A stretch of 64,000 bases of DNA, taken from Pegea sp. RAD2-039 (taxonomy: Eukaryota; Chordata; Thaliacea; Salpida; Salpidae). The notes beneath the pieces are model-generated. The model was not told the DNA's origin, did not search any database, and saw only the letters and a program-made list of their open reading frames with translations. A program made the position numbers and the translations under genes. Within the stretch, counting starts at the first letter, position 1; each line of letters opens with the position of its first letter. Positions 1 through 64,000 of this stretch are shown here, one piece after another. The stretch spans positions 1 through 64,000 of the forward strand of contig JAQGEQ010000349.1 of NCBI GenBank assembly GCA_034620365.1. The letters are read 5' to 3'.

Positions 1-198
1 TCATAAGTAAGAAATTGTTAGAAAATTATTTAATAAACTCAATGACTTTTTGGTTAAGATCATTTTTATGTTAGTTACAAACAAATTAACCAACTAGTCA
101 AACAACTAACTAATAAATTACTAATCATATATAAAGAAATTCAAACTTTATTTAATAACTAGTAATCTAATCAACAGCTAATTTACAAATTAAATAAT

Positions 199-1290
199 CA
201 GAACCATCTGACTAACCATCTAACTAACCATCTAACTAACCATCTAACTAACCATCTAACTAACCATCTAACTAACCATCTAACTAACCATCTAACTAAC
301 CATCTAACTAACCGTCTAACTAACTATCTAACAACCATCTAACAACCATCTAACAACCATCTAACTAACCATCTAACTAACCATCTAACTAACCATCTAA
401 CTAACCATCTAACAACCATCTAACAACCATCTAACTAACCATCTAACTAACCATCTAACAACCATCTAACAACCATCTAACAACCATCTAACAACCATCT
501 AACTAACCATCTAACTAACCATCTAACTAACCATCTAACAACCATCTAACTACCATCTAACAACCATCTAACAACCATCTAACAACCATCTAACAACCAT
601 CTAACAACCATCTAACTAACCATCTAACAACCATCTAACTAACCATCTAACTAACCATCTAACTAACCATCTAACAACCATCTAACTAACCATCTAACTA
701 ACCATCTAACTAACCATCTAACTAACCATCTAACTAACCATCTAACTAACCATCTAACTAACCATCTAACTAACCGTCTAACTAACTATCTAACAACCAT
801 CTAACAACCATCTAACAACCATCTAACTAACCATCTAACTAACCATCTAACTAACCATCTAACTAACCATCTAACAACCATCTAACAACCATCTAACTAA
901 CCATCTAACTAACCATCTAACAACCATCTAACAACCATCTAACAACCATCTAACAACCATCTAACTAACCATCTAACTAACCATCTAACTAACCATCTAA
1001 CAACCATCTAACTACCATCTAACAACCATCTAACAACCATCTAACAACCATCTAACAACCATCTAACTAACCATCTAACTAACCATCTAACTAACCATCT
1101 AACTAACCATCTAACAACCATCTAACAACCATCTAACAACCATCTAACAACCATCTAACTAACCATCTAACAACCATCTAACTAACCATCTAACTAACCA
1201 TCTAACTAACCATCTAACTAACCATCTAACAACCATCTAACAACCATCTAACAACCATCTAACTAACCATCTAACAACCATCTAACAACC
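199..1290. repeat. 11/12-bp minisatellite in an EGF-gene intron
   Basis: Tandem copies of CCATCTAACTAA (12 bp) and CCATCTAACAA (11 bp) run without interruption up to about 14 bases before an exon of the EGF-repeat gene, so the array lies in an intron. Rare variants (CCGTCTAAC at 312 and 774; the CTACCATC join near 551 and 1013) recur about 462 bp apart, showing a higher-order duplication. Bases 1-198 are AT-rich intronic or intergenic sequence with no recognisable feature. Confidence 0.95.
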
Positions 1291-1303
1291 ACTTATGTTT
1301 TAG

Positions 1304-4300
1304 CAGCGGGGATTTTGAATGCAAATGCAAATTTGGTTACTTTTCTACATTTTGTGAGCTTCACGCGGACACAAGTTGTTCAAATAAAGGAGTTTATGAA
1401 ATAGACAAAGAACGTTGCAAATGTGAACCTGGTGCTTATGGAGCATTTTGTTCTAAACAATTTGATTGCGCCGTTCATGGATGTCTGTAAGTACCTCATA
1501 TGTTGATGATGTCATATGTTGATGACGTCATATAGTAACAACGGAGTGTGTAAACCTTCGTGGAGATCCTGTGAGTGTCCTTCACCTTATTTGGGAACCA
1601 GGTGTGAATATGATGATGGTGTCTGTGTTCAAGGAGTCAATTGCGGATTAAATGGAATTTGTAAGAGTCATGTAAGTTGTTGTGACGTCATCATGTGGTT
1701 TGATGTGACGTCATCATGTGATTCATTTTATGACGTAATATGGTTTAGTTCATCATTTTATATCAGTAACCAATTGCAAAAAAGCTCCCAGTTGATCCCA
1801 GCATCCAACAAAAGCTCCCAATTGATCCCAGCATCCAACAGAAGCTCCCAGTTGATCCCAACATCCAACAAAAGCTCCTAGTTGATCCCAACATCCAACA
1901 GAAGCTCCCAGTTGATCCCAACACCCAACAGAAGCTTCCAGTTGATCCCAGCATCCAACAAAAGCTCCTAGTTGATTCCAACATCCAACAGAAGCTCCCA
2001 GTTGATCCCAACATCCAACAAAAGCTCCCAGTTGATCCCAACATCCAACAAAAGCTCTCAGTTGATCCCAACATCCAACAGAAGCTCCCAGTTGATCCCA
2101 GCATCCAACAGAAGCTCCCAGTTGGTTCCAACATCCAACAAAAGCTCCCAGTTGATCCCAACACCCAACAGAAGCTTCCAGTTGATCCCAACATCCAACA
2201 GAAGCTCCCAGTTGATCCCAACATCCAACAAAAGCTCCCAGTTGATCCCAACATCCAACAGAAGCTCCCAGTTGATCCCAACATCCAACAGAAGCTCCCA
2301 GTTGATCTCAACATCCAGCAGAAGCTCCCAGTTAATCCAAACATCCAACAGAAGCTCCCAGTTGATCCCAACATCCAACAAAAGCTCCCAGTTGATCCCA
2401 ACATCCAACAGAAGCCCCCAGTTGATCCCAACATCCAACAGAAGCTCCCAGTTGATCTCAACATCCAACAGAAGCTCCCAGTTGATCCCAACACCCAACA
2501 GAAGCTCCCAATTGATCCCAACATCCAACAGAAGCTCCTAGTTGATCCCAACATCCAACAGAAGCTCCCAGTTGATCCCAACATCCAACAGAAGCCCCCA
2601 GTTGATCCCAACATCCAACAGAAGCTCCCAGTTGATCCCAACATCCAACAGAAGCCCCCAGTTGATCCCAACATCCAACAGAAGCTCCCAGTTGATCTCA
2701 ACATCCAACAGAAGCTCCCAGTTGATCCCAACACCCAACAGAAGCTCCCAATTGATCCCAACATCCAACAGAAGCTCCTAGTTGATCCCAACATCCAACA
2801 GAAGCTCCCAGTTGATCCCAACATCCAACAGAAGCCCCCAGTTGATCCCAACATCCAACAGAAGCTCCCAGTTGATCCCAACATCCAACAAAAGCTCTCA
2901 GTTGATCCCAACATCCAACAGAAGCCCCCAGTTGATCCCAACATCCAACAGAAGCTCCCAGTTGATCTCAACATCCAACAGAAGCTCCCAGTTGATCCCA
3001 ACACCCAACAGAAGCTCCCAATTGATCCCAACATCCAACAGAAGCTCCTAGTTGATCCCAACATCCAACAGAAGCTCCCAGTTGATCCCAACATCCAACA
3101 GAAGCCCCCAGTTGATCCCAACATCCAACAGAAGCTCCCAGTTGATCCCAACATCCAACAAAAGCTCTCAGTTGATCCCAACATCCAACAGAAGCTCCCA
3201 GTTGATCCCAACATCCAACAATGGCTCCCAATTGATCCCAACATCCAACAGAAGCTCCTAGTTGATCCCAACATCCAACAGAAGCTCCCAGTTGATCCCA
3301 ACATCCAACAGAAGCCCCCAGTTGATCCCAACATCCAACAGAAGCTCCCAGTTGATCCCAACATCCAACAAAAGCTCTCAGTTGATCCCAACATCCAACA
3401 GAAGCTCCCAGTTGATCCCAACATCCAACAATGGCTCTCAGTTGATCCCAACATCCAACAGAAGCTCCTAGTTGATCCCAACATCCAACAGAAGCTCCCA
3501 ATTGATCCCAACATCCAACAGAAGCCCCCAGTTGATCCCAACATCCAACAGAAGCTCCCAGTTGATCCCAACATCCAACAAAAGCTCTCAGTTGATCCCA
3601 ACATCCAACAGAAGCTCCCAGTTGATCCCAACATCCAACAATGGCTCTCAGTTGATCCCAACATCCAACAGAAGCCCCCAGTTGATCCCAACATCCAACA
3701 GAAGCTCCCAGTTGATCTCAACATCCAACAGAAGCTCCCAGTTGATCCCAACACCCAACAGAAGCTCCCAATTGATCCCAACATCCAACAGAAGCTCCTA
3801 GTTGATCCCAACATCCAACAGAAGCTCCCAGTTGATCCCAACATCCAACAGAAGCCCCCAGTTGATCCCAACATCCAACAGAAGCTCCCAGTTGATCCCA
3901 ACATCCAACAAAAGCTCTCAGTTGATCCCAACATCCAACAGAAGCCCCCAGTTGATCCCAACATCCAACAGAAGCTCCCAGTTGATCTCAACATCCAACA
4001 GAAGCTCCCAGTTGATCCCAACACCCAACAGAAGCTCCCAATTGATCCCAACATCCAACAGAAGCTCCTAGTTGATCCCAACATCCAACAGAAGCTCCCA
4101 GTTGATCCCAACATCCAACAGAAGCCCCCAGTTGATCCCAACATCCAACAGAAGCTCCCATTTGATCCCAACATCCAACAGAAGCTCCCATTTGATCTCA
4201 ACACCCAACAGAAGCTCCCAGTTGATCCCAACATCCAACAGAAGCTCCCAGTTGATCTCAACATCCAACAATGACTCAATATGTTTCTTTCAAGATATTT

Positions 4301-6292
4301 TTAAATTAGTTTTTCTTATCATCTTACAACGAGTTAAAAAGTTTGATTTTGAAAACCCACAATCCCACTAAATTGAAATCAGTATCATCTTCACTACAGG
4401 GACACTACACAACTTGTATCTGTGATCAATTCTACGGTGGACCGAGGTGTGAAGAATATTACCCGGAGTGTGAATGTCAAAATGGAGGCAGCTGTTATAA
4501 AGGTAAAAATATCATCAGATTTGCAAGTTCAATAACCAACATGAAAATAGACTTTAAAAATCGGTTGCTATGTGACTGTGGTAGAACTGGTTACCATGGT
4601 GACTTATGTGACATCAAAAATGTTATTTGTGGAGATGTAGCTTGTAAAAATGGCGGAACTTGTATCAAAATAAAAGAAGATGAAGATATGTGTAAATGTA
4701 CTGCTGGTTTCAAAGGATTACTTTGTGAAGTAAGAAGCTTGAATGACGTCACGCATGACGTCATTACTCATCTATTGTAGATCGCTATTGATCCTTGCGA
4801 TATGTTGCCATGTTTGAATGATGGTTCGTGTGTTCATCAACCAGAGTTGAATTTGACCGGAAATTTAAGCGCAATTTCCGGCGAAGAAAATTATTTTTGC
4901 CGATGTAGAAAAGGTTTGTTGTTAGATCGATTAAAATATTTTTTATGATTTGAATTCTCAGGTTACCATGGCAAACATTGTGAGATTAACAGGTCATGTG
5001 ATGACGTCATCTGTTCGATTACATCTACATGCATTACCACAGCAACTGGTTACCAATGCGAATGTCTGCCTGGTTTCTATGGCGACAAGTAAGCAGCTGG
5101 TTGTTGCTACGACAATTGGTTGCTATGACAATTGATTACAGATGTACTGACGTAGATGAATGCTTACGTCATCAACCATGTGGTAACCATGGAGTTTGTT
5201 CAAATACAGCTGGAAGTTACGAATGTAAATGTCAAGAAGGATTCGTCGGGCGAAATTGTAGTTTTCAAAAAAATGATGTTTGTGACGTCACAACCAATCA
5301 GCCGTGTCAAAATTCGGGGAAATGTATTTTAAATTCAGACCAGGTTCGATTTGATAATTTAAAGACGATGACGTCATCAGCAGCAATATTTTAGTCTTTA
5401 AGTTGTGAATGTTCTGGAAATTATTTTGGTGAAGTTTGTGACAATCCAAATATTTGTCAGACTAAAAATCCGTGTAACTCAAACGCTACTTGCATCTCTG
5501 TCGGCGTGAGTAGAAGTGATGACGTCACCGACACGTCATCAGCAGCTTTTTTTGTAGCTTTCTTACAAATGTCAATGTCCGCTTGGTTATACTGGCAAAC
5601 ATTGTAACTTGATGACGTCATGTAACGTAACATCGTGTAACCATGGTAACTGTGAAAGATGCTTGGATTCGAGATGTTTAGAAATAGATGAAGGAAATGA
5701 GGACGAAGCATTTGCTTGTTTCTGTCACCGACATTTTGTTGGTCCACAATGTTCTGTGGTCAGTGGACTGATTTTGAAAAAAAAAATTATTTTAATTTTA
5801 AATTAATCAAATTTTTGTTGAAATTAAAGTTTTTAAAAATTGAAAAAAATAATTTTTAGATAAGTTGAATCAAATTATTATTTATATTTCATTAAACGTG
5901 AAAAAGGGTGCCTCATAAAAGCGCCTCTCGCTAACACAAATGCTCACAATTAATATAATATTTAATTATTATAAAAAATATTATTATAAAAATATTATTA
6001 TATTATTAAATAATATTATAAAGTTTATATAAAAAAAGTTTTGATAATTATATCAAAAAAACTGTTTTATTTTTTAAATGATTTAAAACTGAAATTTATG
6101 AATTTTTTGAAGAGATCATATACCAGTGTCTTGGAAGAGATCCAAAAAAGTCATCAGATACTTTTTTTTACATCTCTCATATCATCTTCATCTCTTCTGT
6201 TTTCAATTTTTATAATTCTTACTTTTAAATTTGTACAAAATTGTAAATTGTATCAGAAAAAGAAATCTATTTTAAAAGTTTTCCAAAAATAA
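1304..6292 (+). CDS. EGF-repeat membrane or secreted protein, 3' part (partial)
   Basis: The gene begins left of the window. Exons with matching phases: 1304-1486, 1536-1671, 4400-4729, 4781-4913, 4962-5088, 5142-5343, 5395-5505, 5558-5758. They encode about eleven consecutive EGF modules, each with six cysteines and the CxCxxGyxGxxC ending. The module starting DVDEC near 5150 is a calcium-binding type. The short introns contain TGACGTCA, and the intron 1672-4399 is filled by a 30-bp array. The end is uncertain. Reading through exon 8 reaches a stop at 5806 with no membrane span. Alternatively a splice to about 6114-6292 adds a hydrophobic segment (FFTSLISSSSLLFSIFIILTF) followed by basic KLYQKKK, as expected for a type I membrane protein with a short tail. 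I favour the second model, but its acceptor is poor in pyrimidines. EGF arrays are generic adhesion or receptor modules, so no orthologue is assigned. Confidence 0.8.
1782..4275. repeat. 30-bp minisatellite filling an EGF-gene intron
   Basis: About 83 copies of a 30-bp unit (core GTTGATCCCAACATCCAACA followed by GAAGCTCCCA). Variant units (CCCCCAG, CTCCTAG, ATGGCTC) recur in blocks of 210, 240, 270 or 330 bp, so the array grew by duplicating multi-unit blocks. The unit is ten codons long, so any frame free of stops stays open for hundreds of codons on either strand. Those frames are not counted as genes, because spliced EGF exons flank the array. Confidence 0.97.
5886..5965 (+). repeat. Dispersed repeat, short copy of hairpin-ended family
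   Basis: GGGTGCCTCATAAAAGCGCC and the following CTCTCGCTAACAC match the reverse complement of 7297-7360 and sequences at 38644 and 47885. Here the copy lies in the presumed last intron of the EGF gene. The end carries a small inverted repeat (GGTGC...GCACC or GCGCC). Confidence 0.7.
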
Positions 6293-7079
6293 ATTCTCTG
6301 TTTTTCACTTAATAAAATTTTTAAACAATTTTTTGTGAAATTTATTTAATTTCAAATTTCTTTGGAATTACCCTAAGCAGTAAAATAATTTTTTATTTTA
6401 ATTTAAAGTTAAACCAGAAAATTTACAAAATAGTTCTTATAAAACCTAATTATAGTTTTAGAAAAACTATTTTGCTAAATAATAATTATATATTTGCTAA
6501 ATAAATTCATTTATTGCTAATAAAAATTATATTTTTTAATTTAAAATTAAACATTTTAAAGTTTTATAAAATTTTTTGAAATTCCTGAAAATCAACTTAA
6601 TTTGAATTTTTAATTCATTTTTATTTAAGTTATTTTTTTAACCATTTTATCAAAAATAAAATTTTTAGTTTTATTTACTCAATTTTTAATTATTCAATTT
6701 TAATATTTTATTTTCTTTATTTAATAATTATAAAATTATTTCAAAAATGTCTTTAAAATGTAGTTTTAAAATAATTTGATTAATTTGAAATATTTTGAAA
6801 TTAAATATTTACAAATATATTTATTTCAATTTATAAACAAGAAGATTTTATAAAAATGTTTTTTTATTTTAGTAGATTTATTTTATTGTACAAAAATCTT
6901 ATAATAAAATAACTTATCATCAAAATTTAATTTCAAATCATTCTAGAAATTCTTCAAAATATTTTCTAAATTATATTTTTTGTAAATCAAAATTTTTCTT
7001 ATTTTTATAATTTAGTTTTATTAAAATTTAAAAATTAATTTATTTTTGTTATTTTTTCTCACTTCGCGCAATTATTACT

Positions 7080-7370
7080 TGGAAACAGCTGCCATCAGAC
7101 ATTGTCATATCACAATCACTCGCGTTGTTCAAGCAGAAGTTATAATATTGCCAACATTGTCATTTCTAAACTGTGAATTCTTATATTATTAACATTCTAT
7201 GTAATTGTTCACTGTTATATGTTTTGAGGACTACTGAAATGCCATGTGTTACATCTTTTGCTTTTTATATTTCTAACTTATTAGATGTTATTTGTGAGAA
7301 TGTGTGTTAGCGAGAGGTGCTCTCTTTAGGCACCCTCCTTCGCATTTATTGAAATAAATAAATAAATTGT
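7080..7370 (-). repeat. Dispersed repeat, long copy of hairpin-ended family
   Basis: The last roughly 210 bp are closely similar to the reverse complement of 38644-38860. The shared tract includes TGAAATGCCATG, TTACATCTTTTGC and the terminal GCGAGAGGTGCTCTCTTTAG. No coding capacity is visible, so it resembles a SINE or MITE. With the copy at 5886 it brackets the putative last EGF exon in inverted orientation. Confidence 0.75.
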
Positions 7371-7875
7371 AAGCTGTTGTTGATACTTATAAAAAATAAA
7401 TTATTTCAAAAGTTTTAATTTTAATTTTTATAACCATCGTAATAATTTATAAACAAAACAAAATTAGTAATTGAGTTCTAGATCTAAATATCAAACAACA
7501 AAACTTTTTACAAATTTTAAATATCACTTTTTTAACTTAAAAAGTTTATAAGAAAAAATATTTTGAAATATTTTTCAAAACACTTTCTATTAAACAAACT
7601 TTAATTTTTTAAATTTAAACAAAAAATAAAATTTACTTTTTAAAAAGTTTGAGTAAAAAAATTGTTAAATTAAAATTTGAAAAACTCGAATAAGATTTTA
7701 AAAAAATTATAAACTTTGAAAAAATGAAACAATTAAAAAAACTTCAGATTTCATTCATCAATTTGCTCTTCTTTAAATTTTAAATTTTAAAAAGTAATTT
7801 TGAATTAAAAATAACAAATTACCGAAAAAATCATTTTTATTTTATTAAGAGATCTATTCTATAAAAAAGGTTCTT

Positions 7876-7916
7876 TCCTGAAAGATCTTCTAGTGATCAG
7901 TTGATGTTGTGTCTTC
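7876..7916 (+). repeat. 41-bp segment shared with the satellite border
   Basis: An identical 41-bp segment occurs at 13547-13587, exactly where the 108-bp satellite ends. It contains AAAGATCTTCTAGTGATCAG. Weaker similarity continues on the right side of both copies, suggesting two copies of one larger repeat. Confidence 0.85.
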
Positions 7917-9275
7917 CTAAGATGATACATTCAAATACTCTCTCTACCTTCACAAGGTCTTTGGGTCAGTTTTGGGTCTCTTGTTTGTAAAAACTCTCAT
8001 GCAAACCCTTTTCTTGAATTCCTTACAAATCAACAACAAGTCATCATTACTTCTTCATGTCTTCTTGGATATAAATATTAAATAGATATTTAAAAAATTT
8101 AGAATAAGAAAACAAAATCTTTCTAAAACTAGTTTAAATTAACTTAAAAAATACTTAAAATTACCAAATAATTGTTTTTATTTTATCGACTTTGTTCTTA
8201 TTCATATGTAGATTAAAGAAAATATATTTTTACAAAAGATTAATAATGACTAAATGATAATTGATAAGATGCCAATAAGGAGCAAAACTCACCGAGCCTG
8301 GATTAAGAGTAATAATCGAGAAAATAAGTAAAGGTGCTGCTATGAATAAAATAGTATTTTTGAAAGCAAGTAATTGCTTCAAGATAAAACCCTGGTTTCT
8401 TTTGAAACAAACATATCTTTGAAAATAATTTTAAATTACTAATAAGATTTTAACTGAGAAATTTTTTTGATTAAGAAAAATAAATTTGTAATTTTTTTAA
8501 ACTGTATATTTTCAGTGGTTTGTTGATTTTTGAAAAATGTCTATTTAAACTACAACTTTAAATAAAAAACTTATTTCTAATATTTATTAATTATATAAGA
8601 AATACTTATTTTAAATCATAGAATTGTTTATATACAAAAATAGAAGACAAACAAAGTAAGATACAATATTATGTACTTATCAATTTAATTCTTAATATCA
8701 TCACTCAAAGCACATAATGGTCGTTCTCGACCGGAGCCTTATTATTTTTATATTTTATTTTACACTGAATATCACAAATTCTTCCAAAAACATCTCAAAA
8801 ATATCTTTATAAAGATTTAGAAAATAAGTCATCATTTACTCTTCTTCATGTCTTCTTAGAGGTCTCCAAATGTGTTTTTTAAGGCATCATTATTGATCCT
8901 CTTCAATATTTAGATCAATGATATTAGAGATTGTTCTTCATCTTTAAATGATCTTATTGGATTTGATCTTGAAAAATTGAGCTAACTACTGATAAATGTT
9001 TCCACCTCTTGATAAATTAACTTTTAAATCAACATCATCTGATCTTATCAAATCTAAACTTTTAAAAATAGAAATCTTCGGATATTGTGAAAACATATCT
9101 ACCCCAATCTTAACTCTTCCGTTGGAGTCTTAATCTCATCTTGTTCTACATCTCTGTAGCTCTTCATCATCTTCCAGTTATCTCTTTTCACAATGAGATC
9201 ATCCAAGTATGAAAATAGAAGCAAGTCACTAAATCACTTCGGTCGCCAACGAAGTCACTAATAAGTAACATTCAC

Positions 9276-9524
9276 ATGTCAGTAAGCTCATCTCGTGATT
9301 ATGACGTCATTGTGACGTCATCACTTTTTGAACGATCTGTCAAATCGAAAATTCAATGGTTTCAGTTCTTTTGTTCGGTTTTGCAGTTCATGAACTTAAG
9401 TTGTGACGTCATCATCGAGAACTTTGATTGTTTTTTTAATTTCGTATCGTGTGCTTCCTTCGATCGCCTAAAGTCACGTGACTTTTCAAATTTTTCGATT
9501 TCGATGAAAACAAAATTTTTATAA
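9276..9524 (+). CDS. Hypothetical ORF, 82 codons
   Basis: An ATG-started frame in a small island where TGACGTCA reappears (9301, 9313, 9404) together with a TCACGTGA E-box (9473). The protein has no recognisable domain. The island looks like those around true exons here, so this may be a first exon or a promoter region rather than a complete gene. No splice partner could be confirmed. Confidence 0.2.
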   Translation: MSVSSSRDYDVIVTSSLFERSVKSKIQWFQFFCSVLQFMNLSCDVIIENFDCFFNFVSCASFDRLKSRDFSNFSISMKTKFL

Positions 9525-9638
9525 TCAGTTTCATAAAAAGTGAATTTTTTTATTTGTTGAAAATTTAAATTTTTCAGATAAAATATTTTTTAGTTTCAAC
9601 CAAATATTCGTCATTTAAAATATAAATTTACAAAAAAG

Positions 9639-9711
9639 TGCCTCGAGTGAGGATCGAACTCACGACCTTGAGATTATGAGACTCACGCGCTGCCTACTGC
9701 GCTATCGAGGC
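9639..9711 (-). tRNA. trnM-CAU: tRNA-Met (CAT), elongator type
   Basis: On the minus strand the acceptor stem GCCTCGA pairs with TCGAGGC, the D-arm is AGCGCAGTAGGCAGCGC, the anticodon loop CTCATAA carries CAT, and the T-arm contains GTTCGATCC. The discriminator base is A. A run of six T follows the 3' end, a standard Pol III terminator. Sequence and length (73 nt) match animal elongator tRNA-Met. Confidence 0.97.
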
Positions 9712-10640
9712 CACCGCCGATATCGTTCAAAAATAATTAAATTTAAAAAATCTGTAAATTCTGAATTCTATTTTTATAGAATCTATTTTTTTTGGCTATA
9801 ATTGAAAAACTAAAATTATATAAATAAAAATATAAATAAAAATCTATTTATATTTCATTAAAAATAAATAAAAATAATTTACAAAATCAGATATTAAAAT
9901 TTCAAATAAATAACAATGAACTGCTTTGGGCTGAAAATGGCCGACTAAATTTTCAAATAAATAAATAAATCGATAATTATTATACTTTTAAAAGTATTCC
10001 TAAAATTAAAATAATATTAAATGAATAGAATAATAATTTTCAACATTTTACAAATTATTTGATTTTCTTTTTGTTCTTTAAATAATTTTTTTTCCAGATT
10101 TTTCCAACTTGGTTATTTGGAATCGAAATCAGTGAAGCGAAACGAACTGGTATAAATTCAGACGATCCAAAAATTTTTGGCCATTTTTGTCTAAAATTTT
10201 TCCAAAAGAATTTTTTCTCCTCAAAGTTTGAAAAAGAAACTAAGAAATTCTATTTGCAGTTAGTTTTCAGTTTTTCATTTTTAATAAAACATCTTTTATT
10301 TCTTTTTATAAATATCCATTTTTCAAATTTTGTTTAAAATCTAAATTTTGAAAAATATTAGTTTTTTTAGATATTGAAACTTTAATTTTTAATTTTTTAA
10401 GATAAATTCTAAATATTCTTTAATTTTTTTTGATATTTTTGATAATTAACAATAAAATAGATTTAAAATAATTCTAATAATTCTAAAAATTATTAAAAAA
10501 TTTATTTTTCATTTTTAAAAATAATTTAGTTTAAGAATTATTTCTTAAATAATTTCTATTAATTTAAAAAACTTTTTATATTTTAATTTTATTAAATTTA
10601 AATTTATGCAACTTGATGTTTTTAGCTGAAGTATTTTCAA
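9712..10640. other. AT-rich stretch, possible exon near 10099-10260
   Basis: After a TTTTTTTTCCAG tract ending near 10098 one frame stays open for about 75 codons, beginning IFPTWLFGIEISEAKRTG. However, 10121-10146 is the reverse complement of a block repeated at 34885 and 36317 (GTTCCGCTTCACTGATTTT-like), so the open frame may be incidental to a repeated non-coding module. The rest is featureless AT-rich DNA. Confidence 0.2.
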
Positions 10641-10644
10641 TGCT

Positions 10645-10835
10645 CGGCTTGCCCGGGCAAGCTTTTTAGATTGCATCATTAATTGCAGCATTTGATTTAA
10701 TTGCAGCATTTGATTGCAGCACTCGATTTAATTGCAAATTTTTTAGCTTTTGATTGCAGCACTCGATTGCAGCATTTGATTGCAGCACTCGATTTAATTG
10801 CAAAATTTTTAGCTTTTGATTGCAGCAAATTAAAC
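10645..10835. repeat. 16-bp perfect palindrome and short direct repeats
   Basis: GCTTGCCCGGGCAAGC near 10649 is a perfect 16-bp palindrome and very GC-rich against the surrounding AT-rich DNA. It is followed by direct repeats built from GATTGCAGCA, with a longer unit (GCAGCACTCGATTTAATTGC and the next 20 bases) present twice at about 10717-10830. Confidence 0.8.
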
Positions 10836-10912
10836 TTCTTGATGATTTCAGATGGATATATGGATGATGATGAAAATATCCCTTCCATTTTTTTTACCAT
10901 ATCAGTTTTATG

Positions 10913-11118
10913 ACGTCACTATGAGTCGAAATCGATTTTTAAAAATTCGACGAATCTCGAATCTTCTAGAAGACTCGTTTGAAAGAAATATTGTTTCTAG
11001 TAGAATCCCTTTGAGAGGTTTCTTGGTCGATTCGTTGGATGATTCGTTAATAAGATCGTTAGTTCGATGTATTCGTCGGATCGGTGATAAAATCAATTCT
11101 TCACTTAAATCTTGTTAA
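10913..11118 (+). CDS. Hypothetical terminal exon, ~67 codons
   Basis: After TTTTACCATATCAG the frame reads on from a TGACGTCA site through MSRNRFLKIRRI to a TAA at 11116-11118. The start MSRNRFLKI loosely resembles a motif of piggyBac-type transposases, but the following residues do not continue that match. The composition (Arg, Ser and Leu rich) looks coding, but no upstream exon was established. Unrecognised. Confidence 0.25.
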
Positions 11119-11337
11119 AAATTAACATTTTTTAAAAAGATTTCTACAAATTTCTTCCGTGTTTTTTCGTTATTTTCTGTTTTGGTTTTTTTTTTGTTTT
11201 TCTGTTTCGTTTTTCACAGTGTTTTATAGAAAATAAAAAAAGAAAATTTAAAATATCTTTGTTTTGTTTCTTTCTATCGAAAAATACTTTAAAAAAATAA
11301 TAAAAAATAGAAAAAAAAATTTGGGTTTTATTTATGA

Positions 11338-13550
11338 TGTTTACATTCAGAGTTAGATCAGTTCATTCTGATATCTTCCATCTCTTCTTATGAAGATCCA
11401 AGCATGACTTCATCTTCTCATGATTCTGATCTTCAAACTTTCTAACATCTTGTCTCAGAGTTACATCAGTTCAATCTGATATCTTCCCATCTCTTCTTAT
11501 GAAGATCCAAGCATGACTTCATCTTCTAATTATTCTGACCTTCAAACTTTCTAACAACTTGTCTCAGAGTTACATCAGTTCAATCTGATATCTTTCCATC
11601 TCTTCTTATGAAGATGCAAACATGACTTTATCTTCAAATTATTCTGATCTTCAAACTTTCTAACAACTTGTCTCAGAGTTACATCAGTTCAATCTGATAT
11701 CTTCCATCTCTTCTTATGAAGATTCAAACATGACTTCATCTTCCAATTATTCTGATCTTCAAACTCTCTAACAACTTGTCTCAGAGTTACATCAGTTCAT
11801 TCTGATATCTTCCATCTCTTCTTTTGAAGATTCAAACATGACTTCATCTTCCAATTATTCTGATCTTCAAACTTTCTAACAACTTGTCTTAGAGTTACAT
11901 CAGTTCATTCTGATATCTTCCCATCTCTTCTTATGAAGATTCAAACATGACTTCATCTTCCAATTATTCTGATCTTCAAACTCTCTAACAACTTGTCTCA
12001 GAGTTACATCAGTTCATTCTGATATCTTTCCATCTCTTCTTATGAAGATCCAAACATGACTTCATCTTCTAATTATTCTGATCTTCAATCTCTCTAACAA
12101 CTTGTCTCAGAGTTACATCAGTTCATTCTGATATCTTTCCATCTCTTCTTATGAAAATCCAAACATGACTTCATCTTCCAATTATTCTGATCTTCAAACT
12201 TTCTAACAACTTGTCTCAGAGTTACATCAGTTCATTCTGATATCTTCCATCTCTTCTTTTGAAGATTCAAACATGACTTCATCTTCCAATTATTCTGATC
12301 TTCAAACTTTCTAACAACTTGTCTTAGAGTTACATCAGTTCATTCTGATATCTTCCCATCTCTTCTTATGAAGATTCAAACATGACTTCATCTTCTAATT
12401 ATTCTGATCTTCAAACTTTCTAACAACTTGTCTCAGAGTTACATCAGTTCAATCTGATATCTTTCCATCTCTTCTTATGAAGATCCAAACATGACTTCAT
12501 CTTCTAATTATTCTGATCTTCAATCTCTCTAACAACTTGTCTCAGAGTTACATCAGTTCATTCTGATATCTTTCCATCTCTTCTTATGAAAATCCAAACA
12601 TGACTTCATCTTCCAATTATTCTGATCTTCAAACTTTCTAACAACTTGTCTCAGAGTTACATCAGTTCAATCTGATATCTTTCCATCTCTTCTTATGAAG
12701 ATCCAAACATGACTTCATCTTCAAATTATTCTGATCTTCAAACTCTCTAACAACTTGTCTCAGAGTTACATCAGTTCAATCTGATATCTTCCATCTCTTC
12801 TTATGAAGATGCAAACATGACTTCATCATCTAATTATTCTGATCTTCAAACTCTAACAACTTGTCTCAGAGTTACATCAGTTCAATCTGATATCTTCCAT
12901 CTCTTCTTATGAAGATTCAAACATGACTTCATCTTCAAATTATTCTGATCTTCAAACTTTCTAACAACTTGTCTCAGAGTTACATCAGTTCAATCTGATA
13001 TCTTTCCATCTCTTCTTATGAAGATCCAAACATGACTTCATCTTCTAATTATTCTGATCTTCAATCTCTCTAACAACTTGTCTCAGAGTTACATCAGTTC
13101 ATTCTGATATCTTTCCATCTCTTCTTATGAAAATCCAAACATGACTTCATCTTCCAATTATTCTGATCTTCAAACTTTCTAACAACTTGTCTCAGAGTTA
13201 CATCAGTTCAATCTGATATCTTCCCATCTCTTCTTATGAAGATCCAAACATGACTTCATCTACTAATTATTCTGATCTTCAAACTCTCTAACAACTTGTT
13301 TCAGAGTTACATCAGTTCATTCTGATATCTCCCATCTCTTCTTATGAAGATGCAAACATGACGTCATCTTCTAATTATTCTGATCTTCAAACTCTCTAAC
13401 AACTTGTCTCAGAGTTACATCAGTTCATTCTGATATCTTCCATCTCTTCTTATGAAGATGCAAGCATGACGTCATCTTCTAATTATTCTGATCTTCAAAC
13501 TTTCTAACATCTTGTCTCAGAGTTACATCAGTTCATTCTGATATCTTCCT
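11338..13550. repeat. ~108-bp satellite array, about 20 copies
   Basis: Each monomer holds the landmarks CAGAGTTACATCAGTTCA, CTGATATCTTCC, CATGACTTCATCTTC and TCTAACAACTTGTCT. Diagnostic variants recur about 435 bp apart (CTTTTGAAGATTC at 11821 and 12256) and ATGAAAATCC at about 440 and 540 bp spacing, indicating higher-order blocks of four or five monomers. Most monomers carry TGACTTCA, one change from TGACGTCA. The monomers at about 13359 and 13467 carry the perfect octamer. Confidence 0.97.
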
Positions 13551-14688
13551 GAAAGATCTTCTAGTGATCAGTTGATGTTGTGTCTTCACAAGTTGATATA
13601 TTTCTCTGCAAAGTTGACTTCAATGTAAACAACTCAAGCTAGCTACAGATCAATATTTCCACCTCTCAATAAATAAATCCTCAAAATCTATCCCAACATC
13701 ATCTAACTTCTGTTTAAACAATAATAAAACTTCCCAGTCATCAAACACTTGAGTATCTTCATCTCTAAAGACTTAAAATTGATTCACCACAGAAATTATT
13801 CGCTTACCAATATCTTTCTTCATTTATTTATCAAATGTTTTAGTTAAAATTTATAATTTATCTATATTATGTTTCTTTTTATATTATTTATGTTATGAAA
13901 TTTTGCATTAAAATTCTTATCATTTATTTATTATTATCAAATTATTATTTTTCTTTCTTCACTAACTTTTAAGCTAAAATAAATCTTAAATCGAATCTTT
14001 AAAATATTTTAAATAAAAATCAGAAATTAGTGAAGAAACCCGAATTAATTTAAAACTTTTGAAAATATCAAAAGTTTTTCTTAAAAAACTTAAAATAATT
14101 TAATTTGAAATTATTATATATATTTATATATATTTATATACTTATTATTAAATTATTAAAATTTTTTTATAAAAAATTTTATTCACCAAAAAATTTACTG
14201 AATTTCGAAGTGAAAAAAAAAATGTATTTCAAAAGATTTCTGACTTTTGTCAAAAATTAAAGATGACGTCACACAATAAACGAAGCTTTGATGACGTAAC
14301 ATAATATGACGTCATTAGATGAAGGTTTATACAAAATGACTTTTTCAAAATAAGTTTTAAAGAGAAAATAGTTACAACTAGATGAAAGTCATTAAAAAAA
14401 AGATTATAAAAGATGACGTCATTGAAATAAAATCTGATGACGTCATTGAAATAAAATTTCAACAAGATGACGTCATTGAAATCGTGAATTTAGTGAATTG
14501 ATGACATCATAATTGTTTATTAAATTTCGAGGTTTTCTTCTTTAAAGCATTTGTTTGGAATCTGGAAACATTTCCGCTACTAGCGCGATCATTCGCGGTC
14601 GATGATGACGTCACAGAAGTGTTTCGATGATAAGAATTGAAATTTCGATTATATCTAAAAAATCAACATTAACGTCATCACAATGACG
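13551..14688. other. AT-rich spacer, then CRE-dense DNA 3' of INTS13
   Basis: 13588-14249 is AT-rich with no visible gene. From 14250 TGACGTCA reappears densely (14263, 14307, 14414, 14437, 14467, 14605, 14683), partly as a small tandem array with the spacer TTGAAATAAAA. No convincing exon is seen. This is the downstream flank or 3' UTR of INTS13. Confidence 0.6.
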
Positions 14689-17600
14689 TCATTTCAATAC
14701 TAACCTGTAATGACGTGGATCTTGATTTGATGACGTCATCGTGGGTGTGACGTCATCACTTCGTAATTGGGGATAGAGTTTGAAATTTTTCGAATCAACT
14801 CTTGCGTGAAAGTCTTTCTCGTGATGTTTCGAGTGATTCGATAAAACCCGTTCGTTCCAAATCTGCTTCAAACTCGTTAAATCTAAAACATACGTCATCA
14901 AAACGCGATCATGACGTCATCATCAACTAACTTTTTCGCGTTTTGAAATCATCGATTTTGGGCTTTTTAGCGACTGGCGGAGGACTTTCAGGACTTTCCA
15001 TAATTTCACTGCGGATTATGCAAATTAGGTGATGATGACGTCATCAACTCACTTACTTTTGAAAAATTTTGGATTCAATTTGAGGTTTGCTGATACATTT
15101 TAAGAAACAATTTAAAATATTTAAATGACCTTGCGATAAATTTGCATATGACCGAAGCAATTTTTCTAATTCTCGCCAAAGATCTTGATAATTAAATACT
15201 TTGTTGTTACGACGATTAAATCGTTGGTTGCTATGGGTACTGAGGTGGTTGGTTGTTAGTGGAGCTTTTTCGCATTCCATTTTAAACAAGTTGAAAATGA
15301 TATTTTGACAACTTGTAATCTGCTCGCCGCTTAATATACTCTGTGACGTCATCAAAAAAAAATACTCGTGTAAAAAGCCATTTTCGTAAAATTAAAAATT
15401 ATGTTGAAGCCATTTTCGTAAAACGCCATTTTCGTAAAATGAAAAATTATGTTGAGGCTATTTTCGTAAAACGCCATTTTAGTCGCTTACCTGTGAAATC
15501 GTGGAAACAAGATTTGGGGCGATTATGAGGGCAACATTTTGTGATTTGACAAGAGGCCAGTATTTAGTGGTTTGATTCAAAATATTTTGAGCTTCTTTTA
15601 AACAATTTTCAGTTTGTGAGTTTGTTGAATCGAGAGGTAGTAAAGTGAACGGTTTCATCAATTTGTTGATAAAGTCCTAAAAGATGATGACGTCATATAA
15701 AAATCAGGTGATGATGTCATACCATTAATCGTAGATCGCTTCTAATGTTATCTTGAACATCTAAATATGAGGAAATATTTGTAAATAATTTATCGTGATA
15801 AGGATTTGGAAGCGCGTGAAGATAGATGTCATCTCCACGGCAACTGATTATATGAGTTAGACGCATCGGTGAATCGATTCTTCGCGCGTCTTCATCATCC
15901 CACTCTTCTAGCATCACACAACGACCTACAAAAATGGCTTTTTACAAAAATGGCTTTTTACAAAAATGGCTTTCTACAAAAATGGCTTTCTACAAAAATG
16001 GAATTTTACAAAAATGGCTTTCTACAAAAATGGCTTTCTACAAAAAAGGCTTTTTACAAAAATGGGTTTTTACAAAAATGGCTTTTTACAAAAATGGGTT
16101 TTTACAAAAATGGCTTTTTACAAACGCAACGAACCGTTAAGTAGAAAATTGATGAGACAAACTGACGGTCGGCTATTTACATCAACAGGACTTATCCTTG
16201 CTACTCCAGTACAATGATAAAGTTCTGAAATGACGTCATCATCAAAATCTACATCACTATAACAACCAATCACAAACCTTCAGGATTATATTTCGGCGAT
16301 CGCCATTTTAATAACATGGAGGAAGTAAGTTCAACATCGGCGGCATCCCAATTAAAAAAAGCCCGCGGAGTTCCAGGAAGTCGCTGATGTAATAATAAAA
16401 CATCATAATTCTGCGATAAACTCGAATTTTGTTCTTCCTGCAAACAAATGATGACGTCAGCGCCGCTATGATGATATTGATGACGTCACCTTCATCGGGA
16501 TTCCATTAATACTTGTAGCAGATAAATCAAAATGTTGCTGGACAAGATTAAACATCCGATTCGAGATCCCGATGCCATGACGCGTCGCTTTGACGTCATG
16601 AACTTCGACCGATAATTTTGGAGTGACGTCACACATCGCGTGTTGCTTCACGATGACGTTTGAGTCACGTGACTTGATGTGGATGAAGATCAACTCAATT
16701 TTGTCGACTATCAAACTGAAGATAAATTTGAAAATCAAAAAATCAGAAATTTCGATTTCGGTAATTACCCCGAATCGTGACTCTTCATCATGTTGATGAC
16801 GTGATCGACTAATCGACGTTTATGTGAATCGCTGTGGAATTCAAAGTTGAATGATGACGTCATCACAAACACGTGACCAACCTTTTTAGTTGAGTTATGC
16901 AAATTATTCGTCCGCCATTTTTAAATCGCTTTTTTTCTTCGAGAAGTTTTTTTTGTTCTTCTGTCGCTTCTGAAAGTGTTTCGAAAGCGGTTCGGAGACC
17001 AGAAGTGATGACGTCATCATTTGATGTGGAAGGAGGTCCGATTTCAGCGAGCATTTTCATCAACTGAAATTAAAACTGTTTCAGATAAAAGGTCCCGGAT
17101 GTCGATTCAGATAAAAGGTCCCGGATGTTGATTCAAATAAAAGGTCCCGGATGTTGATTAAAATAAAAGGTCCCGGATGTTGATTAAAATAAAAGATCCC
17201 GGATGTTGATTAAAATAAAAGATCCCGGATGTTTATTCAAATAAAAAGATCCCGGATGTAGATTCAAATAAAAGGTCCCGGATGTTGATTCGAATAAAAG
17301 GTCCCGGATGTTGATTCGAATAAAAGGTCCCGGATGTTGATTTAAATAAAAGGTCCCGGATGTTGATTCAAATAAAAGGTCCCGGATGTTGATTTAAATA
17401 AAAGGTCCCGGATGTTGATTTAAATAAAAGGTCCCGGATGTTGATTTAAATAAAAGGTCCCGGATGTTGATTTGCATAAACAGAGGTGCAAATAAAAGGT
17501 TCCTGGAAATGGATTTAAAGACCTCAAAAGGCAAAAAGGAGTTTAAAGGACTTTTTAGACCCAAAATCCAAATTAGAAGTTGAATTTGAGTTTTAAGTTT

Positions 17601-18306
17601 TAAAGACTTTTTATCAGGACCCTTAAATACCTTAAAATGACCCAAAAAGACCCCCAAATGCCACAAAAGGGGCCAAAAACCAAAAACAAAGTTGTCACAA
17701 AGGATTCAAACAAAAGAACACTAAAAGCAACAAAATGGCTTTTTTTACAAATTTGCATATTTGTAACTTACATGTGGCATATTTTGTTCTTCAATTTCCC
17801 AACTATTTAAAATTCGTGATTCAGATTCAGATGAAATAAATCGAAATAATTTTCCTTCATTGAAAATGTCCCAAACAACTCGACAATATTCACATAAAGC
17901 TTCCATACTACAAGTCCAAAGAGATTTAGTAACCGATCTCAAATGTTGGTTTTCCTGGAACAAAATGGCTTTTTTATAAAATGGGTTTTAACAGTTTAAG
18001 ATTTTCGAAAATGCCCAAAATGGGTTTTTTATAAAATGGGTTTAAAAGTTTGAGATTTTCGAAAATGCCCAAAATGGCTTTTTTATAAAATGGGCTTAAA
18101 GTTTGAGATTTTTGAAAATGCCCAAAATGGCTTTTGACAAAAAAGTTTGATTTTCTTACTAGTGACGTAGAAGGTCGATTCTTGAGGAAAAGATCTAACT
18201 CAACAGTTTGTTTCGAAGATTCCAACATCTTCGATCCATGATCTAACACAAAAACTGTTTTATGTTCAACACAATTATCTAAATTTAAATAATCTGATGA
18301 CGTCAT
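14689..18306 (-). CDS. INTS13: Integrator complex subunit 13 (Asunder)
   Basis: Twelve exons with consistent phases (high to low): 18306-18160, 17954-17772, 17063-16882, 16831-16769, 16715-16490, 16437-16278, 16224-16135, 15925-15723, 15676-15491, 15340-15057, 15008-14932, 14882-14689. They total 1995 nt, 664 residues, against about 706 in vertebrates. Family landmarks in order: HKTVFVLDH near the N-terminus, [64 protein letters not shown], a proline/lysine linker, and a C-terminal block like VSLLSLW...KHQEF. The family belongs to the nuclear Integrator complex, which processes snRNA and nascent RNAs. The start at 18306 is chosen because a splice-acceptor-like TTGTTTGCAG lies just upstream and conservation begins about 18 codons later. 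Introns 2 and 7 hold tandem arrays. Several exons encode DDVIT or MTSS from TGACGTCA. Confidence 0.96.
15928..16127. repeat. 16-bp array in INTS13 intron 7
   Basis: About twelve copies of CAAAAATGGCTTTTTA with small variations (GGGTTT, GGAATT). The same word occurs singly elsewhere in the window (17730, 21505, 24657, 34231, 44385 inverted). The array lies between INTS13 exons 7 and 8. Confidence 0.95.
17070..17480. repeat. 26-bp array in INTS13 intron 2
   Basis: About 15 copies of a 26-bp unit built around AAAGGTCCCGGATGTTGATT. The array makes up over half of a 708-nt intron in a gene whose other introns are mostly about 50-60 nt. Confidence 0.95.
17960..18140. repeat. ~60-bp repeats in INTS13 intron 1
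   Basis: Three imperfect copies of a unit containing AAAATGGCTTTTTTATAAAA and GATTTTCGAAAATGCCC. The unit includes the dispersed ATGGCTTTTT word also seen in intron 7. Confidence 0.85.
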
Positions 18307-18311
18307 GATCG

Positions 18312-18330
18312 CGTCGCCTGCAAACAAGTC
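18312..18330 (-). promoter_or_regulatory. Probable trans-splice acceptor between IFRD1 and INTS13
   Basis: Reading the minus strand, CTTGTTTGCAG ends at 18318, 11 nt before the INTS13 ATG and about 127 nt after the IFRD1 stop. It is a strong 3' splice site with no coding exon upstream to splice from. A shared transcript resolved by spliced-leader addition is the simplest reading. No spliced-leader gene is seen in the window. Confidence 0.45.
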
Positions 18331-18445
18331 GATTAAAATGTCAAAGAAAGTTTTAAGTGGATTTAAAAAACTCGATTTCCTAAAATTCATTGAAGCGGAA
18401 CAAAAAGCGCGAAAACTGCATTAAAAGTGTTGATGACGTCATCAT

Positions 18446-19771
18446 CTAAATATCAGCGACACGTTTATCGCGATGCTTGCCACGTGCTAACGATCGTTCT
18501 TTCTCATTCGCTTGATTTAGAAGATTTCTTTCGAAGCGATCGCGTTGTCGTGACGTCATGTCTTGGTTGACAACGTTACCTAGCAACACACGACCTAATC
18601 CAAAGACATCGCGTAGCAACTGATTCTCGCGGAGATGAAACGTCACTCCCGCGTTTAAAACTTCACGAATGACGTCATATTGAAGTTTCGAAGTCCACGA
18701 GTCAATTTCAAAACGCTGTCCACACCCGAGCCTCACTATCGTGGAGATGACGTCATCATCTTCAATAGTTGAGAGAATATCGCGAAAATTCGATCGCTGA
18801 TGACGTCTGTCGCGTTTGGCGCGATACTTTGCGCTATCAGTTGCAAGAGCGCGTAATTGAATGATGACGTCATCGTGATCGAGGTGAAGGGTCAAAAGTT
18901 CATCGTGATCGCTTCGTCGAGCGATTTCGTAGAAAAGTGCTAATAGTTCACCAGCGCGTATTCGAAGTGTGACGTCATTACTGTTTAGCAACTCAGGAAT
19001 ACGCGATAGTAACGTGGTTGCCAAGGACTCGATTTGTTGCCATGGTAACACAGTTAAAAGAAGCGAGAAGCACAACAACGCTACTGCATGGACACGTGTC
19101 GCTTCTAATTTCAAATTTGGGGCGCTTCCGTCCCCTTTGTGAAACGAAGCGCGAAAAATCGACTCGAATGACGTCATACATTCAAGCAAACTTGTGACGT
19201 CATCCTCAGTGACGAACGCGATGGTAGCAAGCGCGTAGCAGCAGCGGCATCGCGCTAGTGACGTCATAGAAGTGTCTTTGATTAATTTTGTGAGAAGGGG
19301 TTGAAACCGTGAATAAAGATCGATGACGTCATCATCGCTATTTTGAAATTGGAAAAGGGAGATTGAAAGTGTATCCGCGGCCTTTGCCACCTCCTCTTTC
19401 CCGCCTTTTTTCAAACTTTTCTCGATCCCATCCAATAAAGTTTCTTGATAGCGATCGATCGATGACGTCATCATCGCGACAGTAAAGTACTTTTGAATCT
19501 TCGTAAGACACATAAGACGATATTTGGAGCTTTTTTCAGTCAGACCTTCGACAAATTCAACAATTTTATCTTCAGCCGAATCTAATGATCCCAGCTCATT
19601 CTGAATTTCTTTTAATTCTGTGACGTCATCGCTGAATTTTGTGCTGAAACTTGTGACGTCACTCATCGCGTCACTCATACTGTCCATATCCACTTCAGCG
19701 GTGGTGACGTCATCTAGTTTTTTTGACGAACTCTTCTGACTTTTTCGTTTTTTTTGTTTTCTTGAAGACAT
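18446..19771 (-). CDS. IFRD1: Interferon-related developmental regulator (IFRD1/2)
   Basis: Single exon of 441 residues, close to vertebrate IFRD1/2 (about 440-450). A Lys/Ser-rich N-terminus is followed by the armadillo-like IFRD domain. Landmarks in the C-terminal half: RIRAGELLALFYEIARR, QLRALATDSAKYRAKRDRR, QRSNFRDILSTIE, and the ending GKHRDKRVADI, equivalent to the family's CRDKRADV. The family comprises transcriptional co-regulators; IFRD2 and the yeast relative also bind ribosomes. The sequence cannot separate IFRD1 from IFRD2. At least a dozen TGACGTCA octamers lie inside the ORF, read as DDVT, DDVI or MTSS at places where relatives often carry other residues. INTS13 follows on the same strand after about 130 nt. 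Confidence 0.95.
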   Translation of the reverse strand: MSSRKQKKRKSQKSSSKKLDDVTTAEVDMDSMSDAMSDVTSFSTKFSDDVTELKEIQNELGSLDSAEDKIVEFVEGLTEKSSKYRLMCLTKIQKYFTVAMMTSSIDRYQETLLDGIEKSLKKGGKEEVAKAADTLSISLFQFQNSDDDVIDLYSRFQPLLTKLIKDTSMTSLARCRCCYALATIAFVTEDDVTSLLECMTSFESIFRASFHKGDGSAPNLKLEATRVHAVALLCFSLLLTVLPWQQIESLATTLLSRIPELLNSNDVTLRIRAGELLALFYEIARRSDHDELLTLHLDHDDVIIQLRALATDSAKYRAKRDRRHQRSNFRDILSTIEDDDVISTIVRLGCGQRFEIDSWTSKLQYDVIREVLNAGVTFHLRENQLLRDVFGLGRVLLGNVVNQDMTSRQRDRFERNLLNQANEKERSLARGKHRDKRVADI

Positions 19772-19836
19772 CTCAAAATAAAATTTAAAAAAGATTTAAC
19801 ATCAAAAAAAAACCTACAAAAAGAGAAAGATATACA

Positions 19837-20238
19837 ATGACGTCATCAAGAACTACGTCATAAATTACTACGTCATAAATTACTACGTCACCAATTACTA
19901 CGTCACCAATTACTACGTCATCAATTACTACGTCACCAAGTACTACGTAATCAAGTACTACATAATCAAGTACTACGTCATCAACAACTACGTCATCAAC
20001 AACTACGTCATCAACAACTACGTCATCAACAACTACTTCATCACTAACTACGTCACCAGCGACCACATCATCACTAACTACGTCATCAACAATTATGCCA
20101 TCAACAACTACGTCACCAACAACTACGTCATCAAGTACTACGTCATCAAGTACTACGTCATCAAGTACTACGTCATCAACAACTACGTCATCAACAACTA
20201 CGTCATCAACAACTACGTCATCAACAATTACGTCATCA
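19837..20238. repeat. 15-bp array of half-CRE units
   Basis: About 27 copies of a 15-bp unit such as ACTACGTCATCAACA, with ATTACTACGTCACCA variants. The array begins with a full TGACGTCA at 19838, directly upstream (5') of IFRD1. On the minus strand it gives an open frame of repeated DVV, considered spurious. Confidence 0.95.
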
Positions 20239-23200
20239 CTTATTATAAACTTTATATGATGAATTTTATTTTATTTTTATCATATTTCAGTTTATAAAAT
20301 CAAGAATTACAAAAATAAAAAATTAAAAAAAAACTTCTGACTTAAAAATTCTTTTAATAAATAATTTTGTTAAATTAAAAAGAAGTTATAAAAAAGTTAA
20401 AAATTAATTTCTTCTTAAAGTTGATTAACATCAAAAACAGAAAATAATCTAAAAATAAATTCAGCTAAAAAAAGGTCATTTAATGTCTATAAATAACCAC
20501 ATAATCATCATATCTAAAAATTATAAAAGATCAAGATAAAGAATAAATTCAAAGATTAAACAATTCAGCTTTAAAGAACAACATATAGAAGCTGAAATAA
20601 AAACAAATGTAAAAAGGAAATAAATTACTACTGATTAGTATAGTTGACAATTTATTTAAAATAATATAATTTATAATAATATTATAAGTTTTGAATTTAT
20701 AAAATATAAATCATTTCAAAATGTTAAATTAAATTTTAAAAAATATAGAAATGAAATATTTATTATAATAAACTTGAATAAGAATGTCTGAAAAACATAA
20801 ATATCTTTTATATATAATTGAGTTGGAAATATATAAAAGGTGTAATATATGGTATTACATTTGAATAAAAAGTTACACAAAGCTTTTATCTGTATCATTT
20901 AAATAAAATTATATTTATATTTATTTATTATATTTATAACAAATAATTTATCAAGTTTATTAATTTAAATGTGAAAATGAATTTTGAATAAAAATTTAGA
21001 ATTGAAATTTAAAAATATGAAATTTAGGTTTTAACTAGAAGTCCAAAAAAAATATCAATTTTTTTTTAATTTATAAATAAACCTTTTTTTTGTATTTGTT
21101 TATATTTAGCTAGGGTGTAAATATCAACAAATAACAATTTACGAATTCTTTTAATTAAATAATATTTATTAAAAATAAAATCAACTATATAATGAAAATA
21201 GAAATTGTTTAAAAAGTTTAATAAAATTTTAAAATAAAAGTTTTTAAAATTTTTTATCTAAACTTTTCTCTAAAATCAAAAATTAAAAAGATTAATTATA
21301 AAAGACAAGAAAATCTCTTAAGTTACAAAAATATTTGAGGTTATAAAAAACAGAATTATTTTGAAAATTATATCAGGTTTGAAACAACTTGTTGAAATTA
21401 TAAAAAACAAATAAATTTTTTAAAAGCAATTAAACAAACAATTTAAAATTACAACATGTCAAAGTTGCCATATGTCATAAGATAATTTACAAACTAGAAC
21501 AAAAATGGCTTTTTTTCAAAATAAAGTTAAACAAAGGTTTAATCAATTTTTAAAATTTGAAAATAAAAAAATTGTTTATATATATTTTTAAAAACATTAA
21601 CTACTACTTTAAGTATATTTTATCGGAAGTTAATTTTTTTTAATAGATTGCTACCTATTTGTGCAATGTTCTTTCTATAAAAATTAATGATTAGTTATCA
21701 ATTATTAAGTTGTTTTTTATTTTCTACGGATATTTGCAAATAGGAAATCATAAGGCTCTTGTAGCAAACACAAAACAATATGACTAAAGAGGAATAAAAA
21801 GAAGTCCCACTTATCTCAATTTAGTAAAAAAAACAGAACAAAAATTATAATAAAATTACGAAAAACAAAAAACAATTAAAAAATGAAGCAAATGGGTTTT
21901 TAAAAGGTTATAATGAAACAATAATCTATCATTTGTCAACAAAATTACCCTATCGATTTTAAATTTAATTTTTAAATAATAAAAATAATTTGCTGTAGTG
22001 ATGGAGTCGGGAAGAATCTATTTAGCCAAGAGATTCGATTGAAGTTTTTTAATAGATTAATTTAGAATTATGAATATTGAGAATATAATGCAAATTGCAG
22101 AATATAGAAAAGTTAAACTCTAATTTTAAACGAACTCAACAAAATTCCGAAACTTAAATCAAAAATATTTACAAAAGTATTTTATTAGATGATTTTATCT
22201 AAATAAAATGGTTTGATTTTAAGTATGAATTGGGACCATTGGATTGATTTGAAACTAATCTACAACTATATAAAAAAATGGAACAACAACAATTTCATGT
22301 GTTTATATATAATTACATTTTAATCAAATTTCCCGACATTCGAATTAAACCTTTATTTGCAACTCAAGTAAAAAATTAATCTTAGCGACCCTAAAAATGC
22401 TCGTTTTAAGTATTTATCTTTTCTTAATTTGCTTGTGAAAAGTAAATATATATCAAAAGTTAAAAATAAAATTAACATTTTTTTAAAGTCCACAATTTAT
22501 TCAAAAATAGCAAAATGTTAATTAGTTGAAAACAATATTTTTTAATATTTAGTAAATAAGTTATTAGTTAATAAATTTTAAAATTCTTATTTACTCAGTT
22601 CAGTTTATTTTAAGCCAAACTCATCAAAATTCATTAATTATTGTTTTTGCTGAATAATTTTAAGATGATTAGTATTTCAAGTACAATCAAGTAATATTGA
22701 TGATTTAGCTCAGTAAAAGTGCTTATGACGATTTAAAAAAAACTTTGAGAAATATCATTGCGTAAATTATCAATGTTTGCCAACTCTTAAACTTTTACTC
22801 TCTTACCAAGAAACTGTTTTATTCTCTTATCCTGTTAGTAGGAAATCAAACTTTAAGCATTTATTATCATTTAAAAATATAGTGCGCTATATAAAATGTT
22901 CTAGTTATCAAAACTTTTAACTAAGTTTTTGAATCAACATTAAAATTATAAAATTACAGTTTGTAAAATTTATTTTAACGCTTGTTATTATTTTTCTTGT
23001 TTAATTAGTTCTTTTTAAGTCTATTGATCAACCTAAAATGAAATATTTAGTTTAATTAAATTATCGTTTTTTCACGCAAAAGGGCTAATTAGCTATGACA
23101 TAGAACTTTTAGGTTTCGCATATCTTTTGTACTTCATTATTTACTCAGCAGATTTGCCACATTCTGTATAGGCCTTATTTGAAATTTTTTATTTAATTTA

Positions 23201-25240
23201 TTGTTTTTTTATATATTTTTTCATAAAAGTATTTTGTTTGCTGAGTATGATTTAATATTGTATTTTCTTTTATTTGTTTATTCAAAAATTTCTTTATTTT
23301 TTTTAACCATTTTAAAATTGTATTAATAATTATTTTTTATGTGATTTTTCATATATAGTATTATTAAATTTATAAATTAAATCTATTAATAGTTGAAATA
23401 TAAAAATGATGTAAAATATTATTTTTATTATTTTCTTAATCTTGCATTTACTTTTAGTTTTTCTATTTTTATTAAATTTTTTACATAAAAAATTAATTTA
23501 AATATTAATATGTTAAACTGATTTTTGAAAGGTTAAAATAAAACTTTTTTTTATGTTATTGTTTGTGAATTTATATATTATATTTTAACATTTATTTTCA
23601 TAAACTTGTATAATATTATAAACATTTAAAAAACTTGTTCATTTTTTTCACTAAAGAATATTTATATTATAAAATTTTGACGTCATCATCATGTGTTTTA
23701 TCATGCTTATAATTATAAAAGAACTTCTTATGACTGATATCTAAATCATATAATTTTAACTTTTATAAAAATTCACTTTTATTTTTTTACAATTTGTAAT
23801 TATGGTTTGACTCTAAGTCTTTTTAATGTCACAACCAACATCTACATTAAAGTCAGCTGGTTTTCCATTTCAGTTAACTTTAATAGTCTTTCTTTTCAAC
23901 TAACTCCAGTAGCATTCAATCCTTTGATGAAAATATAGTTTCTTTTTACTTTTCAGCGTAATCTTTCATGGTTTATAGTCTTTAGTATTTGTTTTATACT
24001 TGATAAATTAACTTTTTAACTTTTATTTCTTGACGTGGTTTTAACATATTTGTAGTAAATATTATTATTTATAATTTTGTTGAATTTAACCATGATTACC
24101 AATTTATACTATTAATATTTTTAATGATTATTATACTTTTAAATTTTATATATTTGATGGTAATAACATTATGTTCTTCTGATTTATAAACTGTATGAAG
24201 CATATTCTATTTTAAGAGTTATATATGAGCCAATTTATTTGTTTATATCTAGTAATGTGAAATAATATCTCAAGTTTATTTTATATAAAAACTATTTCTG
24301 TTTATAGAGTTATATTAATATGAATATTTTTAGTTTTTTTATGATTTAATTTTAAATATTAATTTTGTATTTTGTTTTAATTTTATTAAAATAATTTATT
24401 TTTTTTTACTTTTGGTATTAAACTTGAATTTTTATTTATAATTTTTATTAATAATTAATAAAACAATTTATTTTTATTATTGTATTATAATTTAAAGGTA
24501 ATATACAAATATACATAAAATTTAAGTGTTTTATTGTTATTTATTTTTATAATTTATATTATTATTTCAAATGTTGTAAATAAAATTAATTAAATATGAA
24601 TATTAATTAAAATATCATTATTTTCTAAGCTTTGATAATATTTGGAATTTAAAATGTCTAAAATGGCTTTTTTACTTTTTGGATTTGGGAATGGACTTCT
24701 TAACTGAAGTATCTATTTTTATAAAAATTTATTTTAAACAAATTTTTCAAACTTAAATTTCTTTATTAAAATTTCATAAATCTTTAAGTTAGTTTCATTT
24801 TACCTCTTAGGGAACAACTAAAGATGTGTTAGAAGATTTTCTGGAGTTTCTGTATCACCTTTCTAATCCCTAACGTATGTTTTAAATAATTTTTAGCAAA
24901 AAAAAATAAATTCTATTTATTTAGTTCATTTTTAATTATTAGTTTGTAGATAAAATGATTTAATCATCAAAAAAAAAATGGGAAAAAAAATCTACTTTTA
25001 ATAAATTTTGTGGAATTTTTAAATCCAAATTTTCATAAAATTCCAAAAAAGTAAGTCTCTTTTTATTTCATTCATAAAACTGTTTGATGTAATCACTCAA
25101 GCATGACAATTAAATTCGACAATTTTGTCAACTGTTGATGCAACTTTTTTGGACTTTTACAAATTTGATTTATTTTTAACCAACTTTTTCATCTCCAGAC
25201 CTCATTTGCATATACTTCATGCAAACTTTTAACCATTTTC
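20239..25240. other. 5-kb AT-rich desert
   Basis: No gene found on either strand. The frames are short and low in complexity. Only one TGACGTCA occurs (23680). A dispersed repeat lies at about 21838-22015. An ATGGCTTTTTTA word sits at 24663. A TTTAATATTTAG tract just before 25255 could be a splice acceptor for the RBM25 5' UTR. Confidence 0.6.
21838..22015 (+). repeat. Dispersed repeat related to 38480-38625
   Basis: Blocks ATTATAATAAAATTACG, ATCATTTGTCAACAAAAT and TGTAGTGATGGAGTCGGGAA occur in the same order and similar spacing at about 38490-38620. This is a diverged non-coding dispersed element. Confidence 0.65.
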
Positions 25241-25280
25241 TTTAATATTTAGGTAATTTAGTTAAAAAATAGATCATAAA

Positions 25281-27518
25281 ATGTCATTTCAACCATTACC
25301 AGTAGGAACACAAGTGTACACGACCACTACAGTCCCATCAGGGGCCATTCAGATGGTCAAGGTCGGTCCAGTACCTACCCAAGTCATTGTCCAGCAACCA
25401 GCTTATATACAAGCCCAACCAATCCGTCATATTGTCACACAGCAACTACAAACACCAATCGTTACACAAGCACCACCTCAGCTGGTTTCAAACGAACCAT
25501 CTATTACTGTGTTTGTTGGCAACATCACAGATCGCGCTTCTGATACGCTGATAAGACAGATTCTGATGAAATGTGGGTCAGTGGTCACGTGGAAAAGGGT
25601 GCAAGGAGCTTCTGGCAAACTACAAGCGTTTGGTTTCTGTGAATATCGCGATTGTGAGTCAGCACTTCGCGCCATCGATATTCTTCACGATTACAAATTA
25701 GGAGAAAAGAAGCTGTTAGTGAAAGTTGATGCAAAAACTCAGATTCAAATTGATGATTGGAAGAAGAAACAGAAGAAATTCCAACTGCAAGGTGTTGTAG
25801 AAGCAAAAAACTCACTTGGTAGTCTCTTACTTGAATACACGAATGAATTAAACACTGCGCGAGGCGATGATGACGTCATCGAGACGCTACAAGCGCACAA
25901 TCGCGAACACCCGACTGTTAGAGAGTCGAATAATGTTGAAGAAAATTTGGAACAATTGGATATTGAAGATGAACAAAAGTTGTATATAAGTAAAGAAATT
26001 CGTTCTTTTCGTGAAATTCAACGTCAACAAGACGAGAAACAGCGTCAGGAACGCGAGAAGGAACCCTCATCGCGTCATCGTGACATCACACGCCGTGAAC
26101 GACGTCATAGTAGTCGTTCGAGAAGATCGCCTCGTCGATCACCACTCCGCGGGATTAGACGCAGTCGAAGCCCGCGAAGACCTCGAAGATCCCCGATAAG
26201 ATCAAGAAGTCGAAAAAGAAGTGCTTCATCGAGTCCGATACGGTTGGGTGATTTTGATGACGACACAGATGGTCACGAGAAGCGACGAATGTTGAGAAAG
26301 ATCAAAGAAAAAGAAGCTGCTTATAAAGATCGTTTAAAATCTCATGAAATTCGCGAAAGACGTCGAAAGCGCGATTTCGAAAAGAAGGAAGAACGCGAAC
26401 GACGATTACGGAAGGAAATGGAACGCGAAGCGAAGCGACTTCGAGAATTTCTTGCTGATTATGATGATGAACGATTTGACACAAAATTTTATAGCGGAAG
26501 TGAACTGGCGAAAAGACGCGAAGACCGCGAAATCGAAGCCGCGTTCGATCAGAAAGATCGAAAAAAAGAAATGGAAGAAATCGAGATGCTTCGAAAAAGA
26601 CTTCGAGCTGAAAAGCATCCTGACCCAGAAAACGCGATCCAAAACGCGATTCGCGCTACTGAAGAAATTTGGACGCCGCTAATCGCGCCTGAAACGCCGA
26701 TTGCATCGAAACCGGAAGTTGCTTCGGTGACGTCATCATCATCTGGTGATTCAGCATCAGAAGAATCAGTCGAAGCAGGTGATGACGTCATCGAAGCTGA
26801 AAGCGAAGTGGAAGTGAAAGCGATGACGTCATCATCACCACCGCCACCACCACAACAACCGATGATGTCATTGATTCCCCAGCCTCAACCGATGACGTCA
26901 TCACTTCCAGAACCGGAAGTAGAAACAAAATTTAAACGAATTGAAAATTCCGGAAATTCCCCAAAACAAGAACCGATGGAAGTCGTGAAGACGATGACGT
27001 CATCGCCCACGTCGATCGCACCGTTGACAACTGGTGTAGTGATGACGTCATCACGCCAGAAGCTGACAGTGTCGGATATTTTCAACCAAGATGAAGAAGA
27101 AGACGAAGTGCCGAAGAAAAGACGTTTGGTTCCGCTTGAGTACACAGAAGAAGAAATCGCTGCGGCGACATCTAGTGGCAAGATTGAAGATAAAAAGCGT
27201 CTTCAACGCGAATTGATCGAACGAATCCCGACTGAGAAGTCATCGCTATTTGCCTACGTCATCGATTGGTCGGTAGTTGATGGAAATCTGATGTCATCGC
27301 GAATACAGCCATGGATCTCGAAGAAGATTATCGAATATATTGGTGAAGAAGAAGCGACTCTCGTCGAATTCATCTGCAGCAAAATAATGACAAAAAGTGA
27401 TCCTGAAAAAATCCATGAAGATATCTCAATGGTTCTTGATGATGAAGCTGAAGTATTTGTGATGAAATTATGGAGATTGTTGATATATGAAATTGAAGCT
27501 AAAAAAGCTGGTTTCTGA
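25281..27518 (+). CDS. RBM25: RNA-binding protein RBM25-like (RRM + PWI)
   Basis: Intronless, 745 residues, somewhat shorter than vertebrate RBM25 (about 840). The Gln/Pro/Val-rich N-terminus precedes an RRM at about residues 75-150 with TVFVGNI and AFGFCEYRD as RNP2 and RNP1. A linker, an Arg/Glu/Asp and Arg/Ser-rich central region (about 240-450) and an acidic low-complexity stretch follow. The C-terminal PWI domain (about 645-745) contains the PWI-type segment IQPWISKKIIEYIGEE. The family acts in nuclear pre-mRNA splicing and alternative splice-site choice through U1 snRNP contacts. The order and spacing of the domains make the assignment firm. TGACGTCA sites are translated as MTSS or DDVI, concentrated in the disordered region 480-600. 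UBE3C follows on the same strand 608 nt downstream. Confidence 0.94.
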   Translation: MSFQPLPVGTQVYTTTTVPSGAIQMVKVGPVPTQVIVQQPAYIQAQPIRHIVTQQLQTPIVTQAPPQLVSNEPSITVFVGNITDRASDTLIRQILMKCGSVVTWKRVQGASGKLQAFGFCEYRDCESALRAIDILHDYKLGEKKLLVKVDAKTQIQIDDWKKKQKKFQLQGVVEAKNSLGSLLLEYTNELNTARGDDDVIETLQAHNREHPTVRESNNVEENLEQLDIEDEQKLYISKEIRSFREIQRQQDEKQRQEREKEPSSRHRDITRRERRHSSRSRRSPRRSPLRGIRRSRSPRRPRRSPIRSRSRKRSASSSPIRLGDFDDDTDGHEKRRMLRKIKEKEAAYKDRLKSHEIRERRRKRDFEKKEERERRLRKEMEREAKRLREFLADYDDERFDTKFYSGSELAKRREDREIEAAFDQKDRKKEMEEIEMLRKRLRAEKHPDPENAIQNAIRATEEIWTPLIAPETPIASKPEVASVTSSSSGDSASEESVEAGDDVIEAESEVEVKAMTSSSPPPPPQQPMMSLIPQPQPMTSSLPEPEVETKFKRIENSGNSPKQEPMEVVKTMTSSPTSIAPLTTGVVMTSSRQKLTVSDIFNQDEEEDEVPKKRRLVPLEYTEEEIAAATSSGKIEDKKRLQRELIERIPTEKSSLFAYVIDWSVVDGNLMSSRIQPWISKKIIEYIGEEEATLVEFICSKIMTKSDPEKIHEDISMVLDDEAEVFVMKLWRLLIYEIEAKKAGF

Positions 27519-27661
27519 TTGGCTTAAGGAAGTTTCTAGAAACTTCGTGAAAATTCAAATTTTCGATAATTTGAAATTTTACAAAAAAACTTTTTGTTTC
27601 GGAAAATTTTGTAGTTTTTCTTTTCGTTTAAATTTAGAATTTCATTCAATTACTGGTTTTA

Positions 27662-27974
27662 GTTGGTTGCTGGTGGCAACTGGTTAGTCGCTAATTGGTT
27701 GGTTGCTGGTGGCAACTGGTTAGTCGCTAATTGGTTGGTTGCTGGTGGCAACTGGTTAGTCGCTGATTAGTTGGTTGCTGGTGGCAACTGGTTAGTCGCT
27801 AATTGGTTGGTTGCTGGTGGCAACTGGTTAATCGCTAATTGGTTAGTTGCTGGTGGCAACTGGTTAATGGCTGATTGGTTGGTTGCTAGTAGCAACTGGT
27901 TAATGGCTGATTGGTTGGTTGCTGGTGGCAACTGGTTAATGGCTGATTGGTTGGTTGCTAGTAGCAACTGGTTA
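27662..27974. repeat. 36-bp array of X-box-like motifs
   Basis: About nine copies of a 36-bp unit containing GGTTGCTGGTGGCAACTGG or the more palindromic GGTTGCTAGTAGCAACTGG, then GTTAATGGCTGATTG or GTTAGTCGCTAATTG. It lies between RBM25 and UBE3C, probably in the RBM25 3' UTR or the UBE3C promoter. Confidence 0.95.
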
Positions 27975-28125
27975 TTTAAACTGTACATTTCAATGACGAG
28001 TAACCCAATGATGTCAACGCTATCATGACGTCATCGCTATCAAATTGAATAAAATAAAATATTTCATTTTTAGGTTTAGAAACTTTTTTGTTTGTTTTTT
28101 TGTTTTTTCGTCACTCGATGACGCG

Positions 28126-31100
28126 ATGTTTGAAGGAGAATTCAGAACTAAGCCTCGCGTGTCGCTAGGTGGCAGAAAAGAGCGATTTAATCGAAACACT
28201 TTATTGGCAGATGCCCAAACAAAACGACAACAGCGGCAGGTGAGTGATGACGTCATCGCCATCGCTGTTTCATGACGTCATGTTGTTTATAGAATGTCAA
28301 AAAGCAAGCAGCAAGCATTGTAAAGTTACAATCATTAGTTCGCGCGTTTCTGTCGCGATTACATCACAAACGACGTCATCGATTAGAATTTGATGAAGTT
28401 ATGACGTCATGGAAAACTTGTGGTGATTGTGACGTCATCCATTCGATGAGATCAATTTCAGATTTTTATGAATCTCCAAAAGATGAAAATCGATTGGTAA
28501 AAAAAATCCCCCAAAAAAAATCCCCCCAAAAAAAATCCCCCAAAAAAATCCCTAAATTTGAAAACCTAAATTTTTAATTTTCAGAAATTGTTTTGTCAAC
28601 TTCTAGTCACTAACAAGTCTCAGCTACCAAAACCATCTACATATCTACGCGCGCGTTTCCTTTCCATTTGCTGCTGGTTAGTATGACGTCATCATCTACA
28701 TATCAAATCTTTGATGATGTCATTAATTTGCTCAGTCAGCTGAACAAGCTTCCACAAGATTCGATTTGTTTAAAAATGATTGAATCTTTCATCGATCATG
28801 ACGTCATCAGCAAATCTTCAAGTGATGATGACGTCATCACTCAACAATCACTTTTCTGGCGTCATCTTTGCACCAACCGTGAGTAATTACTTTACTACTG
28901 ATGACGTCATCACATTTGATATGAAACAGATTTCTTTGAAAGTTTGATGACGTCATTCCAATATCGCGTTCCGCCGACGATTGAATTTAACCCGATGATG
29001 ACATCACAAAGTCCTCAGCATCTACTTGCGCAATCGCTGTGTGACGTCATCATGAAGCCATTGCACTTTGCTGACGTCATCAGCAATTCGACAACTAGTG
29101 ACGTCATCATTCATCATTTCATAGCTATTGTGCTTAACCAAGCATTATGTGATGACGTCATCATCAACTTTTTACTTCCCTATCTTTCGATGACGTCACA
29201 TTTTCCTTTAATAACAATCGTCAAGTATATTTCTCGTCACATGGCAACTGATGACGTCATCAATTCATTACGTCATCTGCATTCATTCTTCATTATAACT
29301 GAACCTAATCTAAGTAAGTGGCATCATTGATGACGTCATCTCAAGTAGCATCATTGATGACGTCATCATCATTTTTTCAGAACAATTTTCGAAAAGTGCA
29401 GAAGATACGAAATTGTTTCTCGAAGTTCTTCAACATCTTCTTCAAACGTTGATGACGTTGCAATCAACAAATGATGCCGATGACGTCATGTCGTCATCTA
29501 GTAACGAAAGTCTGGGTGAAATTATCGATTCTAACGATGACGTCACACCAATACTCAAATTACTTTTGAAAATTATCAACTGTGATGTATTTATCAATGA
29601 CGTCATCAAACCTTATATGTTTGACGAAGCGGTGACGTCATTAATCGCAGATTTAGTGATTCAGCTAAATTCAAAACTCAATATTGAAGTTGACTCGTGC
29701 AGGTGATGACGTCATCACGTCTTTTTATCTCGTTGCTAATTTGCATAATTTCGCAGATTTCTTTTTGAACTTTCATACTCTTCAAAATTTCTTCAACATC
29801 TTTGGATGTTGATTGGACAATTACGCGGTGATGACGTCATCAAGTCGTCACATTTAATCGCGTTTTTATCACTTTTTTCATTCAATCTTCTTTCACTTCA
29901 TGATGTCGATTTCTACGCTACACGTAAGTTGATGACGTCATCATCATTTCATAATCCACTTTTAATGATGTAGGAGGTGATGACGTCACTACTAAAAGCA
30001 AGTTCGAACTCGCTGATGACGTCATCGACATCGTCACTAAGCTACGCGCCATTTGTCAACATTTAATCGAGAAAATGATGACGTCATCATTTGTACTTCA
30101 AATAGCTCCTAGAATAAGGTAATGACGTCATCATCTCTTCTCGTAATGACGTCATCATCAACAGCGCTATATGGAAGAATGTTGCTACTGGCAACGGATC
30201 GATTGAAAGCTTTGCTGACGTCATTAAAGTTCGCGATCAAGTTGAAGTTAAAACTTTTAAGGTCAGTGACGTCATCATTTATTGTTGATGACGTCATCTA
30301 ATTGCTTCACAGCATTGTTCGCGACTTTTGAATCAATTACATATTCGACACACGCGACAAAACTTCGTTGATGACGTAGTTTGGACCAGTGACGTCACAA
30401 CTGATTATTCGAACCTGATACGACGACTGATGACGTCATCGTTTTACTTGAATACACACGAAGCTCGTAATTTGTTGCTACTAGCAACAATACCATTTTC
30501 AGTTCCATTTGTGACTCGTGTTTCGATTTTTCGAACTTGGGTTGATTCGAATCAAGATATTGGATGGACGAATCTCACTATAAAATGTCGTCGCGATTTT
30601 TTATACGAAGACGCTTTTAATGATCTTTCCATCGAAAACGGTAAAAAAATATTCATTTTTCAACAATATCATTTTTTCATCGATTTTTTTTTAGCGCCAA
30701 ATTTACGTATGCGGTTAAATGTTCAATTTACTAATCGCGCTGGTGCTGACGAAGCGGGTTCTGGTGCTGGTGTCAATCGCGCTTTTCTACAAGATCTCGT
30801 CAAAACTGCATTTGATCCAAGTCGCGGTCTTTTTAAATCAACTACGTCATCATTTCTATATCCAAATCCACACGCCAATGACGTCATTCCTAAATCACGT
30901 GACCATTTCTACTTTTTGGGTAGATTACTCGGCAAGGTAATTTCAAACCGATGACGTCACTAACCCATGTTTTTGATGACGTCACTAACCCATGTTTTTG
31001 ATGACGTCACTAACACATGTTTTTGATGACGTAGGTGATATACGAAGGAATGCTGGTAGAATTGCCTCTTGCTGGTTTCTTTCTTTGTAAGCTCTTATTA

Positions 31101-32065
31101 CGTCATCAACGCGGTGACGTCGATATCAACTATCTTCGATCGCTTGATGCTGATTACTACAAGTTTGTACACCAAGTTGATGACGTCACTATTTAGTTAT
31201 TTCGATGACGTCATAGAAATTTGATGTATCTACGATCCTGTGATGACGTCAGTGGCCTTCATATCAACTTCGTCGTCACGGAACAAGTTTTGGGCGAAAC
31301 GCGATTCGTCGAGTTGTTCGAAGGCGGTAGTCAAGTTGCTGTTACCAACCAAAACTTCCATCGGTTCGTTGATGACGTCATCAACGTACTTTCGATATGA
31401 CGTCATCGATTTCTTTGACAGATATTTGCATTTGGTTTCTGATTACAAATTAAATAAACAATTAGCGATGGCAAGTGACGCGTTTCGCGATGGACTTCAA
31501 AACGTCGTTCCGCTTGGCTGGTTACGTTTGTTTGATGCAAATGAACTTCAAACGTTGATTTGTGGCGCGCAAATTTTAATCGATGTTGATGATTTGAAAG
31601 CTAATACTGTTTATACAGGTTGGTGATGACGTCATTGTAGTTGTGACGTCATCGTGTTTGTCATTGACAGGTGGTTATAGTGAAGTACATCCAGTTATTG
31701 AGATGTTTTGGGAAATGCTGAAAGAATGGAGTGAAGATTTGAAGAAACAATTTCTTCTTTTCGTATCAAGTTGCTCGAGGCCACCATTATTAGGCTTTAA
31801 AGTAAGATCGGAAAATATTTTAAATTTAGCGAGAATTTAAAACTAATTTATCCGCTGATTTTTAATTTATTTCACCCTAACCGCCATTTTGTTTCAGGAC
31901 TTTGTTCCTAAGTTCTGTATCCATAATGGTGGAACAGCTGATCGATTACCAACCGCTGCAACTTGTCTCAATCTTCTACGCCTTCCCGCTTATGATGACG
32001 TCACAGTAATGAACGAAAAACTTCTTTATTCAATTCAAAGTCAAAGTGGTTTTGAATTGACGTGA
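28126..32065 (+). CDS. UBE3C: HECT E3 ubiquitin ligase UBE3C
   Basis: Sixteen exons, all phases compatible: 28126-28239, 28293-28496, 28585-28676, 28736-28878, 28930-29313, 29381-29702, 29757-29923, 29974-30118, 30165-30261, 30313-30640, 30695-30936, 31035-31162, 31217-31363, 31422-31618, 31671-31801, 31898-32065. The sum is 3009 nt, 1002 residues (human about 1083). The N-terminus MFEGEFRTKPRVSLGG and the following IQ-like helix are UBE3C hallmarks. The HECT domain runs from about residue 640 to the end and includes LYEDAF, YFLGRLLGK, SCSRPPLLGFK and the active-site cysteine in PTAATCLNLL. The family adds and extends ubiquitin chains on proteasome-bound substrates. Almost every intron is 45-100 nt and carries at least one TGACGTCA, and exons are also dense in it (ADDVM, CDVII, MTSS). 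Confidence 0.97.
28497..28560 (-). other. Potential G-quadruplex in a UBE3C intron
   Basis: The plus strand has four C-runs separated by A7-A8 (ATCCCCC repeated). The minus strand therefore has four G-runs of 3-6 with loops of about 8-9 nt. The long loops make folding uncertain. Confidence 0.4.
30950..31034. repeat. Three 24-bp CRE repeats in a UBE3C intron
   Basis: GATGACGTCACTAACCCATG plus four T is repeated three times (CRE at 30952, 30975, 31000) and ends with a partial copy whose GATGACGTAG supplies the splice acceptor of exon 12. Confidence 0.95.
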
Positions 32066-32067
32066 TG

Positions 32068-32498
32068 TCTGATGACGTCACTTGTTACTGGGTAGCAGCT
32101 TCTGATGACGTCATTTGTTACTTGGTAGCAGCTTCTGATGACGTCATTTGTTACTTGGTAACAGCTTCTGATGACGTCACTTGTTACTTAGTAACAGCTT
32201 CTGATGACGTCATCTGTCGCTTGGTAACAGCATCTGATGGTGTCACTTGTTGCTGGGTAGCAGCATCTGATGACGTCATTTGTTACTTGGTAACAGCTTC
32301 TGATGGTGTCACTTGTTACTTGGTAACAGCATCTGATGACGTCACTTGTTGCTGGGTAGCAGCATCTGATGACGTCACTTGTTGCTTGGTAACAGCTTCT
32401 GATGGTGTCTCTTGTTGCTGGGTAGCAGCATCTGATGACGTCACTTGTCGCTTGGTAGCAGCATCTGATGACGTCATTGGTCGCTTGGTAACAACTTA
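32068..32498. repeat. 33-bp array alternating CRE and X-box-like motif
   Basis: Thirteen 33-bp units combine TCTGATGACGTCA (sometimes TGATGGTGTC) with TTGTTACTTGGTAACAGC or TTGTTGCTGGGTAGCAGC. The array begins three bases after the UBE3C stop codon and precedes an AATAAA at about 32625, so it should be transcribed as UBE3C 3' UTR. Confidence 0.96.
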
Positions 32499-32624
32499 AA
32501 CGAATCATCTTTTCTTTCAATTTTATCAATATTGAAAACTTTCAAATCTTAAAACATTTTTGTTAAAATTTTGTGACGTCATACTGTTAGTAACTTGATG
32601 ACGTAATCGTTTTATCGATTTGTT

Positions 32625-32632
32625 CAATAAAA
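32625..32632 (+). terminator. Probable UBE3C polyadenylation signal
   Basis: TTCAATAAAATTT lies about 560 nt after the UBE3C stop, just beyond the last TGACGTCA sites of the gene island (32574; TGACGTAA near 32596). Confidence 0.4.
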
Positions 32633-32718
32633 TTTCTATATGCATTTATATAAATGATGGTTGTTTAAACACCAACATTCTATAAGTACTCATGGTAGGT
32701 TTGTACAGCTGTCCTAAC

Positions 32719-33812
32719 GTGTGGTCCACACCAGTGACTAGTGGTCCACACTTGTGACTAGTGGTCCACACCAGTGACTAGTGGTCCACATTTGTGACTA
32801 GTGGTCCACACTTGTAACTACTGGTCGACACCAGTGACTAGTGGTCCACACTTGTAACTACTAGTCCACCCCAGTGAATAGTAGTCCACACTTGTGACTA
32901 GTGGTCCACACCAGTGACTAGTGGTCCACACTTGTGACTAGTGGTCCCCACCAGTGACTAGTGGTCCACATTTGTGACTAGTGGTCCACACCTTATGACT
33001 AGTGGTACACCCTTGTGACTAGTGGTCCACACTTGTAACTACTGGTCGACACCAGTGACTAGTGGTCCACACTTGTAACTACTAGTCCACACCAGTGAAT
33101 AGTGGTCCACACTTGTGACTAGTGGTCCACCCCAGTGAATAGTAGTCCACACTTGTGACTAGTGGTCCACACTTGTGACTACTGGTCCACACCAGTGACT
33201 AGTGGTCCACACCAGTGACTAGTGGTCCACACTTGTGACTAGTGGTCCCCACCAGTGACTAGTGGTCCACACCAGTGACTAGTGGTCCACACTTGTGACT
33301 AGTGGTCCCCACCAGTGACTAGTGGTCCACATTTGTGACTAGTGGTCCACACTTGTAACTACTGGTCGACACCAGTGACTAGTGGTCCACACTTGTAACT
33401 ACTAGTCCACACCAGTGAATAGTGGTCCACACTTGTGACTAGTGGTCCACCCCAGTGAATAGTGGTCCACACTTGTGACTAGTGGTCCACACTTGTGACT
33501 ACTGGTCCACACCAGTGACTAGTGGTCCACACCAGTGACTAGTGGTCCACACTTGTGACTAGTGGTCCCCACCAGTGACTAGTGGTCCACACTTGTGACT
33601 ACTGGTCCACACCAGTGACTAGTGGTCCACACCAGTGACTAGTGGTCCACACTTGTGACTAGTGGTCCCCACCAGTGACTAGTGGTCCACATTTGTGACT
33701 AGTGATCCACACCAGTGACTAGTGGTACACCCTTGTGACTAGTGGTCCACACCTTATGACTAGTGGTACACCCTTGTGACTAGTGGTCCACACTTGTGAC
33801 TAGTGGTCCACA
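32719..33812. repeat. 20-bp array with SpeI-like palindromes
   Basis: About 55 copies of a 20-bp unit, two alternating types: AGTGGTCCACACCAGTGACT and AGTGGTCCACACTTGTGACT. Junctions create ACTAGT. TGGTCCACA and its variants are near-palindromic (TGGACCA-like). Block duplications are visible, for example TTACTACTGGTCGACACCAG groups recurring. Confidence 0.96.
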
Positions 33813-35810
33813 ATCCATAGCTGTCCTAATTCTAATAATTAAATAAATTAAAACAACAAAAGAAAATAAATTAATTTGAATAAAAACTCAGATATTATGT
33901 TTAAAATTTTTAATAATTTTGAAAACAAGATATTTAATTTAACTACAAATAAATGTAGAAGCTTCTATAAGATTTTTAATTAGACTAGATCCAATTAAAC
34001 AGTTTTTCAATATACTAGTGTTTCAAAACTACTTAAACCAAAAATACTTCAACATAATATACCTCACATACTACTTGAGTTTATTAGATATTTAATAAAT
34101 TATAAAAAGAATATATTATTTTCAGTATCTGAAGCCTTTTAATAATTTTTAAAAATAAATTTGATTTCGATTTAGCAACACTACTACGAAACCAACCAGA
34201 AAACATTAAAAATATGTTTTTGGAAAAAATGGCTTTTAACAAAAAAGGCCTAAAATAGAAATCTAGAAAATCAAAACTGTGATTTTAAAAAAACCCCAAA
34301 AAGTTGAACGCTCATAAGAAGGAAATAAAAAAAAATATATATATGATTGTAAGACAATTGAATTAATATTTTTAGAATAAATAAAATAATTTATAAGTGA
34401 TAAAGTAACAGTAAAGAAATTAGTAAAATAATATATTTGAATTATAAGAACCTATATAAAACCAACAAGTCAATTAATGTATTATCAACAAGTGAATATG
34501 GATCTTATTTAAAAAAACTTTTCTACATGAATTATTTACTTGCAAATAAAAATATAATTTTTATTGTAATTTGTGTTTTTAACATTTTAAAAATAAATAT
34601 TAACTTTAAATTAAAACTTTAAATAAATATTTTTATGGCAATAATTTTAAGCATTCATTCATTTTAATTTATAAATTCAGAATTTCTTTTTAAAGTTTGT
34701 GTTTTTGGAGCTTTAAATCTTAAATATCAATTTAAAAACTTGGATAATTAATATTATTTTGAAGTATTTTAATAAATAAATTTTAATTGATTTATATAAG
34801 TAGTTAATTAATTGAAAAAATTTATTTAAAATTTGACTAAAAAAAAGTTTTTTTGAATTTGAGTTTAAATTTCAAAAGTTGCTGCCCGTTCCGCATCACT
34901 GATTTTCCTCTTCAGCAAAATCGATATTTTTAAAATGAAAAACGTTTTTTTCTCGAGGACGCGAACACGTTTCGATGACGTCATACCACGTGGAAGTTGT
35001 ACTAGGAAATTACAAAGAGAAAATTTCTTTTTAAAATCAAATCGACTCCATCTAAAATTTATCCAAATTTTTGTTACTTTTAATGTTTCAAATGTTTAAA
35101 AGATAAATTTAACAAAATTTTTTCTTCTTTAATCTTTGATTTTTTACAAAATAATATTTAAAGACTTTAAATTAGATTTTAATTAGAAATTAATAATATT
35201 TTATATTTACTTACAATGCTGATAGAATTTATAATTTAAATATTTTAGAAAATTTCAAATTAAAACAAACTTTAATAAATTGATTAAATTAAAAATTTTT
35301 ACTTTGAAGTCAAAAAATTGAATAAAAATCTTCAAATATTAAATTAATTTTTGTCAAAAATTTTTTTACTTTTTTTTAAACAAATTAACAACTTGAAAAA
35401 ATACCTTATATGGTAATTGTTGGATTTTAGATATAAACCAGATAAACTGAAAAAGAGCGGATTATGCAAATTTGCATAAATTCCAAACTGGTTTATTAGA
35501 AGAGATTATATAACTCGAATGACTCGAAGTAATTTTTTTGCCCGAGGTAACAAACTCTAATGAACTCTGTCACTACACGCTGTTACTAAGCAAGATGGAA
35601 AACTTCGAGTTTTTAAGTCTTAAATACATTTGTTTGAAAATTGTGACTTTCAGATATTCATATAATTATTTATCTCAACTGAAATTTAATTTTATTTTCT
35701 TTGAAAGTTTATAAATTTTGTTTTAGAAACTAACATCAAAAATTTAATAAAATATTTAAATTGTCCAAAATTGTTGGTTTTGTAGATCATCTGTTATTTG
35801 ATAAATCATT
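33813..35810. other. AT-rich stretch with an orphan promoter-like module
   Basis: Mostly AT-rich without genes. The exception is about 34885-35005: GTTCCGCATCACTGATTTT, then a CRE (34976) and a CCACGTGG E-box. It is a diverged duplicate of 36317-36430, upstream of the lectin-like gene. An octamer-type palindrome ATGCAAATTTGCAT lies near 35465. Confidence 0.55.
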
Positions 35811-35814
35811 TCTA

Positions 35815-36172
35815 AATGCTTTTCTGATTGGTACTTTCTGATCGGTGTTTTCTGATTGGTGTTTTCTGATTGGTATTTCCTGATTGGTATTTTCTGATTG
35901 GTGGTTTCTGATCGGTGTTTTCTGATTAGTTACTTTTGATTGGTGTTTTCTGATTAGTTACTTTTGATTGGTGTTTTCTGATTGGTGTTTTCTGATTGGT
36001 GTTTTCTGATTGGTGGTTTCTGATTGGTGTTTCCTGATCGGTGTTTTCTGATTAGTTACTTTTGATTGGTGTTTTCTGATTAGTTACTTTTGATTGGTGT
36101 TTTCTGATTGGTGTTTTCTGATTGGTGTTTTCTGATTGGTGTTTTCTGATTGGTATTTTCTGATTGGTTGAA
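35815..36172. repeat. 14/15-bp array of CCAAT boxes
   Basis: About two dozen copies of TCTGATTGGTGTTT with variants (TTTGATTGG, TGATCGG). Each holds ATTGG, the reverse complement of the CCAAT box bound by NF-Y. The array ends about 400 nt before the lectin-like gene. Confidence 0.95.
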
Positions 36173-36316
36173 ACCTTTTTATTAGCTTTAAAAAACAAAA
36201 AGAAATAAAATAGAAAATTTATTTATATCAATATCTTTCACAACAAATCAATTTTCTAAATAATTTTTGGGTAAATTGAAAAAATCAGTTTTCTTCAAAC
36301 CATGATAACTTATCAG

Positions 36317-36432
36317 GCCGTTCCGCTTCACTGATTTTCCTTTCAATGAAATTGAAACTTTGAACAACTAAAAGAAAAAGTTTTGCCTGCAGGCTACCAC
36401 GCTTTGATGACCTCACGGCACGTGTTACTGAC
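36317..36432 (+). promoter_or_regulatory. Promoter-like module of the lectin-like gene
   Basis: Contains GTTCCGCTTCACTGATTTT, a degenerate CRE (TGACCTCA) and CACGTG in the same order and spacing as the module at 34885-35005. TATTTTATAAAG near 36537 could serve as a TATA element. Inference from duplication and position only. Confidence 0.35.
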
Positions 36433-36575
36433 CAATCGAGTCGAGAAAAAAGTTTTTCACTTTTCTGTTTCATTCATCCAAGTATTCTTTTTGTTGTGTG
36501 AGCTTCTAGAACGCTTTCTTCTTGTTTTTATTGTTGTATTTTATAAAGTAAAGATTATTGTTGTTATCTAGAAAG

Positions 36576-37205
36576 ATGTTTGTACGGAAAAGTTTACTCA
36601 GTGAGGAAAGACCACCATTTATGGTCCACTGGTTCGATGACTGCGAGAATTATGGTTTAATTACGTCATCAGTAAACACCAAAGAAAAAATCGAGGAAGT
36701 TTCTAAAACTTTAAGTCTTTATAACAACATCAACGATTCGACTAACGAATGGTGGCAAGTTGGTCTGAATTTTACTGGTGGACAGTGTGTATGGTCAAAT
36801 GGTGACCCATATGTCCCCGAGGTCCACAACCAATTATTTCATGAAGGTTTTAAACCGAATTGTCGTTTAGATAAAGGGTTTGCTTATCTTAAACTATCAG
36901 TAAAAGAACTTTTTAGTTTCACTTCTAACGAACATGTGAAGAAGCTGTGTAGTTTAGTTGTTCCTTCTGTTGAGGTTGAAGCTCCTCCAGTGAATATTTG
37001 GATCTTTTTTGTCATTGGGTTTGGATTGTTGGTTCTGCTTTTATATATCGTAAATGCGCTCAAAAAGTGGTTTAAAAGAGATGAGAGACTTTTGAAGTTG
37101 CCGTCAATTGTTAAACCTACTAAAGGGAAAATGAAAGTTTCGATGGTGTCTTTAAGAAGAGGAGGGGGAACTGTTGTAGAGATTGAAAAAGAAGATGAAA
37201 CCTGA
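36576..37205 (+). CDS. C-type-lectin-like single-pass membrane protein
   Basis: One exon, 209 residues from the ATG at 36576. Residues about 20-130 fit a degenerate C-type lectin-like fold: a cysteine in WFDDCENYG, a GLITSSVNTKEKIEEV helix region, the core WWQVGLN and CVWSNG (compare WIGLN and WSDG), and cysteines in NCRLD and KKLCSL. The EPN or QPD sugar-binding triplet is not seen, so calcium-dependent sugar binding is doubtful. A strong membrane helix (IWIFFVIGFGLLVLLLYIV) spans about residues 144-162 and is followed by a basic tail. No signal peptide is visible. A TGTTGTTATCTAG acceptor directly before the ATG suggests that an upstream exon supplies it. No orthologue recognised. Confidence 0.65.
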   Translation: MFVRKSLLSEERPPFMVHWFDDCENYGLITSSVNTKEKIEEVSKTLSLYNNINDSTNEWWQVGLNFTGGQCVWSNGDPYVPEVHNQLFHEGFKPNCRLDKGFAYLKLSVKELFSFTSNEHVKKLCSLVVPSVEVEAPPVNIWIFFVIGFGLLVLLLYIVNALKKWFKRDERLLKLPSIVKPTKGKMKVSMVSLRRGGGTVVEIEKEDET

Positions 37206-38059
37206 AATGAAATTTATTATGTTTTAGAAACATTCAAATTTCGTGTTTTTATTTATACTTTTTACGTTGCAATATTTTAAACCAAAATTTTTCTAGAATT
37301 TGTTTTATAATATTGTATTCTGTGATTTAATTAAATATTTGTTACAAAGTTTCAAAATTTTCTTTTTATCAGCTACTTTATACAGTTACTTCAATTTTAC
37401 AAAGTTATTTTAAGCTAGAAAAATTTGCTTTTATAGTGTTTTTAAAATCGGATATTTTCACAACTATTCGTTCAATAAAATTTAAATCAAATTTTAAAGC
37501 AAAAAAAATTAGATATAAATTAAAAAAAATATATTTCTTTTTAAAAATAAAAGTTGTTTTTACTAAATTAATTAATTTTTTGCAATGAAATTATACAACA
37601 AAAAATAATAATAAGTATTTTTAAATCAAATGTCTTTTAATTTAACAAAAATAAATTGATACACTAAAAAGACGTTGAATTGATCAACCATAAAACTTTA
37701 AGTTTGAAGCAATTGGCCTGGCAGGACAATTATAAGATTTAAAAATTATTAATTTAGTTGATGAGAAAAACTTTTATATTTTTATGAAAATTAAACTATT
37801 TAAAAATCAATTTAAATTATAATTTGAGATGATCGGTTACATTAAAGTATTTTGAGGTAGCTTCTATATTTGCTGATTTATAGCCAAATATGATCAGAAC
37901 TTAGTAATTACCTAAAAGTTCTTTATCTAGCTACATACTAGCTACAGTATATCAAAAGCATATTAGTCAAAATCATTTTTTATATCATTTGTTAAAACAA
38001 AATTTGATAAAATAAAAAGCATATGCAGAATTAAAGAATTAGATGTTAAAAAATAAACA
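37206..38059. other. AT-rich 3' flank of the lectin-like gene
   Basis: Contains the presumed 3' UTR. No further gene or known repeat seen. Confidence 0.5.
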
Positions 38060-38132
38060 CGCCCAACGTGGGGCTCGAACCCACGACCGTTGGATTAAGA
38101 GTCCAACGCTCTACCGACTGAGCTAGCCGGGC
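38060..38132 (-). tRNA. trnK-CUU: tRNA-Lys (CTT)
   Basis: Minus strand: acceptor GCCCGGC with GTTGGGC (two G-U pairs), D-arm TAGCTCAGTCGGTAGAGC, anticodon loop ACTCTTAAT with CTT, T-arm GGTTCGAGCC. T6 terminator downstream. Length 73 nt. Confidence 0.97.
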
Positions 38133-38439
38133 GATGTTTACATTTGAAATTTGCATAATTGAAACTTTCAAAAAGTTGTTCAATTAATAAACATTACTGT
38201 TCTAAAATATTTATAGATAAATAACGCGACATTTTTTGAAAACTTATAAATTATTACAAGTTGATAAATCAAGTGAATAAAAATTTGAAATTTTAATTAA
38301 TAAAAACTTTTCCCGATAAATTTTCTGCTAATTTTTAAAAAGTTGTCAACTTTTGCTTGGTTGAGTTGTAAACCACTCATGTTGACATGAATGTTACAAA
38401 AATAAAGTCAAATTTGAAGAAAATGTTTTATTTTATTAC

Positions 38440-38625
38440 AATAAATGCGAAGGAGGGTACCTGAGTAGGCAAAAGTGAATTTATATAAAATTATAATAAA
38501 GTTAGGAAAAGAATAAGATAGAAAATATGGAAATATCATTTATCAACAAAATACTCGAATCATATTCGTTAATTATAAAAGTAGTGACAGAATTTGATGT
38601 AGTGATGGAGTCAGAAAAAAGATTC
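38440..38625 (+). repeat. Dispersed repeat, chimaeric copy
   Basis: Begins with AATGCGAAGGAGGGTACCTG, similar to the hairpin-ended family, then runs into the blocks shared with 21838-22015 (ATCATTTATCAACAAAAT, TGTAGTGATGGAGTCAG). Confidence 0.6.
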
Positions 38626-38643
38626 CAAACTAAAGTTTATTTA

Positions 38644-38860
38644 TTTCAATAAACGCGAAGAAGGGTGTCTGAAGAGAGCACCTCTCGCTAACACACATTC
38701 TCACAAATAATATCTATTAAGTTAGAAATATAGAAAGCAAAAGATGTAACTCATGGCATTTCAGTAGTCTTCAAAACATATAACAGTGAATAATTACATG
38801 GAATTATAATAATTTTGATTTTTTCTACAAAACATTTTATTAATTAACAAACTTTAAACA
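38644..38860 (+). repeat. Dispersed repeat, full-looking copy of hairpin-ended family
   Basis: Starts GCGAAGAAGGGTGTCTGAAG and AGAGCACCTCTCGCTAACAC and continues about 210 bp in register with the reverse complement of 7150-7370. The terminal AGAGAGCACCTCTC region can fold. No coding capacity. Confidence 0.75.
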
Positions 38861-38987
38861 AACAAATGCTGTTTGCAACAAGTTTATGAATATTTTGAAG
38901 TTTATAAATATATAAGTTCGAGTCTCTCTGACATCTGAAGGTAGCAATCAACAATATGTACAGATTCCGTCCATTCTGGATTTTCAA

Positions 38988-39325
38988 CCTAGGACCTTTC
39001 AGTCAAGGACCTTTCAGTCTAGGACCTTTCAGCCTAGGACCTTTCAGTCTAGGACCTTTCAGTCTAGGACCTTTCAGTCTAGGACCTTTCAACCTAGGAC
39101 CTTTCAGCCTAGGACCTTTCAGTCTAGGACCTTTCAGTCTAGGACCTTTCAGCCTAGGACCTTTCAGTCTAGGACCTTTCAGTCTAGGACCTTTCAGTCT
39201 AGGACCTTTCAACCTAGGACCTTTCAGTCTAGGACCTTTCAACCTAGGACCTTTCAGTCTAGGACCTTTCAACCTAGGACCTTTCAGTCTAGGACCTTTC
39301 AGTCTAGGACCCTTTGACCTAGGAC
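38988..39325. repeat. 15-bp array CTAGGACCTTTCAGT
   Basis: About 23 units. Because 15 bp is five codons, one frame on each strand stays open (GPFSL repeated on plus; KGPRL on minus). The plus frame even has an ATG at 38956 preceded by ATATATAAG, but no other coding support was found. Confidence 0.95.
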
Positions 39326-39520
39326 ATCTCAAATCGACCAACGAGCCACTGACGTCGAAGTCGAGAAAGTTTTAGTTTCACGAAAAGCTTTTCTCAGTTA
39401 CTTGAAATGCTTCAGATAAATTATTTTTATTTTCCTCTTAAACAGTTCTATTAACTTTTTGATTCTAAAAATACTTTTATAATTTATAATTTTTATTGAA
39501 TTTTTAATATTTCTAACACA

Positions 39521-39536
39521 GGGGGTGTAGCTCAGA

Positions 39537-39571
<35 letters not shown>

Positions 39572-39593
39572 GGATCGATGCCCGGCACCTCCA
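39521..39593 (+). tRNA. trnA-AGC: tRNA-Ala (AGC)
   Basis: Acceptor GGGGGTG with CACCTCC, D-arm TAGCTCAGATGGTAGAGC, anticodon loop CTTAGCATG with AGC, T-arm GGGATCGATGCCC, discriminator A, TTTT terminator. Very close to animal tRNA-Ala-AGC. Confidence 0.97.
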
Positions 39594-39937
39594 TTTTGGC
39601 AAACAATCTTACTTAGGCTAGAAATAAAGAAAATACAAACATAAAAACACAAACATAAAAACACAAACAACATTTTAATAATTTACAATTTAAGGTTTGT
39701 AGTAATTAATAGTAATAATTGTAATTTGTAGTCTATAAGCAAGGAAAGAAAATATGTAAAAAGAAACATCGAGAAAAAGAAGTTATTGATTTTAGGCAGT
39801 CTCTTTGATGGCGACTAAATAAACCAATTCATAAAAAAACCATATTTGGTCCTTTTCCTGAAGCTCTGTCAAGTACAGCGGTGTTAGAAATGGAATCTCA
39901 CTGTTTGGTGTCCCGGATGTAGTAAATGATATTTAAG

Positions 39938-40104
39938 ATTTGAGATTAGGAGGTAGGTTTGGATCGGAAGTTCTTTTCAGGAAGATTTTGTTGGTTTTAA
40001 TCTCTTTTTCAAACTCTTTTGTGAGTTGATCGAAAGCTAATCTGTTGTCTTCTTCGATATCGATGTTAGAGTTAGCTCTAAAAGTTCTTTCAAAATATCA
40101 AAAA
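39938..40104 (-). CDS. Possible terminal exon of an unrecognised gene
   Basis: A frame of more than 50 codons with no ATG start. It contains RTFRANSNIDIEEDNRLAF and EFEKEIKTNKIFLKRTSDPN and ends at a TAA near 39938. Its amino-acid composition is unlike the surrounding AT-rich frames. No upstream exon could be fixed, so this may be a pseudogene fragment. Confidence 0.25.
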
Positions 40105-40119
40105 GTATCTGACAATTAA

Positions 40120-42330
40120 TTAAATTAAAATAAAGTATTCTTCAATTGAAGCAAGGATATAAAAATAAGGATTATCTAATCGAAATTATTAAGAATAATT
40201 ATTAATTTATTATAATTAGAAAAAAGTTTGAATTTGCGAACTACAAAACTATTCTAAAAGATTCCAGTAAAGCAACATTCTTGTTTTAGTTTCGTTTTCA
40301 AACAACGTGGAAAGCTCATTCTTATTCACTTTTTGACAAAAATCGTGTTTGCTTGATGTAAGGCGGTCGGGTAAAAGTTGAAGTTTAAAGAAAATTGATT
40401 AAAATATTTTACTGGTATCTGTCAGCAACTTAATTAATAAATTTCTGTTTCTGATTATTTTGACTAAAAAAGTGAATTATTGATGATGTTATAAAATTCC
40501 ATTTATTCTATTTATTTAATTTTAATTTTAAAGAAATACATCGAAACATGACTCACAGTCGTCTAATACAACTAGAAATTTGAAGAAAATAAATTAATTT
40601 ACCTAAAAATAACCTAACAAGCAAGTTTTTGTATATATTTACAGAATATCGCTACAAAGGCAACCCAATATATGGATAAAATTGACAAATACTAAACTTT
40701 AGTAATCCAACTCACTATTGAAAAAGCTACTTTGTGCAATTACAGATTTTATTAGAGTTTCAATAAATCATTTCTTAGAGTTAAAAATAAATATCTGAAC
40801 ATTCAAAAAACTGTTTACAAAAGTTGACTAACTTGTTACAATAAAATTATTGTTTATTTAATATATTTTTTATTCAATTATTTAAAAAAACGTTTGTTAT
40901 TAAAATAAATGGAAACATATTTGTTTAGTTTATTATTTCTTTATTTATAAACAATTTTTATAACTGGCTTCTTCAAACCAAATTACAAAATATTTAAATC
41001 CAATTTTTATGTTATTTGGAAGTATTTGAAAATGTTAATTTTAACAACAAGTTTATTAAACAAATAATTAAGAAACTTAAAAAATGTTATTTTGATAACC
41101 TTTGAAATGAAATATTTTTGAATAGAGTTAAATTTAATAATTTTTAAATAATAATTATCATTAATTAATTACAAATTGCGTTATAAATATTAAAATATTC
41201 TAGAAAATAACAACAACAAATTTTAAGTTTAGAAAATACTTTTTCTAAGTTTTTTTTACAAATTTAATCATCATTATAGTTTCGAATATCTGTTTGAGAT
41301 TTGTATATTTGGAAATTTGTTGGTTTTAAGTTAGAAAAGATAAAATAAACAATCAATTGGTGATATAAACAAATCTAAATTACAAAATCAATAATTAAAC
41401 TTTTTAAAAATAAAGTTTATTTTGAGTTAAACTAAATATAAAAAAAAATACAAGATTTATGTTTCGTTTATTTGTGTTATCAAAAGTTCAGTTTCAAATT
41501 TTACTTTTTATTTGACTTATCATCAAGTTAAAAAATATTTTTAAAATTACATTTGGAACTTTTATAATTGATAATTATTTTAATAAATTCTATGAGAATT
41601 ATTTTAAATAAAGAATGAAAAAAACACATTGATAAGATTTAGTTCAGTTTGTTACTTCAAGAAAAAGTTTTTAAAAAGATTCTCAAAATCATAAAAATTT
41701 GAATCAAACTTTAAACATTTAGAAATTGTTAACTATTTACTACTATATGATAAATTACAAATTAATTTTACAAATAATATATTCAATTTTCACATAAATC
41801 TTTAAATCTAAATAAAATATGTCATAAAAATATGATTCAATTATTTCCAAAAGTTATTTAATTTCACTAAATGAAATATTAGCTAATTATATATCTATTA
41901 AATAATAATTATGTATATATCGATTTATTTATTTCTCGGAAATTATAGAACCCGTTAGTCACCCTGACAACTTAAACTCACATAATATTAAAAAGTAATA
42001 ATTATTATCATGTTATCTGATTTTATGTTTTGATAATTTATTATTTAATCATATATTGTAGCGAATAGTAATATTATCTATTAGTTTATCGTTTATGTTT
42101 TGTATATTGATAATAATATGATGATATGATATATAGATTGTTTTGTTGTAACTTGTTATATACTTTATATGGGTTTTCTAAACATAAAACTTTTAATTTT
42201 TAGAATATTCACAACAATAACGTTAGAAACCTTTTAATATTAAAAACCCGAAACACAATATGAAAGAATAAACGTAAAAATTGTTACAACAAGAAAACAG
42301 AAGAGTTTAAAAACAAGAAGACATGAAAGC
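40120..42330. other. AT-rich desert
   Basis: No gene, tandem array or TGACGTCA seen. Frames are short and low in complexity. Confidence 0.6.
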
Positions 42331-42336
42331 TACAAA

Positions 42337-43770
42337 CTAATCACATTTAGTTTCAGGTACAACATAAGTTAATTTCTGCATAAAATTAGTTACAACATCA
42401 ACAAAAGTACCTAAAAACTTTGGTGTAAATTTCCCTTGTTTGTAAATAAATATCAAATAAAGTGGAAAACCAGTTAATAGTAACGCTGTACCGATCAGAC
42501 TATCTTTAAGCGCGATGAAGAATGTGATAACGACCAAGTAAAGACAAATACAACAAAATCCTATTGATAAAACAAGTGGATATTTGATTGGTCGTTCCCG
42601 ATTTGGTTGTTTAAATCTCAAGTAAACTAGAGATACTATCGCAAGTCCAATAGTCAACCAATACATAAAGCTGTAATAGCCGATAAGATCAAATACATTG
42701 GGGACACAGAGATAGAGCAAAGAAAGACCAGTTGTTAGGCATAAGGCAGGAATTGGGGTGTTATACTTTGGATGAACCATTCCAAAGTAACTCGGGAGTT
42801 GTTCTTGTCTTGCAGCTGTATAGAAGAGACGAGAAGAAGCGTAGAAAGATGAGTTTAAGGCTCCAAATGTTGACATAGCAACAAAGAGTGACATAATAAA
42901 GTCACCTCTACCCAATGTCTTGCTTGCAAATGTGAGTGCGATTGCTTCAGAAGAAGTCATCTCTTCGGTGGTTAAAACAAAAAGATAAGAGACATTAACT
43001 AGAAGATAACAGATAATTACAATAGGCATTGATATATAAATCGCACGAGGCAAGTTCTTATAAGGATTTTTCAATTCTTCAGTCATAAAGTTCAAAGTAT
43101 CAAAGCCAGCAAACGAATATAATCCCATGTACAAAGCAACAGCAATATTTTCAATCCCTGGTTTAGAACCTTTCCAAGGGTCCCCTAATGAGCCCATAGA
43201 AGTTCCGTGGGTTGCCCAAACGTAAAAGCCAACTGCTGTGATGATTAATAGAGCTGCAAACTTAGCATACGAAAACCAATTTTGAATTCTGGCTGCCCAT
43301 TTAACGCTAACACAGTTTATATAACAAATAAATAAACTGCAAATAGCAGCAATTAAACGCTCAGCAATAATAGGTGGTTCACAAGTTGGAAAAAATACTT
43401 TTATCAAATATTTAGCAAACGTAATAGAAATAGCAGCTTGAACAGTTGGTTCAATAATCAACACAGAAAGCCAAACTCGAACAAAACCAAACATAGGCCC
43501 AAACCCTTCAAGTATATAAGCGTAACTAGCACCTGACTTTACAATAGTAGTTCCTATTTCAGCATAACACAAAGCCCCAAGCATTGATACAATTCCACTT
43601 ATAAACCAAATAATAAGACTTAGGGCTGGTGAACCGACTTGATTGATGATTTCACTTGGTGAGAGGAAGATTCCGGAACCGACAATCGTTCCAACCACCA
43701 TTGATACACCATTAAGTAATCCTAAACTTTGTTTTAGTTTGATTGGTTTATCCACTTCTAGTTGCGACAT
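42337..43770 (-). CDS. LAT-type amino-acid transporter (SLC7, glycoprotein-associated)
   Basis: Intronless, 477 residues with about twelve hydrophobic segments, the size of SLC7A5-A11 light chains. Landmarks: VGTIVGSGIF in TM1 (the GSGIF substrate-binding break), the extracellular FPTCEPP whose cysteine matches the disulfide to the 4F2hc/rBAT heavy chain in this family, YSFAGFDTLNF in TM6, EELKNPYKNLPRAI, and a C-terminal FMQKLTYVVPET close to the VVPQET end of LAT1/2. Family members exchange neutral or cationic amino acids across the plasma membrane. Which substrate class applies cannot be told from the sequence. The gene contains no TGACGTCA and sits alone in an AT-rich desert. No heavy-chain gene is in the window. 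Confidence 0.93.
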   Translation of the reverse strand: MSQLEVDKPIKLKQSLGLLNGVSMVVGTIVGSGIFLSPSEIINQVGSPALSLIIWFISGIVSMLGALCYAEIGTTIVKSGASYAYILEGFGPMFGFVRVWLSVLIIEPTVQAAISITFAKYLIKVFFPTCEPPIIAERLIAAICSLFICYINCVSVKWAARIQNWFSYAKFAALLIITAVGFYVWATHGTSMGSLGDPWKGSKPGIENIAVALYMGLYSFAGFDTLNFMTEELKNPYKNLPRAIYISMPIVIICYLLVNVSYLFVLTTEEMTSSEAIALTFASKTLGRGDFIMSLFVAMSTFGALNSSFYASSRLFYTAARQEQLPSYFGMVHPKYNTPIPALCLTTGLSLLYLCVPNVFDLIGYYSFMYWLTIGLAIVSLVYLRFKQPNRERPIKYPLVLSIGFCCICLYLVVITFFIALKDSLIGTALLLTGFPLYLIFIYKQGKFTPKFLGTFVDVVTNFMQKLTYVVPETKCD

Positions 43771-46700
43771 TATTTAATGTTCTTTTAAAAAAATGAACTT
43801 TTCTATAATTGTAATGATGATTTTTTATGTTAGTTTGTTTTTTGTAAAATTTTTGAACAATTTACGTTTAGAAAAAGTTTTTAACATCTCAAAATATTAC
43901 TTTTTTATTTTTGTTTTTAGTTTTTTGAAATAAATAGAATAATTTTGTTATTTTTTTAACAAATTTTTTATTCAAAAAAATAGATTAGTAGAACTACAGA
44001 AAAATAAAAAATAAAAAATGGAAGTCAAATTGATTATTATAAGAAAATCAATTTAAAGAATTTGATAAACTCATCATATATATCTTTTGTTTAATTTAGT
44101 TACCACAAATTTTGTTTATATTTATAAGTAAACAATTTAGAAATGTTTTCTTTTCAAAGTTTTAAACTTAAATAAAAAAAATAATAAAATTGATAACTTT
44201 AAAAACAAATTTGTTATTTTCATCAATAGTAAAACTAATAACTACAAAAAACAAACTAAAAAGTTCTTAAAATTTTCACAATTTCGTAAATCACATTGAA
44301 TTATAATTTTTTTATCATTTCTAAATTTTCCTGTTTATTTGCAGAAGAAATTTTTCAAATTCTAGAAAATATTTAAAAAAAAAAAAAAAGCCATTTTTGT
44401 CCAAATTAAAAAGTTTATTCTACAGGCTTATTGTTTTGACAAAACATAAATGATAATAATTATTACTTTTTATATTATTAATTTCTTGGTTGAAATAAGC
44501 TTTGAAAAGTGAACTTAATTAGTTTAAGATAAAAATAATCTTTTATCAACACAGATAATAGGTAAAAATGAGATTTTATCTAATAAATATCAAATAAATA
44601 TTTATTATAAGTTGCGTAGCAATTGTCAATCTACAAGTTTTAACAAGAGTAAAAAACAATCACAATTTTATATTAACAACAACAATAAAAACAATCTGAA
44701 ATTTTTAGATGTTTAGAAACATGTTAAAGAAATTTATATTCCGAAAATTATTTGGAGTTTTAAGAATAGAAATTTAAATAATAATTATTTGAGTAATTTT
44801 TTGTATGAATGGTATGTTAAACTCTATTTTCAAACCTTTAAAACTTTTAAATTACAATTTATACAAATTTAAAACTTTCTAAAAACTTATTTTTAATTCG
44901 TAAAGATAAACTAATTGAAAAAAATTATTGCTAAAAGTTTTATAACTAAATAAAAACAAACTAAAAACACTGAAACTATCTGATACATATTCAGTTTGTA
45001 GAAAAACAAAAGTTAGCTGTTTACAATTTAAGGTAATCAAAAGTTATTAAAAAAATATTTTAAAAATTTTAACTTAAAATTTGAGTTTTAAAACCAGTCA
45101 AATTTTTAACGTTTTTCTGAATTAAATTTAAACAGAAAAATTTAAGTATTTGATTACTAAAAAATTTTATTTAGTTTATTAATTGAATAAGCTTACAATA
45201 AGATAACAACAAACTACCAGTGATCAATAAAACGAAAAAAAAACTTATTTTAGTAGATCAAGAATGACAGAGATAACTTTTTAAACTTATTAATAGTTTT
45301 TAACAACTTATCATCAATTAAAGGTAAAAATAAATATAAAAAATAAACTTAACTTTTTACTCAAATGATCAGTTTTTAAACTAGTAATATTAATAACCAG
45401 AAAATAAAATATTTTTAAAATAATTCAAACAATAATTTGAAGGATTGAATTCTTTAAATTATTTTTTTTTTCATTTATAGGTCAATTAATTCAAATTTCT
45501 TAAAAATATTTCTTTAATATCAGCTGTGTAAAAAAAGGTAAATTCAAAATATAGTTTTATGAAAGTTTTTTTTGTTTTTTATCTTTTTGTTATTTTGTCG
45601 CTGAAATTTACTAAAATTTTTGTAAAAAAATTCATTCTAACTTTACATCATAGCATGATAAATAGATTTTTACAAGTTAAATTGTGAAATTAACTGTATG
45701 AAGTTAAAAGTAAATAAGAGATATAAAATTAAGAAACTAACTTATTAAAATATATTTATTTATAACTATAATATCTTATATAAACTATTATTTATAAATA
45801 AAAACTATTATTCAAACAAATATTTGTATAAAATATTTATTAAAATTTGAAAATAAAGAATTAATTGATATAATTTTATGATTGATTCTTAAATCAAATA
45901 AGTGAATTATGTATTTTTGAAATTATAAAACTTTTAATTCGATTTGAAATATTTGAGTTTTTTGTTTATAATTTAAGTCATTATATTTGAATGTTTATCT
46001 AAAAAGTATTTCAAAATTTTTTTATGTAACTAACCATTGAATTTAGTTTATTAAAATGTTAATAACAAGAATAAGTATTAAATACTCAAATATATTAAAG
46101 AAGTTAATTCATAACTGAAAATATCATAATTAAAGAAATAATGATACTTATTTAATAAAAATAAATAATTTTTAATAATCTTTGAATATATCTGAAAATT
46201 GATTAGAGAATTTGTACAAGCAAGTAGTTTTGGTCAACTACAAATAAAACCAACTTGACAGTCAGATGGTTTCATCTATACCTATAAACTTTATTGATAA
46301 GTTTGCGATAAATATAATTTTTAAAGTTATTTTTATCATCATAACTCATTAATAAATCAAATAGTTTCATTTTAATCAACAAGCTATACAGTTTTTACAT
46401 TAAATAATATGACTGCTGTAATAAAAGGTTTTAACTACTTCAGTTTAACATAATTAATGTAGAAAAAGTAGAACTACTACAGAAGTATAAAACATTTGAC
46501 AAGTTGCTACACACACTATAACAAGAAAGCTAACAGTTTGATCAAGAAGTTTTTTACAAAAATCGTTTGTAAATGATACTCTAAAAACTATAGAAATGAA
46601 CAGATATGCTGATAATTGAAATTTTATAGAAATAAACCTTGAAATAAACTTAGAAACTTTTTATAACTTCTTTGCTAAACTTATCAACTATTTAGCTTGT

Positions 46701-47880
46701 AACTAAGCTTGTCTAACAATGGTTAACAAATAGAGATAAAATTAGATAAATATCTAAAAATACAAAAGCTGTAAACTAACTGTTTTTTTTTAACGCATTT
46801 TTTTTATTCAATTCAGATATTGATAAATATAACTTCTTATTATAATATTTGAAAATATTGACGTTAATATAAATAAATAGTTTCAGAGATTTTATAAAAG
46901 TTATAGATATATGTTAGTTCATTTGACCCATACTTAATAAAAGTTTTCTTTCAAATCATAAATTTAATTAAATATTATAATAAAAAAACTTTTAACACGA
47001 AAATTTTATTAATAATTTTGTAAAAACTTTTTGCAAAAAACTCATTTATTTGTGAAAGAAGCAAGATTATTTTTTTATTTAAAATCTAGAAAATAAACGG
47101 AATAAGATTTGATTAAAATGAAATTTTAAATCGAAATAATTAGTAAGTTAAAAACTGATAAAAAATTAATAAATAAATTATTATCATTTAAATCTATATA
47201 ATGATTAATTTATATGTTTATGATTAAAAACTTTTTTAAAGGAAATCAAAAATTATTTAATAAAATAATAAAGATAAATAATATAATAATAAAGAATAAA
47301 AATTATTCATAAATTATCTCCACTATTTTAAGGGCTTCAGTTTAAAAAGTTTTTTTGCTAAAAATAAACTCTTCTCTAAAACTTAATTACTTTTTAATAA
47401 ATTCAAATAAACTTGATTAAAAAATGATATATAAGTTTCTTGTAGTATTTGGATTCAGGGAATACAAAATTCAAAGGTTTTTAAAGAGAAGATTAAATAG
47501 GTTATTCTATATCATTATCTAAACTTTAAAAAAGTTACTTAAACATTTAGTTAATTAAATATGAGAAAAAGAAAATAGTAAATAATTTTAACAAAATTTA
47601 AGCATTTAATAAATAAACGTTTATCAGAAGTTTTGCAAAAGTTGTCTATCTAACATTTTTGACAGTAAATAATATAATAATTATTATTATATTAATTATA
47701 TTATATAATATGATAATTTTATATATAATGAAGTAATGTTACACAACAAATAATTAGAAATTTAAAATTTGGAGTATTTACAAATATATTCAGGGAACTT
47801 TTATTAATTTACAAAATTAGAAGCTAATTAATAGAAAATATTAGAATAACTCATCTGTAGTGTTTGTGAATTTATTAATT
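43771..47880. other. AT-rich desert
   Basis: Over 4 kb of AT-rich sequence with no credible exon, no tandem array and no TGACGTCA. An A14 run and an inverted ATGGCTTTTT word lie at about 44370-44395. Confidence 0.6.
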
Positions 47881-47948
47881 ATTTGCGAGAATGTGTGTTA
47901 GTGGAAGGTGCTCTCTTCAGGCACCCTCCTTCGCGTTTATAAATAAAT
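47880..47948 (-). repeat. Dispersed repeat, terminal fragment
   Basis: GAGAATGTGTGTTAGTGGAA, then GGTGCTCTCTTCAGGCACCC, then CTCCTTCGCGTTTAT: the end of the hairpin-ended family, same orientation as 7297-7360. Confidence 0.75.
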
Positions 47949-48067
47949 GAATTGATCAATTTTGTTAAATATTTATTTATGATGCTTATACCAAAGATTT
48001 ATTTCAAAATGCCTCGAAAAAGAGACGAAAATACTAAAATATCAACTGCGGCGAAAATTAAAGATAT

Positions 48068-48577
48068 CTTGTTGTTGTTGTTGTTCTTCTTGTTCTTGTT
48101 CTTCTTCATCTTCTTCATCTTCATCTTCATCTTCTTCTTCTTCTTCTTCATCTTCTTCTTCATCTTCATCTTCATCTTCATCTTCATCTTCTTCTTCATC
48201 TTCATCTTCATCTTCATCTTCTTCTTCATCTTCATCTTCTTCATCTTCTTCATCTTCATCTTCTTCATCTTCTTCTTCTTCTTCTTCATCTTCTTCTTCT
48301 TCTTCTTCTTCTTCTTCTTCATCTTCATCTTCATCTTCATCTTCATCTTCTTCTTCTTCTTCTTCTTCTTCTTCTTCTTCTTCTTCATCTTCATCTTCAT
48401 CTTCATCTTCTTCTTCATCTTCATCTTCATCTTCTTCTTCTTCTTCTTCTTCTTCTTCTTCTTCATCTTCATCTTCATCTTCTTCTTCATCTTCATCTTC
48501 ATCTTCATCTTCATCTTCATCTTCTTCTTCTTCTTCATCTTCATCTTCTTCTTCATCTTCATCTTCTTCTTCTTCAA
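48068..48577. repeat. (CTT)/(CAT) trinucleotide tract, ~510 bp
   Basis: An irregular mix of TTC and ATC triplets, interrupted by GTT at the left edge. All frames are open for long stretches: F/I or S on plus, K/M or D/E on minus. The minus acidic frame runs in from IRKLFRNHQNLIEEEE and ends EEQQQQQDIFNFRRS, which looks more natural than the others, but no start or splice partner was found. Confidence 0.95.
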
Positions 48578-49380
48578 TTAGATTCTGATGATTTCTAAAT
48601 AATTTTCTAATTTCATTTTTATATTTTTAGAATTAAAAGTTAAAACTTTTTAATAAAAAAAATAATATTTTTTAAACATTTTTAAATAAGACAATTTTTT
48701 ATATATTGATAATTATATAATATTTAATCATTATATTTATAATTCTATCGCTTTTCATAAATGTATTTATCTAGTGAAGGTGAAACTATCCAAATATTAT
48801 AATCATGTTCTAATAAATTGAACTTTTCAACAAAACAACTCAATAATTTCATCTTGTGAATATTATAATATCATAAATTAATAAAATACATTTTAAGAGA
48901 TTAGATTTAGAGTAGTAAAAGTTTTTATAAAAAAGTTCATTCTTTTTAAGTTGGACTAATTTTTAAAAGTGTTTTTTTTTATGATTGAAATTGAATTCTA
49001 AAGTTTTTAAGTAATTTTATACCGGTAGCTGGCGCTAAAGATAAGAAATAAAATTTTTAATTGAAGTTTACTTTAAAGAAATTGGGTTTAAAAGATTTAA
49101 TTGAAAAGTTAAGTTTTATTGTTTGATTCATTCAGAAAATATTTTGAAATTAGAAATTTCCAACATAATAAACAAATATGATATTTCAATTGTAAACAAA
49201 AATCAAACCACAAATACTTTAAAAACTGGTTTAATTTAACCATCAGATATTAGACTGTAATCCCCAACAAATGTAGATATTAGTAAAATAAAAGTTCCAA
49301 CATTTGATACTAAAGCTTTAAAACAACATTAAAAATATTTTTTAAAAAATTAAAGGTTATAACGAAAGTTAAAAAAAAAG
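48578..49380. other. AT-rich spacer
   Basis: No gene or repeat recognised between the trinucleotide tract and tRNA-Val. Confidence 0.5.
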
Positions 49381-49453
49381 TGTTTCAGCCCGGGCTCGAA
49401 CCGGGGACCTCTCGCGTGTGAGGCGAGCGTGATGACCACTACACTACTGAAAC
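49381..49453 (-). tRNA. trnV-CAC: tRNA-Val (CAC)
   Basis: Minus strand: acceptor GTTTCAG with CTGAAAC, D-arm TAGTGTAGTGGTCATCAC, anticodon loop CTCACACG with CAC, T-arm GGTTCGAGCC, discriminator A, T9 terminator. Confidence 0.97.
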
Positions 49454-49799
49454 TTATACTAACTCAAAATTTTAACTAGTTAATATCAAAATTTTGGTCG
49501 AAAATTGTTTTAAAATTTAAATTAATTCGAACTTTTATTAAAATGAAGTTTATTTTAATCTTGTAATCTTGTATTTGAAATTCAATAGATTGATTTTTTA
49601 TGAATAACTAACATTAAATCATCAGATATTCGATTATTAAATTAAAAGTTAAATTATTTATTTAAAAATTTAAAATTAAATCAATTTTTTTAAATTTTTA
49701 AACATTTTCAAATCTTAATTTTTGTAGAATGAATTTTTTGATTCGTAATTCTTATATCAAAACGAATAAAATTTCCTAAAAATCTAAATTTCATCTCAT

Positions 49800-50475
49800 T
49801 ATATTTCACCAATGACGTCATCAACTACGCGAACAAAGAAACTTTTTCAAACTGACTTTCTTAATGGCGCGATTATCAAACCACTAGTAGCGCTAATGAG
49901 AAAAGTACAAAGTTTTGTAAACAAGTAACACAGCGTCCTTAGTGATATCAAAAAGAACTGATTTCTTGTTCGTAGTCCTACAATAGGCTGTTCTGTTTGT
50001 GACGTCATCACATCGAGCTGGTTGAAATTTTCAGATAAAATTTTAATGATTTGGTTTGTTTGGTGTTTGACTTTCTTCCAATTTGTTTGTTTTTGTGTTT
50101 GTAGAATAATAAAAGTTATTTATTTGGAACTTTAAGAAAAAGTTTTATTACTTTTGAAAGTTTTGAAAGTTTTGAAAGTTTGAATTTTTTGTGTTTTTTT
50201 TTTCAGTTTAAATTTAAGAATTTAAAATTTTTTTATATTTATTTATATTTTTTTATATTTTTTTATATTTTTTTATATTTTTTTATATAAGACCCATTTA
50301 ATTTCAATTAAATTATTTTAATTTATTTCTAATAAACTACAAACTTTGTAAAGTTAATTGATTTAACAAATTGATGACGTCACCCGCGAGGGGCTTTTCA
50401 GGAAATGTAGTGTTTACAACGTGAAAAATACAAATTTCTCTAAAAAGTTTCAAAACAAATAAAATAAATTTCAAA
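49800..50475 (+). promoter_or_regulatory. Upstream region of the nesprin-like gene
   Basis: TGACGTCA reappears here (49812, 50000, 50371) after being absent for about 15 kb. A 10-11-bp TTTTTATATT array occupies 50215-50290. The last CRE lies about 100 nt before the ATG. The exact transcription start is not visible. Confidence 0.4.
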
Positions 50476-53400
50476 ATGTCGAAACAAAACCGGTTATCGT
50501 TGGTTGTAGACAAAGTGAAAGTAAGCTCATCTAAGCGTCATGACGTCATCAAATGACGTCATCATTACAGCTCGATTTGGGGGAAACTGCAAGAAAGCGA
50601 CAACCATCAACAACCCTTGGAAGAACTTCGATGAATTTGCATAAAGTCGCGCAGCTTTTACAAAGTAAGTATGACGTCATCAAGTTTTGGTAGTGACGTC
50701 ATGTGAAAGAGGGAGTTGTTTGGTTTATAATTTAAATTGGATCGATTTTGATTGACCACGTGACTTGTGGCTAATAACTGTTCGGTTACTAAGCAACTTC
50801 ACGCTTCACTGAACACGCCGATTTATCGCGAGAGTTTTTAATAAAGATAAATAAATGATTCCAAACTATTTTTTTATAAATTTTTTCACCGAAGTTAAAA
50901 AAGCTTTTTAGAAAAGTTACAAAAAAACTGTTAATGTTTTAATCTTATCAAAATCTTTGCAATGTTTCATTATTCGAAAACTGATTTACATAGCTCGCTT
51001 TTATGACGTCATCGTCGCTTATTGTGTTACAGTGCAGCAGGAAGCGGTTCAAAAACGAACTTTTACTCGTTGGATGAACGCGCATTTGATAAAAGTAAAA
51101 AATTTTTATAAAAAATTTATGGATTTTAAAAGTTAACTAAAATTTAAATCACAAAATAAGATAGAATTGCCGTAGTCCCAGGTGGTCTAGTGGTTAGGAT
51201 TCGTGGCTCTCACCCACGCGGCCCGGGTTCGATTCCCGGTCTGGGAACTAATTTTTTTTTCTTTTTTTTTAGTGGAAACCTCCTTTAAAAGTAAATGATT
51301 TATTTGAGGATATTAAAGATGGAACAAAATTATTAGCGTTGCTTCAAATTTTATCGAGGGAGAGACTGGTAACTTATCAATGTTCCATTTTTCTTACTTT
51401 TTAAAGAAAGTTAAATCAAATATTGAATTATCTTCAAAGTAAACAGAGAACTAATTTGTCTTTTTGTTTATTCACCAAATAAAAGTTTTATTGTAGCTAA
51501 TTCCAAACATGTAAAAAGCCAAATTATCCCAAAATCTTATTTTACAGCAAGGTGAAACAGGCCGAAACTTAAAAAAGGTCCACCATCTAACTAACATCCA
51601 AGTCTGTTTACAATTTCTTGAAACCAAAAAAGTAAACACTTTCATTGAAAGTTATAAATTTTAATTGGAAACACTTTGATTCAATTTCCAGATTAAATTG
51701 GTCAATATAAACCCAACTGATATTGTGAATGGCAAACCTTCTATTGTGTTAGGTCTTATTTGGACTTGTATTCTATTTTTCCAGGTATGAATGACGTCAT
51801 AATAATGTTTCTAAACGATTTTCTCAAATTTTAATGATAATTGTGTGAAGTAACCTCACATTTCACGTAACAAACATTAACTAAATCGTGACATCACTAT
51901 GACGTCACACAGATTCGTCGCGAACTGCTTCCAGTAAATACTCCGGTAAGTTTTAAGACATGCACATCATGACGTCATTGTCACTTAGCAACCCACTCAC
52001 AAACACATTTAGTTATTTAGCTTTTCACGCATGGGTGCACACGAGTTTCATTTCATTCATTAAAAAGATAAAATTGATTTTCAATTGACTTGTTGCCATG
52101 ACAACAGATCGAAGAACTCACTAGCAACCTCGCCCTTACCAGCGACCTATCGGTCAGCAATTCAAGTCTGGACAGCGCTACTGATGATGGACCGGTCCGT
52201 AAGAAGAAAGGGGCCAGGGCGAAGTGGCAAGGAGCGGCCACTAAAGCCTTGTTACAATGGGTCAAGAAAAAGACCAACAAGTAAGTGGTCCCCAACTTAT
52301 GGTTTTTTATGGAATTTTTTGAGGTTTTTTTTCATATTTATAAAAATTTTAAGTTAATTTGAAGACCTCTGGTGGGCCAAGGGGTTGCTACCTGTCCCTT
52401 AGCAACAAAAACATATGTTGGTGGTCAAGAAGATCATCAGCCCTGGTATGCAGTCCATATAGGACACAAAAATCAGATATGAGACCTACAACCTGTACTT
52501 TTCACTTCAATATGAAAGAAATTAGTTTTTTTGCTTCTGAATTGAGTTTTGTTCATCAAATTGCTGATTGATTTGTTGAAGATGGAGCAAGATCTTCCAA
52601 GAAAAGTCCCAGTTTGCTCCTCCAGAAGAGATGAAGACTTTCGAGTGTCGAGATGTAGAGTTTTGATCCTTAAATTCATCCATGAATAATAAATTTGATC
52701 CTTTTATCATCAGAAGTAGAAAAAGGGGGTCTTGATGCACTGATCATTAGCTTAAAGATCACTGATCTCTAGGAAGATCTTGTAGGAAGGTCTTCAGGAA
52801 GGTCTTCAGGAAGATCTTTTAGGAAGATCATTTAGGAAGATCTTTCAGGAAGATCTAACTGTAAAATTCATTGAATATTTCAACAAATTATGACGTCACT
52901 ATTTTGATGACGTCAGCGCGCTACCGGTTCAAGTAAACGATTTCGGCGCGAGTTGGAAAGATGGAATCGCTTTCAACTCCATGATCCATTCAATTAATCC
53001 CAACCTCATCAACATCGATGACGTCATGAAAGCGACGAATCGCGAAAACCTGGAACGAGCTTTCGCTACTGCTGAACAACATCTGGGTATTCCCCGTTTA
53101 CTCGAACCAGAAGGTATGACATCATTAATCGGTAATCAGGTGATGACGTCATCATGTTACAGATTTGGAAGCGGATAAACCCGACGAAAAATCGATTATG
53201 ACGTATGTAGCGCAGTTTGTACGTCATTGCAACGACACTAATGACAACGCGGGTGTTCCCCAAGTATGACACCGATGGCTGTGACGTCATATGATGACGT
53301 CATCTATTTATAGGTTGATGATGATACGATTTTATATGAGGATATCATGGCTTGGTTGTCAGAACGCGATGAAGAATTGAAAGAAATCCACAAGAGACGA

Positions 53401-56400
53401 AAATATCAAACTCAAGATTTTATTTCAAACCAAAAGTTAAGAGCCGAGATACCTCCGAAGATCGCACAGGTGATGATGACGTCATCGATTCTAAAAGAAT
53501 CTCATAAATTGAAAAAAAATTATTTTTTGATTTATGAATTTTTCTCGATGTTTCATGATGATGACGTCATTATTTCAGGTGAACAAATTACGCGAAAGAT
53601 TTGATAGCGGAGAATTATCAACAATTTCAAAAGAGCAATTGGAAACACTGGAAAAATTATGTGAGAAAGTCGTCGAATCAAATAAGGTGAAAAATAGTGT
53701 TTCCAAACAACAAAAATTTAAATTGAATTTTTTGACCCAGAAATGGCATGTGGCCCTGGACAGTTCTTTGCCTGGACAACTTGGACGATTTGGAGTTTGG
53801 CTTCATCAAGCTGAAGATCACGTGATCAACTCATCTAGTAGTAGCGATGCTGATGACGTCACCGATGATGAAACAGCTGCTGAAATAATTCATGAAAAAA
53901 TTGTGAAACATCAAGTAATGACGTCATCGAATTAACACGTGCGACAACTAATGATGACGTCATAGGAGATGTTCAAGGACATCGAACAGATGACGCAACT
54001 CTTCGCGAAGGGCAAGCGATCTTCAAAGTTCTCGGGCAAGAAGATCTCTGAGGAGCAACTGGAAGAGTTAACAAGGCGGCTTGAAAGTCAGTGATGACGT
54101 CATCGTGTGTTGTCATGACGTAGTTGTTTACAGATGTTAAAGTGACGTCACAACGACGTCATTGCGAATTAGAGATGAAAGAAACGAAAAGAAAATTAGA
54201 AATTAATTTAAAAAAAGCGGAAGCGAAATTGGCGATATGGAATTGCAAGCATAAAACTGAACGCGCGGTCGATGACGTCATCATCGATTATAAGGTACGA
54301 TGACGTCATCATCTCGAGTAAAGACGTCATTGAGAAGTTTTGTAGAAATGTGTTGAAGATGAAGGATTGATGAAGGAAATTGAAGAGCTGGTTGCTAAGT
54401 TACAAGACACCGGAAGTAGATTGATGCAGTTGGAGATAAGTGATGAAGATCAGAGAGATCTTCAAGAGCTAATCTCTGATAAAGAAGAACAGGTTTGAGA
54501 TTGAATGACGTCATCGACATTTTTATGACGTCATCCTTAAAGGCTAAGGCGATATGTGGTGAAGTTGCTGATGTGATGACGTCATTAAACCAATTGTCAA
54601 ACCATTGGAAAAGTTATGATGAAAATTTAGCAAAAGTGTTGCCATGGTTACAAAAGTCATCGGAAGTAATAGAAGGAAATCAATCAATTGATAAAAAGGT
54701 TTCCAAATATTTTTCACAATTTTTTAAAAATTTTTCTGAATGGAAACACTAAAATAAATTTATTAATTTTTCGAAGGATTTTCTTCGGGAATTTCCCCAA
54801 TATAAAAAAGCATTTGAAGAACTTCAATCGTCTGCACAATTTCTTATCGAAAACTGTGATAGTGACGTAGCTGATGACGTCATTAACGCTATGTCGAGTG
54901 TTAATGATCAAGCAGAAGTTGTGTTTGGTGGATGTGAAGACTTGATTAGATCTCAAGTTGCAGAAGAACAATTAGAGATTTTAGAGTTAGAAATGGAAGA
55001 TTTAGAAGAAGATTTGAAGGAAATTGAAGATTTTTATAGTTTGGAAACACCTTTGCATCAACTAGCTACACGAATAGAAGAAGTTGAGGTGAAAAAAAGT
55101 GTTTCAAAATATTTTTAAAAAAAATTTTTAATGATTTTGAAAAAAAATTTTTTTTAGAATTCTCAAAGAAAAGTTGAAGAAATCGAAAAATCATTGAAGC
55201 GTATCCAAACAGAAGCACAACATCTTAGTAGTGATGACGTCAACAACCACGTGATGCCACACATCAATGACGTCATCAATAGAATCAACCGAATCCAAGA
55301 AGCAGCAGAAGAAGAGATGAGAAGATGTGAAGATCTTCAAGACCCCATCAGAGAGATCGAAGATCAGCTAAAAGTGATGACGTCACAAATTGAAGAGGTA
55401 GAAAGAGAAATTGAAGAATTAAAATCGAGTGATGAAGATGTAGAAACAAAACATCAAAAGCACGAAGTAAGTGACGTCATCAGTCTGAAAGTTTTTATGA
55501 CGTCATCACTTGTTTCAGGATTTAATTACAAAATTGGGATCACTTCGAAATGACTTAAGAAGCATTATTGGTCGAATTGACGTCATACGCGATTCTTACG
55601 CAAACGTGTTTGTGAATGAGTTTGATGACGTCATCAATGTGACGTCATCACGTCTCGAACACGTTTTGAGTCAAGCAAATATTTTGCGGCCTCGATTAGC
55701 AGAAGGTGTAATGGCTGTACGTGACTTCAGAAGTTCAGTTGCTGATATGGAAGCGTGGATGACGTCATCAAAGAACGCGATTACCGGTGATGACGTCAGA
55801 AGTCGATCATTCGCTGAAAGACTCGAAGCACATCAAAAGATTCTCGACTCTGTTGGTGATTCACCAATTTCAAAATTAGTTACTGCTGCTGAGCAAATGA
55901 GACAATCGTATGGTTGCCATGGTGATGACGTCACTGAACGCACGTCACAAATACAGCGCGAGTATAAAACGTTGTTAAAAACAGCCAATCAGAGTCTTGT
56001 ACATCTACGGTAAGTGATGACGTCATCGACTATGACGTCAACGTTTGTTGTGAATAGATTGGAAGAAGCTGAAACGGAGTATCTGCAAATTATGACGTCA
56101 TCACGTGACTACTTACAACAAGTTGCCATGGCAGCACCCAAAGATGATGATGTCACTACTGATGAACTAATCGAGCAACATGAGGTTTGATGACGTCATC
56201 ATGGGGTATTTTGTTGTAATTAATGACGTCATAGGAGCGAATGAACGAGCCTTTGCTACGAGTTTGTTACTTGTTGGAGAAAATGGAAGATTTATCCAAA
56301 AGATTTGAAGATGAAGAAGATCAAAAGAAGATCTTGAAAAGAATTGAAAGATTTCGTCAAGATTATGAAAATGTTCTTGCTGAAGAAGAACAAACGCGAG

Positions 56401-59400
56401 GGTTTGTGATGACGTCATTGTTTGATTTGATGACGTCACTTTTGATTGCAGACGCTTGCTACGATTGCCGCAAATGTTGCAAGATTTTGAGCAAGGAATA
56501 AAAAAGTTGAAATCTTGGACTAATAATATGGAAGCTGCGATGAAAAAAATCCACGGAGAGATACAACCGGATGTTGATGTCTTCCAGGTAGAAGAGATGA
56601 CATCATCAACATGATGACGTCATCAGTATTTTTAAGCAGAAAATTCGTGAAAATTTTGAGAAGCTTTTACAAGAAGAAAGCGAGATTAAATTTGCGATTG
56701 AAACTTTGCAAAGATTATTGGATCAGATGACAAATTATCTATCACGTGATAAGCTACAACAAATGAAGGTGATGACGTCATATATGTTAGATTTGAGCTT
56801 GATGACGTCATTTTAGGATGAGTTGGTGTTGTGGAATGGAAATATAAAATCGTTGTTGAATGCATCTTCTTTGAGTAAGAAGCAAATTGTGAAAGTGGAA
56901 AAGTGTTTCCAATTTCATTCTACAGCTGAAGTAAGTTTTAAAAATGTTGTTTGGAAACACTAAATGTTATAAAATTTCGAAATTTTGATTCAATTGTTGT
57001 TAAATTGAAAATTTTTTTTTACAAAATTTAAACATTTTGAATTTTGAAAATTTTTTTGTTTTTCAGTTTGTTTTTCAGTTTTTATTTCAGTTTGTTTTTC
57101 AGTTTGTTTTTCAGTTTGTTTTTCAGTTTGTTTTTCAGTTTGTTTTTCAGTTTGTTTTTCAGTTTGTTTTTCAGTTTGCTTTTCAGTTTGTTTTTCAGTT
57201 TGTTTTTCAGTTTGTTTTTCAGTTTGTTTTTCAGTTTGTTTTTCAGTTTGTTTTTCAGTTTGTCTTTCAGTTTGTTTTTCAGTTTGTTTTTCAGTTTGTT
57301 TTTCAGTTTGTTTTTCAGTTTGTTTTCAGTTTGTTTTTCAGTTTGTTTTTCAGTTTGTTTTTCAGCTTGTTTTTCAGTTTGTTTTTCAGAATTTTGAATA
57401 AAATTTCAAAAATATGAAATTTTTTATAAAAATTAAGGAATTATTGAATTTTAATTTCTAAAAAAATCTCAAAATTTCTTTCAAAAGTATTTATTATCTA
57501 TTTTTCAAAAGTTACTTATTATCTAATTTCTAAATTTAAAAAATAAATTTTTTAATTTTTTAATCAGGAAACACTGAAAATGATTGAAGATAAAATGATG
57601 AATTTTAAAGATCTCATCGAGAAGCAAAGAATCAACAAAATCTCGAATCAGGAAGATGCAAACGTCATCGTCTCTTCACTACAAGTTCGATGACGTCACC
57701 AAAATCTCAAACAAATTAATGACGTCACAAATTATTAATAGGCAATTTTTAATCAACTCGATTTGATGACATCACGTGTCAGTGATAACGTCACGACGGG
57801 CAAATCGCTTTATGCAAATGAGAAAAGTGCTTCTTTTATTCAAGATGACGTCATCAAGTTAGAATCGGTTTTGGAATCGAGTCTGAATGACGTCACAGAT
57901 CAATCTAATCATTTTCAAGTGACGTCATCAGTACAACAATCATCAGATCATTAATGATGACTTTTACAGTTAATTGCTTCGTCATGGCAACAATATGAAA
58001 GTATTCGTGACGTCATCATCAAGTTATTTGAACAAACTTCTCTGATTGGACGAAATTTGAGGATGAGCACATTGAGCGCTGTCGAGCGTGAACTCGCGAC
58101 GTCCAATCAAATCGCTGATGACGTCATGACATGTGAAGAGATGATCGATAAATTGTGTCAACTGAGTGACGTCATCAACGCTGATGTGACTGACGTCACT
58201 CGTGACGAATTATCCAATCAAATCGTTGATTTTGGGATTCAATTAGAGAGCATCCGGGAGAGATCTTCAGCGGAGGTTGAGAAGATCTCAAAGATCAAAG
58301 ATGATTGGATCGGATGTGAGCAGGACATGATGAAGATCGATGAATGGATTCGAGTTGTTTATGACGTCATGTCGCGATTGGAATCGTCACAAGAGGGAGC
58401 TGAAGAATTATTTCAAAAAGTTCGAGTTCAAGTTGGAATGATTGCTCAAAAAGAAATCGAAATCTCGAATATCGAAGCTCGTTGTGACGTCATTGAAGGT
58501 GTCGAGACGCCAAGTACACTAGATGCTAATTTAGCTAATTTAAGAACAAAGTGGCAACAAGTAAGTGTATTGACGTCATCATACACGTGATCATCATGAC
58601 GTCATCATCTGCAGCTTCACAACCAAATGGAAGCCTTAGCAACGAGTATTGGGGAACATTTGAGTCATCAGACGAAATTTGAAGGAGTAAAAAAAGAGGT
58701 AGAAGAAGAGTTAAGATCAGCAGAAGATCATCTTCAGATGTCACTTGCTCCTTGCTCTTCACTTCAAGATGTAGAAGATAGAAAATCCGATCATCTGGTT
58801 TGTTTATTGATGACGTCATTCATTCACATTATAAGTTGATGACGTCATAACTCTTACACAGAAATTCGCGAATAGTTTAGAGCAGATACGGACGGCTCTG
58901 ACGTCATTACAGACTGAATCGAAACTCGTGAAAGATTCGAACGCAGCTGAAATGATTCGACGAAAACTTCTAGAACGGTTGGTTGCTATGACAACCGTAT
59001 TTCATGACGTCACTGTTGTGTGTTTGTTCAGCTATAATGACGTCATCAATCAATCACGTGAGCGCAAGAAGCGTTTAGAAGAAGCGACGAAGCGATGGCG
59101 ACGTCATCAAAAAGATTTATCAGCTGTTGAAAATTTTATTAAAAAGTGATGACGTCATCAACGCTTTTAGTGTCACTGAATGGTTGTTTTCAGATGTGAT
59201 GACGTCACAAGTAGTGATCGAGGCGAAGGACTTCCTGGTGATCAGCAAAAATTAAAAAATGAATTGGAAACACTCCGAAAAATGAAAGATTCAATTCCGA
59301 CTTTTCTGGTTGGAAACCCTTTTTTCGTTTTTTTTAAATTATTTTAATGACGTCATCATTTAAAGGCATCGAGTCAGGGATTCATGAATGGAATCGAAGA

Positions 59401-59909
59401 GCTTGAAAAGATGATTCCAATCGATTGTGACGTCATGTTACTACAAGTGGAAAAACTGGTTTGTTCGGAAATCTCCGTAACTACAACCTGTAATGACGTC
59501 ATAAATCGCGCAGAAACACGCGATTGACGTGTTGCCACAGCAACTAGCAGATCGTGAACGTATCGTGACGTCAGCATTAGAAAGTCACATTGAATATGCT
59601 GAATCAATTGAAGCATTTACTAAATGGTTGTTGCAATTTGAAAGAACATTACGTAACAACACTGACGTCACACTTGATGACGTCACACCTGCGGCGGAAT
59701 TAGTTCAGGTTGGTTACGTCATTTCTTGATTTTTAGCGGAAGATAAAGACGAGTCATGACGTCATCGTTTTATTGAAAGATATTTTGAAAGATGAATTTA
59801 GTGATGACGTCATCGTTTTATTGAAAGATATTTTGAAAGATGAATTTAGTGATGACGTCATCGTTTTTTATAATGAGCTTAAACAGAAAGAGAAATTTAT
59901 TATTCATTA
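50476..59909 (+). CDS. Nesprin-like actin-binding protein (CH-CH + spectrin-like)
   Basis: Multi-exon. First exons, frame-checked: 50476-50520, 50571-50664, 51033-51094, 51273-51368, 51548-51631, 51692-51784, 51913-51945, 52108-52280, 52917-53113, 53163-53263, 53314-53469. They encode CH1 ([30 protein letters not shown]) and CH2 ([48 protein letters not shown]), closest to SYNE1/2 in wording and with a nesprin-like insert between them. More than 20 further short exons give Glu/Lys-rich helices with spectrin-repeat character ([27 protein letters not shown]). In the family the CH pair binds F-actin and a C-terminal KASH tail anchors the nuclear envelope. No KASH or membrane segment is visible here. 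The last join would need a 28-nt intron (59702-59729). Otherwise the protein ends near 59729. CRE sites lie in nearly every intron and many exons. Confidence 0.85.
51176..51247 (+). tRNA. trnE-CUC: tRNA-Glu (CTC) inside a nesprin-like intron
   Basis: Acceptor TCCCAGG with TCTGGGA, D-arm TGGTCTAGTGGTTAGGA, anticodon loop CTCTCAC with CTC, T-arm GGTTCGATTCC, discriminator A. It sits in the same orientation within the 178-nt intron between host exons 3 and 4. The T-run that would terminate Pol III (from about 51251) is also the polypyrimidine tract of the host 3' splice site at 51272. Confidence 0.97.
52770..52856. repeat. ~16-bp GGAAGATCTT repeats in an intron
   Basis: Six or seven imperfect copies of AGGAAGATCTT or AGGAAGGTCTTC in the longest intron of the CH region (52281-52916). 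The remainder of that intron is moderately GC-balanced without a recognised feature. Confidence 0.85.
57058..57389. repeat. 12-bp array TTTTTCAGTTTG in a nesprin-like intron
   Basis: About 27 copies of TTTTTCAGTTTG, each a perfect-looking 3' splice site (pyrimidine tract plus CAG). The genuine acceptor appears to be TTTTTAATCAG near 57568, before an exon beginning GAAACACTGAAAATGATTGA. Confidence 0.96.
59756..59862 (+). repeat. 48-bp in-frame duplication including a CRE
   Basis: A 48-bp unit (TGACGTCATCG, TTTTATTGAAAG, ATATTTTGAAAG, then ATGAATTTAGTGA) is present twice plus the start of a third. If translated it gives [16 protein letters not shown] twice at the C-terminus of the nesprin-like protein. 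Confidence 0.9.
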
Positions 59910-59970
59910 AGAAGAAGAAAATATAACTTTGAGCTGAAATGACGTCATCATTTAAAAAAGCCATTTTCGG

Positions 59971-61621
59971 TCATTTTTCTATCGATTCAATTTCCTGCTT
60001 TTTCTGGGGATTTCCCTTTCTGGGAATAAAATAAACTTCTTCATAAATATCTGAAGCGGGGAAAAACCTTTGACTACAGCTCGAATTACCGCGTTCGATT
60101 GGATTGCAAATGACGTTGTGGGCATATACATGTGTGACGTCATCACTAACTGACGAATTTGAACCAGTAATTGAAACAAAAGTATTTTGGTAATCTGGTG
60201 TTGCCATCCTTGGTATTTGATAAGTTTGAACGATGCAAATACTAGGCGAAGTCGGGATGTTGGCGTACGAGGCTTGTGACGTCATAGCGAAGTCGCCACG
60301 ACGTATACTCGAGAAAGTTTTGCAAAGTGTCCCGACCGGGGTTGGTGGGGGCGAAATTTTGGGTGGTACAAGGGCCCCACAGTCAGATACGTTTGTGACA
60401 ATTGCAGTGACGTCATTAGTTGTGATGTCATTAGAGGTAGTGACGTCATCATTTTTTGTGACGTCATTAGAGGTAGTGACGTCATCGGCGAGAGTCATGA
60501 CTGATTGATTTTGTTCCGATGACATCTTTTTCTTTTTGAGACGTTTTCTGAGATTTGATGATGACGTCATAAATTGGTTTAATTAATGACATAAAATCAA
60601 ACCTTATCTCCATGGCAACTACAAAAAAAGCGATGAAAAGAAACAGTGACGTCATCACAAACACGACCACTAGAGGTCCCTCGAGAACAGTTTCGTTGTT
60701 TTCTGAGTTGAAATCGAAATATTGAAAATTAAAAAAAAAAATTGAAAACTAAAAAAATATAAATAATATAAATAATAATTATAATAAATTTATAAATTTA
60801 TAAATTTGAAACCTAAAAATTTGCATTTCAACTAAATTATTAACTGGAACATCAAACTTAACAAAATTAAAAAAATAATAAATAAATAATAATAATAAAT
60901 ATTTATCTACAAAAATTATTTTATAAATAAATAATATAAACAAAAAATCATGAAAATAATTTTTCCGAAAATGACCTTGAAAAGTTTTGACTTTGAGAGT
61001 ATAGACTTGTGAGTCATCACCACCCATTATGACGTAAAAGAAACCACGTGACAACGATCCAATCACGTGATGTAGTCGAACAGAATAGAGAAAAGAAGTT
61101 CTACAGGAAACGATGACGTCATACCATCTATTTACTACAAATGACTTACTTGAAAGTGATATTGTTTGCGTCATAAGTTGTTTTGATGACGTAATCATCG
61201 CTGATGCATCTATAATCATCAATTTTAACCAATCGGCGTTTACTTGCTACGTCGCCAAGGAAACGAAATCTTGGAGGACACAAGACGCGATAAAAGAAGA
61301 CCTTAGATCCTTCTTGAAAAATTTTAAACATTCCAGTTGGCTTGATGACGTCAATTCCATCGCGTCTGTTATATAGAAATATGATGACGTCATCAGATGG
61401 TTTATAAACCAACCCAGTGACGAAGTAATTGTTGAAGTTGTCGGAAGAACTTCCAAATTTCATGGATTGTCCGAAGATGAAGAAATTTGTCGGAAAATTT
61501 GTTTCAGATTTCAATAAAGTGTAGATGACGTATCTGTCGCTTGCTTGTGATGACGTCACTACTTGTTTGGTGTAGCTGACGTCATCATAATGATGAACTT
61601 CAAGCTGGGAGTTGATGGTAG
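59971..61621 (-). CDS. Type I membrane protein with Vps62-like ectodomain and Tyr-motif tail
   Basis: Four exons with matching phases: 61621-61150, 61100-60976, 60702-60603, 60547-59971. Upstream exons are missing, since the first one found starts mid-codon after TTTTTTCAG. The ectodomain contains CPPRFRFLGDVA followed by DDYRCISDDYV, resembling the CPPGYVALGDV...RCV..DLV signature of Vps62/DUF946 proteins (similarity by eye). One membrane helix follows (VVVFVMTSLFLFIAFFVVAM), then a basic stop-transfer (EIRKRLKKKK). The cytoplasmic tail of about 190 residues has a CRE-derived DDVTTSNDV tract and tyrosines in YANI, YQNT and IYEEV contexts; YxN is a Grb2-type SH2 motif. It converges on the nesprin-like gene with only 61 bp between stop codons. 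Function unknown; a receptor is plausible. Confidence 0.6.
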
Positions 61622-61649
61622 CTGAAAAAAGTTTGATTTGGGATTTAAA

Positions 61650-61775
61650 TGAAGATCTCATAAAGATCTTAGGGTCTTTGGGTCTTTGGATCTCATAAAG
61701 ATCTTAGGGTCTTTGGGTCTTGGGTCTCATAAAGATATTGGATCTTGGGATTTAATTTTAGAATAAAGATCTGAT
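61650..61775. repeat. Short AGATCT/GGGTCTTTGG repeats
   Basis: Three imperfect copies of CTCATAAAGATCTTAGGGTC with TTTGGGTCTTGG, presumably within an intron of the flanking minus-strand gene. 61776-62250 is otherwise AT-rich with four CREs or fewer and no clear exon. Confidence 0.8.
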
Positions 61776-62251
61776 ATAAGATCTCCTTCAAATTTGATAA
61801 AAAAGTATTTAAATTATCAGATAATCAATAATAATGATAATAATTATTTATTTATTATTAACTTTTCTAAACTGATTAAAAAAATACTAAAAAATTAGAA
61901 TTAAAAACCTGAAAATATTAAAAGGAGAAAAAATTGGAACATCTTGAAAAATAGAAACTGAAAAACTGATTTAAAAACAAAATATTCATAAATATCATCA
62001 AACATATCGTGACGTCATCAAATCATGAGGTGAATATAGTCAGAACACATGACGTCATCAAGAAAAAGTTGTTTAACTCAAAAAAGTTGAAACAGAGTTC
62101 ATCTGGAATAATTTAGAAAATGAATCATCAAAAGAAGGAATATTTGAAGATTTTGAAATCATGATAATTACTTCAGTCAATTTCCGATTTAATCTTTAAA
62201 CAAAAAGTTCAAAAGTTTAATTTTCTTTTCAATGACGTCATCAGCGATTTA

Positions 62252-63161
62252 TTAAGTGGAAGTTGACGCTTGAGTGATTTTGTAGAAAGCGAGATTGGGT
62301 TTAAAAACTGATTCCAATTTTAAACTGAAATCATCACTGTATTGATGATTCATGATTCCTTTCGCCTAAAATTTGAATTTAAATTAATTTAATTGAAGAA
62401 AATCAGGTTCTGGAACGTAAATTGTGAATGAAGTTTCAAATATCTCTGTTCAAAAGTTAACAAGTTGCTTGTAGCAACAATTTTTCATCACTTTTATTTC
62501 AACAACAAAAATGTAAATAAAAAACAAACAGAAAGATAACAAACTGTGAGTTTAACAATAACAAAAAACTATTGTTTCAACAGTAAGTAAGAAAAACAGA
62601 TAAGTTGACAGCAGCGTGGTCGACAGAACTTAAATGGTTGAGGTCACAAGGACGTGTCCTAGAAACTGTTCAAAGAATTATACTGGCCACTATTTTGGTC
62701 CATGTGGTTTCCCCGGAAACCAAAATCGCAATAACTGGTCACATTAGCTAAACGTAACCAGAGTAACCCCAAAATTGATGACGTCATTCGTGGTCTCACA
62801 TATTAGATGATTTCGGGAAAGTCCCCCAAAACAGGGACTGTTGTTTCCCACCGTCCTGGTCCTGATCTTGTGATTACTTGGGACCTCTTTGAAGTCCTCA
62901 TCAACTTCAATAGAGACGATCACTGATGACGTCATCAACGTCTTTAGATGTTTTTGTCGAAATATTTGCAAAAATGAAATTGAAACTTTTGATCTAAATC
63001 GAATCTGAGATATTATCTATGATGACGTCATCAGTTTTCATGAGTCAAGATAATGACCATCGCTTTGGTCAGCGCGATATATCCATCGGGACAGATGACG
63101 TCATAAAGTTTGAAGAGATTGTTGAGATCAAATACAGAATCAAATACAGAAGAATCAACAT
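62252..63161 (-). CDS. Unrecognised gene, possible Vps62-like paralogue (partial model)
   Basis: Candidate exons: 63161-63058, beginning after a TTACTAATAG acceptor and containing LYDVICPDGYIALTKAM; an open block 63004-62748 with VDEDFKEVPSNHKIRT and RNHLICETTNDV; 62445-62417; and 62365-62252, ending SVFKPNLAFYKITQASTST and TAA. The joins 62417/62365 and 63058/63004 preserve frame. The CPDGYIAL and HLIC...NDV blocks parallel CPPRFRFLGDV and YRC...DDYV of the next gene on the same strand, so the two may be paralogues. No membrane segment was found. The middle exon boundaries are guesses. Confidence 0.35.
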
Positions 63162-63519
63162 CTATTAGTAATCAGAAAGTTTTATAAATTTCTAAAAATC
63201 AAAAATTGTTTAGTTTAATTTCACTCGTTAACAAGAAAGTCTGAATAAAATCAACTTCTTAAGATCCACCAGAAGCACCTTACTGATCTCTAAGAAGTAT
63301 CTTACTGATCTCTAAGAGCTCGCTTCAAGTTTAGATCAACTTTTCTACATCACTAATAAATAAAAAAAACAATCTTAAAAAAAAATTGATTTATTTACTA
63401 AACACTTAAATTTCAATAAAATTTGAATTCAGTGAATTTCAACAAAAACTTTTTTATAAAAAAAATGTTTCCAAATTTATCTTTAAAATTGATAAATTGA
63501 AAAAAAGGACATTAAACCC

Positions 63520-63952
63520 TTAAACATAAATAGGTGCGACTGGGACAGGGTCCTGTGGTGCCGATGATGAAACCAAAACATGATTTCCGAAATGATTTAA
63601 TCGAAAATAATTGATCTGATCTTCATCTGAGCTGATTGTTTGATAGATTTGCTCCATGCTCACTTTATCTTCATTTTTACAACGAAATCGAAAGTTTTTA
63701 TCAAATTTTTTGAATATGAAATAAAAAGAGATCACAAAAACTGTCGCTACCAAAACAGGGATCAAAATTTTAAGATAATCATGATGATCTTCATCTTGAG
63801 ATTCAATTTGATTGGATTTATCTTCTTTAAAAGTATCTAAAGATACAGGACTCCATTTTAGGGCATAATATTTGATGATTCTAAAAGGGAATCTCACAAC
63901 TAGGAATTGAGATTGATGAAGCTCATACAGATCTGTACTCTTATAATCAAAT
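63520..63952 (-). CDS. Last exon of a type I membrane protein with ITAM-like tail
   Basis: The exon starts at 63952 after a complete 48-nt intron (GTGAGT at 64000, TTCTAG at 63953). The gene continues beyond the right edge. Residues 1-52 are the end of an ectodomain, then an acidic linker (SQDEDHHDYLK), one membrane helix (ILIPVLVATVFVISFYFIF) and a tail of about 65 residues. The tail contains YQTI, eight residues, then YFRL, which fits the ITAM spacing YxxI/L-x(6-8)-YxxL. It ends in PIYV, a hydrophobic end of the PDZ-ligand type. Ligand and family are unknown. The three minus-strand genes here have similar architecture and may form a local family. Confidence 0.65.
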
Positions 63953-64000
63953 CTAGAAATAGAGATGGGTAATGACGTCATCAACGCGATTTTTACTCAC

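Follow-up and report, generated by a model that had tools for sequence, protein, structure and literature searches.

The 64-kb stretch of tunicate DNA analysed here, referred to as the window, contained 221 perfect copies of the palindrome TGACGTCA (hereafter the word). The first word-bearing block (1523..5620) carried 10 copies, placed by eye in introns and exons, and held an EGF-domain gene with introns of ~50 nt, recognised by a Pfam EGF match on the open reading frame 4310-4777 and modelled at 4541-5806 on the forward strand. A word-dense block at 13359..19845, with a CpG observed/expected ratio (o/e) of up to 1.64 per 2-kb bin, included an intronless IFRD (interferon-related developmental regulator) gene, whose 441-aa coding sequence (CDS) lay at 18446..19771 on the reverse strand (Pfam IFRD, 9.3e-67). 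This gene was the single match in the assembly and held 13 words in 1326 bp. On the forward strand, an RBM25-type gene with RRM and PWI domains (25281..27518, Pfam, 745 aa) was encoded by one open frame with 7 coding words; 6 of these fell at 26728-27050, in a linker judged to look disordered.

A HECT-domain gene model of 16 exons (28126..32065, forward strand; Pfam HECT on the open frame 30328-30954) contained 46 words in introns and exons, and a 33-bp tandem array called by Tandem Repeats Finder lay at 32068..32493, each unit joining the word to an X-box-like GTTAC..GTAAC. The block at 34984..49812, delimited by position count, was free of words and flanked by dense blocks. The y+LAT-type amino acid transporter gene at 42337..43770 (reverse strand, 477 aa, one open frame) had no word and a CpG o/e of 0.64, and it served as an internal negative control. 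The last dense block (49813..63980, also by position count) was mostly occupied by a gene with weak spectrin-repeat likeness, modelled at 50553-60508 on the forward strand with 83 words; its Spectrin and SYNE1 matches were below the Pfam cut-offs, and the model is approximate, with one internal stop and an overlap with an open frame on the opposite strand. All gene models are approximate, and the finder accepts GT-AG introns only and would miss other introns; non-canonical introns are reported for Fritillaria in the available text of PMC13326754. Two later exons of contig C24 (L036) gave no Pfam match, and the copies L029 and L032 were alike (blastn, 93.9% over 623 bp).

Excess and patchy distribution of the palindrome

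CREB/ATF proteins classically bind the word. At the GC content of the window (31%), 0.53 copies were expected from base composition and 0.82 under an order-1 Markov model, in agreement with the preliminary description, which had counted about 220 perfect octamers at about 30% GC with less than one expected. When the half-letters of TGACGTCA were permuted into 24 palindromes, the runner-up had 5 copies in the window. Over 105.7 Mb of genome, TGACGTCA occurred 27,792 times and its reversed control 969 times, an excess of ~29-fold at a mean density of 263 TGACGTCA per Mb, which confirmed that the enrichment extends beyond the window, where the density was 13 times the genome mean. Most copies had been described as extended to TGATGACGTCATCA, but only 23 of the 221 carried this form, while ATGACGTCAT was found in 127. 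No earlier report of the word in tunicates was present among the literature matches listed, two of which named both the octamer and ascidians, with a single mention of the octamer in each.

Copies were mostly single sites, as described: 287 of 324 lay outside Tandem Repeats Finder calls in the contiguous 84 kb from position 1 of C24. They were also found in introns, in exons, outside gene models and on genes of both strands, which supports the earlier placement. Not all genes carried the word, as word-free blocks and loci exist. The word clustered in particular gene bodies and domains, and many sampled genes had none; local density ranged from 0 to 12 per kb, with 121 copies in one 10-kb stretch outside the window. 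In the first 1.56 Mb of contig C1 (C1:0-1.56 Mb), 254 of 313 5-kb bins were without the word, and the variance/mean ratio was 3.1. High density was common to adjacent unrelated genes, and the clustering appears to follow regions, not single genes. The median spacing in dense sequence was 75-92 bp and the minimum distance between neighbours 11 bp, partly forced by the flank preference, and among pairs up to 300 bp apart no helical period of 8-14 bp rose above threshold. Ten homeobox loci had no word in 14 kb and ten RRM loci had 4 in 14 kb. The idea that housekeeping genes carry the word was dropped, since the RRM loci were mostly without it and "housekeeping" therefore fails to define the word-rich set.

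Two known systems share part of this pattern. The DNA uptake sequences of Neisseria and Pasteurellaceae are short, high-copy words kept by a process, and TGACGTCA resembles them in length and copy number; unlike them, it is gene-restricted and sits in an animal with no known uptake system. The PATCs of Caenorhabditis elegans, periodic A/T runs in the introns and surroundings of a class of genes, are similarly spread, but unlike TGACGTCA they are neither palindromic protein sites nor coding.

Other palindromes accompanied the word. On both strands of the genome, TCACGTGA occurred 4614 times against 237, and the X-box-like palindrome GTTRCYATGGYAAC 216 times against 15. In C1:0-1.56 Mb, 12 of 41 copies of TCACGTGA lay within 500 bp of TGACGTCA, against 1.8 by circular shift, with overlap in 3 of the 12. 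The CpG o/e of CDS was 0.97-1.64 at 2 or more words per kb and 0.44-0.85 below (9 rows each, with IFRD twice in the first group). The locus L069 was CpG-rich (o/e 1.47) yet had no word, and across the 20 RRM and homeobox loci the correlation between word and CpG was weak (rho 0.38, p 0.10). Word density tracked GC content (rho 0.74) more closely than CpG o/e (rho 0.61).

Mean GC was 0.37 in word-dense and 0.23 in word-free 1-kb bins, and tandem repeats made up 14.9% of 84 kb on C24 against 1.1% of 54 other loci. Both would suit a reading by analogy, in which an ATF-type dimer would bind the words as hotspot motifs of meiotic recombination, much as happens in fission yeast at the M26 heptamer ATGACGT. 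The densest stretch, L042, was nevertheless without a tandem array of at least 5 copies, while the word-poor L040 had 23.7%. Active hotspot motifs are expected to be eroded by conversion, not to pile up, and the accumulation of TGACGTCA runs counter to this. The M26/CRE hotspots of Schizosaccharomyces pombe share with the word the ATGACGT core and the bZIP class and can act in a coding region. In the available text of PMC9775316, M26 is a CRE-like heptamer bound by Atf1-Pcr1, the same core and protein class, and a CRE in ade6 is reported that Atf1-Pcr1 leaves unbound. Taken with the accumulation, a hotspot role appears very improbable.

Site grammar and origin of the copies

The extended consensus around the word was YGATGACGTCATCR, with symmetric flanks. 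Across 287 sites the preference was A/G at -1, G at -2 and T/C at -3, falling to about background from -4, and 175 sites of other loci differed from this by no more than a few per cent; these flanks match the ATF/CREB SELEX consensus. Variants were counted after masking the tandem arrays of 64 kb of word-dense sequence, which then held 397 perfect words. There the AP-1 heptamer was at chance (9 against 7.4 expected), TTACGTCA and TGATGTCA reached 34 and 22 copies against 2.5 expected each, and the natural logarithm of the ratio of perfect to one-off words spanned 3.2-6.7 across the 12 classes of substitution, with half a copy entered for the two classes that had none. The commonest one-off changes affected letters 2 and 4. 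The symmetric flanks, the AP-1 variant at chance and the scarcity of one-letter variants are the hallmarks of a CREB/ATF-type bZIP site on which a directional force acts. The genome has a CREB-type exon at C14:685225, whose only structural matches were those of CREB (5zko, 5zk1 and 1dh3). An expanded bZIP/ATF family, named earlier as something to look for, found no support, with 12 matches in the genome to bZIP_1, one of two bZIP models, a number which we take to be unexpanded against other animals.

The word shares with CRE/ATF sites, including homotypic promoter clusters, an identical core, the symmetric A/G..T/C flank, the full octamer in place of the 7-bp AP-1 site and the presence of a cognate, CREB-type bZIP gene. 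Ordinary cAMP-responsive regulation, with dense homotypic CREB clusters acting as enhancers in a co-regulated gene battery, would draw on this gene, on the companion E-box and X-box-like sites and on the short introns. Unlike such promoter clusters, TGACGTCA fills introns and exons across whole gene bodies, and 12 sites per kb gene-wide, or 13 in one CDS, are far above the enhancer clusters known to us. The word-dense IFRD, RBM25, HECT, sushi-repeat and EGF genes also have no obvious shared programme, and we regard this explanation as improbable.

In the approximate gene models, coding words were read in the DV frame 120 times and in the TS frame 67 times, with further copies in introns, and because both coding frames and introns carry words, no peptide or codon effect is involved. 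The coding words strewed DDVI and MTSS through the proteins. Flank preferences at -1 and -2 were equal on sense and antisense strands (176 intron and 187 CDS sites). When IFRD was aligned with four relatives, only short insertions of 1-2 residues were seen, at two of the words, as judged by eye. The absence of length change at the other IFRD coding words indicates that most arose by substitution, and the insertion of whole words, suggested earlier, is not borne out. Against a 97%-identical RBM25 relative, none of the 14 word residues had changed, compared with 12 of 104 in the rest of the linker (gaps counted), a difference that was not significant (Fisher p 0.36).

The copies could instead belong to a dispersed element, e.g. 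a MITE or introner. Some tandem arrays do carry TGACGTCA, flanks of word pairs in the same intron were alike in direct orientation (275 against 239 permuted, p 0.0005), which reflects local duplication, and flank likeness of 18-25/40 exceeded a column-shuffled null (e.g. 46 against 11 pairs at 22 matches). This comparison covered 396 unmasked sites of C24 and a 10-kb stretch of C21, after 45 tandem-array sites had been removed. Near-duplicate flanks (at least 26/40) were found in only 4 of the 396, so the word is no dispersed repeat; the case that the preliminary description had named as fatal to its proposal, that all sites are copies of one longer repeat, did not arise. The introner/MITE model is thereby ruled out for nearly all scored sites and, as IFRD coding words mostly replace residues with length kept, it is extremely unlikely overall.

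A role in RNA was equally hard to credit. Self-complementary word pairs might fold short introns into stem-loops and help splicing: word-bearing gene models had 106 introns of 38-75 nt, and exactly two words were present in 44 of these (Poisson 24), and two-word introns folded well (mean z -2.8, 47 introns). The hairpin model was rejected on the covariation test in 52 introns, where the flanks did not covary and stem extension was 1.73 against 2.31 permuted (fraction at least as high, 0.9995). The intronless open frames of IFRD and RBM25 carry words as well.

Selection, repair bias and the gene-body reading

The observations show a symmetric palindrome that is strongly favoured, has graded flanks and behaves alike in introns and two coding frames. 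Drive would give the same sequence pattern as selection. Germ-line biased repair or short-tract conversion might turn near-matches into TGACGTCA, leaving the words as a functionless by-product. The strong directional bias over near-matches, the regional rather than gene-wise clustering, the enrichment of companion palindromes, the CpG excess in word-dense genes and the presence of several genes for C5 methyltransferases, among them seven open frames of 832-873 aa, are all consistent with such a process. However, three loci carrying DNMT1-like frames, adjoined at one of them by a reverse-transcriptase-like frame, had no words in 20.5 kb. A eukaryotic repair bias towards eight particular letters, by transitions and transversions alike, is also not known to us.

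The nearest formal model is HIP1 (GCGATCGC) of cyanobacteria. The likeness proposed earlier holds for a palindromic octamer in genome-wide excess; it does not hold for frequency, since HIP1 reaches ~500-2500 per Mb according to the available text of PMC4390886, whereas TGACGTCA averages 263 per Mb, is patchy by gene and domain, and lies in an animal nuclear genome. The same text proposes a mismatch-repair ratchet for HIP1 in a model that saturates at ~1 site per kb, far below the local maximum seen here, and its HIP1 one-offs deviate most at the outer letters, in contrast to the inner letters 2 and 4. It also associates HIP1 with matching methyltransferases. A repair or conversion drive is the strongest competitor of the selective account given below, but it is doubtful.

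Among the readings of the word, recognition by a CREB/ATF-type protein appears to fit best. In our leading account, to which we give a little less than an even chance, the words would be CREB/ATF-type bZIP sites that have built up in only some genes and persist through weak selection. A CREB/ATF-type bZIP dimer would recognise TGACGTCA at the DNA level, and the words would accumulate, mostly via point substitution, in a subset of genes and domains where the intron or protein tolerates them. Weak, pervasive selection of scaled strength ~3-7, which we infer in preference to drive, would keep them, and such selection would need a large population, as is assumed here. Their job may be to hold gene bodies open, unmethylated and transcription-competent, together with the companion E-box and X-box-like sites.

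A transcription-factor palindrome dense enough to rewrite proteins would show coding DNA under extreme pressure from regulation or chromatin. Were the word written by drive instead, we would know of no earlier HIP1-like ratchet in an animal. A more specific proposal, rather unlikely at present, is a gene-body code in which the CREB/ATF-type palindrome and the companion E-box/X-box-like palindromes, written by substitution into introns and also into coding sequence, would keep selected gene bodies open and unmethylated. To our knowledge, how invertebrates choose which gene bodies to methylate is unexplained. The word accompanies CpG-rich gene bodies, which makes the choice of targets testable, and if true, the gene-body code would be a cis signal for that choice.

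Abundance and distribution of the word

The window holds 221 copies of the eight-letter palindrome TGACGTCA, the CREB/ATF docking site (hereafter the word), compared with 0.53 expected from composition and 0.82 under an order-1 model. In the assembly (105.7 Mb in 387 contigs; the window is the first 64 kb of contig C24, which has 158.5 kb) the word occurs 27,792 times and its reversed form, the control, 969 times. Per Mb, the window held 3,453 copies, the genome 263 and the opening 1.56 Mb of contig C1 64; in this part of C1, 254 of 313 5-kb bins were empty and 45% of copies had a neighbour within 500 bp, compared with 6% under a Poisson distribution. A 16-letter extension of the word gave 116 forward and 131 reverse matches genome-wide and formed clusters, e.g. 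nine at C3:561-791 kb among the first 100 listed. Two ten-kb stretches chosen for such clusters among the listed matches, at 1.75 Mb of C21 and on C1, held 121 and 13 copies of TGACGTCA, respectively. The other fetched loci L038, L041 and L040 held 0, 1 and 5 words, ten RRM loci drawn from the top 16 matches held 4 in a total of 14 kb, and none was present in 14 kb of ten homeobox loci drawn from the top 11 matches or in the DNMT loci L043-L047. A word-poor set of 103 kb, which includes loci fetched for holding the word, had 17 copies against 0.63 expected.

Other features of these sequences were also recorded. Tandem arrays of at least five copies made up 14.9% of 84 kb of C24, compared with 1.1% of 54 other loci, and 23.7% of L040; in the window, units of 12, 30, 109, 20 and 6 bp are repeated at 202-1291, 1782-4270, 11347-13549, 32721-33812 and 48112-48572, respectively. 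A 15-bp array (ACGTCATCAACAACT) at 19840-20238, directly upstream of the IFRD gene, looks to have grown out of a word copy. Single tRNA genes for Met, Lys, Ala, Val and Glu lie at 9638, 38059, 39521, 49380 and 51176. On C1 at 308-337 kb (L029, L032) a 620-bp sequence is present twice in opposite orientation with 94% identity, with one word per open frame within. Frames of about 900-1,020 aa that each show two partial GPCR matches recur at several loci (e.g. C1:5687606, C47:436575, C81:115942, C12:387338) and may represent a multicopy gene or element.

A C5 DNA methylase domain was matched in seven open frames of 832-873 aa on C57, C32 and C249, and also on C52 (L043 501-3089, +, and 6983-9568, -; also in L044 and L045). 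Four were translated and had a DNMT1-like look, one being checked for BAH domains. On C57, two DNMT1-like frames are inverted with a frame between them that resembles reverse transcriptase by eye, and such frames may represent DNMT1 genes that a retroelement carries or has copied. A DNMT3-like open frame with a CpG o/e of 0.44 (L047 1989-3797, -) and, in L046, an intron-containing TRDMT1-like gene were likewise methylase domain matches, named from their translations.

Form of the word and its placement in genes

At 287 sites, position -1 was A in 0.72 and G in 0.21, position -2 was G in 0.52, and position -3 was T in 0.60 and C in 0.17, with little preference from -4 outward; the two sides were alike and mutually independent, and the values matched within a few per cent at 175 further sites in other loci, mostly the C21 stretch. 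ATGACGTCAT accounted for 127 and TGATGACGTCATCA for 23 of the 221 window copies. This extended consensus probably belongs to factors of the ATF2/ATF7/CREB5/JDP2 group. With arrays masked, 64 kb of dense sequence held 397 perfect copies and few one-letter variants, the two commonest being TTACGTCA (34) and TGATGTCA (22), and the AP-1 heptamer was at chance level (9 vs 7.4 expected). The values of ln(perfect/variant) were 3.2-6.7, the upper end being a floor with zero counts set to half; read as mutation-selection balance, they would give the scaled strength of the force that keeps the word.

Genes were modelled with our own simple finder, using codon score and splice consensus, with word-touching codons scored zero and GT-AG introns only. 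In 84 kb of C24, the CDS (25.1 kb) held 126 words, or 5.0 per kb, the introns (10.3 kb) held 119, or 11.6 per kb, and the 48.6 kb outside the models held 79, or 1.6 per kb. The models are approximate and leave some genes out, so that the last figure takes in unmodelled exons. On the C21 stretch, 61 words lay in the CDS (7.5 kb) and 57 in introns (2.3 kb, hence 25 per kb), with 2 outside models and 1 straddling. Introns of the models were mostly about 50 nt. Coding words were read in the DV frame 120 times and in the TS frame 67 times, the third frame giving a stop.

IFRD (18446..19771, -) is a single open frame of 1,326 bp with 13 words; it had four matches, Clavelina being the best at 40%, and the alignment with Clavelina and three others, judged by eye, was nearly gapless at words, with insertions of one or two residues at two of them. 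RBM25 (25281..27518, +), an RRM and PWI gene with 7 words, showed 97% identity to a JGI protein, its first named relatives being Ciona and Styela. Compared with the 97% relative, 0 of 14 fully and 1 of 9 partly word-coded residues were changed, as were 12 of the 104 further linker positions, gaps included, and conservation of word residues in the linker was not significant with this one relative (Fisher p 0.36). The single change at a partly coded residue, from M to V, would leave the octamer intact, provided that the V is encoded by GTG. The next twelve matches (P0126-P0137) had no DDV and no MTS[SP], and P0127 and P0133 had looser DV[IT] or [MV]TS matches; DDV is a weak marker because other homologues of RBM25 often contain it (on average 0.88 across 120). 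The word-free gene of a y+LAT-type transporter (42337..43770, -) encodes a protein whose identity is 92% to an ENA protein and 57% to those of Phallusia and Ciona, which rank above every vertebrate among the 120 listed of 2,697 matches. Together, these protein relatives place the host among the tunicates.

Sequence context and candidate mechanisms

A dispersed repeat was rejected as the general cause, with near-duplicate flanks at 4 of 396 unmasked sites; weaker flank likeness was in modest excess at these sites, and local duplication, judged from direct flank identity and word-bearing arrays, made a small contribution. Of the 106 short introns in gene models with words, 44 contained two copies, and such introns folded stably. 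Pairing between copies in RNA was nevertheless rejected, since paired flanks lengthen the stem less than permuted flanks do. Sense and antisense flanks showed no asymmetry at -1 and -2, and a strand difference at -3 to -5, found in introns only (p 0.0008, 0.0008 and 0.014), perhaps reflects intron composition.

In 1-kb bins of C24, the strongest correlate of word density was GC content (rho 0.74). The CpG o/e of sequence outside the words also rose with word density (rho 0.61, 72 bins), including in GC-matched bins (rho 0.46, 46 bins), and GpC showed no such correlation. CpG o/e of CDS was 0.97-1.64 at two or more words per kb and 0.44-0.85 at fewer. The 20 RRM and homeobox loci weakened this association (rho 0.38, p 0.10).

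Companion palindromes were TCACGTGA (4614 vs 237), GTTRCYATGGYAAC (216 vs 15, both strands) and, in dense sequence, CAGCTG and TCGCGA; the companions include E-box and X-box-like sites. Within the opening 1.56 Mb of C1, 12 of 41 copies of TCACGTGA lay within 500 bp of a word, compared with 1.8 by circular shift (about 7 times), three of the 12 overlapping it. The genome gave 12 bZIP_1 matches, one a CREB-type exon.

A bZIP dimer as the candidate reader

The simplest account is that a bZIP dimer would recognise the word on DNA and that some force would favour it, as suggested by the palindromy, the symmetric graded flanks, the strict 8-bp spacing, the frame-independence, and the occurrence in introns and at coding positions that tolerate it. 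Hotspots of the M26 type, named for the CRE-like meiotic heptamer of S. pombe, are expected to be eroded by conversion, which argues against reading the word as one of them. M26 itself demonstrates how a CRE-like word inside a coding region can act via an ATF dimer (PMC9775316). The cyanobacterial palindrome HIP1 is the nearest formal parallel, but the word is unlike it in frequency and saturation (PMC4390886). Among the matches listed from the open-access literature, there was no report of the word in a tunicate.

From the reading of one genome, we tentatively favour selection over a conversion or repair drive as the force that promotes the word, because the preferred letters resemble a binding profile, because other transcription-factor-like palindromes rise alongside the word, and because three sampled loci with DNMT1-like frames, one beside the frame resembling reverse transcriptase by eye, are without it. 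Caution is warranted because density is shared regionally by neighbouring genes that are otherwise unrelated, and because it is unexplained which genes are chosen. Given the CpG association, our guess is that the word may have a chromatin role in this salp, holding gene bodies open and unmethylated.
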